This document shows positions 1-64,000 of a stretch of DNA of 64,000 nucleotides, one piece after another (position 1 is the stretch's first letter; every line of letters begins with the position of its first letter). Made by a program: the position numbers and the translations under genes. Under the pieces are notes generated by a model. The model saw only the letters and a program-made list of their open reading frames with translations. It was not told where the DNA came from and made no database searches. This DNA comes from Branchiostoma floridae (lineage: Eukaryota > Chordata > Leptocardii > Amphioxiformes > Branchiostomatidae). The stretch is from the NCBI RefSeq assembly GCF_000003815.2, contig NC_049983.1:14204240-14268239 (forward strand), given 5' to 3'.

Positions 1-255
1 AATTGCAGCCGGTTGAGCTGTTTTGAAGTAGAGAAAAGGGAAATATATCACATTACTATGGTCACAGGAGGAAAGAGTAGGCGCCGGTATGTCCGTCGTC
101 TTTAGCTTTGCAAGGAATTCACCCTTGTCTAACTTAGTTTCCTTGTACTGATGGCTAAGTTAGTCTCCTTGAGCTGTGACCAGAGTACTTTTGGCAGCAA
201 GTCAGTTGGTGTGGTTTAGTGTTTTTTTAAACCATTTTATTGTCGAAAAGTAGGG

Positions 256-439
256 CTATAAATGCATTTAAGTTCGCGGGGATTTACTTTCGCGGTAGCG
301 GGAAAATTGAGTTTTCGCGGTGGTTTTAACTTCACGGTAGCACCATCGATTGCAGTCTCATACTATGTACAAGTATAATTGAAAAAAATTCGCGAAAGCC
401 GCGAACATAAAACCACCGCGAACATTTCTCCATTTACAG
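256..439. mobile_element. Palindromic MITE-like element with TCGCGG-rich arms
   Basis: The left end (ctataaatgcatttaagttc) and the reverse complement of the right end (ctgtaaatggagaaatgttc) match imperfectly. Both continue into 'gcgg' and 'gtttt/cgcgg' repeats. The element is short, has no coding capacity and has inverted ends, so it looks like a non-autonomous DNA transposon. I could not define a target-site duplication. Confidence 0.55.
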
Positions 440-2376
440 TATGTCTGTGTTAAATGTTGCGCTTTTCTGGAGTTTTACTAGATGGCGCTTTATGAATGCC
501 TCTTACCGAACCGTACCATTGTTGGAGTGTTTGTATTTATTTGTCGTTACTGTGTAACTCGTGTAACATATGTTATATCTTTTACGTTTTGTTCTCCACA
601 GGAAATGTGGAAAGCCAGATCCAAGACCAGAGTCGGTGTAGCATCTGAATCTACGAGTACAATAGTCACCACGTATTCATTACTTTTGTCAATGAAAAAA
701 GACTCCGACAAGCGAGCAGCGTTTGCGCTCACTAGTAACGCTACTACTGCAGTATTCACAATGTGTACAATACCTTTGTATGGTGTTTCTACTTTTAATG
801 GTGTGTTAAATTGGTTTTGTACCAAATCGGTTATGTTTAGAAATAATATAATATTCGAATTCGTATTTATTCTTCAATTGTGACTTCAGTTGCAATACTC
901 TTTGCTTACGTATTGACGGTAGACCATTCGTTCTACGAGAATACCTGGATTTGTTACATGTATTCACATCCAACAATTCATATACATTCATGCATGGTAA
1001 CAATGATTTTTAGTTTAAGAGGTTGATAGTTTTATGAGTGAAAGAATGTAAATATTTGAGTTTATTTATTCATTTTATTTATCTGAATGTACATATTACC
1101 AACGGTTATGAAACAAAAGATGTGAAATAAAGGTAATCAAGGATCTTTATCAAAGTCCATGCTTGCGGTACGTTATTGATACCATAGACCTAGGACTAAG
1201 GCGGCAAGAATGTGCAGCTTACAACATTTCTTTGATTTCTACCTCAAAGTGTATACTTAAGATACATTGGATTTTAATCAAGCAGATTATGCATGGAAAC
1301 ATTCATTTTTTGTCTCAAGACAAATGAACAGTTTTAGATCCATGGGTCAACATACTAAATATTTGATCTCTTACCGTTTATACTTACTCTACTCATAACT
1401 CATTTACATCTTAGTTGTTAAAAATGTTTCCATTGACTTTGGTTTGGGCAACATTTCTTCTCAAGGAAGTTGGAGCAGGGGGCTGTTTGTTCACATAATC
1501 AAAACTCCATTTTGAATCCATGCCCATCGATCCACATACAACCCGTAGAAATCCAGTCATAACATCTTTCTGTTCACAACGGAGCCAACAGAAACTAAGA
1601 AACGTTGCTGAGAAAGCAAACGTCTTACCAACTCCCAGTTATCCTCTGCGAGAATGTAGAGAAGCACATAGCATAAAGAACTTAAAGATGCGCACCGTCA
1701 CTGATAGACCAAGACTGTTGTACAGTGGGGTTAGGTGGAAAGGTTAATTGACACTGTCAGACAGGCTGTGGACAATTCTGTAATACACAGGTCAAATGTG
1801 CTCGCAGAGACGGATGAACTACAAGGGGGGTCTAAAATGGGATAAGGTTGAGAGGTTAACAGCATTATATGCCGGGATCAATGATGTAAAAAAAACACAG
1901 TATCACATCAAGCACCGGGGACATGGACCATTAACGATACATGTAACACGGGAATTAGAGGAACATAAGATCTTTACACAAGGGTAATAGAAAATCCAAA
2001 TTGAAAACGCCGGCGATGCCGGGAGTGCGGAGGGCATGTACTGCATGTCATTTATCGATTTACCCACCCAACAACACAGTGAGAATTTCACACGACCAAT
2101 CAATACTTAAAGTCTTAAAGGAAATAGCCGCAAAACAGCCTCACATGTAATCATAAACCTCTGTAATTTATCACAAAGCGTGATGAATTTCCACGTCCTT
2201 ACATTACGTGCTATTTTCCCTTGTTCTTTATATAAAAGCTTTATCTAGAAGCCAGGGTGTATAAATGTCACTGATTGCTTAAAGAGAACTGGGTAGGCTG
2301 GGTGCTCTGTTTGAATGGCATCGGCTATTATGCAATTAACGGATTGCCGCATTCTATAATTGCAGGTACATCATTA

Positions 2377-2486
2377 TAGCCTGAGTATTATCCTTCATAT
2401 TGACCGCTGACTCACTACTTTCGCTTGCTATCCACGGAGCGAAAGTATTGAGCCAGTGGTCACTACGGAGGATGGTAGCCAGGCTA
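2377..2486. mobile_element. Fold-back element, 49-base arms around a 12-base loop
   Basis: The sequence starting tagcctg at 2377 is an imperfect inverted repeat of the sequence ending aggcta at 2486. The centre is 'ctttcgct' / 'agcgaaag' around a 12-base loop. Roughly three quarters of the arm positions pair. It has no open frame and is probably a solo MITE or foldback element. Confidence 0.5.
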
Positions 2487-3812
2487 ACATCGTTAGCTAA
2501 CGCATACTACTTGCGACTGGATTAGAAATTGTTCAATTGGTCAAATAGCCGCACTGGTGTCGTTGAAACACGTACACACATCATGCCATCATAGTATTGG
2601 AACGAACTCACGCCTGCAATCTGGCACGAAATGGACTAGTCAATTTCCAATATCATTCCAATTGATTTTTTTCGCCAATTCTACCGCGGGTCGTGAATGT
2701 AAATTTGAGAAACAAGTTTGAATTTCTCTTGGTCTATTTTATCCACGGGTCGATTACTGCACAGATCTTCGAAAGTACCAAGTACTGAAAAATCTTACTT
2801 TTCAAACGTTTTCACAAGAACACGTATATATCAGGCTACCTATATAATGTGCCTTGGAGGAATTTTATATGGTTTGGGTAGGGGCAGCAGAATCCATCTA
2901 ATATATAGATGCAATACAACAGGATGTACATCTTCTCTATTTCGCTAGATGTCGCATTGACTCCTGTAATCTGCGCTAAGAAGACAATGATTAACCTTTA
3001 TGTTATCTGGGAGATGCAAAAGGCCGAGTTGAAATAAAACACCGAAAGGCTTCATTGAGTGGTCTGTTAAATTTATAGTATATTCATGTGGCTTGATGCA
3101 CCCATATATGCAAATTGTATCGCAAATTCTTGCCCGAGGTCTAATTGCAAGTGACAAAAAAATGACAAACAATGGTAAACAGTATAGCAGCTACTCTAAT
3201 CTAAAGTCTAATGCTAAAATGTAACTTATTGGGTTTGACTTTTTTGAGACAGTGGAAGACGAAGGATTCGACCTTTTCTATAACGTGTGGGTTCAACCCA
3301 CATATCACAGTGCTTCGAGATCAATGAATACATAATTCCGGTAACCCCATTAGTCTAATTGGGTCTACATAAATGATACACGATATGAACATGTCTGGTA
3401 CTCTAACTAGCTGGTCGTCACTACTGACCCAGAACTGTCCCGTCCAGGAAAGGGTAACTCAAGAAAGGAGAGCCCCCCCCCCCGCCCCAATCAGGATGAA
3501 AAATTGCAATTGACACATTTGTACACGTTCTAAAAGTCTTTAAGGTTTTCGCATTTTTCTCCAATTTTTGCATCCATACATTCATCTCAAGTAAGCTACT
3601 ACTGGCACATGTGCCCTGAAGTGTGTTCACTACCAATGGACCTCCCCCTTACCTGCGCCACGTGACCTAGCGGCTGACAAAACAGGTTGCCCACTACACG
3701 GCGAGGCTGGGCGCGCACTCATGTTCATGTCGCCGCATGGCGGGCACAGGAGTCTGGTAGCACGGCAGCGATGTCCTCCCGGCTGGCTAACTAACAGCTT
3801 CACCGGTGGACG

Positions 3813-6800
3813 ATGGAGGCAAGGCTTCTCGTGACGGCCATCGCGGTCTCTGTCCTTTTGGAAGGTGAGTTATTCCCTGTGTTCCGGGTGAACTATACTG
3901 AAACTCCCTGACCTGGTATCCGGTAACGCACACACACACACACCTGTTACAGGGTATTGCTGATCCCTGCAGTCAAAAGTAGACAAAACACGCTGATAAC
4001 GTAACCGCTAAATGACCAAGTTCTTAATTGAGTACCACAAAATTAGATATTTAACTTTCAGGATCGACGCACTTTAAACATTGATACGTCGGTAGTTAAA
4101 TATTACCATGGTTTTTCATATGTCTGAAATCTGGCCACTTAACATGATAACATTCCGTGAATCGCAGACGTACCGGGGTATAGGACATCATAACGACTAC
4201 TAAATCACAACTGTGATTTGTATTCTAACACCATCTGAACTTGTTTGCATGCGCAGGACACCTTCTTAACTTGTTTGTAGGACGAACATCATCGTAACCA
4301 TTGATTTTGTGCTAAAATGTATCATTCGCCCCGGCACATGGTCCAGATCCAGACTCACGGGGTCTATGATCAGAAACGTACATGGGCATTTGGGTGCTCC
4401 GTAACATCCCGATATCAAATTAAGGTGTAATGTCTTGCACGTAATTACGAATATCGTTATTTCGACTGAAATGAGCCTTAAGATGTGCAACACGGACGCA
4501 ATCACGTACAGATCAGAATGGCAATAATGTATAATGTAACGATGGTAAAACAGGCTGTGCTCTCACGTGAAAAGTGGGACTGTGCTTGTGACTTTGCATT
4601 TAGTCCGTCTATCAAGCACAGCGGTCGATACTTGCGTGGACAATTTCAGAAGATAACCTTACATAACTTGATCTAATTGCATTATCTCTATCTTGCGCAG
4701 GTTGTCTTAATGTTGTAGTGTACGATTTCCTTTTGTCTAGCTACTGGAAATACCGAAGGTAAAGCCTCTTGACACCTAACTAGAACATACAGACGGAACA
4801 ACGTTTGTTGTTTTCTTTACAAATCCACTGTTTTTACAAATACATTGTTTGGTTTGGGGCTGTGCACATCAATTTGTGTAGGGCACTGTTTAACTTCTGT
4901 GGTGAAGAGAGGAGCAAATATCCATGACATCGGAAACCTGGCACGGTTACACGAAGTTTTTAACTACCCAAGGAAATACGCCATTAACAGTTGTGATCAA
5001 ATATGCTTTAAGAAATCTAATACAAGATTATGCGGTCTTTTGCGACCATATGATGGCATATCGCGTTTATAATATTGTCCCCGTTTTGTGATATATGCAT
5101 CCGATGCTAATGCACACTGCTATGTTTCAAAACCGTTTACGTGACCAATTCACTATGATAGAATGTCAGGGTACGTTTCTTCAGTCACTCTGCTGGCGGT
5201 GTGCAAAGTACAGATGTACGTACTACATCGAGACGGGATATCGATTTACCTTCTGTCGCCGCGGATAGACGGCAGGAGTCTCTACATAGCACAGTTTACA
5301 TTGTCGTAATACAACACTATCTAAACCTATCTACTTTTTTACTGTGATTGTTGAACAAATGGTGAATGTTTTACACAACCACGATTCAAGTATCAAACGA
5401 TTTGGCATCTATTCATTGTAGTTAATGTTTAAAAAAGCAGGGTCCATAAACAAATGTAGTACAAGGGCGCTACCAGAGACTGGCACAGATTTGTGCCCAC
5501 CCTGTTTTTATCCACGTACCCATATATGCACCTGCTTGCTTATTTTTAGAAGGGAAAACAATTTAGGTTGCATAGTCCATGACCTCATTTGCTCCAATTT
5601 TGTAGGATAAATTGAAGCCGAAGTATGTCCCCAAATTCAATTTCCTATCTAAATTGTATCAGCTGTGTCAGCTTTTGAGCAGCAAAGATCAGGTTATTTA
5701 TTAGTTTAACAGCAGAGTATTATGTACATCAGGACAATCATTTTGTCTTTGGTACAGGACAAGGGGCCTCTTGAAATACGAAATATGCTACTTGTACCAT
5801 AATGGTGCTTGAAGTTTCAAACATTTCTTAAGTAGCAACCTAGAGTCAGTATCTGACAACTTTTAGCGTGTAGGACGTCCAGTAAGACAACAATGAAATG
5901 AAAATGTAAAGCACATCACCAGCTTGTATCGAGGACTTTGTATGCATCTCCCTCTGCAAAACAATGTGACTTTGTTCTCTTCGCTATCGTTTCACAGGCC
6001 TTTTGGCTTGGTCATATTTCTAACTAAACACCTCAGCAACACTGAAAAATAGACACCTAGAGACACAACAGATTTCTTTTCTGTGACTAGTTGAATTAAG
6101 GACATTCGTCAAAAGACAATAAGGTAATGTAGGTCAACTTCTGGCACCCTGTGTTGGTCCTAGATCCACAACCGCGAAGCTAGCCCTGGAAAGAGATAAG
6201 TGTGTTTTGGCAACCGGGCAGATAACGTTAGATACATTGCTTTTACGCAATGTGTACCTGCTATTTCTTCATAGTTAGTGTAGCTGATAGTATCTGATAT
6301 AACTTCACTGCCTAATATTGTACTTATCATATTCTCTTCCGTAGTTTGTGGTTCTGAGATTATTCATCTTTAGACAGTGGAAAGCATTTTCATAAACTTG
6401 GATGTGAAGATATCATCATCATCAAGCTTGTTGTACTTTGTGGTTTACGCCACGCTGTTTGTATTAGAGGGTAAACCATTGATATACCAACAAGACTATT
6501 GTAATCAGAATGATTCTGGGAATAGCAAGTCTCTAGAGTCACCTTTGACCAATTCTAGAAGCTAGGAAACCATCGTGACATGGGAGCAAACAGTAGGCAT
6601 ATTGCACAGCGCAGCACATGTCTCAGTCCGACTAGCATTCTTTCCGACATGTACGTGGAATTCATCAGATGCCTTCGGTGTTGAATGAAACAATAAGAAG
6701 AACTGACATTTCTGAACAGGTGTTCTCTTCTTGGCTGCGCTACCTCAGCAGATCTTGCGACAAGATTATTTGTGGGGAAGAGGGTGCGTGTGGAGTGTAT

Positions 6801-9800
6801 GTACAAAACAGAACACCGTGTTGAGTTCGTCGGCTGCCGGAGGCAGTTTTGGGCAGAAGCTACAAACGCTTCAGTGTAAGGCTGTATGCTGTATCGAATT
6901 TCAGTTTATTTTCATGTCGTTCTTCGTTAAGGAACAACGCGTGTCAAAAATCACTTTTCACTTCGAAATCTGAGACAGGGGATGACTGCGACATTTACTA
7001 AAACAGCTACGATGAATATACCGTGTTAAAGAAGTGGAATACAAACATGTGATGCTCTGTGTCTTTGACATAAGATCACAATTCAAGTCAAGCGTTGAAC
7101 GTGTTGAATTACGTAATACGTGACTCTAAGAAAACGTATGGAACCCAAGACACTGAAATTGCATGACCTAATTCTTATAGCTAGTAGACATATATACGCC
7201 CTGCACACTCACGGTGACTGATAGCTTTCTGAAATACCATGCAGAATACACTTCACCAATGTCCTATTCGGATTTTTGCTGTGACACTATCTACATTACC
7301 AGCGATACTGTATCTATTTTTGTGTAATTGTTGAACATTTTAAAGCTATAGAGGTGAGTTTTTCATTCAAAACCAGTGTAGAATTAGATAATAGTGATGA
7401 CACAGGTGTTGAGAGTCCCTACACACACAGGTAAAATTCTATCAGTGTTAAGCCATGTGGATCAGGTCTTTCTAAATATAGACGTCTCCTTTGTGGCTAA
7501 TGCTCCGTGGAGAGTGTGCGGTTAGTTGTTTGGGTGTCAACGGAGTAGAATGGCCTGGCGTGAGAAGCTGCTAATGTCACGGGAAATGGAGACTTACACA
7601 GGCAAAGATAATTGTTATGCACTCCAGGAAAAACTTCTGAAAAGTACTTTTTTTATGAACTATAAACTTAAATTTACGAAAGGGCGACTCCACAACTTTC
7701 CAGAAAATTTCTTACATGTCCCGTCTTTATTGATAATACATGTACGAGTACTCATAGCGTGAAGTTTCCTTTTTTTAAGTTGGCAGACAGAACATATACG
7801 TTTGCAGCTATATATAGTTCCCCGAATCCTGAGGCTATGAATGAACTTAACAGCTGTACCAAAATTCTTTCAATCTTGCTAAAACCTCATTGACAGTTTG
7901 TTACGCCTATGGCCATAGTCGTGTCCAAAGGTCATACAGAGGTCGCATAACTAATGAACACTCTTATCAGGTATCCTTATCTGTAGGGAGGGGAAGAGCC
8001 GTAGATAATTGAGGTGGAGAGGATCATCAATGAAATTGATTCCGCTATTTCCAAACACTCATAAATGATTTAACTGCACGGTGACTAGGTCGAGAAAATA
8101 ATTCACTTCTTCAGTTTTTACCCAATCTTCTCTTGAGTATGGAGATTTGACTGCAGCATCCTTGACATCCTTGTCAAGTTGTCATTAGGCGAGATTTACA
8201 CACTGTTTGTCCACTGGAAACACCAACAATGTCATAAAAATCAAATCCGGCCATTACAGCCAGCAGTGTTGACCACAAAGCTGATGTTTTACAAGCACAC
8301 AAACGTGTTAATCATTAATGCGGACATTCTGGCACGCCATACCTATCACCACAGGAACATTTAATGCGGCGGGAGAGGTGTTCATACTTTATCAACTTCA
8401 TTCTCTCTGTCCCCCTTTTGATAATCAGTGACCTTGGAAAAGAAGACCATTTCAACATACATATACTATCTACTAATAACAGGGTACCTAAGCATTTGCA
8501 TGAGCCTTGTGAAATTCGTATGAATCTTATGTGATACATACGAATCATTATGTGAAAACGTACGAAGCTTATGTGATACGCACGAATCATTATGTGACAC
8601 ACACGAATCTTATGTTATACGAACCTTATGCAAACTGGCCGACCGCTACGTTGGGAGAAGGTATATTTCTGAGTGTTTCTACCCGTGATATCACGTGTCA
8701 CACAGTATTTAGTGTGTATTATATAATGTTCGTGCGTTTTCGCTTTGTGATTCTGCGGTTTTCATAAGATTCGTACGTTTTCGCATAGTGATTCGTGCGC
8801 ATCACATAGGATTCGTACGAAATTCATAAGGTTCGTGCAGATGTTGAGACTGAATAAGACTAGACCATGACTAGTGAAAACCATTTGGTGTTTCAGGTGG
8901 TTCGGTAAAGCACCAAAAGCAGTTACTGACAAGCCCGCCGGTGTTCAGAAGTAAACATTTTGACTTCTTCCCTGTGGCCTGTTTATCGTCTGAAACACAT
9001 CGTGGTGGCTAAAGAGACTCCACTGTACACAGGAGGAAGAATTCGTTTCACCAGTTTAAACTGTTTGCCTTTCTAAAACACTCTCCTATCAGGGCGTGTA
9101 AACAGAGTGCTACCCGTTTTTCTCGGCTCTGTAAGTGTTCTTTGTGCAAAGAACAACCTCAGTGGCCACTCCTGCCACAGATGTTTGCAGTAGCACAATG
9201 ACGATGTCCTTTTGCTTGTAGTTGCTGATCTCCATATTGTTTGACATTGAATAGATGGTACAAAAATGTATTTTTGACCCTTGCTAATCAGTTGGTAAAG
9301 CCCTTCCATCAATTGTACCACCCTGATATTGATCGTCCTTGGAAAAAGTATCCGAAAGTCGTAATCAGTCGCAACGTTGTCGCCATCAGTGCCAACATTA
9401 GGTTTGGGAAGGGCGTCGGCAAGACGGCCATGTCTTGTCACGGGGTGGTACCGTGATTGCCTGGACCAGAGTACAAAGTCTTTGACCAAAACGTGTTTTC
9501 CTTCCATCTCGACGATGATAGCCCCTAACGGTCAATTTCTAAACACCACAGTGGTGAACATAGACGAACGACCAACTGACTATACAATACATAACGTATT
9601 TGGGAAAATGTTTTGCCACCCGATGATGACCGATACGCAATAATATTTCACCACAGCGACTAACAAGTATTGGTACCGGAAATAACTTCTGTGATACAAG
9701 CACTATCAGCGTGTTTGGCCTATTTCTAAAGCTATCAGTACCTAAGCAGTAAAAATAGCACCGTATCATAATGTTCCAGCGACCTGCTTCCCTGCTAAGT

Positions 9801-12800
9801 GCGTGTCTGTTAGGAGCCTGCAAGTCACTGATAGTCTATGCATTTAGATAACATTTGCGTCAAGGACACTTCAATGCCAGGCAAATGACAAGAGCACTGT
9901 TGGGAGGTGGGTAATGAAGTGTCCAGTGATTAGAGACGAGGGGACTTGGCTAGCCTGTTTCTGATTCAATTAGGATCCTCAGTAGCTATCTGTACATGTT
10001 GCTAAACTCATGATCAAGGTTCCCTGATGACTGACCTAAATTCATTACCCTCAGACGGACTGGAGTAATGCAGAATTGGACGAAGGTCTGGTGCATTAGA
10101 TCTTGGATGAATGCGGATGTTCTATATTCATAGCACATAAATAGTGGTGACATCTTACAAGGTATTCTATCCACAGTGCCCTTCTATCGTCGTCCTCGGC
10201 TCACCGTTACGAAATGAATGGTTGCAGAGAGAACCTCTAAACGGTAAAAGTAATTTGTATCAGGATTTCGATGACAAGGCAATTTCACGAAATTTAGGTC
10301 AGGGTTGTTGGCGTATCGAATCTTATTGGAGTGTTTTACACTAGTAACTGCATACCTTCTGGTGTTATCATATAGGGTATGACAGATATGACTGGGGCAC
10401 TGTTGGCGATGAGAAGAGGAATTTAAAATAGAATCAATCTTGTCTCTTTGAAACATCTGCCTCCGGAAATGTGATAGGTTTAAAAATGAACGAGGAAAAG
10501 CATCCACGTCAGCTTTCCTGTATGATTTACTTTGGCTATAACCACGTCATGTATAGTGGCATTGATGTACCACACATGCATACACCACATATGTTTAGGG
10601 GAGCAATTTTTACATTATTTTCATCAATTTATCTGAAATGGCCACAGTTCACAGGAAAAAAAACAAAATAGTGTATTTTACTTGTCACAGTAACTCTGTA
10701 AACTAGAAGGCTGGTTGAAGCCTTGGAAAAATTCATATCACATGTGTGTCTCATCTTTTATCTGTAATTCTAATTTGCCATACGTTGAAGTAGATCTTAT
10801 TGCAAATTGTGGTTCCCCTACCATTGACGCATTAATGATATGACACAGAAACACGTGTCTCACTTCCAATTTCTGACTACTGCTTCCTACCATCTGGCAG
10901 GACTCCACGGTTCCCCCACTGCTGACGTACAGCACGTGCCGCGGACAGCATTTCTGGTAAAGTTAAACATCTCACGGAACGCAAACACATTAACCAAGCA
11001 AACTTTATGAATAACGGAAGGAACTATTTTCATATAAATTGACTCACAGGACAAAGATATTATTAGTACAAGCTTAATGACAGGGTTCCTTGGAAATATT
11101 AAATTGCAAAAGAAATGTTTGTCCTAGGAACCACTTAAGCTGGTCGGTAACAGAGTGGCTTTTTGTATCAATGTAGACAGGGTGGAGTGTATCATATCGC
11201 ACGTGTCGCCGGATAGCAGCAACGATGATTTCCAGGCGAAATGTTGAAGGAAACGACTCCATACGGAGCGGATCTTTACAAAAAGCAGGAAATTGGAAGT
11301 GTACATAATATGTAGAAAAGAAGAACCAAACAGGTTCAGTGTTGGCAGTAAGGAAACATTATGCCCTCAACCCCCGCACGTTCAGCACCCTTTTGAAATA
11401 CTTTGTACAGTAATTCTCTGCACTTCTCTCTCCGGTCGATTCAAGATATACCGATTGAGGTGAATGTCATCAGAATCAGTACAAAAAGACTTTATCGTCT
11501 AAGATAGGAACACCGTGTGCGTCACCTTGTTGCCCATGGACAGAAGTCAGGAAGTATTTTCTGCTTTCTCACAGACGTTTTCTGCTCTGATTACTCCAGA
11601 CAATGCCGGGATAATCTAATAATCCATTTATGTCAGGAGTCTTATGTCTTCCCTCTGGACCAGATAATCTTGTTTCGGCAAAACAGTTTCAAGACGCTTG
11701 TAGAAAACGCACGCCATCCAGGCCGATTGCGTTGTTGCAGAGGGACTGAGGTCGACGACACTATGATAAAGGCCAGTGTGATGTCTTTCCAATTTCACGT
11801 GCATTACTGGAAAGTATTTCTGCGCATGCTCAGTATATTATCAAGTAAACGTTCTGTGGAATGGAGGTAACCGGACCAATGCGCGATTGGAAAGTCACAG
11901 ACACTTGGAAATAGGGAGCTTCCATCAATGCAAGACGTGGCGCGTAATTACGTCAAACCAGAACCTGGAGGCGCCTGCAAACCTTCTGATAACGATGTTA
12001 TACTGGACCATCTGGACATGGTAGACTGATGACTAGGATGATTCAGGAATGTTAAGTTGCAGCGAAAAGCCAAGTTAATGACAACATTTGTGTCCTGGTC
12101 TTGCGTGATGTATCACAAAGTCACACAAGAGAAATCAGACAATTTTCTTGTATATGAATACAAAATGAAACAGAGAACACCCTTGTCATAGTCAACTACC
12201 CAGAACATTACATGCTGTTACAAACAGATGATGTATCAGATTTGTTATTTGAGATGACTGCGATAAATCATTGAGACATTTGTTAGTAAGCAATTCATCA
12301 GTGGAGTACTAAGGGACCTATGATAAACTGATTAAGGAAACTGGACTGGTCCAATCTAATTTTAGCCTAATAATAGATTCTAAAAAATGATACATTGACG
12401 TTCGACTCTAAATATCTATGCCAAACCTGTTTCTTATCATAAAAGGTTCAATTTTGAATTTCTTTTCTTTCAGTGTGCAGAGCGGAGTTCTGTTATAGTT
12501 ATACCCGAGTAGTGGATGGAAGCAGAGTCCGAGTTCCTGGGTTTTCCTGTCCACAGACCATAGAACGGCCAGAGGATAACCAGGACGTGTACTGCTGTGG
12601 CTCGTCCTCCAACAAGTACTGTTGCAACGACTGTAGAAAATCGCAGAACGGACAGGCATGTCTGGGGAGCGTTCTATACTCCAGTACTGTAAGGTACGGG
12701 CTAGTCCTGTTTTTACCTCCATGAAAAATGGAGGTATAGTTTTTGGTGTGTGTGTGTATCTGTGTGTGTGTGTGTGTGTGTGTGTGTCTGTGTCTGTGTC

Positions 12801-15800
12801 TGTGTCTGTGTGTTTGTGCTTCCGGATATTTGTGGTAAACATAACTTTAGAACCTCTTGATGGACTATGATGATATTTGGTATGTGGGTAGGGGTTGGGA
12901 AGACGAAGGTCAAGGTCAATTATGGGCCCCCGGTGTGTGACCTTGGTACTGCAGCAGAACTTCAATTTGTTGTATCTCTTTACCTGGACATGCTGTGGTC
13001 TTGATTTTTTGGTGGCAGACAACTTGTGATGTAAAGGTGGGCTCCCACTGCACTCGCGTCACGCTTGCGTCGCTTCGGGGTTCGACAACGCAGACGTAAC
13101 CCCGCGGCACCTAGAGGTGACGCGAGCGAACCTAGAGGTGACACAAGCAAACCTAGAGGTGACACAAGTAAGCGCGACGTTTTTTTGGAAGTTAAAAAAT
13201 AACGCAAGTGGCAAGATGCCCCAACAGTGACCCAAGAGTGACACAACAGTGACCCAAGAGTAACACAACAGTGAAACAACAGTGACGCCAACATGCCTTC
13301 AACAGTATCAAGGTTATATTTTGTCTATTTTGCACCAAGTATCAAAAGTAAACATCATTTTATTATTGAAAATCTATTTTGGATACATTTTGGATATCAT
13401 TTTACAACAGTTTTTCAGTTACAACAGTGACCCAAGAGTAACACAACAGTGACACAGTGACGCCAACATGCCTTCAACAGTATCACGATTATATTTTGTC
13501 TATTTCCTATTAAAACGTAGGAAATATCAAGATTTTTCATTTGTGAAATATGCAAATTAACACACACCATTGCACATACTTGTTGCAAAACACATAAGCG
13601 ATGGAGTCAAATATGGTATATGATTCGTGTCCATTCATTTGGGTTACTTCTTTTACTGTAAAAGTCTTTCAAGGTTATCATATAACATATAAGTAACATT
13701 CATAAGGATAAGCATCATCACAAGGGAAATTATTTCATTATAAATCTCATTTTTAGGCATTTTCATCATTTTACAGTGATTTTTCATACATTGACAACGC
13801 TGCGACAACCTGTCAATTTAGTCTAGAAACGCAACAGTGACGCATGTCAGTGGGAGCGCAACAGAAAATCGGCGAAAATAACACAACAGTGACACAATGA
13901 ACGAACCCCGAAGCGACGCAAGCGTGACGCGAGTGCAGTGGGAACCCACCTTAAGGAAGAAGTGATTATTTGGGCCTCTAGCAGCTTGCAGGCGAGTTTT
14001 TGTCAAAATCTTCCAAAGAAAAAGAGCATAACAGAACATAGGAATGATGGATTTCCATGATATGTGGTGTGCAGGTACAAGTGACAGAGATGTACATGGT
14101 GAAGTGTAAATCATGCAAATTTCGACTTAATTTGCATACTTAAAGAGGAAAATCTATATTTGAAGTGTTTTCTAATATAGGACTCAAATGCATGTAACAT
14201 GTAGATTGTGGCAGGTGAAAGATAATCAGATTCTAATTATGCAAATAAGTACCTAATTTGAATAATTAATGTGAAAGTGTCATAATTCTTCTTAGTGTAT
14301 GTAGTAACTGACTGGGCTGTCAACATTGTGACATGTCTAAGTTAGTGAAAAGTGAACATAAGCAAGCAGACATTATACAGATGTGAAAGTCATTTGCATA
14401 ATCAGAATATTTCATGAATGTATGAGGTCTCCGAGCTCTTCTTATATATGAAGGGAGGGGAAGACAGAACATTTTCACCTTTTATTCTATTGTTGACGTT
14501 TTTTTCAATTCAATTCTTAAATTTGGGGTACTCTTGAATATTTTCAGCATTGTAGGCTTTAAGAAATAATTCCGCCAATATCTGGTAAAAAAACATCTTT
14601 TCAAACCACTTCTGCAAAAAAGACGCATGGAAACGGCTGCCATTCGTGTTTCAATACTCCATTCCGTGTACCCATATAAACACAAAGGGTATTTACCCAC
14701 TAATTGGTACTTAAGCCCGTGTATGATACAGCCTTTCCGATGTCCTTGATCACAGATTGGTACCACTCTTCGGGAATGACGTCATTGTCGCCAATCAGTT
14801 GTGTCCTTCAACGGTGACTGCTGATTGGCTGAAAATTTCTGTGATAAAATGTCGCCTTTGATTGTACCGAGGCTTTAACAAATCAAATAAGCTTAACAAA
14901 TCAAATAAGCTGACTTCCCTCTCAACCCCTTCAATGTTACAACTTACAAGGTTGAATTTTGCCATTCACGTTCAAAGTTCTGAAAGCCCAGACCTTTTGC
15001 CCATTTGCAATCCGCAATGCATCCATCCTCGTATACCGTGTTGGGAAAAGACTAGCAAATGGATTTTCCTATGCAATACATGATTAAAGCATGCAAAACA
15101 ATCACTTAAAAACATGCTAAAAAGCGACAAGCTACTTTTCAATCGAATTTCCCACACAATATGAATCATGAAACTGCGGGATAGTTGAGACAGTATCTGC
15201 AGATTTCCATGGGTACGTTGTGATTTTTTTCACTTATGCTTTGGTCACAATTCCAAAACCTGGGCCCGGCCAGGTTGCTTTCAAGAACGAAATATCAAAT
15301 TATATAAGACCTCAAAACACTTAGAACATGAAAATATCATTCATGAAGATAAACTATTTTTCTTTTCCGTACACATTCCGGCCGGGCCCCGGTTTGGAAA
15401 TGTACCCGTAGCATAACGGTGACAGTTATGTTATCATCGCCCTTCGCGATCCTGTCCAGAATTTGAATTGTTGTACTGACAAAGCTTTTAGGTCTGAAAT
15501 ATCTCAGAAAGTCTTTATGCGGATGGCACGTACCATAGCTCTCCACCCATTTCTGTCGTGTGGTCTCGCACGTTTATATCCACACAGCCAAAGGTTCAGA
15601 TCTGGACCCGCCTATGTTGACAATACCTCGCTTCGCCTGGCCCCTTTTAACCACAACAGTAGTTCAAATAGGACACGCTGAGGATTGTGTTACAAGAGGA
15701 AGGCAAAAACTTAAGATTCCGTTCTCAAGTAGCTGAAAGAATCTCTAAGAACGCCAAAAGTTTCTTTGTTTTCTGTTTGAAAGATGTTTGCTGCTTGATG

Positions 15801-18800
15801 ACAAATGGATCACTTCTGGTAGTTGATGCTCCTAACTTTGATGCGTCGCCCTTCCCTTCTCCCCTCAAACTTTAGACTTTACCCGTTAATCTTAACCAGA
15901 CGTAACCTATTGGGTACCGCAAGATAACAGCGATATATGCAACCACAGCATGGGTATTATATTAACATGACTTACATTGTTTTGTAAGAACATCCACCTT
16001 AGTGTGTTTTGCAGCCAGGTGCATAATCATGGAACAGACAAGAGGGAGAGGGGAGGGGGGCATTTGTTACCACGGCGTATAGGTACAGTATGATGGTGTA
16101 TTTTTTCTGTTCAAAACATTGAATCTCATTGTTTTGAGCCATTGCAGAGCGTAACAACTTTAACATGTCTGCGTATATGAGTGTGCAAGGTGTACAAAGA
16201 TCAGAAAAAACCGGCTACTCTATAGGGCAGAGGTGAACATTACCTGTTGATAGTAAGTGTGATAAAGGATCAAATATTAACATCACTTAGCAGCAATGTG
16301 TGATGCAAGATTAAGTCGAGTTTTGGAAACACAGTATTATGGATAAACAATCATACATAGTTATATTGGCTCTTTTACTATTCATAGTCGCAATAAATTT
16401 GCCAACAGCCCGTTTTGTGTTAGGCTGAAGCTTATAGAACACTCCGAAAGTTTGAATCCCTTAAGCTCGTGGTCGCATTGTGAAGCCTTATCGCCATGGG
16501 ATGCATATGATAAATCATTTGGGGTCATCACAGTGCCATTTAAACGGATTAGAACAATCGGACATACAGTAAAAACCAGGTCAAGAGGACTGGCCCCCTT
16601 CGGGTGTTAGTACCCCCGAGATTGTATATCTAAGTCCATTGAGGCTTGTTTACTCGTTACATACACGAAACCAAGTCAACATCCCTCCCATCCCTCTCAG
16701 CTGAACCCTACAGAAGGGACAGACCGTTTTACACCACGACCAGGGACGTTTTGCCAAAGTCTCAGGTGACAGCTTGACGTTAGCGACAGTAATGAATATG
16801 TCAGGGGATGATGTTGATGATGATGATGATGATGAAGACTGGTTTATTCAACAAGTACCTCATGGCAGCCGTATTAATTTTCCTTCTTTTACAATAAGAA
16901 TATTATGCTATACAAATTAACAAGCTGGTTTGAACTCAAATCTAATATACTATCTAATAATACACATTATTTAACAAGGTCACCATATAGTAAACTGGGC
17001 TCAGCTCTGCAATCTTGGAGAATAGGCGATTCTGCCGATTTGAAGTCGCTTCCTTAAAAGACAGTCAAAACTCTTTTGCTTTGATTCCTGAGACTTTATC
17101 TATGGATTGACAACAAATTTGGATTGCGAGACCTCCTGAACACTTTCCTACAGTCTCAGTCGATGGAAACTCCGATCGGAATCTCCGCTTCTGCCAGATC
17201 GCAATCTCAACACTGAGATATACATCATTTTGTGGTTATCTGCGGGAGAGAAAAGCTTGCATATCGGTGGCGCCAGACTCATCTTTTATAATGGTCCTCG
17301 CGCGCTCAGACAGTTACAGATAACTGGGCAGATTCGTGACTTGGATAAAAAAATGTCAGACAATTCATCAAAACCCGAAGCAGCTCACCTTTAACCTCTA
17401 CGGCGACTTGTCTCCACGGGTTTAGCATCAATGCTCTACGCTCAGATAAACCAGGGGTTCGCGCATTCCGATCGGAACGAAATCGATTCTGTTCACCCTA
17501 AGACGGTTTTCTCATACTGAACTCAGGCTCTGCGTCAATCCAATGAATTATTAGATAGGTGTACAGACAGCCAACGCCAAAAGGCTTGCTTGTTAGTGCT
17601 GCTTTAAGACACTCAAGGGACCCGCCCAACTCAGGCTTAAGTCTAACGGTGTATAAAAACACCTGTCGCTATTTCATGGACTGTTGTGACTGTGACTTTG
17701 ATGAGGTTCCCTCTCTTTTTTTTCCAGTGTCGGTGCAATAATAGGCATCACCATGGGCTCCACGTTTATCGGCCTGGGCTGCATATATTTCGGTTGTTGC
17801 ATGTTCTACACCCTGTTTCCACGTAAAACTGCTGTCGGCAGCAGACTTGGGAGCTTCCAACAAAGTAAGTCTTTTTTTATACATAATGATATTGGCTGGT
17901 TTTAACGATAATTTTTTCACATACGTTGGCATGACTTCATCTCCAACGATTCTAGCCGCATTACAACAAAACTGGCACCAATTAGTCCCAGAATTGCCAA
18001 ACAACCGCTGACCTTCTTAGGACATGCGTCCAGAGCACGCCCCACGCAAGAGGTGATCAAACTGACAACGTCTGATCCTGATCCATCATGGAAGCGCCCT
18101 AGAGGCCGTCCAAGAGGGAGATGAGAAGATCAGGTTTTCAACACACTCCAGGAGCTGGGGGTCTCTAGATCCGACTGGACTGTCTACGCCAAGTGCAGAA
18201 CAACGTGGCGAGAACTATCTGAACTGTCTGTAGCCTACACGCATCAACAAATAATGCACGCGACTGATTGATTGATTGATTGGTTGATTGATTTCTTAAC
18301 TTGGTACATTACGTCTAATTTTCTTGACACATGGAATGGTACCGTTGTTTCTGGGAAAAATCCACCCGCCACTATTTACCAAAAGATTAACAAGTCTACG
18401 TTATGCAGGCAGTAGTCCCTAACTGATGATGCGAATCCGCAATTCCATTCGAGCATTTTAAATCTAACATACAAAATAGGCAAACTTTTTCTAATATCAG
18501 TACTTTACAGTAAAGGTACATGTACATGACATCAAAGAAGTCAATGACCTCAACAGTAATTTGATGCTCTTCCTGTAGTTAAAAGCACATTCTATCCAGG
18601 TCCAAATAAGCTGAAAGTTGTGGCACTCTGATGCCTACTTTAATACTGTGACATGTGACACCCCACGGATCGCAGTCTGTACTGATGATCCTCGCAATCC
18701 GATATTGGAAACGTCTCATCCGGTTCAACGGACAGTAGCCCGGTGGAGGTCAAGGACATAGTACTTGGGCTGGACTATGATATGTTGAGACCGATCCGTT

Positions 18801-19982
18801 AACAGATAGCACCAAAACTACGAACTGTCTGTTATACAACCCATGGCGATGATACATGGGACACTTTGCCTGCAGTACTCCGTGTTAGATATGTGCTAGC
18901 TATTTGGGCCTTCAACCGTTTATGATACGTGCTTTGATCAGTGTGCAAGGAAACTGCAAGGAGTACGTTAGACATTTTAGACGTTCAAATCCCTGCTCGT
19001 CACTGACATGACAATGAAAATCATCTTAAAGTTAGTTCTTAGCATGCTTCCTAGATCACAACAAAACAATAGCATCTTTTTATTATTATCTTGTTGTGTT
19101 CTCAAGATGGCTTAAGGCAAAGATGTCAGACGATCACGTCAGTTGCGCATCAGTACGCGTAACCTCAACACCTGTAGAGATGCTTCCAAAGTTCAGGGCC
19201 ACGATATGCATCGCTTGCCAGCTTTGGCTTACAGTCACTTTATCCTGCCTGACGCTACTCGTTATCTCGGAATGTTCACGGATCGTTGCCAACTTCAGTA
19301 CCCACTGGCACTCTCACTGTTTGGTGGCGAGAAGGAATTTGATTACAGGGTAGACGTGTCTTAAAAGCTGAGCCAGAAGATAACACGAAAAGACACTTAG
19401 CCGGAAAACGCTGAAGCGACATAACAGCTTCGGTAATACACACGCAGATGGCTAACAGTTGTAAACTACAGTATTGATCACCGTTCTCAGCATACCAAAT
19501 ACGGTATGAACGATCATGCACATTTTTAATATACCCTTGCCGGGTTGTCCCCATTTACGCAGTTAACAGCACCATGATTATTGTTGGCAATATTGTAAGT
19601 TGTATGATATTCAACACTTGTTTTGCTTTGTTTTGCAGACTCGGTGACAAACTCACGGAAACCGTCATGTGAAGACAGGACCAAATTTGAAGCTCCGCAG
19701 AGTTGGATAAAACTGTTGACCGTCAACAACGGACATTTATCAAACGGACAACACAACACCAATAAACCTGCCAAGGTCAACGGTTGCCCCGGAAATGAAC
19801 CACTACTTAGTACTCGAACCGAGGCGGACGAAGGTCCCGGATGTGCGAAGAGCAAAGTGACGATCGTCATAGACAGTCCCTCGCCCACGCCCTCCACTTC
19901 GAAGGAAACAGTCATAGACTTTCCCGCGACGAACTCGGTGGGCTCAGAATCAAGAAAGGCCTCCATCGAATCAGCCGTATAG
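3813..19982 (+). CDS. SL1: Shisa-like single-pass membrane protein, 4 exons, 250 aa
   Basis: Exons: 3813-3864, 12474-12693, 17728-17864 and 19639-19982, all with GT-AG introns; the CDS is 753 nt. Exon 1 encodes a signal peptide (MEARLLVTAIAVSVLLE). Exon 2 encodes the Cys domain, with VYCC, KYCC and NDC blocks plus one extra Cys (AEFC) not seen in the paralogs. Exon 3 encodes the transmembrane helix (about residues 93-115, starting VGAIIG) with a Cys pair at its inner end. The tail is unlike all others in the array: no Pro/Tyr repeats and no PPxY, but Ser/Thr/Asn-rich, ending ESAV, a class I PDZ-ligand form. Intron phases 1-2-1 match the paralogs. Intron 1 is 8.6 kb and introns 2 and 3 carry transposons. 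Vertebrate Shisa proteins act as receptor-trafficking adaptors; a similar role here is inference. The structure is well supported; transcription start and 3' end are unknown. Confidence 0.87.
3865..12473 (+). other. SL1 intron 1 (8.6 kb)
   Basis: Apart from the fold-back element at 8497-8839 I see no gene or exon I can support. The minus-strand open frame at 9073-9507 (144 codons) is the longest here, but its composition is not convincing and I recognise nothing in it. Confidence 0.6.
8497..8839. mobile_element. Fold-back element with arms made of short tandem repeats
   Basis: The left end (tgcatgagccttgtgaaatt) is the inverted counterpart of the right end (aattcataaggttcgtgca). Each arm of about 130 bases is built from repeats of the type 'cgtacgaatc.ttatgtga', in opposite orientation on the two sides of a unique centre (about 8636-8730). 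No target-site duplication is evident. Confidence 0.65.
12749..12812 (+). repeat. (TG)n microsatellite
   Basis: This is a TG dinucleotide tract with TGTGTC interruptions inside the dispersed repeat. It accounts for the His/Thr-repeat open frames read on the minus strand here. Confidence 0.9.
13035..13951. mobile_element. Non-autonomous DNA transposon with 50-bp TIRs and TAA target duplication
   Basis: Bases 13035-13084 and the reverse complement of 13902-13951 agree at 49 of 50 positions; they start AGGTGGG. The element is flanked by TAA at 13032-13034 and 13952-13954. The related repeat at 47757-48540 has the uninterrupted site (gatgtaagaaagaagtgat), which confirms the boundaries. The interior has tandem 'gaggtgacacaag' units and an 85-base direct repeat (about 13226-13330 and 13421-13506), and no transposase frame. 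A 3-bp TAA duplication fits PIF/Harbinger-type insertion; the family assignment is inference. Confidence 0.85.
15243..15407. mobile_element. Short MITE, copy 1
   Basis: The left end 'ggtcacaattccaaaacc' and the reverse complement of the right end 'gggtacatttccaaaccg' are inverted repeats followed by 'gggcccgg'. A second copy with the same ends lies at 31112-31306. It lies in SL1 intron 2 and has no coding capacity. Confidence 0.65.
16806..16836 (+). repeat. (GAT)n microsatellite
   Basis: A short run of gatgat units in SL1 intron 2. Confidence 0.8.
18014..18293 (+). mobile_element. 3' fragment of a LINE with (ATTG)n tail
   Basis: The plus frame from 18014 reads FLGHASRARPTQEVI, continues through KRPRGRPRGR, then hits a TGA where related elements usually have Trp before a D-rich stretch. 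The same frame stays open afterwards (QELGVSRSDWTVYAKC) and ends near the tail 'gattgattgattgattgg'. A C-terminal GRPRxRW-type block and a short tandem-repeat 3' end are typical of CR1/L2-like non-LTR retrotransposons. It is a dead 5'-truncated copy in SL1 intron 3. Confidence 0.65.
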
Positions 19983-21817
19983 ACAGTTAGTACAGACTGA
20001 GGCGCTGGTACATGGTGATATTATGATGACCCAAAGAACGTTGGGCTGAGAGAATGGCAGCTTCTGACAGGATTGCGCAGAGTTTCAAAATGCAGAACTT
20101 CAAATACAGACCATCACGGCGCATCTCGTACTTCAGAACAAGGAGGTTGAAAGACCTTCCCTTTTTCAACCTTATTGAACAGAACAATCATATCAACGTT
20201 ATCATGAACACCTTTCGCATCTCACGGTAGTTTCCGGCCGGGCGCATAATGCAATACTCATTTCGGTTCAAACATTGTCGGATCAATTCTATTCGATCAG
20301 TTCTTACATTTCCAAAGCGCAGCACAATAATTTATAAGTTGTTGTAACTAGTTTATACCTGATGATGGATGGGATTGTCTCTGACGACACACCGGTTGGT
20401 CAATCAAAAGAGCGACATCTATCTGCAATGACAGTAATTACACGCCATGGCCTCTAAATATTGATGCAAATTGACCCATGTGTTCCGATAGCTACTATCT
20501 ATACAGCCGTACGCTAAAGGAACAGATTGCATATTGTCTGCCATCCCAGAAATTTGCTCACGAAATCAACTTAATAATGCATTTTGGGGCATTACAATGC
20601 ATAACCGTGTATCAAAGGCCCATGAGCACCACCTGGCGACATCTGTTAACAGTGTATGCCAGAACGACAGAAAGTGATGTGTAGGAATGTCCTCTTTGTG
20701 GTTTCAAACCTTAAGAGAGGTTAAACTTTCTGAAATTTATAGAAGACGTGTAACGATCACCTGTCATATCAAATGAAAAGTTGTCTAATCTTTTAAATAA
20801 TACCATATACATATAGCATATTTAGCGGCAGCGGCATCAGTAACTAATTAATCGGCATTAACGAATGTATGACGTATCCATGTCCCTGTATGAGACCATT
20901 TCCTGGGGTCTCTTCACTACGTGCATATCGTTATCACCTTACAACTAACGTTACATCTGTCACTTTTATAAAGGTAAGCTGTAACAGGGAGTATCAGATA
21001 AGATTTCGTGTACAAATTTTGTTGCATATCACAGTTGTCATGCAGACGTTTATACCAATGTTGTGACAGTTTATACGGCAATGTTCATCTTTGTAAAAAG
21101 ACGTGGATCTGTGTAAGTTGATGTATGTTATATAGACGTCGTTTATTTGAACATGACACCGATGGAACTCTATGAGGTACAATTATCATGTCCGTTTGTG
21201 ATGATGATTATGATGATGATGAGCACAACACAGACTAATAAAAACTGTACAGAAACTTGTCTTCTGAGAGCAGAATTGCCAAACGAGAAAGACAAAAAGA
21301 AGCAATATAACACCTGCATCCATCCTTTGTTCGCTATCATGAGCCTAGAATACACAGGGACTCTTTAATACAACATTATCTTTATCGTTCTATCGTTGAG
21401 ATAAGCGCTATATCATACTGACAGTAAAAACAACACTCAATGTTACTTTTACAAAAAAACTTATTGCTTTTACTTTATCTTTACTGTATCTTAACCTTTT
21501 CTTAACCTTTGTTGTTGTTTGCTGTTTTGGCATTTACGCACACCCAAGAAACAGACCGGTAGTGGCCCACAGGTGAAATGAAACGGTCAGTAGTACATGT
21601 GTAGTTAACAGGCTGGCAGAACGGATAGAACAATGGGGTCAGACCGAGGTGTTTGTATAACCGTAGGGTATATCCATGACTCTTTACAGAGTATCACGTT
21701 ACGTCATATCGGTTTCAGACTTCATGACGAACCTTCACAACCTCCAGGCACGCAGTAACATTTGGGGGGTTAAGGTATGAAGGTGGACCGGTGTGACAGG
21801 CCGACGGTTTTCACAAA
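19983..21817. other. Spacer between SL1 and SL2
   Basis: It holds the SL1 3' UTR and the SL2 promoter region. I see no additional gene. An AATAAA occurs near 21236, but it is over 1.2 kb past the SL1 stop and I do not assign it. Confidence 0.5.
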
Positions 21818-24800
21818 ATGATGAGTTTGAGGACATTCCATGGTGTTCTGATGGACAGACGTAACATAGTGATGAGCAGGACCGTGTCCCTGGTCGCCTT
21901 CTTGGTCTGCGCGGTGTTCCCCACAGGTATGTAGGTCGTCAATACCTGCCTGGGAGAAGGGTGGGGAGGGGGGCATTGCGACAAAACTTTTTAAAAAAAT
22001 CTACAGGTTGTCAGCTTCCGTAAATGTCATGAAAAGACAGGAACTGCGTATCCAGTGTTGATACTTTTCAACAGCATGCAACAATTGCAAACGCCCGTAA
22101 TTCCGATACAATGTTACTTTTGTCGCCACTTCCTGCTGGTCTCTTGCTCCTTCCGTTCAAACTTACTCAAGAGACTTACACATGCCACTTCAACCAAACT
22201 GCTTTCCCATCGCAATGTAGAACGAGTGATAGTTAACGAGTGGCCTCTGTTCTACTACCTCCTTAGAATAAAAGTTGTTTATATTGACGTCAATTCGGGC
22301 TTTATGCGGGTAAAGTGTTATGTGTACAAAGTGTCTTACTGAAACAACTCCCGTAGAAATACTCTTGACAAACACACCCACTCCTACATACTCAAACATC
22401 GCTGCGTTCACCTCGCGTGTACTGCCATTTTGTAATCTTTATCCTTTGGTCACGTCTGTGTAGATAGTTATGTAAGTCCTCCGTTCACTTACAGGCATTG
22501 CTGCTTTAATGAGAACATCCCAGTCCTCCTTCTTCCCTATAGACACCCCTCCCATTTCGTAAGTCCCTGGTATGAAATATACATGATATCGTCTGTTCAA
22601 ACCTTTGGACTTGTACATGTCTCCACTTTTCAACTTACGCCTGCAACGGCGAAGCTTATGCGCAAGGCAATGTTGTTCAGGACAGGGCAAACGATGAAGA
22701 GAGTGATGCAGAACTGTGAAGTCAATGAGAGATAGATTGCTCGTAGGTGTTCATTTGTACATAACTCTAAAAGTCAGACGCTAGTCATGGCTGTCTGTCC
22801 TGAACAGCCAAACCAATATGAAAGTTGAAATCGTTCCCTCCGAGATGTACAGCACAGGTGTAAGTGGTTATTGGTATGATCGTGTTTTGGCGTGTGATTT
22901 GTTTGTTTAGTTCCACAATGTTCCATATTCTGAATCCTTTCAGAGGCAGCCCCATGAAGACTAAAAGCTGTCTTGAAGAAGTGAACCAAACTTCTACATG
23001 GTATAAGATGTCACTTCCAAGTTCTAAACATCTTAACAACCTTCTTGAAATGTTCCAAATGATCACACCCACTTCATAAAAAAGTAGGTTGGTAGCTGTG
23101 TCGTCTGTAAAGCGCACGTGCCCGTACAACGATTCGGGGGATGTATTTGTCAAATCTGGTACTTGCACTGTCGAAACATAATTCACGCCCTGTGACTGTG
23201 ACGTTAAAGCCGTCCCATGTGGTAGCTGAAAATCCCCTTCTTAATTGTTTGACTCAAACCTGTCGCGATGTCAATGAAGAATCGTCGACCTACGAGATAA
23301 ACCACGTATTGAGTCGTACAAGGAAGACATCATTGCACGCCCGATGACATATCACATCATGAATAAGACGTATGCAGCTGAAATAAGACGCACAGTCTTG
23401 TCTCCTTTGTACGACTCAAGACGAGTATAGTCACTTGTCTTTATCAATGACTTAAGACAGTAGACGACCTATGGCGTACTGACGTCGACAAGTATGAGCC
23501 AAGATTATAGCTTGCTGAGAAGTACTCTTCGGCAACCAGAGAATAGGCCCGACTTGTTTTTGATTTCTTTTTAGCGTGTTTTTTTCCCTTTTTCTACTTT
23601 TTTTATCTTGGTCTTGAATGTGTGACGAAAAACTGATAGAATAAGAAAAAAAGCTATAACACTCAGAAGACGCCCGAAACAAGCCGGGAACCTAACTTCT
23701 GCTTGGAGAGTAGTTGGGAGGTGCCTGGGAAGGACCAATGTCGTTGTAACATCCATTAATGTCTGCTGCCTAGCAGTTATACGTCAGAACGAGCGTGAGA
23801 GACTGACACCTATTGTGGTTCTCAACAAAGAAATCGGGCTGAATTTCAAATGCGGTGTAGAGTGATGAAACTGAGGTACTTTTGCTGTGTCACCGTAAGG
23901 TGTTTATTACTGTCAGGGTCAAAGAGCAGATAAATATATCGCTTTGCTTTCTTTGGAAGTTAGTTGTGAAAACTCTTGACCTTATCTAAATTTGGCTGAG
24001 ACAGAAAGTGAACTATATTTTAGCGTATGTTATATAGCTATTTCGGGAAATCCTTTTCACATTTTTATTTACAAATCATGACTTAGAACATTTTAAGAAT
24101 ATTGTAAGCTGTTTACGCTGCTACTATCAAGCCATTGCTTTTTATTTTGGGGAATGTGTGCTTTCTCAAAAATCGCTACAGCGATTGTGGGTGGTACTCC
24201 TGATATGTTTTTGGTCACCCGAAGCATGGTATAACAACAGTATTACCACGTTTCTCCCTCAGTGTTGTCTGAGGTCTGTGAGGAATATGAGAGGACATCA
24301 AATGGCCACACTACGTTGGTGGACAGTTTCTCCTGTCCCACGAACTCCGACCAAGATAAAGACTCCTACTGCTGCATGGCGGGAACTCTAAAATACTGCT
24401 GTGATGACTGCACACAGTCCCTGACTCTGTCATGCGCCGCTGGGAGCAGCGCTGTCAATCTTAGGTGAGCAAATATGGTCGCCTTCTTCATACATTAAAG
24501 CTATATATATTCTTCATATGTTAAAGCTCAAAGATGTGGATTGTACTGTTTATCCAATTGTTCACTTGTAGCACTAACGTTACATGTACAGTACTTAGCC
24601 TTCAGTATGCCATGCATATGTATCTATCACAAGCGAATCGTTGCATATGGGAAGGGACATGCAAATTATGTCAAGTAGAGACCATCAATATAAAAGTGTT
24701 ACTAACATTGTTAGGCTAATTATTATGCCATTTCAATCAGGTTTCCATCTCAACCATTGTTTGTTTATTTGTTTGTTTGTTTGTATTTTTGTGTCTGTCT

Positions 24801-25675
24801 GTGTTTGCTTGTTGCTCTCATACTTAACGTTATCATCATCCGTTACTCAATACCGTCTTACACAGTATGGGCGCCATCGTCGGTATCGCCGTGTCTGCTG
24901 TGGTGTGTGTGGTTCTGCTGGCCGCCATCATCGCTCTGTGCTGTTCCTTCTGCTGTGAGAAGAAACTCCGCAGCAGTCAGATCTCCGTACAGCCTGGTGA
25001 GTCATTCAAGTTGTACTGCCTCGACTTACAAAATAAGTGATATGCAACCTGAGTTCAAGAGTTAACAGGGCAAATGCATGTGGAGTGCATAAGAGTTGAG
25101 GAATGTATGTGGAGCAGACTGACAATACATATGCCGTATCTCGGTATCTTCAAGTTACAGAATTAATTTTGTCCCAATCACTTCATGATAAGTCAGGGTG
25201 TTGTACATGTTATGACATACTTGAGGGATGCGTTATTGCATTATACAGTACCATTGTATAACTTAGTACACCTGACGTCGTTCCTAGTGTCGTTGCCTGC
25301 TGAGTGATAACTTCTTATAAAACTTGAAGGATAAGTTTGATCTACATGTACCCCTCCACCCCATCCCTCTCCCCAGCTGCATACCCACAGCCGTACCACG
25401 GACAGGGGATGTACCCGATGGAACCCCTCCAGCCACCTCCCTACGTACCAGCCGAGAGTCCACCTCCATACACGCCACAGGGAACAGCCACACAACAGAA
25501 CACCACGTCCTTCACACAAGCTGAAGCGGGACCCGACCGGCAGGGCCCGCCAGGTGCAGCGCTACCAGCTCGGCAGGCCCCACCGCCTGGCCCGCCACCA
25601 CAGTACGTTTCAGTCCGTCAGCGGCAGGCCACAGGGTCTGAGTTACCGCCGTACGACCTCACTCAAGTCGGATAG
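21818..25675 (+). CDS. SL2: Shisa-like membrane protein with PPxY tail, 4 exons
   Basis: Exons: start to 21926, 24263-24464, 24866-24996 and 25377-25675; introns are GT-AG with phases 1-2-1. Three in-frame ATGs exist (21818, 21851, 21872). The last gives the cleanest signal peptide (MSRTVSLVAFLVCAVFPTG) and a 228-aa protein; the first would add 18 polar residues. The Cys domain has eight Cys: EVC, FSCP, SYCC, KYCC, DDC and LSC. The transmembrane helix (about 88-112) starts MGAIVG and ends in a CC..CC cluster. The tail is Pro-rich, with two PPPY motifs (PPPYVP, PPPYTP) and a terminal LPPY variant, which are docking sites for WW domains such as those of NEDD4-type ligases. SL2 ends tail to tail with SL3. 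The model is firm except for the start codon. Confidence 0.87.
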
Positions 25676-27259
25676 GACTATATGTGCACAGATTACTTAC
25701 AACACCATTCTTAAAAATATATATACTAGTATCTAACTTTATACAAAATGAACATTGATATTATCTGACACTCAGTATCTTTGATATACTGTATTCGACA
25801 TACCGCTGAAATTTGTGTCAATATGGGAGAACTTTTTATAGCTCGCAATGTAAATACTACAAATGTCAAAGTTGGTCGTTGCCTTTCCGACCAAGTAAAC
25901 GAATGATCACTGCTGTTTTGTCTATTGTGCTGTGTGTTTTACCTTGCTCTTACTGCAAATAAAATGTGTCTCCACTCATTCTACTGGGTGATATTAAACA
26001 CTGGTACAGTACATTGTATATTGCATTTTTCTGGATAATGAAATAAGATGAAAAACAAAGTTTATTTTATTTATTGCAAACACATCACTAAGTGAGTAAT
26101 ACACTTTGTACATGAGGGTGTTATCTGTTGACACTAGCAATATATGTTTGTACACCTCATGCATTAGAATGTGCATTACATGTATCTTGTTGACTAACTG
26201 AATCCTATTCGTTTCAAGATAGTCTTATATGATCGTACAAAAGAACTGTCAACTGCCAAATTTCGCGCTTTTCGGGAATGTGAAAGTCAGCTAAGAATAC
26301 AATGTAGTTGAGGCCAGTTTCAGATTCTGGCCTAACACAATGAAGAATGAAACTTTCATTCAAACAGACATACCGAAGAAATGTCATTCCAGTCCATACA
26401 TTCATGTCATGATGGTTATAATTCCAATTTGGACATTGGTATCATGCAACAAAAACTGCAATGATATTTTGTAAGTCGGTGCTTTTGAGCAGCATACTGA
26501 GAATCAGTGCAGCAAGACTTGTCAATTTGGTAGAGAATAAGGTGGCTCAATTCATTATAGACTGATAGAAGTTGACTCAGCATAAGCACGTACCAAGAAA
26601 CCTTTCGAATGATACCAAGTTAGCCTATTTCAAAACACTTTTTACTAACCTTAATTTTAGCTTACTGCTGGATGGGCTTAACTTCAAAAACTCATAACTC
26701 GCCAAAAACGCAAGCAATCTGAAAAAAGATTTCAGTTTACAACTTCCTACCAAGAGACCTTTTCAATGATTCCATGGTTTGCGTATTTCATACACTTTTC
26801 AAAAATCCTTATTTTATAGGTCGCGGTTACGGATTTCAGTTTTCAACTTCGTAAATGAACGCTAGCAGAAACATAGAGCCCGTTCACCGCTCACACAACT
26901 GCGGCTTTGGACCTTTCCATGCACGCATATTACAGAAAACAACCCCGGACAGAGGGAACTGAAAGTATGAAATCATATTCGTGGCAGATACCGTTAACGT
27001 AATTTTTAATGATTTTTTTTAAAATTTCAACTTATTTCAACTGATTACATTGTTGTATCTTATTGCAATGCAATGTAATGTATCGTCAACAGTTCCTAAT
27101 TGAAGCGTTTTTAAATTATTAGTTCTCAACGGCTATACACCCTACTTAATAGCCATGTATATTGGTTTTATGGAACTCTTCACAAAGCTGATTGGTAAAA
27201 CAACAGTCGTGGTGCATGGGAAACGAGCGATTTAGAACACCAATCATTCGGGCGCTCTT
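25676..27259. other. Convergent spacer between SL2 and SL3
   Basis: It contains the 3' UTRs of both genes and AT-rich unique sequence. No gene was recognised. Confidence 0.5.
25958..25963 (+). promoter_or_regulatory. Candidate polyadenylation signal of SL2 (AATAAA)
   Basis: An AATAAA about 280 bases after the SL2 stop codon, followed within 30 bases by a T/G-rich stretch. Confidence 0.55.
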
Positions 27260-29580
27260 TTACTGCTTCACGGGCTGGCCTCCCTGTCCAGGGTAGGGCG
27301 GCGGGTAGGCCAATCCACCCTGTTGGCCCTGAGGAGGGTAGTATTGTCCTGGAGGGGGGTACTGTTGTCCTGGAGGGGGGTACTGCGCCATCTCGCCGCT
27401 GGGAGGGGGATACTGTGGGTAAGGCTGGTACGAGGTCTGCGCCACTGTGACGGCGGCTGCCGGTTGGTTAGTGATTACAGTGGTCGTCGCTGTTGAGAAG
27501 TAAAACACAACAATATTAGCTCCCGGAGAATTCCATAAAAAACACCGTCTACCTCCTTACATCATAAAGTGGAATAACATCTCCTCCCTCGGAAAGTCAA
27601 AGTTGTTTTTTCTCAAGTTCCTTTTTGCAATCTTTCCTTGCTTTCCTAACGCTTGCTCTCTCTATACATTCAAGTGCTCCCGTTAATTTGTACATACTGT
27701 TTCGTGAGATCGCTATCACATGATTTGTAGTTATCACTCTTTCCATGAGAAATAATTTTTTGAGCTAAAAGAATTAGATAAATAGCTAACTCTGTTTCGT
27801 GGTTCGTCCGACCGCAACCCCCCTGTAGTTTGTACTTACTTGCGGGGTCAGATCGGCAGCAGCAGGGGGCGCAGCAGGCACAGCAGCAGCAGCAGCACAC
27901 CGTGATGATGATGGCCACGAAGGCGATACAGCCCACGGCAATGCCAACGATGGCTCCGGTGCTGTATGTAGGGTGTCGTACATGTTAGTAGTTGTTGAAT
28001 CTCTGTGACTTTCCATGATAGCTAGCTGCCCTTTACAACTAGAACTACGTTGTGAGTGTGATGTCTGTGTATGTTTGTGGATGCAATTACTCGGACAGTA
28101 CTAAACAAGTGTCAGAATCAAAATGTTACAATCTGACCGACCAGGAGACTATGTTCTGAAAAGAGCTCCTCATCTGTAGAAGAAGGTTAAACCTCCAGAT
28201 AATAAGCTACACAATGTAACAGCTACAAAATATTAGCACGCATGATATACAACATACATGTAGCATCGATTTTATATCATACTGACCTGAGATACAAAAT
28301 GTCGTCGTCACACGAGATAGTGTACTGTAGAGAGATGGAGAGGATGATGAAATGAACTGTGCTTTCCATACATTGCAATTGAAGCAAGGCATAGACATAG
28401 TATCAGATTTTGCTGGAAATTTATGATTTTTACCATTACAAGCGATGATGATCTTACCTAATGAACTTAGCCCAATGTAGTAGCAAGGGATAAAGGTATT
28501 TGCCAAACCATACTTTTGTTGTCGGTTGATCGTCTAACCCAAAAGTTGGCACGTGCTGTATCATAGTCTTAACAGTTACGTCACCTGGGAGAACAGACAG
28601 GAACTGCAGCAGTACGGGTTTGAGGAGATGCCACAGCAGTACGTCTCCGAGGAGAAGTCACTAGAGGTTGGGCAGTTAAAGCCCGCATGGTAGTCTCCAA
28701 AAATGTCGGTGTAGCCGCGACAGCGTTCTCCCGAAGCTACGTATGGCACATGATAGTCAGCATGGCATGTAGCGTTTTTTCATAGTTTCTGTATCATTTA
28801 TTCGTCTCTTTTTATCTAATAATCATATGTATCAGCTATCAGCGTTAAAGCACTTCATGGACAATGTTCATTTCTACAATAATAAACCCACACGCGCACA
28901 CACATAAACACACAAACGGGCAGTGCGCAGAGCTTGAAGCAATGGGGCAAATACGTCTGTAATCGACATGGTGGAACTTTGGCCGGACCAAGCCTAAGGG
29001 TGCGGGTGTTTACGTGTACTTTACCCCGTCTAGGTTCTGCGACACGGGTTGTTCAAATTTGCACTTTGCAGATGTATCGAACCCGCCAGATCACATGGTC
29101 ATTTTCAATATTCTTACAGAAATTTTATATATTTTATATCAAAAGTAAGGTTATGAAATTCTGCTTGATATGATCTTTTAGACAATCCTATAATGACCGA
29201 TTGCAACGACACAACGGCTAAATGTTGAGTACAATGTATCATGAAAACTTGGACCAAAGGCCGCCATTTTGTACCACTTCACGTTTCTTTTTCCAAGTAA
29301 AACTTTAGTTTTGGGGATATCGAGAAAAGCTCATGTAGGAGTGAGTTCACAAAATGACTCAGAACGATTATGAGTTTGAACTTTGAAAAGGTAGCAGTCA
29401 CAGCACAGTAAGAACACTCAATTTCCAAATGTTTTCTTTAAAAGATGATTATCAAGACTTCACCATAATCTATCAAACGCGGAGAAGAGACCTCATCTGC
29501 TGAAAACATAGCAGTGACACAACGACAGTCTTACCTGTGCCGAGAACAAAGATCAGGAACAGTACCACAGCGCCGGACAT
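27260..29580 (-). CDS. SL3: Shisa-like membrane protein, 5 exons, 195 aa
   Basis: Exons in transcript order: 29580-29535, 28736-28585, 28324-28287, 27961-27840 and 27489-27260. They sum to 588 nt with phases 1-0-2-1. Exon 1 is a signal peptide (MSGAVVLFLIFVLGT). The Cys domain is split by a phase-0 intron after LFSQ; a 38-nt exon supplies the last Cys (YTISCDDDILYLS). The transmembrane exon begins STGAIVG (helix about 81-104) and continues into an extreme cysteine cluster (CCCCCC, ACCAPCCC), likely palmitoylated. The tail is Tyr/Pro/Gln-rich with QYPPPGQ-type repeats, one PPPY (AYPPPYPGQ), and ends VKQ. Its closest relative is SL4, next door, with the same exon split and tail ending. The exon calls rest on splice consensus, phase and alignment to SL4. 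Confidence 0.87.
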
Positions 29581-30589
29581 TTTTATGTCTTATCTCTCCC
29601 ACCTGTTCTTGATGTGCCGCTCTGTGCGAAACTACCCTCTGTACGAAACTTAGCGTTGGGACCAACCAACAATAAGCTGAAGGTGGGGTGGACGGCTCGA
29701 ATATACACAGCAATGTCAGCAATATATATATATAACAATTTACTCATTTCAATGGATACGGTGATTATTACATATTTGTTTATTTGTTTTCTTCGCTACT
29801 TTATTACACGTTGTTGTGAAATACTGTAATAGGCTACCTTTCGTTGCGAGTTGGAATGCAATGGTGTGTGATGACGTCATATGATCATTGCAAGTAAAAG
29901 GTCCAACCTTTAAGTATATGTTGACGATTACTGCCCAATTCTGTGTCTATATATCAATTAACACTTCTAATAGGCGGGGTCTGTTGTATAGCCATGGTGT
30001 GTAGATATTCTTTTAATTTAGAGATGAAGCAAGTCATTCCATTGCGCAACGTTAGTTCGAAACTAATGCTTGAGTCAACAAGTGACGTATATCAAGGGCG
30101 GGGTCTGAAAACAACACACCCTAAGACCACGTTGTTATAATCACCTGTTTAATGAATAACTTTGAACAACGCAGTCAAGGATCGAAGTATCAAACATTCA
30201 CCTTCCGACTTCTATTACATCATCTTTGAAATAGGATACGGTGGGGGCAGTCGGAGACTTCATTTATCTTATTTTGCGATTTTTTGTTCGTTTGGTTCAT
30301 TAAGATTGAATTGTTGGAAAGAAAGCTACAAAATGTTAATGTTCTTGTCTATAGAACAACTACATGGGATATTCCATGTTCCTTGTGTATGATCAACTCA
30401 TCTTTCGTGATGTACATTTATTCCTACAAAAGATTATTTGTTGATTCATGTACTTCTTTACACCATGCATGACTATGAAATATATAAACAGACCAAAACA
30501 CAGGGCGGCAAAATTTACAGGTTATGATCCTAAAAGTTAGCTACATTATTGTAAGAAAACACAATCTGTGGAACATCAGCGGCGCCCTT
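29581..30589. other. Spacer between SL3 and SL4
   Basis: It contains the SL3 promoter and the SL4 3' UTR. An alternating TA run near 29722-29735 could serve as a TATA-like element for SL3, about 150 bases upstream of its ATG. No gene was recognised. Confidence 0.4.
30417..30422 (-). promoter_or_regulatory. Candidate polyadenylation signal of SL4 (AATAAA on minus)
   Basis: TTTATT on the plus strand, about 170 bases past the SL4 stop codon. Confidence 0.45.
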
Positions 30590-33171
30590 CTATTGCTTCA
30601 TGGGCTGACCGTCCTGTCCTGGGTAGGGCGGGGGGTAGGCCATGTCACCCTGAGCGACTGGGTAGGGCGGCTGCTGGCCTGGAGGGGCGTACTGCGGGGC
30701 TGCAGGGGGGTACTGCTGGCCCTGAGGGGGGTACTGCGCCCCTGGAGGAGGGTACTGAGCCCCTGTAGTGGGGTTCTGTGCCCCTGCTGGAGGGTACTGC
30801 GCTCCTGTAGGTGGGTACTGCGTCATCTCGCTGCCGGGAGGGTACTGCGGGTACTGCTGGCCGGGGTATGTAGTCTGCGCCACGGCGAAGGCATTTGCTG
30901 TCTGGCCGGGGTATGTGGTCTGCGCCACGGCGACGGCATTTACTGTCTGCCCCTGGACCACAGTCGTCCTGTTAGCTGTTGAGAAGCAAAACATTTTACA
31001 GGTTTGCCCTTTGTATACGGACAATACAATCTCTCAGCAGATATAGGGAGAGAATATCATAGAGAATTCCTGATGACCCTTTCTGGAAGCCCTAGCCTCC
31101 AATAAAGTTTTGGTCACATTTCAAAACAGGGGCCCGGCAGGGATGGTGGCGGAAAACTAAATCAAAAAGTAAAAGAGTTTATCAAGGAATATATACAAAT
31201 TGTGCTCACGACATATTTTTTACGTTCTGTGCGTTTTATTGTCTTTTATATCATACTTTCTGTTCCCGAAAGTGGCCCGGACGGCCCCCGGTTTGGAAAT
31301 AGGACCGACGCATGACATGGTTTTCTACATGTACATACATACAAACATTCATACAAACGCTACCCAAAACATAATCTTCTTGGCGAAGGTAATAAAAAAA
31401 ACATAGATAAATTGAATGTGGAATAACAAGTGAATGAGAAATCTACGTCTACTTCGGCTATATGAACGGTTTGTGTTATAAACCGCTGTGCCTACCCGAA
31501 CTGCCCGACTTGCAGCAGGCGCAGCAGCAGCAGATGCACATCGTGATGACGAAGGCGATGAAGGCCAGAGACCCCAGGGCGATGCCAACGATGGCTCCAG
31601 TGCTATTAACGTCCACAATTATTTTTAACATGTATGCAAAAGACATTCAATCATCACAAACGACATGGGATATCATATTACAGCGCAATCAAGAACTTCT
31701 AACACACAGCATTCCTGTATTCTAGACTAATTGTTATTTTCGATGAAATACTCGTAGTAAAGAGATTCGAACAGAACAAAACCACGACATCGTCATACAA
31801 AATTCAACGAGAAGACAACACTCACCTGAGAGACCAGTAGGACACTATGTCACAGTAGCTAGTTTGCTGGGGACAGATAGAATGTTAGTAATATCATCAC
31901 ATAGGCGTTTGATACAGGAACAAGAGAACAGTCATTCCTACTTATGTTTCTATCTGTGTCGCCCTACAGCTTTCAATCGCCCTTTATGCCAGGCACCTCG
32001 GTTACGTTTAGTTTCGTCATCATTCAAACAATAGCATAATCATACTCTGCAAAATACAGATTCAGAATTTCTTCCAAAATCCAAAATAATTTCATACTGT
32101 ACCTGTGACAGTAGGCAGGAATCGCAGCAGTAGGGGAGACTGCTGGTACCACAACAGTAGTCGTCATCATAAGAGTCACCATTGGAGTGATTTGGACAGC
32201 TGAAGCCAGACTGGTAATTGCCGAAGATGTCGGTGTAGGCAGGACAGTATTCACCAGAAGCTAAACAGAAGGAACAACTGACTATTACACGTGTACCATT
32301 AAGGATTACTTCCTCTTCCTGTTCTCTTTTTGTTTGGGCTCTTTCTCGATTCCACACTATCCAGTGTTAATGTTACAGGCCTGTTGCACAGTGTAAAGGT
32401 TGAGTTCCATACAGAACTGATGTTCTGTGCTAATGTTTCCATTGCGAGTTCCATACAGGACTGTTGTACAGTGTTAATGTTACCATTGAAAAAGAACTGC
32501 AAGCATTGGAATTTGCATATAAGACAGCAAAAGCTATCCCCACCCAGCGAGGACGTGTTACGTGTGCGATAGTACAGCCGGTAACAAAATTGTCTTGACA
32601 TGACGTTTAATTAGTAACCTTTACAAATAGCCGAGGGTGCGCTTGTTTAACTTACCCTGTCCCAAAAGGATCTCTAAACCACGGACTTTGGACAGTCAAA
32701 TCGTTTTTCCTATTTTCAGAGAATCTTTTGGGTCCTGACATGAATTGACCTATCATCCGTTTAACGACAGAAATTTCCCTTTAACGACAAAAGGCAGATT
32801 GGTTCTATTCATCGAGCTTGTATTTGGTCTACGAGTGACACTTTGTACACTCCAAATTCTTAGCTCTCTTCGTCAATATCTGCTTAAATGACCAAAGCTA
32901 TATACTAAACCAAGCGAAAATGTTAGTCTGTTCTGTAGATATCGTAATGATACTACTACACTCAAAAGGGGCTGTAAACATTCAATGTAGTTCGAGGAGG
33001 AAGTTAACGTAAACCATGTTAAACTATTTACACACTAGGGTACAGCTAAAGAGCAGCGTCATGACCAGGAATTTCACGATCACAAAATCGGTGGAGGAAA
33101 ACATAAAAGTATTGGTTCTCACCTGTCCTAAGGACAGCTATCATCAAAACGAGCACGACTGAAGCGGCCAT
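30590..33171 (-). CDS. SL4: Shisa-like membrane protein, 5 exons, 246 aa
   Basis: Exons in transcript order: 33171-33123, 32260-32103, 31866-31826, 31602-31496 and 30975-30590 (741 nt). The signal peptide is MAASVVLVLMIAVLRT. The Cys domain starts ASGEYCPAYTDIFG and is split after LLSQ as in SL3; the small exon gives QTSYCDIVSYWSL. The transmembrane exon begins STGAIVGIALG (helix about 85-108) and ends CICCCCACC. The tail is the longest of the array (128 codons). It has two copies of a 15-residue unit (NAVAVAQTTYPGQ type) and then heptads of the form QYPPxGA. It carries a PPPY (AYPPPYPGQ), an additional QPPY, and ends MKQ. Intron 4 carries the MITE at 31112-31306. Heptad number probably varies between alleles; that is inference. 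Confidence 0.88.
30861..30951 (-). repeat. 45-bp tandem duplication in the SL4 tail exon
   Basis: Two in-frame 45-base units encode near-identical 15-residue segments containing VAQTTYPGQ. They differ at only a few bases (for example gcgaaggcatttgctg versus gcgacggcatttactg). Confidence 0.75.
31112..31306. mobile_element. Short MITE, copy 2
   Basis: The left end 'ggtcacatttcaaaacag' and the reverse complement of the right end 'ggtcctatttccaaaccg' are inverted repeats. The family is the same as at 15243-15407. It lies in SL4 intron 4. Confidence 0.65.
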
Positions 33172-34471
33172 GTCTTCTTCCTTCTTCCCTCCTTGTTTTC
33201 GGTGTGTTGCTAAGGGCCAAGGGATGACGTTCTTGATCTGACTCACTACACGATTACTTATTACTTATCAGACACAGGACAATAGGGACGTACCAATGAC
33301 AACAAGGGGTGGACGCGACTGGGCAACGATTTTTTTCCTGGACTGGGCTTTGTCTTCCTGCCAAATTGCGCATGGAAATGGCGCCAACGTTGCTAATTTG
33401 TGCAAACTTTTACTTGCTGTCAAACTGACGTGTGCATGGTGCATCGGCGTTACTCTACAAGCAGAGTTGGTGGGGAGGCTGGTCGAAAAATACGGCATGT
33501 AAGGAAAAGGTCACGATTTTCCCCACAAACCTCTGCTTGGAGAGTACATCGGCGAATGAAGCCCGGATGAGCCAAACAAAATGGCCGCGGCAAATCGTCA
33601 ATTTCGATACAAGATAAGTTCATTGGGAATCGTAGTGTTGGCACTGCATTAAAAACTGATGTACTATTCTTCAGAGTGTAATAAGCCCATTTTGTGCCCT
33701 TTTCAACAAGTGTGATTTTAAAAAGTAATGGCAATAACTAAATCCAATATGTTCACACCAAATACTAAGCCTTGGCCATGGATTCCAATGATTATCAGAA
33801 GTAATGGAGACAACACGCGTGTTTGTTTACAAAGCATCGCGGTTTTTAATCAACAAAAAGTCATTGTACAAACAAGGAGGCCATCTGCCTATAACCTTGG
33901 TCACACAAAAAGTCCATGATCTCCATCACCAGACAACGTGCGTTATCAGCTGCATTGCCATAACCACGTCTTTATTACAAGCTTTAGCCAACACTGTGAA
34001 CAGGCTCTCACACAAAATATATCAGCCTACAGATAAGTTGCGAAAGGAGTTTTTTTGCACACACTTGACAATGCTTATTCATGTTAAGCTGTAAGATATG
34101 ATACGTACGGTCAAGCACGGCTAGCTGAGCGATTATAAGGGACAAAAGCAATTCGTGCTGACTTCGAAATTTACTCTGTCACAAATAATACGAAAATATA
34201 CATCAATCGTATCAATATGTCATAATATGGCAGACATTTATGATATTCTTTCATGATCTATCAAAATACGTTTCTGGGCTTTTAGGTACTTTTAACAGCA
34301 GCTGATCTGTTCCAATTCTATACTAGAGGGAAGCGATGCTGTGAACTGATATAAGATAGCGAAATCTATACCATAATATCGGTAAAACTGAAACTGTCAA
34401 CAACTAAAAGAAGCGCCACAGGCACAGGTGTACACGTCTGCTGAAGTGCAGGTAGGTGGCGCTGTTTGCCG
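33172..34471. other. Spacer between SL4 and SL5
   Basis: It contains the SL4 promoter region and the SL5 3' UTR. A TTTATT (minus AATAAA) near 33967 is a distant candidate for the SL5 3' end. No gene was recognised. Confidence 0.4.
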
Positions 34472-37400
34472 CTACTTGAACTGGGAGTAGGGCGGGTTTC
34501 CTCCAGCTGCTCCGACATGTGGCATCGCCATCGGAGGACCTGCAACGGCAGAAGATGCCGTAAAAATGACATAAAACCAGAAAGAACTACATAGAAATAT
34601 TACCAAGATAAACGATGATACCATTTGAGCAACAGGGTGACAATGGTTCACCAACACTAGGCGCGCTCCCTCCCTAAACTTACACAAGCTTCATACCATA
34701 CGATGATTGTATATACGTATTTGATGAGGAGGATGTTTCCCTATCATGCAGCATCATGCATAGCTGACCAATATGTTCAGTCACATTGACAACGAATCTT
34801 AATGACTCACGATCCAAGAAGACGTTGGTGATCGCGTGAGCGTAAAGTAAGAGAAGAATATAGGACTCGGTAAGATTGAAGTCTTGACGAGTAACAGCTG
34901 AGGATTTGCATGTAGAAGGGGAGCGAGGTCCCTTACTAGTGAAGGGCAAAGTCAGTCATCCTGCCAGCAACCGCAAGGGGGCGTCAGAGAGTGGTAATCA
35001 CACAAGAAAAAGAAACGTCAACACTTAAACATCGTCAGTACATGAAATGAGTGGTACATGTGCTAGTACGTGCACTATGGAGCAACACATATAGACGTCG
35101 ACGTCAATAATATTGATGTAACGCTCAGAGATGGGTATAGAAAACAAAACGTTTAACAGCTGACAAACTTTAACAATGCAATGACATAATTGCATTTCCT
35201 TGTTGAAAATCTTTTATATAAATCTAAATCTAAATCTTGAATATGACAATCAAAATATCTGCCAGCTAACACTGTTCGGTCTTCAAGTTACATGTCATGT
35301 CTGTGTGACGTCGTTTAAACCACATATAACGGGACATCGTTCCGTTACATTGTTTTGGAGTTCATTCGTCGTTCGGGTGGGACTGTTCAAAGATTGTGTC
35401 CATGTAAACGAGTTTTAAAGTCTCACAAAAAGACATCAACACATCCCCTCTGAACTATACTAGTCTACAACATTAGATTGTGTCACGAACCCTGCACGAC
35501 AGTAACGGCGGGCTGACGGGAGGAACAGCAGCCGCGACAGCAGCACACACAGCAGCAGATCAGCAGGATGACCAGCAGCACGCTCCCGCCGATCACCAGA
35601 CCCAGGAACGCCTCGTAGCTGTGAGAGAGATCCGAACAACAATCAGGACTGTGGCCCACTCTCGTATCCTCAGTTGCGTTGTGTTTGTGTTGTGTATGTT
35701 GTGTGTTATATGTTGTAAGCTCCGGGAAGAATCTTTAGATCCGACGGTAGGTATGGTACGGTGTGTTGTGTATTCGCTCCAGAACTAAAAATCGTGTTGA
35801 TCAGCAGTGAATCTTTATGAATTTTTATATGTTGGCAGGTCTAAAAAAACCTGGTGATTTTGGGCCATCTAGCATCGTTTTCAGATATTACAGCATTACC
35901 ATGGCCATCTAGCAGCTTTTTCAGATACTGCAGCATTACCGACCGACACCATCTTGCTATATCATGGTATAGTCCACAGACAACAGGCCTGTACGACGAG
36001 GTCAGTGTACTACAAGTAAGTACAGGACTGAGGTCCCTGACACATTCAGAACAAGGCAAATCAGTTATGGGTAATTGATAAATATATAGTCAAATCAGTT
36101 ATAGATCTTTTGGACAAAAATGGCTGTTTTCTTAATTTTATTCACGACGAACCGTATATGTACATCAAGTGNNNNNNNNNNNNNNNNNNNNNNNNNNNNN
36201 NNNNNNNNNNNNNNNNNNNNNNNNNNNNNNNNNNNNNNNNNNNNNNNNNNNNNNNNNNNNNNNNNNNNNNNAACTACAGACAGATTATTCAGATAGCAAG
36301 ATGACGCAAAGGTGAGTTTGTAGCTTTGATCATTTGCCACATGAAAAACATAGCTTCATTGCAGTGGTATGTGCTGTATTTTCGCATAGAAAAAATTATT
36401 TTAGAAATTATATTAGGTGCAATAAAACCTGATGACGTCATCCATATGGCCAAAAAGATCAGATTAAGAATTCTTTCATGCTCCAATCTATCAATTTTCG
36501 TTACGGCTCAATTCTTTCTTAATTCATTAATGAGAAAACAATGAAAGGTCAAAATGCCAATTTAGCCTACCCAAATACCTTAAGAGTATCTTAGGATGAC
36601 TTTACTGAAAGAGAAATAGCTTTGCATAATTGATGCGTTAAAGATGAATTATTTACTAAATCCAGAGTAATTTTGATATGTAGGTAGAAGACAATCTTCA
36701 GGGTATCAAGCGATAAAGAATGCAAACATTGTATCTGATTTTACGTCACCCGGATATTCACGTACATTAACTTATCTTGGAACATGTCCAAGACCAAATA
36801 TTCGTTTATGACCGGACTACACGTCTGTATGTATGCCCGACGCTATCATCGTAGAAATGTTCATTGGCATTGTTCTCGATAAGTCGCCGCGAGTTCTCTC
36901 GGTTTTTAGTGGAATACTGACTTCAGACCAAAACTAAAACGTTTAACTTCTAAGACCGATATCACAAGAAAAACAACACATTTAATAAAGCTTTATAAAG
37001 GTTAACAAACACATGTCATATCACTAAAACATACTTGTAAAAAAATACTTGAACAGCGTAACCGGCATGCCCTTGCACCGGTACCGCTTCTAATTTCGCG
37101 CAAGATGTACGAAGTTACATATTCAACATTATTACGAAACAACTTTCTTATTACAGTCGTGCTACAAAGCACAAATTTCATGCAGAGATTACACTATCTG
37201 AAATTGCATGAAAAAAATTATAGCCCAGGTAGAGAAGGTCGGTCACACAAACTTGGTTTTACGGACTGTACAGACGCGCATTATATTGATTTGGGCCCGC
37301 CTCCAGAAATAAATTGAATACTCCACCGATAATATACATGATTCATGACTATACTCGCACTCCGGTCACAGAATTGGAAGAATCGCTCTGTCTGGTGTTC

Positions 37401-38845
37401 TAATTAACGCGTGAACAGCCTCTGCTTCGTAAACGTTACGTTATATGTGAGAGTGTCGTATTTGTCATGGAAAAAAATTCTCACTCACACCAAAACACCA
37501 GGTATCAGGATATCTGTGGTTCGTGAAATGGTCGGTGGCCTTTGTAAACGCAACAATGTTTACAACATGTACAGGGGACAATGGTATAACTTCACCTCTC
37601 GGCTTCAAACTTGAGAATTAAACAATATAAGGTTTGAGAATCGTTTCACGCATAACAAACGCATTGGAATTGACATCAGTGGGATTCTTGGATAGCAAGA
37701 ACTTGGATAGCGCATACTAGTAATACGTCTGGTGTCTGTAATAGATATATAATACTAAAATCTAAATTAGAATCATTGGTTCAACATATAGCACAGTAAC
37801 TGCTACTAAATCATTTTCACATCCGATTGTGTTATCCGAGACGGGTACAGGATCTGTCTATTATTAGGTAAATTCCATTTTGCCGCGCCCTGCATACCAA
37901 CCAAGGACCGAAACTGGAAGGAGATTTGTAGTTTCAGTGCGTACACGGCTCGGTGGGGGACAGTACAGTATTGATTGAGTTTGAGTTCATTACGATACAC
38001 AATTAGCTTGACAATTTACTTTGTAGCTATTCTTCCTGGTTAATTAGTACACATAACAGCACAAAACAACATAACACACGGGGAAACAATATACACAGAA
38101 TATACATGTACAGAAATTCACAAAAACGAGATATGTCTACACGAAGTGATGGGCAATTTACCACACAATCTATAATATAACGTACAAATATGGAATTGCT
38201 AAATATGATTTGAGATGCGAATCCGGAGTGACACAATCGGGAACAGCTTTAACGTTACATAACTTTATTATCTTTCCACATTCCGTGAGATCACCTGTCA
38301 AATTGGGAGGTGAAGCTCAAGCATTTGCTATTTTTCGCTGTATTCCGAATTCAAACGTTTCTGTCACAAATGTGTAATGTAAGAAAAGTATCAACATTCG
38401 CTAGACATTTATTATACCAGTGTGAGAAATAGGACTTTGTTAAGGTCATTACATGCCCTGGGGGAGAAGTCACACATGAACAACAAAATGACGTTAGCAA
38501 CCGTCAGACGCACAGTGTGCTATGGAACGCTAACAATAGTCTAACAACATGACAGCACTCTGGGGCCCTGGCAGTTAACATCGAGCGACGTGGAAAATGA
38601 AGGAAAAACTCACACCACACATGCTGTAAGCTCTAGTATAGGAATCGTTTCAGTCATGTATCTAACATCAACGCACACTCAGACGTATAATTGCCTGTAC
38701 TTGTGAATCGGCCATCTTGAATGTTGTATAGAACAGTGCTAGCTCGAATGCTTGCGTGCACAACAAGAAAATGTCGGTCCAATTTTGCACAAGACTTACC
38801 CACAGACAGCAATGCCGCACCCGACAGAACCTTCAGTACAGCCAT
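34472..38845 (-). CDS. SL5: divergent Shisa-like gene, Cys exon missing from the sequence
   Basis: Three exons are visible: signal peptide 38845-38800 (MAVLKVLSGAALLSV, ends phase 1), transmembrane 35618-35491 and tail 34539-34472. The transmembrane exon must be entered in phase 2, so exon 1 cannot splice to it directly: the joint would shift frame and hit a stop within nine codons. A Cys-domain exon is therefore expected between 35619 and 38799. I find none in the visible bases, and the N run at 36172-36271 lies in this interval. The helix lacks the family G-A-I start and reads YEAFLGLVIGG, then many Cys (ICCCVCCCRGCC). The tail is only 22 residues, ends NPPYSQFK and has no canonical PPxY. 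The transmembrane donor (gttcgt) is weak. It is a divergent family member, incomplete because of the assembly. Confidence 0.7.
36172..36271. other. Assembly gap (100 N)
   Basis: Exactly 100 N bases, a conventional placeholder for a gap of unknown size. It lies in the interval where the SL5 Cys-domain exon is expected. Confidence 0.98.
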
Positions 38846-39599
38846 ATCGAGTCGGTAGGCACAGTTGGATACGTATAAATACAACAACAAACCCTTCTCC
38901 ACATGTACAGGTAAGCCAACACAGCCGATACTGACGGAACGCTCTGTCTGTACCGAGCTCAGTGATTCTGAGACGACGAGCTGTGATTGGACGAACCGTA
39001 CAACAAACGGCGTAGATCATGTTGCCCTTAGCGTTTTGGGACAGTGTCAAATCAGAGATCTAAATAGTAAACACATTATTCGACGGCTAGCATGATCAAA
39101 TACCTACCATATGCATGGTCAAGACTCAATGTACGATTGATATGTAACGTTAGTATGTAGTAGTGTACTGTATCACTTTGCAGCATCACACCTGTCTTAC
39201 CACTTGGCAGCATCACATCAGTAAGATAATCATACTATTGGCAGCTTATTTTCGAAAAAATGATGAGAAAGTGATGCTCCTAGCTCAAATCCAGATTTAG
39301 CATCAAAACATTGCATCTCCTTTGTGTTTCATATGTCGAAACTGGCAGTGTATGAGATGACTATTGTGCAGCTATTGGACTCGTGCCAAGGCAGTATTTC
39401 ATGGGGCTCTCGGAAGTCAAGTCAAGTCGAAACGATTGCGCTGTCTGTGAGCGAGGAATACATATAACGTTATGTAGTTGCTGGCCACTCAGGAACCTTT
39501 GTGCTTTTTCATCAATGCAACCAAATTTCATGTACGGAGGACATAACATATAACTAAACATGTGTTGCATTCATTGAAGTCCAGTTTTAATATGGAAAA

Positions 39600-39920
39600 C
39601 AATGGAATTATTCATTTCCTCATTAATTATGCAAAATAAGTCCTCATTTACACAAAATGTATATCATTATGAACATCTGTGTCTAAGCTTCCTGCCTGCA
39701 TAAAATGATGGGAATTCGCCGTTCCTTTCTGCAGTTATCCTCTTTGGAATGTCTAAACAAAAATGCCCCTGCAGTTTTAAAATCAAATGTTAGGGGTCTG
39801 AAATTTGCTTCACTTTGTCATGCATGACGCCGAAAGGTATCTACCACCGAAATGTCAAAACCATATCATGTCCGGGACAAGAGATACATTGAAACAAGTG
39901 CTTTTAAAAAAGCTGGCATT
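39600..39920. repeat. Dispersed repeat, diverged copy
   Basis: It shares landmarks in the same order with 40505-40880: 'ctcattaattatgcaaa', 'aatgcccctgc' and 'ttaggggg/gtc'. No coding capacity. Confidence 0.45.
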
Positions 39921-40288
39921 TTGCCAATATTTGCGTGTGTGAACGTTTTTTTCTAGTTATTAGAATGTCATATAAATAGAACAGAGTAACTAAACCTGAT
40001 ATTGGCGCATGGAGAGATTCACATATGTGCCTGAACTGCAGCAGATCTAGACGCCACCTGTTAAAATTTGCGTGAACTGCAGCAAATTTCACTACACATT
40101 GCCTGTTTTTGAGTGAGCTCTGTTGCGGGGGATTTTTTAAGTTTTTTTTTTTTTAATTTTTATTTCTATTCGGCAAAAAAACGAAGCGGCGAATCCGTTA
40201 ACCAAAGAAATAAATTGGTGTGGCCAAATGGATGTAAAAATTAGTATTTTAATGGATGTAAAAAAGAAGAAAAAAAAGTTGAAAAAAA

Positions 40289-40360
40289 TCTACCTCCCCG
40301 GATTCGAACCGGGTGCATTGGTTTAGAATGCGTAAAGTTTACCACTGCGCTAGTGCGAAC
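40289..40360 (-). repeat. tRNA-like element (pseudo-tRNA or SINE head)
   Basis: The minus strand has a good Pol III A box (tagcgcagtggta), an intact T arm (CCCGG TTCGAAT CCGGG), a five-pair anticodon stem (GCATT/AATGC) around CTAAACC, and a T run right after its 3' end. The acceptor and D stems pair poorly, the variable region is one base, and the apparent anticodon AAA is unusual. I therefore do not call a functional tRNA. Confidence 0.55.
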
Positions 40361-40462
40361 ATGTTGAAGAAATGCCTGTTTTAACAGGTATACAAATGTT
40401 TGGCATGGATTGAACAGGTCCGTTCATCTCAACATCACAACGGCGACTACACTGGCCAGAAG

Positions 40463-40491
40463 GCATTTTGCGACTGCAAGTCGCAAAATGC
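40463..40491. repeat. Perfect 13-bp hairpin
   Basis: gcattttgcgact / agtcgcaaaatgc surround a 3-base loop (gca), next to a dispersed repeat. Confidence 0.8.
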
Positions 40492-40504
40492 AAAAACTGC
40501 TATG

Positions 40505-40880
40505 AGAGACTATTCTCATTAATTATGCAAATATATTCCTATTTTGCATAATTAGTATTTGAATTTGTACTACATTGTCTAAGGTATCTACATAACAAAA
40601 AGATAGAAATACGTTGTTCCGATCTTGAGTTCCACTCTTAAGACGAATTTTGACAAAATGCCCCTGCTCTCCCATAACTAGCCGTTAGGGGGCCCAATCT
40701 CATGTCACTTCTTCCCGAGCACAAGAGCTATGGAACCAAATCTAATCATTTCCAGCTTTCGTCACACCCCATGAAACCAGTCCTTCTAGATCTAGCCGTT
40801 CTTGAGTTATAACACAGACACTCACACACACAAACGCTAGTGAAAATATAACCTCTATATATTTCATGGAGCTAATAAGG
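40505..40880. repeat. Dispersed repeat ending in 'tttcatggag'
   Basis: It ends 'acctctatatatttcatgga', as does 55358-55384 ('acctctatagatatttcatg'), and includes 'ttgagttat', an AC-rich tract and 'cgctagtg'. The mirror-image start 'acctccatgaaa' at 12714 suggests the same broad repeat group. Confidence 0.5.
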
Positions 40881-42263
40881 AAGTATCTGTACGTGTGTAT
40901 ACTTCCCTGTGAGTGTTCACTTGCGGAAACATCGCCGTCTATTTGTGGATTTGGTAAGAATTTTCACGCTTTGAAAAGGCACCAAAAATTGAATGCGGAA
41001 TAAGTAGAAACATAGATGATCGTCTGCCATGATAAACGCCAAGTGAAAATTCATCTCTCTGTTTCTGCTACCTGATACCAGTAGGTGCCGTAAGGATTTT
41101 CCTGGCACTATTTGAAGTGTGGAAGGATACGCTGCTCTAGCTTAAAGGCAGTGCATACGTTTGCGGAAGTGAAACTCTGAACACGGAAAAGGAACACGTC
41201 AGACAGGCAATTTGGCAAACAGGTGAGTTATACCATTTTGTCCTTAATATTGACCATTTTCTGTCCATGTTCTGTATATTGATGTCAGTGAAGAAGTGAG
41301 TGAGCTTTGTAAAGAAAAGTTTGACTAATTTCATTATCTGAAAAGTCCACTTTGCGACAGGTGTTGAGAAAATCCGACTAGCCTATTCGCTAGCCATGCA
41401 TGCATCGCGTCTGTAAAACTTTTATACGGATCTCAGTGAATGTAGCCACATTGTGGGGACGGAACCAGGTAGAATCGTACGATATTTTTCTTGAAATAAA
41501 TGGCGGGGCTCAGTCTGGTACTGGCCCATCGTGAGCTTGCCGGGAACTCATCTGAAAAAGCCCGGTGCTGAGTATGAAATGGGGTTGTGGTTTTGTGTTG
41601 TACTGCTGTAATGCGTACGTACCCGTAATTGGTATTTGGTGTATCTTGACGTGTAACCTTACCGTACCGTAACATTTGCTTTCATTCTTTGTTTGAATTT
41701 GAGTATAATCCTCAGTGGGCTTGTATGTGACAATCCCAGTAAGAGTCAGACAGATTTCTCCAGACTGACGCAAACACAGGAATTGACTTGAGATAGAATA
41801 CGCTTGAGTCAATTAAAAGCAGAAGTTGGCTGTGTGGTTGTTACGCAATGGGCTAGTGACGCTTCCGCATTCATGTGACCCGAATCAAGGTCATGTGTGT
41901 CATATACATAGACGTGCCATTAACGTCTATCACAGACGTGGAGACGATTTCAGACAAGGTATTATGTCAATACAAAGGTGCCATGAAGAGATACTTAGAA
42001 TGTCTCATGTTTCGCCAGAACCACTATTGATAATCTGACGTGTGATACGATATGTGAAGGGTACAGTATCCATGAATACAAATGAGAGTAGAACAGAACG
42101 CGTTATGGTTGGTGGTGCCAGAATATTCAGGACGGAACTGCCAAATTCTCAAGAATTGTTTCTCTACTGCTTTGTATCTTTTTTACTGTATGTAGGCAGC
42201 ATGGACTTTACTGATATATCATCGTATCTACTTCCTTAGGTTCCCAGTAACCCACACGCCAAA

Positions 42264-44957
42264 ATGAGTTATTCTCGGACCTCCAGGATGTTGTGTTTTC
42301 AACTCAGCCTTGCTTTGTTCTCCATGCTTGGAGGTACAGCGTCTTTCAACACAACGGTGTTTGTTCCCGAAAACGCCCCAGTAGGAACAGTCGTTGCTCG
42401 TCACAAAGTTTCCCCGCAGTTGCCAAGGACATACAGGATTCTTGATGGTAATGACTACGAGAGGTTTGTGATAGCAGAGAGTCAGGGTGTTGTCGAAGTT
42501 GCTAATCCATTGGATTACCAAATACAGTCGACGTATCAACTGCAGATCTTGACAAGCAGCGGACGCAAGCTCACTGAAAATACCTCACTCTGGACCCTGA
42601 CTGTTCATGTGCTGGATGTGTCTGAATACCCCCCATACTACAACAAAACATGTGAAACCCCTGAAAGATATTCCGGTCTACCTAGATTGGTAGAATTCAC
42701 TGACTATTTTCTTGATGGCTCAACAAGTAGTGGGTTTAAGTTTAGAAAGACGGCTGATATTGTAAATGTGACAAAACGTTCAGTGTACTTTAGCGTGGAA
42801 AACGACATTTGCGAAATGAATGTGACAGTCGGAATCAAACATATCCAAGATGTAGCAATTTGTCATGAATTGTACAAGGCTGGCTACATGAATCTGACGC
42901 AGTACTCTGTGGGAGGAGACAACAAGGTGTCAGCTATTCTGATTGACAGAGATGTACATAGAGGGTACCCATTTGTGCCGCCTATGATATTTTCCGAACT
43001 TGTTGCTTCCAAAGGTTTGGATCCTGTGTGGATTGGTAACCCACGATACAGGTTCTTTCTTCTCGTCAGCCTTGGCGTACTTAAAACAGCCGCGCCTGTT
43101 AACAAGATAGCGAACGTTCTGACTTTACGTTTATTCGGTAACGTAAATCTTACAGCTCAAATAACTGCCAAACTTGCTGGTTGTCCACATGGCAAATACG
43201 GCGCATATTGTGACAAAAACTGTATATCTATATGTAAGAACGACGCCCGGTGTCACGGCTTCAACGGGGCCTGTCTATGTGCCCCTGGCTGGAAGGGTGT
43301 GGCATGCGATATACCGACCCCAGCAGTCGCTATTGACGTCCGGCCCGAAGCAAAACTGTATATAACTGGGAACGTATCCTTACAATGTCGTCCTGTCCAT
43401 ACAAACGTCTCGTCTATGACATGGTGGTTTCGATCATCTGGCAACAACAGTTCCAAAGTTTTTATCCAAACTTCCCGTAACTTTTACATCAGCCCGACTC
43501 TACCTGAGACCAACGGCGTGTACACGTGTGAAGGTCTTACATCTGAGGGACAGATACTGGAGAGAAACTACGTCTTAGATGTGATGGAATGTCCTCCCGG
43601 TCTTCACGGGGAGCGCTGTGACAAGCCATGCGAATGTCTACACAACGTTGGTTGTGACCGTTGGACGGGGTGTGTATGTGAGGCCGGTTGGACAGGGCCT
43701 ACCTGTAACATATCCTGCCCTTCAGGGAAATTCGGGACAAACTGCGAACAACCATGCAAGTGTGAAGATGGCGCGGAGTGCAACCCTTTCAATGGTACTT
43801 GCATCTGTCCGTCCGATCTGACCGGGAAATACTGCGAGGTGAAAAGATTAAGTCTAATTCATACGGCTCGCAAGACTTCAATGTTTTTTATCATTCTCGT
43901 TTTCGTCCCTCCTGTTGTTCTATTACTTGCGTGTATAGTGAAACGGAGGAAGCCAACGCAGAAAAAGCACGAGGAACTACAACTTGTTGATATGGCACTG
44001 AACTTGGCAGAAACGTTATTGCCATGGGAACGAGACCCACGGAACCTGACCCTTGGTGAGTTGGTCGGGCTGGGGACATTCGGCCATGTTGTTGATGGAA
44101 CCTTACAACTTCCAGGCGAACAGGCGGTACGGGTAGCCGTCAAAACGGTTGATATAAAGGTCAACCAAGGTTACGTCCATGCGGATTTTGATCGCGAAAT
44201 TAACATACTTGTCCATCTTTTCGACGAATCATTACACACACAAGGAGATGAAAAAATTATGCACCCAAATATCATTCAGTTATTCGGCGTGATTACCATG
44301 TTTGACCCAAAGAGGATAGTGCTAGAATTTGCTCATCACGGAGATCTTCAGACGTACCTGACCAGCTGCAGACTTCGAGACGACATGGACGCAGTGGACT
44401 GGGCAACTCTGCTCGGCCTCGCCGTCGATGTGTCTAAGGCTCTACAGGAGTTAGAGCGAGTCCGAATCGTCCATCGCGACGTGGCCGCCCGGAACGTGGT
44501 CATCACAGACGGGATGGTCGCGAAGCTGGCAGACTTCGGCTTGGCCCGAGACGTCTACACCAACACTGTGTACGAGCGCACCGATCACCACGGACGGGAC
44601 GAGTTACTCCCGCTGAAGTGGATGGCGCCGGAGTCTCTCCGGTATGGGGTGTACACCTGTCAGAGTGACGTGTGGTCGTTTGGTGTCATGCTGTGGGAGA
44701 TTGCCAGTCTAGGAGAGGAGCCGCGCTACCCTGGTCCTTTTCGACCTGACTGTTGTCAGATGGTGAAGATGCTGAGACGAGGAGTCCGCATGGAGAAGCC
44801 TGAAGAATGTTCCGCTGACCTGTACAGACTGATGTGCCAGTGCTGGTGCGATGTTCGTGACCACAGACCGACTGCTGCTCAGCTTGAGGAAAGACTTGCG
44901 GATCAAGTTCAAAATATTCAAGACGGTGCTGTTGACTGTATGGCAGAAACTGCCTAA
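42264..44957 (+). CDS. Receptor tyrosine kinase with cadherin, EGF, Ig and EGF modules, single coding exon, 897 aa
   Basis: One uninterrupted frame. Residues 1-27 are a signal peptide (a second ATG at residue 9 would also work). About 28-122 resembles a cadherin repeat (VPENAPVGTVV, LDYQIQ, VHVLDV). Residues 123-306 are unassigned. EGF-like Cys follow at 307-349, an Ig-like domain at about 353-440 (Cys375, Trp387, Tyr420-x-Cys422), and two EGF-like units at 443-525. The helix is about 539-559. The kinase domain (about 595-880) has the Gly loop GLGTFG, Lys627 in VAVK, Glu645, HRDVAARN (Asp739), DFG (757-759), APE (788-790) and activation-loop Tyr765/Tyr770, so it should be active. The C tail is very short. 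The single-exon structure contrasts with its split neighbours and suggests retroposition or intron loss. It resembles no vertebrate receptor in ectodomain order; amphioxus is known for expanded receptor kinases. I give no orthology. Confidence 0.9.
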   Translation: MSYSRTSRMLCFQLSLALFSMLGGTASFNTTVFVPENAPVGTVVARHKVSPQLPRTYRILDGNDYERFVIAESQGVVEVANPLDYQIQSTYQLQILTSSGRKLTENTSLWTLTVHVLDVSEYPPYYNKTCETPERYSGLPRLVEFTDYFLDGSTSSGFKFRKTADIVNVTKRSVYFSVENDICEMNVTVGIKHIQDVAICHELYKAGYMNLTQYSVGGDNKVSAILIDRDVHRGYPFVPPMIFSELVASKGLDPVWIGNPRYRFFLLVSLGVLKTAAPVNKIANVLTLRLFGNVNLTAQITAKLAGCPHGKYGAYCDKNCISICKNDARCHGFNGACLCAPGWKGVACDIPTPAVAIDVRPEAKLYITGNVSLQCRPVHTNVSSMTWWFRSSGNNSSKVFIQTSRNFYISPTLPETNGVYTCEGLTSEGQILERNYVLDVMECPPGLHGERCDKPCECLHNVGCDRWTGCVCEAGWTGPTCNISCPSGKFGTNCEQPCKCEDGAECNPFNGTCICPSDLTGKYCEVKRLSLIHTARKTSMFFIILVFVPPVVLLLACIVKRRKPTQKKHEELQLVDMALNLAETLLPWERDPRNLTLGELVGLGTFGHVVDGTLQLPGEQAVRVAVKTVDIKVNQGYVHADFDREINILVHLFDESLHTQGDEKIMHPNIIQLFGVITMFDPKRIVLEFAHHGDLQTYLTSCRLRDDMDAVDWATLLGLAVDVSKALQELERVRIVHRDVAARNVVITDGMVAKLADFGLARDVYTNTVYERTDHHGRDELLPLKWMAPESLRYGVYTCQSDVWSFGVMLWEIASLGEEPRYPGPFRPDCCQMVKMLRRGVRMEKPEECSADLYRLMCQCWCDVRDHRPTAAQLEERLADQVQNIQDGAVDCMAETA

Positions 44958-45557
44958 TGATGATTGTAGTTGGATGATCTTGTGACGTCTTTTAAACAAG
45001 TGTAAACAATAGTTGTCTCTGGTGAGAAGGTTTAAACGGGATTCTATGGAGATGACGACATATCGACATCAATACTCGCCATATATTGGTGAAAGAGGGT
45101 AGTTAAAGAATGTATATATTACACAGGTAACTACTCCATTGTTGTTAGTACAGTATTTCCGATTTTAAAGAAGCTGAAGTAGATGACAAGGTAATCTTTT
45201 TGAAAGTTTTAGTATACCCAAGAAGACATTGAAGTCAACAAAAATATTTCAGGATGTTGGCTGGAAGCTAGATAGTAACCGCATCAGCATTTACATTTGT
45301 TTTTCATTTCAATTCATTAGTTGTATTGCTTAATACTAGAGTTCGGCGACCTCATATCTCCATGAAATATTGGAGCTTTTGTAGGTTTTATGCAAATGAC
45401 ATAACGATTAACGAGATATAAAAAACGGGATTTCCGCTGCTGTACCAAGGGAAGCCGCTACTGAGGGGGCCGGAAAAGAAAGCTCATGCCTGAACGAAAT
45501 TGTGATGCAACGATAAGCACTATCGAACAGAAGAGTGATGAACTCTGTTGTTACTAG

Positions 45558-45563
45558 AATAAA
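45558..45563 (+). promoter_or_regulatory. Candidate polyadenylation signal of the kinase gene (AATAAA)
   Basis: An AATAAA about 600 bases after the kinase stop codon. Confidence 0.4.
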
Positions 45564-46651
45564 ACAAGTCTTTACATGCCTGGTGACACACTGAAATTAA
45601 GGTAAGGTGCCAGGAATGACAATCTAGGGTTAAACTAGTTATTGGCAGAATGCGCAAAGATGGTACACTGTGTCACACCAATGTTAAACGATTTGTGACA
45701 ATTCCTAACCTTGCGTGAAATTGTATCTTTCCTAGACGGAAGAAGTTTTTTGGACATTGATGCATTTTGCCTCCGATACTTTCTTCTTTGTTGGGAGTGA
45801 GTGTAGGTATAAACAACATGTACTATCCACGCATGTGTACTCTTTTCACTATAATGATGGTACATGTACTTTAACTACTACCTACGAAACCAAGGTTTCT
45901 CTGTTTGCATCTAACAAGTAAGTTTATTCAAACGCAATGCTACAACGACTTATGAACACAGTATTACGTACCTGTAGTGAGCTAGCTGGGCTAGGCTTTA
46001 CATTAAAACACATATTCCGATAATTCATAGAAATAGAAATCTGACTTTCAAAATCTGAATTTCTCTAATATTCTTCTATCCATTCTGATGACAATATTGA
46101 TCCTTATAACATAAACTACAAGTACCGCAACGAGAGCGTGCTCTTTCAAAACATTCTGCCGTGCAAATCATTTGAGGTTAATAGTTAAAACATGCGTTTT
46201 ATTCATGTGAAAGATTATTTTTTAATCTGTGAAAACGAGTTTCGCGATGACTGAATGCAAATGTCTCCCCAGTTAAAATTAGATTTATCTTAGTAAAATA
46301 CATGACAAAAGGCTGAGTCATACTTCGGCACGACGAAGGCCACTTCCCTGACCCTGACATAAACCCTCTGGGCATTGGCAACATACCAGTACACTGATAA
46401 GATTTAAGGCACGTACAGAGGGAAATCGTGTTAACAACACAACATACAGTACTAGTATGGTCAAACATTTTTGGCTACAACACATATCATATAGGAGTAA
46501 TAGGACTATTCTAGTGTGTCATTATCGTTACAAAAGTATAAGTAACGTATCCAAAACACTTTTCTATGCCGTATGCTGTTATTTGACGTCCTTCGGGAGC
46601 CTTTAAAAAACTTAAAACTAATGTTACTATTTTACTACACCTTCATTGAGA

Positions 46652-46657
46652 TTTATT
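46652..46657 (-). promoter_or_regulatory. Candidate polyadenylation signal of SL6 (AATAAA on minus)
   Basis: TTTATT on the plus strand, about 105 bases past the SL6 stop codon. Confidence 0.5.
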
Positions 46658-46762
46658 TGGTACTCTTGTGTAATGCAGGCTAGGGTGGTTTGCATGTCAT
46701 GTTCCTGGTATGGGGGTATTAAAATTTGCATCCGAATCGAAATTTGTGGTGATAAAATGATT

Positions 46763-49700
46763 TTAAGCTTTCTGGGGAGGGTACGCCGCATCTGTGGGAT
46801 ATGGTGTTCCTCCCTGGGGGTAGGGTGCTCCTCCCTGGGGGTACGGCGCTCCGGCAGGGGGGTAAGGTGCTCCAGCCGGGGGGTAAGGTGCTCCGGCCGG
46901 CGGGTAAGGTGCACCAGCCGGTGGGTAGGCAGGAGGGGGGCCTGGGTAACCAGCTTTCTCCGGCTGACCAGCAGGAGGCTGGTACTGGGCGGGCTGGGCG
47001 CCGTAAGCTCCCGGCTGAGTCATGACGGTCACCTGCTGCCCTGTGGAACACAAGAGGAACAGTCAATATCATAGAGAGCAGTGACGGTTGGTTAGGGTTT
47101 GTGTAAGGTGTGTGTGAGGTGCTTGTAGTACTTGTATTTAGGAGTTGCATGCCGCATTTAGGAGTTACTTGTATTTGGAAGTTACATGTCCCATAAAAAA
47201 GAACAATAGACAAGTTGTCAGTGCTTTATACAAAACGATATCTGTAAGAACAAAAGTTTCAGATACTCTGCCAAAAATAACATATCTAAATAGAACTTGC
47301 CTTGTGGTGAAGCCTGGTACGCCACTGGTGGGTTCCGTCGCTGTTTGGCGCACGCGCAACAGCAGAGGACTATCCCCACGATGATTATGATGATGATGAC
47401 GATGACGCCGACAATAATCCCAACCATGGCGCCGATACTGGTAAAAAAACATCATCGATTGAGTATGATTTAGGAAAATATACTATTAGTCTCTCTTATT
47501 ATCAGCAAGAAGTTTTTACTAAGTGGCTAGAGCCTAGCATGTAAATTTAGAAAGAAAAAAAAATAGTAGTGCCCAACATTCATATAATGTTATAATTAGT
47601 CTCAGACGAGTTTAAGCCAAGTTATTGGCCGACAAACACGCAGGTAGAATATAAAACATCAGCACAAGGGGAGATCGAGTGTGATGAAACTGTCTCTTAT
47701 GTTCATAGCATAACCAGGGATAAAGAGGGCCACTACTGTTGCTTATAATTATTACAACCATGAAAATGCAGGTATAGTTTTTGGTGTGTGTCTGTCTGCG
47801 TGTCTGTGTTTCCGGATGTTTGTGGTCAGCATAACTCTAGAACGTCTGGATGTATTACAATGATATTTGGTGTATGGGAAGGTGTTGGAAAGACGAGGGT
47901 CAAGGTCGATTTTGGGCTCCCTGGTATGTTGCCTTAGTACTGCAGCAGAAATTCCTTTTTTTTAAATCTTTTGACCTGGACATGCTGTGGTCTTGCTTTT
48001 GTTGGTATGGCAGATAGCTTGTGATGTAAGAAAGAAGTGATGTATATTTGGGCCCCCTAGCAGCTTACTATGGAACCGCATGGGCATTTTTGTCAAAACC
48101 TTCCAAGGAGCATAAAGGAACATAGGGACGATGGATTTGTACAATATCTAATATCCAGGTATCTTTGGTAGAGACGTACATAATGAAGTGCAAATTATGC
48201 AAATCTGGACTTAAGTTGCATACTTAATGAGGAAAATCTATATCTACAGTGTTTCCATTATAGGACTCAAATACATGAAACATATGTAGTTTGTGGCAGG
48301 TAGAAGATGAGCAGATATCAATTATGCAAATAAGACTAATTTTCATAATCAGTGTGAAAGTGTCCTGATTCTTCTACGTACATGTAGTGAATGATTGGAT
48401 TGTGAATAATTGTGACCTATGTAAGTTAGTTAAAGATGTACATAACCAAGCATGAATTATGCAGATGTGAAAGTCATTTGCATAATTAGAATATTTCATG
48501 GAGGTATGAGGTCTCCGAGCACTTGTTGATTTATGTGTCATTGCACTTGGTGAAAGCAAAATACCCGAGATTTAATGCACTGTTCACAGCGTTGCCCCAG
48601 TGATCAGTACAAGATGAGGTGTCATCAGCCTCCCAGCAGTCGTCACAACAGTCAGTTCCACTATCACAGCAGTAGATGTCATCGCTGTCATCATCGAATG
48701 GCCATGGTCGTGGACAGGAGAATGTGGTGATGCTACCAAAGGCCCGACATTGCTCTCCAGCAACAACTAAGGCAAAAATAACCGTTAGCAGGTATGAAAA
48801 TAAAAAGAACCGGTGCCAACTTGCCCCTTGTATCTTACATACACACCAAAATTAGGCAACCGCTGATTACTATGTAGCGTTATTGTCCTTTGGAAATGCA
48901 AATGCGTGCAATGGTGAGATGGCTCACAAAGCTAGGCTATCTGTAAGGTTATTGGTCAGTAGCTTGTAGCTGTTGACACCTGAGAGTTACAGGTTTAAAC
49001 ATATATGCCTGCTCTAAAGGCCCGGTAACTTGATATGTGTTCAATAGGTCGCCCGCGTTGTACCTGGTACCATGACATTCTTTACAAATGCCAAGCTTCA
49101 CTACAAAGTCTTCTGTTGAGCTCACTGAAGCGGAAACCCGATATTAGTTACGTGGGTGGGGAGGGGGGGGCGCAGGTGTACCTGCATTCTTGACTACTTA
49201 ATGTTTCACCGTTACCTGTGATCATGAATTACACGCACACACGTACGATTTTACGAATCCAAAGCGTTGAAATTACAAAATGGAATCTTGATTGTATTGA
49301 TTTCTCTTGTAGCACAAGTAAGCAAACCTTTGCTTCACCTGAAAGCCACACACATGTCAATGTATTTTACTAAACCTGCCCTACAGACCAACTATTCTAA
49401 CCACGTCAAATAATCAAATAGAGTAGGACTAGTGTTTTTGTTTCCCTCAAGCGTCTTAGCCGTACCTATGGCTGCTGGGTGTGGTATGTACAGCACTACG
49501 CAGCCATTTCACAATTCATACCCACAATAACGGGGAACAATACTTTTTTCTTGGCCACAGCTGTGTCTGAAGTCAAGAAAAACAGTGTGATCAGTTCTTA
49601 GTGTCAGGTGGCGTTTTCAGTCAACATAGTTAAAGTCTTAAATAATCTTATCAACTAGAGGTTGAATGCCCCGCCGGTTATCGTCAGAGTGAAATTAAAA

Positions 49701-49849
49701 TGGCGCAGATTTTGACAAGGAAACTTCCTCTTCTTAGTGTGAGTCAGAGCCTTTGTACCATTACAAAGTGGTTTTCTTCCTATGTACGAAGATTGCTAAT
49801 TACCTGTCGCGAAAATGGCGACGACGACAACAAGTGTTTCCCGCAACAT
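46763..49849 (-). CDS. SL6: Shisa-like membrane protein with PYPPAGA repeats, 4 exons, 220 aa
   Basis: Exons in transcript order: 49849-49804, 48766-48565, 47437-47301 and 47040-46763 (663 nt, phases 1-2-1). The signal peptide is MLRETLVVVVAIFAT. The Cys domain starts VVAGEQCRAFG and has FSCP, IYCC, DCC, DDC and SSC; it is acidic between Cys2 and Cys3. The transmembrane exon begins GIGAMVG (helix about 85-108) and ends LCCCACA. Its donor is GC rather than GT (CAAG|gcaagt), giving a GC-AG intron; no in-phase GT fits. The tail has a PPAY motif followed by heptads APYPPAG/APYPQGG and ends PQKA. Intron 2 carries the dispersed repeat at 47757-48540. The Cys domain is closest to SL8 and SL10. Confidence 0.87.
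46790..46935 (-). repeat. 21-bp tandem repeats in the SL6 tail exon
   Basis: About six in-frame 21-base units encode APYPPAG or APYPQGG heptads. The codon-level similarity of neighbouring units suggests recent expansion. Confidence 0.75.
47757..48540 (+). repeat. Dispersed repeat copy 2, without the nested insertion
   Basis: It aligns with 12714-14455 minus the 917-bp element there, and gives the empty target site (gatgtaagaaagaagtgat). It lies in SL6 intron 2, antisense to the gene. No coding capacity. Confidence 0.75.
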
Positions 49850-50619
49850 GGCCCGAACCTTCCTGTTGTTTTCGACGAGGTTGAAGAACTGTTGAGTAGT
49901 CCTTAGTACCGTGGGATGTGGAGTGTTTCAAGTACGTTCGGCGGAGGAAATAAACTGGTCTTCTGAGTATTACGTCAGTCCTCGCACTTAGGCCGGAAGT
50001 GACGTATGTTGTTACTGACTGGCCTCTCCTTCGAATTCGTGACAGGAAAAATGTTCCACCGGAAAAGCATTGCGCACTTGCCTTAATCTCCAAGCAGATG
50101 TTGGGATATAAACTCGGCAGTAAATTTTTTTCATCTATGTTCTATTACTACATTTGCTTGGAGATAACACTTACCTGGTCTGGTCTGGCAGAACTTCCAC
50201 TTTGAATGAACATTTCTATATCTCATTCAACAATAGACTCAAGAATGTTCTATTTAAATGTTTATTCTCTTTTTGCATGTGATGTTCAAGGTGGATAGAC
50301 CAAGATTTGGATTGACCAGAATTGTATATATACATAGTCACCTATGATGGACAAATTATATTAACAACTTAGTATGCTCTATCTAAGTTTACAACATGAA
50401 CGATTACATCTGATATAACATTACGAAAGTCTGGACTATTTCAGAATAAAAAGCAAGTCATGAAGATTTTACAATATTTGGTACATGCAGCAATACTGGT
50501 AATTACAGAGAATATGCATGATTGTATACACTAGGCCTACGTGTATATGCTTGCCTATTTTTAATAGCAAGTAATTTCTTTCGTTGCTAGTGCACTACAA
50601 TCACTGGCTAACCGAGTTT
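49850..50619. other. Spacer between SL6 and SL7
   Basis: It contains the SL6 promoter side and the SL7 3' UTR. No gene was recognised. Confidence 0.5.
50560..50565 (-). promoter_or_regulatory. Candidate polyadenylation signal of SL7 (ATTAAA on minus)
   Basis: TTTAAT on the plus strand, 55 bases past the SL7 stop. A stronger AATAAA form lies further away at 50261-50266. Confidence 0.35.
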
Positions 50620-52704
50620 CTAAATCTTTGAAGTGTGGCCGAAAGCTACATATGCATCCTGTGGATACTGTGGGTAGGCAGGCTGTTGTGCGGGGTACTG
50701 GGCGTTCTGTTGTGGATCACGTGACTGCGGGTAGGCAGGCTGGCGTTCAGGGTACTGGGCGGCCTGGTGTGGAGACGGGGTAGGCTGGGTGGTAGGAGTC
50801 ATCTGTACTGCTGTAAAGATATACGGATGCATTTCTATGATACAGCAGCATGAAAACAGAATTACCTGAATCAAAATGTGGAGTAAAGAACTGCTGAACT
50901 ACTTTAAAACAATTTGGGTGAGCGTCTTCACTCAAATAGAAGTCGACGACCGTTACTCGACCATTGCTAAATCAGAGACACTTGAGCTAAGCCTAGACAC
51001 TTCTTCCTATCTCCCCCGGTAGCTATAGACTTACCATTAGTTTGCTCTTTCTTGCTGTTCTTCCTTGCCTTTCCGTAACAGCACACGATGGCACCAACGA
51101 TGATGACGGTAAGGGTAATGGCTGCTACTACTATTCCAACGATGGCGCCCGTACTGACGATAAAAAAAGGCGGGAAATAAATATTCTACGACCCAGTATT
51201 CTACGACATCACTGTCGCATCTAGCGGTATTAATTACAGTTGCATAGAAATTACCTTCTTACAAACACTTCACTATCGAACGTCTAGTCTCATTATCTCC
51301 GAGCAGATGTATGGGGTCCGGCTTGTTTTTCATTCGGCATGATCAGGACTGTTTTGTGACATGGTATATTTTGATACTGCGTTCATTCGGTGGTTTATAC
51401 ATGGCGTGACGTTCTATGGCATCCAACAAATACTATAACCTACCTCATATTGAAAATGCTGCCGACCTTCCAGGCGCCTGCTGTCATACAATGGTCGGGT
51501 TTGCTGACGGTAGATCGGCAGGGATCCGAACAGCATTTCCTCCCGCAGCAGTAGATGTCGTCCGGGTTGAAGCTGTAGACCCGGGATCGGGGACAGCTGA
51601 AAGGTCGGCCGTGTGCAGTGCGACAGACCTGTGCGGCATCTGTGTGTGCGTTCGGTTGAGAAAACATAATTGGAATGTGTGTAGTGCTTTATTCTTTAAG
51701 ACTATGACTAAGACTATATATATGTATGTATGTATGTATGAAGGTATCTACTTTCATAGACATGGTAGATGGGTAGCAGTATAACACCGGCTGGGCAACA
51801 CTCAAAATGTCAACTTGTGACGGGGACTTATCATTAATATAAAAATCATGCTGTCTTGTATGTGGGTGTGTATCATCGGTCTGTGTACAGAGAAGGGGAT
51901 TTGCGGATCCTTTGATGTAAACAAATCGTATCCAACGAGCAAGGTCATATTTTCCATTATCATGTGCAGAATAAGTACACTTTCTAATCATATGATATTC
52001 CCTGAAATAATCTGATCTAACCAAAAGTGAAAACTGTTCTACACGTAAGTATGATTCTACGCGTACACTGTCATGTCAACGTTTCATACACAAAGGTACG
52101 GTTTTATCAATAGATAATGAACTTGTTCTGCAACTTTTCAACAATGCCCCCCTCCCCACCAGTCACTGGCATGATGATTCACGACGCAGAGGCATGCCGG
52201 GATTTCTCGAACCCGTCGGAGACTCTGCACATTTGATTTTGCCGTTCAGCATACTTCCCAGAAACAACTGGTCACAGTGTCCTTGCATTCTAAATTCAAG
52301 ATCAGCTAAACGCTGTTCAATACAAATGTACAAAAGGTTACTAGTTGTTTGTTCCCCTGTCACTTCAAAGGTTCTTCAAAGGTTCGTAAACCAGCCTGTC
52401 AATGTCTACTATTAATAAGGATTGTGTCTACGGTCTACTGGTCCTAAAATAAGCAGTTTGTTGGTAAAATTCAGTAAATACCAAAGTTCCACCGGTTGTC
52501 AGTACATAAACAGCTAGGAAGAGGAAGATAATTTGAAGCAAAAAGCTCTAACTTGACTGTCATCGTTGTGGCGTAATCCTATGCCCATGATTTCCGGGTG
52601 TACTTGCGATTGACTTTTGTCATGATGGTGCTGTACATACTCGTACACTTACCTATCGTCCAGACAGCGCCCAACAGGGCTACCAGCACAATCCGCAATA
52701 TCAT
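50620..52704 (-). CDS. SL7: Shisa-like membrane protein, 4 exons, 185 aa
   Basis: Exons in transcript order: 52704-52653, 51639-51444, 51153-51035 and 50810-50620 (558 nt, phases 1-2-1). The signal peptide is MILRIVLVALLGAVWTI. The Cys domain (QVCRTAHGRPFSCP, IYCC, KCC, DPC, HC) has three residues (SDP) between the second CC and the next Cys, where the others have two. The transmembrane exon begins STGAIVG (about 85-108), has only two juxtamembrane Cys and then a basic stretch (KARKNSKK), unlike the poly-Cys paralogs. The tail keeps QPAYPQ repeats but has no true PPxY, and ends HTSKI, which fits a class I PDZ ligand (Ser at -2, Ile at 0). It may have exchanged WW docking for PDZ docking; that is inference. 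Confidence 0.86.
51720..51740 (+). repeat. (TATG)n microsatellite
   Basis: A short run of tatgtatg units in SL7 intron 1. Confidence 0.8.
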
Positions 52705-54049
52705 TGCACTTCTCTTGGAGGATGCATGCGACGTAGAAACGTTAAAAGAAATGACACTGATACGTGAAAACTCTTGTCTGTTCAGACCGAGCTCATGCCC
52801 GAGTTGTAGCTATGTGCGACGCAGTAGAACTGATTGGGCCGAAGATATATCCCCAAAGAAGTTAGGCAACTTTCAGCCCTTGGGGCGATCAATACCCCGT
52901 ATTGTGCAACCGTGCACCGCGTACTAATGACGAGGAAATTGTACAAAGGTTTCCGGGCTATTTTACTGTATTCCCCTTTCCCTTCCCCACTTTCAAGAAA
53001 AGTTTCAGTGAAGAGACGATCAAAACTGATCCTACCAAATAATGTCGCTGCACTCAGTCATTGGGATGTTAGCAAAAGGTATAAAACTCCCAAGATTGGT
53101 ATACGAAAAGGTGTCAGCCTTGCAGCACTGAGCATAAATAAGTGACACCACTATGAACTACATACCATTTAAGATAATGGTTTCTGGTATTCAAATATAG
53201 TGATGTACATATAAGACACACTCTTCTATTAGCAATAAACAGTTATTCCATTTGGCAACAATCGCAGGAATGTCTACTCAACAAAGGACACCACAACATT
53301 ATAACTTTCCAGACATTTTTAATAAGACAATTGAAATATCTCAAATAACAACAATCTACATACCACACTAACTTAGACAATTGTAATAGAAATCATCACA
53401 TTTTGTTCAGCTAGATCGCTTTAAAAGTCGTGACTATTTCAGGGGGCAGAGAGATTGAAAGTATATATTGCTACATGATAGATGGTAATATGACTTTGAA
53501 TATAGGAATTCCGTCATCTACGTAACATATATGTAGAATGAAGGTGCATTGTACATTCCACCAAGAGCTCTAGCAATTATACAACTACAGAACAGCGTAT
53601 CAGAAAGTACGAACTTCTAGAAGGCATAAATTCAATAGATACTCATTAGAAACTTAACTAATAGAAATTGAAAATCATAATTTCTGCGGATACGAAGCAG
53701 ATAACGTAACTGTTAGACCTTATTGATATTTATCATGATATCAGTACGCATGATATGGAAATGTTACAAAATAACCAATTGTTTCATTACTGACAGAATA
53801 TCGATAAGTGAGTCTACATTTCATCACATCAGCTTTCAACATTGTTATAACAGCTATATTGTATTTGTATTCTTTATTTCCAATCTCCACTCTCTGATGT
53901 AGTAAAATGCTGTATAAAAATGCTGTATATATGGCGATAAATTGAGAAGAATCACTCATAACCACATGGTTTTAGACCTACATTCTTCTGTATTGTCGGG
54001 CCAAAACGTTGTGTTACTTGTGATTGCAGTGAATCACAATGATTCTTGC
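52705..54049. other. Spacer between SL7 and SL8
   Basis: From about 53146 the sequence is homologous to the region starting at about 58318, the start of the SL8/SL9 duplication unit. It contains the SL8 3' UTR. No gene was recognised. Confidence 0.55.
53873..53878 (-). promoter_or_regulatory. Candidate polyadenylation signal of SL8 (AATAAA on minus)
   Basis: TTTATT on the plus strand, about 170 bases past the SL8 stop. The nearer site used by SL9 (59126-59131) is altered here to tgtatt. Confidence 0.4.
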
Positions 54050-57000
54050 CTAAACCTTGGGTGGGTAGGCTGGGTTCTGGGGGTAGGCTGGGGGTTGTCC
54101 ATCCGGGTACTGCGGGTAGGCAGGAGGCTGTGCAGGGGGGTACTGGGGATACTGACCCGGTGGGTACTGCACTGGCTGGGCAGCAGGAGCCATTTGGACA
54201 GCTGTGGGGCAAAAGTAATGCCATCTTGTTATGCCACAAGAATGACCCAAATGAAATTACAATACATGATGGAGACTAAGGTAGGCAATACAAGAAAGTA
54301 TTCACGAACACTATGTTTTCAGATAATTGCAATGTAGAAAGCATTGAAAGAGGGGGAAGCATGTCTTACATTTGGGCGAGATGTCATGTATGCTAGATAA
54401 TACATTTCAGAGAACGTACGTTTTCAAATGGAGCATTACCTCTAACATGCATGATGCAAAACTGCCTCCCATAGAAAAATGCTTTATCCCTAGCCCCTTG
54501 CGTTGAGATGACAAGCTGTGAGGGCCCACTATGGCTAACCCGTAATAAGCCATATCGTGAACCTGAATGTGTGGAGCTCTTACCCTGTGGTTGGTTTCTC
54601 TGGCTGGACCCCTTGGCGCATGCGCAGCAGCAGAGGACACACGCCACAATGACGATGATGATCAAGACGATGCATCCCACAATTATGCCGATGATGGCGC
54701 CGATACTGTTACGACATAGGACATGTTTCAGGTTATGAGTTCTTCACTATGAAAAGCACTTTCCGTGTCATAATAAAACTCCTCAGAAAATGACAACAGT
54801 GTTAGAAATCCTGTATGAGACGAATTCTGAGCTCTTAATTCGTCAACATTTCGAACATGTAACTCATCATGTATCACAAGGTAACAAATTACAATTGGAT
54901 AAAATTTGGAAAAGGTCAGATCTTTCAGACAGCAACGTAACGTCTGACCGTTTCCAAATTTTATCAAGATAATTGAGAAACTATTACCTTGCATATCGAA
55001 TTATCTGGATATCTAACCTTAAAATCAGATTTGCTTGTTTGTTTGTATATTTGTGGGTCAGCCATCACCAGCTTATATAGCCTGCCTAGGCTGGCCCAGT
55101 GTAATGATTTATTGTCATTTTCAATAAATAAAAAACTAACCTTCATCGACCTTCCTCATGTATCTCTCACATACATGATTTTTGCGAAATGAAAATGTAC
55201 CCGAATACTACCACTGCAGTACCAAGGCGAGCCGCTAGATGGCGCAACAGAGCCCGGTTTTTGTCACACCCCATCAACACACCAAGTCTGAAACCAATTC
55301 ACCCAGTCGCTCTTGAGTTATCTTATTGACACACACACAGATGCTAGTGGAAACATAACCTCTATAGATATTTCATGGAGGTTATAACATTTTGGAACAC
55401 AACATGCAAAACTCCGGAAGCACCGGTAGGAGGCACTGCAGACATGTGCAGTGTGCAGAGGACAACACTTTGGCCAGTTTGGGAAAGACGACAAGGGACA
55501 AGAAGAAGTGTCTAGGTAAATATTGCAAGTGCTTGTCTTGCTCGTCTATTGTACTGCCTCCTTCCGTTAATTGTTGTACAGTCAAACCTGCCCAAGACGA
55601 CCACCCGGGGGACCGGAAAAAAGCGGTCGATTTGGACAGGTGGTCGCTGAGAAGAGTATCGACTCAAAACATGCTCGATGCAAAGTATAAATGGTTGCCG
55701 TTGTTTAATGGCAAATAGCAAGCACACTGCACGCACGCAAAGAAGCGAGGTCTTTAATATCAAATACAACACTCACACTGTAAACTGTAAATTTAACCCC
55801 AAAATCCGACGCAAACTGGCCGATTTCGGCACAAAATCGCGCTAATTATCATCAAAAATCGATGAAAACCTCAATCTTGAAAATGATGCGGTCGTTATAG
55901 GTCCCAATTTGGGCCGGTCGCGGTCGCGTTGGCCAGGTGGTCGTTGAGAAAAGGTCGCTTAATGCTTACGTCAATGGGAAAATAAATCGGGACCGAGAAA
56001 AAGCGGTCGAAATGGCCAGGTGGTCGCTGAGAAGAGGTGGTCGGGCAGGTTTGACTGTAATTGATTGTGTGAAATATACAAATTGGCAAAAATTACCCGA
56101 GTCGCAGTGCACTGCTGACGGCGTTGCCCCAGTGATCAGAACAAGATGAGGTGTCATCACCGTCCCAGCAGTCGTCACAACAGTCAGTTCCACTTTTACA
56201 GCAGTAGATGTCGTCATTATCATCAATGCCGTACGGCCGCGGGCAGGAGAATGTGGTGATACCGCCATAAGTCCGACATTGCTCTCCAGCAACAACTGTA
56301 CACCAATAAAGAAACAACGTTACGTAGTAAACTTTTCAGCAATACTAAGGAATCCCTTTGTCCTTTCCCCCTCATCTGTATGCATCTTCATATATCTATA
56401 TATCTATATCTAAATTTTATATCTGTACATCTATCTATGTATATAGATCTGGGACTACGAACAGTGACTTGTTGGGGTCTATTTCTACTATGAAAATCAT
56501 TTGCATTTGGCACTGAAACCACAAGGTGTTATGTTGTACTGTTTACCCCTGGGTTGTTTTACCGTACATAACATTCCAGGGTGAAAGTCTTGGACTGAAA
56601 CCCGTTCTGCAACTTTTGTCTGACGCCCCCACTTTACAAAGGACACGAGGACTCTAAACTATTGTTTAGTGACCTTTATGTAGGAATTAGCTGTGCCAGG
56701 TTGAGACAGCACGTCTTTATGTGTGTTGTATATGCATAGGGAACATATTATTAAATATAGAAACCGGGAGATTCCAAAAAATCCCTATCGACCAGAGAGT
56801 TTGTCCATTCTGTCCAGAGTTAATTGAAGACGAATATCACTTTATGATTGTATGTCCCAAATATTCTGAAATACGCAATTCTCTATACAGAAGGTTGTCA
56901 TTTTACACAAGGATTTATCTCAATGGACCTGAAGTGCAAATTCAAATACATCATGACATGTGACAATCCCTGCATGGCAGATATAGGAAAATATATCAAA

Positions 57001-57785
57001 GAAGGTTTGGATATTAGAAACTCCTCAACTGATTGTAAAAGCTTCCAATGATTGTAAGAAGCTTATCCCATACTACAACTCCTGTATTAGTTAGTTAAGC
57101 TATAGAACTGTAGTTATGTAGATGCCATACTTTGTACCTCGTACAATTGTTGTGCAATAAAGTTATCTTTCTTTTATTATTTCGGTACGTAGGTCCACCT
57201 CAGTGACTTCTACTCTTAACAAATTTAAACATTCACATCAACAGCAAATACTGGGATTCAAAATATGCTTAAAAGAATTTAAAGCCGTGATGAAGCTTGT
57301 CCAATTTTTGTAGGTTGTATGTACCTGGGAGCTACATGTACATGAATATTACAAGGAATGGGCTTGTTACCAGCTCGAAGATTAATCTCAGCACCAAAGA
57401 AAACATTGTTGTCATTGAGGATTCGTTCAGAAATGTCTTGCCTGCTTTTAACAATAGGACCAACGTTGTGATTATGACTTCCTCCGAAATGTTTCCTTGT
57501 AATTGTTGACACGTCTATACTTCTGTTCGAGATGTATCGATCGCGACCTAGCGATATCTTCACGAAATCCTGACACTAACACTGTACTGGCATCTTGATA
57601 ACATGCCAAAATAACTCGGTCCTTTTTACACATTTCACGGTTGGCGGAGATTCATTTACTGATATTTTCCTTTCCACACCCAGTCGATCTATGACTACTT
57701 GGTAAGCGTCACGTATGCCTGTTGACTACTTACCTGTTGTCCAGATAGTGACCAACAAAACTAAACTGACGGCAATCCGGCCCAT
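54050..57785 (-). CDS. SL8: Shisa-like membrane protein with two PPAY motifs, 4 exons, 174 aa
   Basis: Exons in transcript order: 57785-57734, 56295-56097, 54705-54584 and 54201-54050 (525 nt, phases 1-2-1). The signal peptide is MGRIAVSLVLLVTIWTT. The Cys domain starts VVAGEQCRTYGG and has FSCP, IYCC, DCC, DDC and SSC. The helix (about 86-109) begins GIGAIIG and ends LCCCACA. The tail is QYPPGQYPQYPP-rich with two PPAY motifs and ends PPKV. Exons 1, 3 and 4 are almost identical to SL9: the tail differs at one residue and the transmembrane exon by a Pro-Gln pair. The Cys exon instead matches SL6 and SL10, with 54 identical residues against SL6 in a hand alignment. The gene is thus a mosaic, and intron 2 contains a transposon. 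Confidence 0.88.
55196..55385. repeat. Dispersed repeat fragment ending in 'tttcatggagg'
   Basis: It shares 'gtaccaagg.gagccgct', 'gtcacaccccat', 'cttgagttat', an AC tract and the terminal 'acctctatagatatttcatg' with copies at 40505-40880 and 45340-45480. It lies in SL8 intron 2. Confidence 0.5.
55578..56058. mobile_element. DNA transposon remnant with 16-bp TIRs in SL8 intron 2
   Basis: ACAGTCAAACCTGCCC at 55578-55593 is perfectly inverted at 56043-56058. Subterminal direct repeats 'aggtggtcgctgagaag' occur at both ends, and a related one near 55935. The aligned SL10 intron lacks the element. There is no coding capacity. A possible imperfect 8-9 bp target duplication (aattgttg/attgattg) is ambiguous. 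Confidence 0.7.
56746..57176 (+). mobile_element. LINE 3' fragment with C-terminal CCHC motif, frameshifted
   Basis: The plus frame reads IETGRFQKIPIDQ, then CPFC and EDEYHFMIVCP: a Cys-Cys-His-Cys motif seen at the end of many non-LTR reverse transcriptase ORFs. A frameshift near 56930 moves the rest (KFKYIMTCDNPCMADIGKYI) to another frame. A 3' region with AATAAA follows. The paralogous SL9 intron lacks it (continuous near 61223), so it inserted after the duplication or was lost from unit B. Confidence 0.7.
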
Positions 57786-59167
57786 GGTCAGTCTTCTCTT
57801 GGCCAGGGGAGAAAAAAAGTAACGTTTCAAGATCAACTTTCTAGTGGGCCTCGGCTAGATCGTGCGTCCGGTGGTAGTTTAGAATGACGCAGTGTGTTTA
57901 GAAGGCGAGATTCCGTGAAAGGGTTCGGCAGTTTGAAACACCTCAGGCGAAATAAACGTCATCATCTTCTCGATGAGGAAACATCGGGTTAAAGTTCATA
58001 CACGTGCACCAACCAACCGAGGTAGACGAAATACGTTTCCGCCTTTCAAAATTTATTGTATGGAACTTTTGACAGCTATTGAATTAAAGACTTATACACC
58101 AGTTGATTGTTGTATGGTTAATAAATGATTTTTACCACTCTACTGCATTTATGTAGGGTTACTCTGCTGAATCATTACCCAAGTAGATCTTTCGGGGTGA
58201 CAAGATTAGAATAGAGTGCATGCTTTATCGTGATATAGCATAGAATATCAACAAGTCTGAACGTAGAGCTGGCTCCATGGAGCTATTAGTACAACTCCTT
58301 CTTCATATATGTGGAACACCACTATGAACTACTATTCAAGATGATTTTTTCGAATTCTGGTATATAAGGCACATTTTTCTGCCGTATATATAAGACACAT
58401 TCTTTTACTAGCCATAAATACCTTTCCAGGTATTATATGTAGTATCCATATATGAAAAATAAATAGATAAATGAAAAAAAAAAATACCTTTCCAGGTGGC
58501 AACAATTACCTAATGGCAAGAATTACCAATAATTAGAACTTTCCAAATGTTTTAATAAGCCCATTGAAATATCTCAGATAACAACAATCATTCTACGTAT
58601 CTCACTCTCTTCTAAACTTTTAAAAGAAATCATAGTATTTTGTTCAACATGCCCTTGACAATTTCAGAGAGACTGAAAAAACATGTTACTACATAATTGA
58701 TAAAATGACTTTAGATATAGGTATTTCATCATCTACATATATGTAGAATTAATGTACATGGTATCGCCGAGATGACTAATAATGATATAACTGCAGAATA
58801 ACGTATAAAAGACATGGAGAACATACATGAATTCAGTATATTTCAGTAAAGAAAACATATCAACTCTTCAGATATCGAGCAGATAATTGATCAATCTTAT
58901 CGATATTAATCATGATATCAAATTTACCTATTGTTTCAGCACTGTAAGAATACAGATAAGTGAGTGCACATTTTATCATACCAGCTATTAACAAAGTTAT
59001 AGATTGTAGTTTATTATTTTTCACTTCCACTATCCGTCCAGGTATCAGATGTAGTAAAATGCTGCATATGTCGATAATTTGAGAAGAATCATTCATAACC
59101 GCATGGTTTAAGACCTCCATTCTTCTTTATTGTCGGACCAAAACGTTGTGTTACTTGTGATTCTTTC
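57786..59167. other. Spacer between SL8 and SL9
   Basis: 57786-58260 is the SL8 upstream region, homologous to the SL9 upstream region. From about 58318 the sequence repeats the 3' flank seen at 53146 onward. No other gene was recognised. Confidence 0.55.
59126..59131 (-). promoter_or_regulatory. Candidate polyadenylation signal of SL9 (AATAAA on minus)
   Basis: TTTATT on the plus strand, 37 bases past the SL9 stop. A second lies at 59010-59015. Confidence 0.45.
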
Positions 59168-61815
59168 CTAAACCTTGGGTGGGTAGGCTGGATTCTGGGG
59201 GTAGGCTGGGGGTTGTCCACCCGGGTACTGCGGGTAGGCAGGAGGCTGTGCAGGGGGGTACTGGGGATACTGACCCGGTGGATACTGCACGGGCTGGGCA
59301 GCAGGAGCCATTTGGACAGCTGTGGGGCAAAAGTAATGCCATATTGTTATGCCACAAGAATGACCCAAATGAAATCACAATAAGGTAGGCAATACAAGAA
59401 AGGATTTACGAACACAATGTTTTAAGCATTACAATTAAATGTAGAAAGCATTGAAAGATATCTAGAGGGGGGGGAGCATGTCTTACATTTGGGCGAGATG
59501 TCATGTACGCTAGATAATACATTTCAGAGAAAGTACGTTCTCAAATGGAACATCACCCCTAATAACATGCATTATGTACAACTGTCTCCCATAGGACATG
59601 TAAAAAATCCCCAGCCCCTTGCGTTGAGATGACAAGCTGTGAGGGCCCACTTTGGCTAACCCGTAATAAGCCATATCATGAACCTGAATGTGTGGAGCTT
59701 ACCCTGTGGCTGTGGTTGGTTTCTCTGGCTGGACCCCTTGGCGCATGCGCAGCAGCAGAGGACACACGCCACAATGACGATGATGATCAAGACGATACAT
59801 CCCACAATTATGCCGATGATGGCGCCGATACTGTTACGACATAGGATAATTACGTTTCAGGTTATGAGTTCCTCACTATGGAAAACAATTTCCCTGTCAT
59901 AATAAAATTCCCCAGAACCAATAGTATTCAATTAAAATGACAACAGTACTAGCAATCCTGTATGACACGAATTCTGAGCTCTTCATTCGTCTAAATGTTA
60001 AACATCATCATTTAACTCATCAGGTATCGTAAGCTAACAACGGGATAAAATTTGGAAACGGTCTGACCTTTCAGACAGCAACGTCTGACCGTTTCTAAAT
60101 TGTGTAACAGATACATTGCGTATATCATTACCTAGATGTCTACCCTTCTTTCTTGTATTGCTAATAACGTAATTGAATTTTTTGGCAAAGTAAAAAAGTA
60201 CCCGAGTCGAACGGCTTTGCCAAAGGCGTCACCCACGTCACCGATGTTGACCCCGGTACAGGTGGAGGTGTCCACGATGGATTTCCAACAGTTGTCACAG
60301 CACTTGTTCCCCTCGCAGCAGTATTTCTCATCGGAATCGTCAAAAGACGGAAACGGGCGTGGGCAGTTGAAACTGGTGAAGCCAGACCCACATCGCTGTC
60401 CAGCATGGACTGATGAGAAGAGAAGAAAGTGTTATCAGAGTATGGTTAAGATAAGAGAGTTAGATTCATTATCATGTACATCAGTCTCTCTACCTCAGTG
60501 AACAATTGTACATACATATACATCCAACATCCAACTCTTTTCCACCCCTTTTCCCAATTTATTGTTCCATATACTTTCAATCTCTCAATCTCACCTTACA
60601 AGTGTTGGATTTATGCCACCTACCGACGGGTTCTAAAACAACACATTCAAAGCGGACAAGCTAACAAATTCCGAAAGTATTGATCATTTCCGCGAAACGA
60701 TTCTACAACAGTATGATATCGTGTAGCACATTATAAGTATAAGGATATCAGAGTAAACAAATATATCTAGGCATTGGTATACACAAAAGATTTCGTTGCA
60801 TATAATTAATATAACATGAACTGTGAACGTACATAGAGGATGACATCAAAATGTAATGGGCTACGAACAGCGATTTGTTGCGTTCTGATTTTACTGTAAA
60901 ATCATTTTTGAAAATTGGCATTCAAACCACCAGATTTTAAGCCTAACCGTCCATGTCTATGCTTCTCTTGAATGTCTTATTTTGACAGATTTCTAACATA
61001 TGTTGTACTGTTTACACCTGGGTTGTCTTACAGTATAGAACATTCCAGGTGATGACACACATTAAAGTCTTGAAGAAACCCGTTCTACAACTTTTGTCTG
61101 ACGCCCCACCTAGTAAAGGACGCGAAGACTGTAAACTTTTGTTTAGTCACCTTTATGTAGGAATTATCTGTACCAGACTCGAGACTTCACGTCTTTATGT
61201 GTCGTGTTTGCATAAGGAAATGTTATTTCGGTACGTAGGTCCACCTCATTGACTAGTACTTTTTACTTAATTACTCATTCAAATTAATGGCAAATACTGG
61301 AATACAAAAATATGCTGAAATTCTTTAAAGCTGTGGCGAATGTTGTCCATTTATGTAGGTTGTAGACGTGCATGTGAGCTACATGTACATTGATATTACA
61401 AATAAATTGGCTTGTTACCAGCTAGAAGATTAATCTAAGCACTAAAGAAAACGAGGATTCGTTCAGAAATGTCTTGTCGGCTTTCATTACAATGGGACCA
61501 ACGTTCTGATTACGACTTCCTCCGAAATGTCCCCTTGTAACTTAACTGTTAACGTGTCTATAGTTCTGCTAGGGGTGTATCGAACGGCAGACTAGCGATA
61601 TCTTCATGAAATCCTGACACTAACACTGTACATGGTATCTAACTAACATTCCAAAATAACTCGGTCATCTTTACACTGTTCACAGTTGGAGGAGATTCAT
61701 TTATTTTCCTTTCCACACCCAGTTGATCTGTGACAACTTACACGTATATGCACTTTATACACTTACCTGTTGTCCAGATAGTGACCAACAAAACTAAAAC
61801 GGCAATCCGGCACAT
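59168..61815 (-). CDS. SL9: Shisa-like membrane protein with two PPAY motifs, 4 exons, 178 aa
   Basis: Exons in transcript order: 61815-61767, 60409-60202, 59830-59703 and 59319-59168 (537 nt, phases 1-2-1). The signal peptide is MCRIAVLVLLVTIWTT. The Cys domain starts VHAGQRCGSGFTSFNCP, continues KYCC, KCC, DNC and STC, and is the most divergent of the SL6/8/9/10 group, with a longer segment after the last Cys (TGVNIGDVGDAFGKAVRLG). The helix begins GIGAIIG (about 88-111). Transmembrane and tail exons are near-identical to SL8, with one Pro-Gln repeat more (NQPQPQ). It is the tandem duplicate of SL8, including promoter and intron 1. Confidence 0.88.
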
Positions 61816-62669
61816 GGTCAGTCTTCTCTTGATCACGAGATAAGAAGGTAACGTTTGGCACTTTCTACGGCCCCAGTTAGATCGTACGTCCAGTGGTAGT
61901 TTAGAATGACGCAGTGTGTGAAGAAGGCCGTGAAAGATTCCGTGAAAGGGTTCGGCAGTTTGAAACACCTCAGGCGAAAAAACGTCATCGTTTTCACAAT
62001 TAATGAGGAAACATCGGGTCAAAGTTCACAGGTGCACAAACCACCCGATGTAGAAGCAATGCGTTTCCGCCTTTCGATATTTATTGCATGGTAAGTTTAA
62101 AAATTTTAAAACCATTGAAATTGGAGACTGTTGAGTGTTGTACGGTTAACAAAAATTCTTTACCGCTCTACTACATTTCTGTAGGCTTACTCCACTGAAT
62201 TATTACCCAAGTAAATCTTTCTAGATGACAAAATCAGAATATAGTGCATGCTTTATCGTAATATCATAGAATATCAACATTCAGAATTTTTTGGCCATTG
62301 ATATCTTCTAAAACACCACGTTATCAAATCAAATATACTAGATGCTCCTGTTTTGTCTTGAATAAATACGTTGCGTGACACAAGAAAAAACGGTCGAAAG
62401 TTAGTCTGCCTTTCTGTTGGCCCTGGTCATTAATCAACTAACATAACTGCTAGGTAATGAGCTATCATAAAGACATTCATCTTCTGACAAAACATATAGT
62501 GATATCATGTGATACTTTGTATTATTGTGTTATGAAATGATGTAACTATGACTTTATTACCATTGTACAATCAGGTTACAATGATCAGTCTAGTACATTA
62601 CTAGTTTGTAAGAAAGGTTTGTAAAAATGCCCATTTCATACATGCAATGTTTGTTATTTGTTGTGGTTA
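61816..62669. other. Spacer between SL9 and SL10
   Basis: It contains the SL9 upstream region (homologous to that of SL8 up to about 62285) and the SL10 3' UTR. No gene was recognised. Confidence 0.55.
62553..62558 (-). promoter_or_regulatory. Candidate polyadenylation signal of SL10 (AATAAA on minus)
   Basis: TTTATT on the plus strand, about 112 bases past the SL10 stop codon. Confidence 0.45.
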
Positions 62670-63894
62670 CTATATCTTGGCCGCCGCGTATCCCCCGTCC
62701 TGTGGATAGGCTGGATCTGACAGTGGAGGGTACGGGCCCGCAGTCTGGGGGTATGCAGGAGGGGGGTACTGTCCACCTGCAGGGGGGTACTGACCACCTG
62801 GAGGGGGGTACTGCCCGGCCGGATGAGCCACTGGGACCATCTGCTGACCTAAAACACAAGGGATGACATTCAACAGAACAATCCTTTCTGATCCATTTGG
62901 GAACCATATACTGGACCATCTGCACATTGCATTACATTCCTTGCAACCAAGGAGCTTTGATGAAAGCTCCTATTGAAAGCTTGTTGCAACGTACATCACT
63001 TGTGAGAACTTGAGACGGTCTCACCCCAGATGTAACATTAGTAAACACGTTAGACGTATATGACTTATACATAGTAATTCAGAATAATAAAAGTTGCTTT
63101 TTTGCTGTACATTTTTTAAATCTAAATCACATTGTTGTAAATTTCGGAGATAACTTTGAGTGTATTTGTTGTTTGAATTATTTCTACCTTGTGCTCTCGG
63201 GCGACTTTGCTGCTTGCTCATGTAGATGCAGCAGCACACACAGGCCACGATGATGATGACTATACCGACTATAACGGCCACCGCGATGCCGATTATGGCA
63301 CCGATGCTAAGAAAAGTATATCAAATGAGTCCATGTTAAGCAAACAAACGAACAAGCAAACACAGAGCAAATATATCGTCTTTGTGTTATTAATATGTTA
63401 TAATTCATACAGTTTGCCCGACCGCAAATATACCTTTGCTATACCTTACTTAGTAAACCCTGGTCATTTTTGATGGCATTAATAACATCGATTGATTGAG
63501 TACTCGTAATTGAATGATGAAACAACCTGATAGACCACTACATGAAGAACTAGGAAGCACCGCTAGGACGCATTGCAGACACAGGCAGCAGTGTGTATGG
63601 ATAGGACAGAACTTTGTGAAAAGGAAAAATGTATAAACATTGCTTGTGCTTCCTTCTTCCGTAAATTGCTCATTGTATGATATATAGATATTGGAAAATA
63701 CCCGAGTTGCAGCGCCTTGCCGGCGACATTGCCCCAGTGGCCGGTACAAGCCGAGGTGTCGACATCAGACTCCCAACAGTCGTCACAACAGTCATTATCA
63801 CAGCAGTAGATGTCGTCATTGTCGTCAATCAACGGCCTTGGGCAGTTGAATGTGGTGAGCCCCCCAAAAGCCCGACATTGCTCTCCAGCAACAA
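62670..63894 (-). CDS. SL10: Shisa-like membrane protein, 5' end beyond the window
   Basis: Visible exons in transcript order: 63894-63702 (Cys domain), 63306-63188 (transmembrane) and 62848-62670 (tail). The signal-peptide exon must lie past 64000. The Cys domain starts VVAGEQCRAFGG and has FNCP, IYCC, DCC, DDC and SAC, with a shortened loop between the CC pairs. The transmembrane exon begins GIGAIIG, ends VCCCIYMSKQQ. The tail has QYPPPGG repeats, a PPAY (YPPPAYPQ) and ends AAAKI. Phases fit the array plan. Its Cys exon and adjoining intron sequence closely match SL8, which marks it as the likely donor type for the SL8 mosaic. Confidence 0.85.
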
Positions 63895-64000
63895 CTGTAC
63901 AGCAATAAAAAGCAACACCACGTAGTAAGTCCTGTCCTACCAGTAATACTACAGGATTCCGTTTGTCATTTCCCCATATCTATATTCTACCATCAAACCG

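Follow-up and report, generated by a model that had tools for sequence, protein, structure and literature searches.

The 64,000-nucleotide window of the Branchiostoma floridae genome analysed here (C5:14204240-14268239) very probably holds an ordinary array of nine Shisa-like/STMC6 genes, whose exon layout was inherited and in which a Cys segment of the g9 kind was moved into gene g7 by gene conversion. Genes g7 and g8 form a tandem duplicate pair, and the Cys exon of g7, together with its flanking intron, is of the g9 kind.

A motif scan, a Cys-exon profile and splice-aware models identify g1 and g2 on the forward strand and g3-g9 on the reverse strand (Table 1), the exon junctions being based on splice consensus, open frame and conservation among paralogs. 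The models bear out a tandem set of paralogs in which the signal, Cys, TM and tail modules are encoded by different exons, but the ten genes of the original prediction are reduced to nine: the Cys profile gives nine strong matches in the window (E 1.3e-14 or better), and the next best has an E-value of 0.13. The g1 signal exon starts at position 3813, and the g9 Cys exon, on the reverse strand, at 63894. As judged by sequence, a hydrophobic, ATG-started signal-peptide exon ending in phase 1 is present within the window for eight of the nine genes, the candidate for g9, outside the window, also ends in phase 1, and every gene has a single hydrophobic TM exon. Scanning both strands of the window, with thresholds chosen after these exons had been seen, yields eight signal exons, which correspond one-to-one to the eight genes whose 5' end lies inside. 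Altogether, the window contains nine Cys regions, nine TM exons, nine tails and one lone TM-like ORF, and neither the profile scan nor the gene models reveal a spare Cys, TM or tail exon in it. The lone ORF displays a Cys-rich inner edge and splice phases like those of the family. A tenth gene at 35.5 kb was rejected because no Cys, signal or tail exon was found near this ORF; a run of N at 36172-36271 could hide one of its exons. Our own profile finds no further strong Cys or TM match in the 60 kb to the left and 80 kb to the right of the window, and it missed a Shisa_N match 20 kb to the left (C5:14183886) that Pfam detects. An unrelated, intronless and uninterrupted frame of 905 codons is located between g4 and g5 (42240-44957, + strand); it is receptor-kinase-like, with matches to cadherin, EGF/Ig-like and tyrosine-kinase domains. 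The donor that precedes the tail in g5, at its TM exon, is GC rather than GT. Titles on Shisa and amphioxus, Shisa and Branchiostoma floridae, or exon shuffling in amphioxus include none on this array, most subscription papers lying outside that search, and a text search of a zebrafish Shisa paper (PMC10531659) gives no match for amphioxus.

Table 1. Exon coordinates of the nine Shisa-like genes and other features, numbered from the first base of the window
Feature	Span	Strand	Signal exon	Cys exon(s)	TM exon	Tail exon	Length (aa)	Remarks
g1	3813-19982	+	3813-3864	12474-12693	17728-17864	19639-19982	250	Shisa_N 28.2 bits
g2	21872-25675	+	21872-21926	24263-24464	24866-24996	25377-25675	228	Shisa_N 15.7 bits
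g3	27260-29580	-	29535-29580	28585-28736; second, 28287-28324	27840-27961	27260-27489	195	phases 1-0-2-1; Shisa_N 37.1 bits
g4	30590-33171	-	33123-33171	32103-32260; second, 31826-31866	31496-31602	30590-30975	246	phases 1-0-2-1; Shisa_N 35.1 bits
TM-like ORF	35486-35734	-						possible relic or diverged gene, outside the gene count; profile E 0.0018
g5	46763-49849	-	49804-49849	48565-48766	47301-47437	46763-47040	220	
g6	50620-52704	-	52653-52704	51444-51639	51035-51153	50620-50810	185	
g7	54050-57785	-	57734-57785	56097-56295	54584-54705	54050-54201	174	mosaic
g9-like tract in g7	55369-56381	-						holds the g7 Cys exon; borders within 56452-56381 (upstream) and 55369-54989 (downstream), ~71 and 380 bp wide
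Repeat in g7 intron 2	55577-56059	-						dispersed, MITE-like, ~485 bp; short terminal inverted repeats, probable TA target duplication (ends read by eye)
g8	59168-61815	-	61767-61815	60202-60409	59703-59830	59168-59319	178	tandem duplicate of g7 outside the Cys segment
g9	62670-63894	-	64515-64470 (candidate, beyond the window)	63702-63894	63188-63306	62670-62848		

The proposed Shisa/STMC6 identity is confirmed in part by profile searches of the predicted proteins. With the Pfam Shisa_N profile (PF13908, cut-off 22 bits), g1, g3 and g4 score above the cut-off, but g2 falls below it and g5-g9 have no Shisa_N match; the latter five are tied to the others by comparison of their Cys profile with that of g1-g4 (hhalign probability 96.2, E 2.5e-9). 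Eight extracellular Cys residues are invariant in all nine genes, STMC6 proteins having six conserved Cys in an N-terminal domain, and the loops between them are variable, as had been predicted. The array resembles Shisa and Shisa-like proteins, and STMC6 more widely, in combining a signal peptide, a Cys-rich outer domain, one helix and a Pro-rich tail, with PY motifs in seven of the nine genes. The sequence evidence thus supports a lineage-specific tandem set of Shisa-like/STMC6 genes. Pei and Grishin are said to have named STMC6 in 2012 and reportedly noted a large Shisa-like expansion in Branchiostoma floridae; to the family description the present work adds the genomic layout, exact gene models, the split Cys exon of g3 and g4 and the mosaic g7. 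Solved structures provided no relative, with two chance-level matches (E 0.29 and 0.98), and an NCBIfam search gave nothing of use. The AlphaFold2 model of the g5 Cys exon, built from nine alignment rows, had a pLDDT of 54.6, too low for a fold search.

Across the genome (513,431,437 bases in 431 contigs), Shisa_N matches at least 15 places, at least 11 of them above the cut-off, these counts being lower bounds; one control genome also gave a signal, below the cut-off. Four of the 15 places correspond to g1, g3, g4 and C5:14183886, 20 kb left of the window. Another, C3:20455736, exceeds the cut-off only together with its neighbours, and its frame is without the double-Cys pattern. Queries with the Cys exons of g9, g3 and g8 add, among others, g2, g5-g8, C1:12260410 and a third exon on the unplaced contig C233. 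This contig carries at least three Shisa-like Cys exons (134249-151087; L002, L003, L035), of which the one at 150.9 kb resembles those of g5-g9. The possibility that C233 is a second haplotype of the array was rejected: 80 of its 321 kb give only short matches of 67-86%, and it is therefore regarded as a separate small cluster.

The 1-2-1 intron phases originally predicted for all genes are found in seven of the nine, namely g1, g2, g5, g6, g7, g8 and, by the two introns that lie in the window (2-1), g9. They are not found in g3 and g4, where an extra phase-0 intron interrupts the Cys region and leaves a short second Cys exon of 38 and 41 bases, respectively, backed by the g3/g4 alignment and by splice sites. 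Since the Cys exons of g3 and g4 end in phase 0, it does not hold that any Cys exon fits any gene. Elsewhere the Cys exon is entered in phase 1 and left in phase 2, an asymmetric arrangement in which skipping the exon breaks the frame. Borders read by eye show the same in five relatives that lie outside the array (three on C233, C9:10977221 and C5:14183886). Because these relatives share the 1-to-2 Cys exon, common descent accounts for the phases in the array, whose layout is most simply inherited from a common ancestor. Two Shisa_N genes on C13 (L007, L009) differ from the array in that a single open frame runs through Cys and TM, uninterrupted by an intron. Neither the five outside relatives nor the C13 pair lend support to reading the matched phases as the sign of a special modular arrangement.

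The evidence for exchange comes from g7 and g8, which occupy adjacent units of ~5 and ~4 kb (58253-53181 and 62279-58424). Alignment of the two units extends from the 5' flank across the signal exon and a large part of intron 1 (substitution identity 0.85-0.87, with 0.79 in the last block); it resumes inside intron 2 and continues over TM, tail and 3' flank (0.86). In the middle segment the Cys exon alone aligns, at an identity of 0.71; a stretch of intron 1 at ~57177-56752 in g7 likewise fails to align with g8. The Cys segment of g7 aligns with g9 at 0.82, intron included on both sides. When exons are masked, three colinear blocks of intron in this segment match g9 (E 2e-11, 2e-10 and 4e-7), and the introns give no match to g8, g5 or g6 (best E 5.6, 0.13 and 1.6, respectively); the best of 200 shuffled controls reached 26.8 bits versus the 55.4 bits observed. 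This match is visible only with the ~485-bp repeat of g7 intron 2 left out, for which the genome has 1504 candidate places; 40 were scored, and the 39 others are 96-98% identical.

Synonymous sites display the same mosaic. Between g7 and g8, Ks is 0.09 in the signal exon, 0.04 in TM and 0.09 in the tail, but 1.20 in the Cys exon, whereas between g7 and g9 it is 0.43 in the Cys exon, 1.44 in TM and 1.49 in the tail (g1 and g2 are excluded from the Ks tables). For g7-g8, 25.0 of 41.8 synonymous sites differ in the Cys exon, compared with 5.0 of 77.0 elsewhere (p=4e-10). The direction is reversed for g7-g9 (13.0/39.8 versus 38.4/59.7, p=0.002) and for g7-g5 (15.7/42.5 versus 49.2/78.0, p=0.008), and no clear discord between Cys exon and the remainder is observed for g8-g9 (p=0.54), g8-g5 (p=1) or g5-g9 (p=0.15). 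In g3 and g4 (27260-33171, - strand), the Cys exons are less alike at synonymous sites than the rest (27.8/39.7 versus 44.8/91.8, p=0.036), which may be another, fainter trace of conversion. The Cys exons of g5, g7 and g9, the closest to one another, have Ka/Ks of ~0.16-0.37, which indicates overall constraint and not diversifying selection; in the other pairs, saturation prevents a judgement.

Trees of the Cys exon reject a g7+g8 clade only modestly and give no clean g7+g9 clade. Among 105 topologies for g5-g9 and one C233 gene, g7+g8 is 10.4 lnL worse (p-AU 0.025, p-SH 0.11), g7+g9 10.3 (p-AU 0.18), g5+g7+g9 9.7 (p-AU 0.053) and g5+g7 4.7 (p-AU 0.07); with eight genes (g3-g9 and one C233 gene), the p-AU of the g7+g8 clade is 0.06. 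With g5-g9 and the C233 gene, the TM+tail tree joins g7 to g8, the best rival sister, g5, being 18.6 lnL worse. The tail-only tree of g3-g9 rejected g7+g8 (p-AU 0.011) by just 1.25 lnL, an effect of g6 being placed between g7 and g8 on branches of almost no length. If the Cys exon is considered by itself, g5 (83.5%) is no farther from g7 than g9 is (76-78%). Since the Cys-exon trees are weak as well, identification of the donor as g9-like rests on the introns.

Exon-limited gene conversion occurs in tandem gene families. A single non-allelic conversion, or a double crossover, would place a g9-like Cys segment into a g8-like gene, g7, and the reading frame is kept because the borders of the exchange sit in introns at matching positions. 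Since the discord involves g7, and g8 agrees with both g5 and g9, g7 is the likely recipient. Thus, the idea that a Cys exon can move between genes is upheld by one such event, in the intron match to g9 as well as at synonymous sites. The event is of the same type as known cases, with a one-exon segment exchanged and borders in introns, and represents a new instance in a Shisa-like family.

The same final mosaic would be left if g7 were a former sister of g9 whose flanks (promoter, signal, TM, tail) had been overwritten by g8, or if it had been built by crossovers in two introns. Consistent with repeated conversion, the TM-to-tail stretch of g7 and g8 (94-97% identity in exons) is more alike than the 5' intron or the 3' flank. 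However, this history requires either a pair of events or a single one that left the core intact, and the g7/g8 homology spans the whole adjacent unit with both flanks, so that we consider it distinctly unlikely. Still less probable, and very improbable in our estimate, is that no exchange took place and that g7 and g8 were duplicated whole, the Cys exon of g8 then diverging very fast under selection. Cys exons do differ most among the paralogs, and so small an exon gives noisy trees. Nevertheless, selection on the protein fails as an explanation because the synonymous sites of the Cys exon diverge too, as do the introns; moreover, the g7 introns match g9, and in its distance from g5 and g9 the Cys exon of g8 does not stand out from the other g8 modules. 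A receptor repertoire made by joining exons of neighbouring genes in RNA (read-through, trans-splicing) or in somatic cells is extremely unlikely: seven genes share one orientation and most Cys exons have phases 1 and 2, which would keep cross-gene splices in frame, but each gene has its own signal exon, one-to-one, no spare exons exist in the window, and the phases of g3 and g4 do not fit. Unlike exon arrays of the Dscam/protocadherin kind, which provide several alternative exons per constant part, the array has nine each of Cys regions, TM exons and tails, which speaks against the combinatorial repertoire originally proposed. Its diversity looks evolutionary, arising by duplication and at least one conversion, and not somatic.

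Each gene would encode a type I single-pass protein. In it, a signal peptide is followed by an outer domain, small and disulfide-rich, with eight conserved Cys, then by one helix whose inner edge is Cys-rich, and by a cytoplasmic tail. Most tails are Tyr-Pro repeats. The PY tail of the Shisa/STMC6 description, a common but not obligatory feature of STMC6 proteins, is recovered in seven of the nine genes, with three PPxY motifs in g2, two each in g7 and g8 and one each in g3, g4, g5 and g9, but not in g1 and g6, whose tails contain none. The C-terminus of g1 is ESAV, which we take to fit a class I PDZ ligand. STMC6 proteins are regarded as membrane adaptors. By analogy, these proteins would use the outer domain to bind a partner membrane protein of the secretory or endolysosomal path and would recruit, through the tail, WW-domain ubiquitin ligases of the NEDD4 kind, perhaps also ALG-2-type adaptors, with the partner being trafficked or degraded as a result. 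According to PMC11399591, CYYR1 and WBP1L/OPAL1 are single-pass proteins with PPxY tails, proposed to bring WWP1/NEDD4-type ligases to membrane cargo; SHISA5/Scotin, according to PMC5037681, has a Cys-rich luminal domain and a Pro-rich tail that binds ALG-2. By sequence, the array shares the single-pass layout of CYYR1, WBP1L/OPAL1 and other PPxY-bearing STMC6 adaptors and, except in g1 and g6, their PPxY tail, and its Tyr-Pro motifs are like those bound by ALG-2, but with varying spacing.

Matching intron phases by themselves reflect inheritance and are no evidence for a swapping system. What had been a guess at exon exchange has become a single tested case with mapped borders. It is unlikely that the array is a hot spot of recurrent gene conversion by which outer Cys exons are joined again and again to different tails; if this were true, binding specificity and downstream signal would follow separate evolutionary paths, possibly with differences between haplotypes in living populations. 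The array is thus a ready locus for asking whether the ectodomain and the tail of an adaptor evolve as separate modules.
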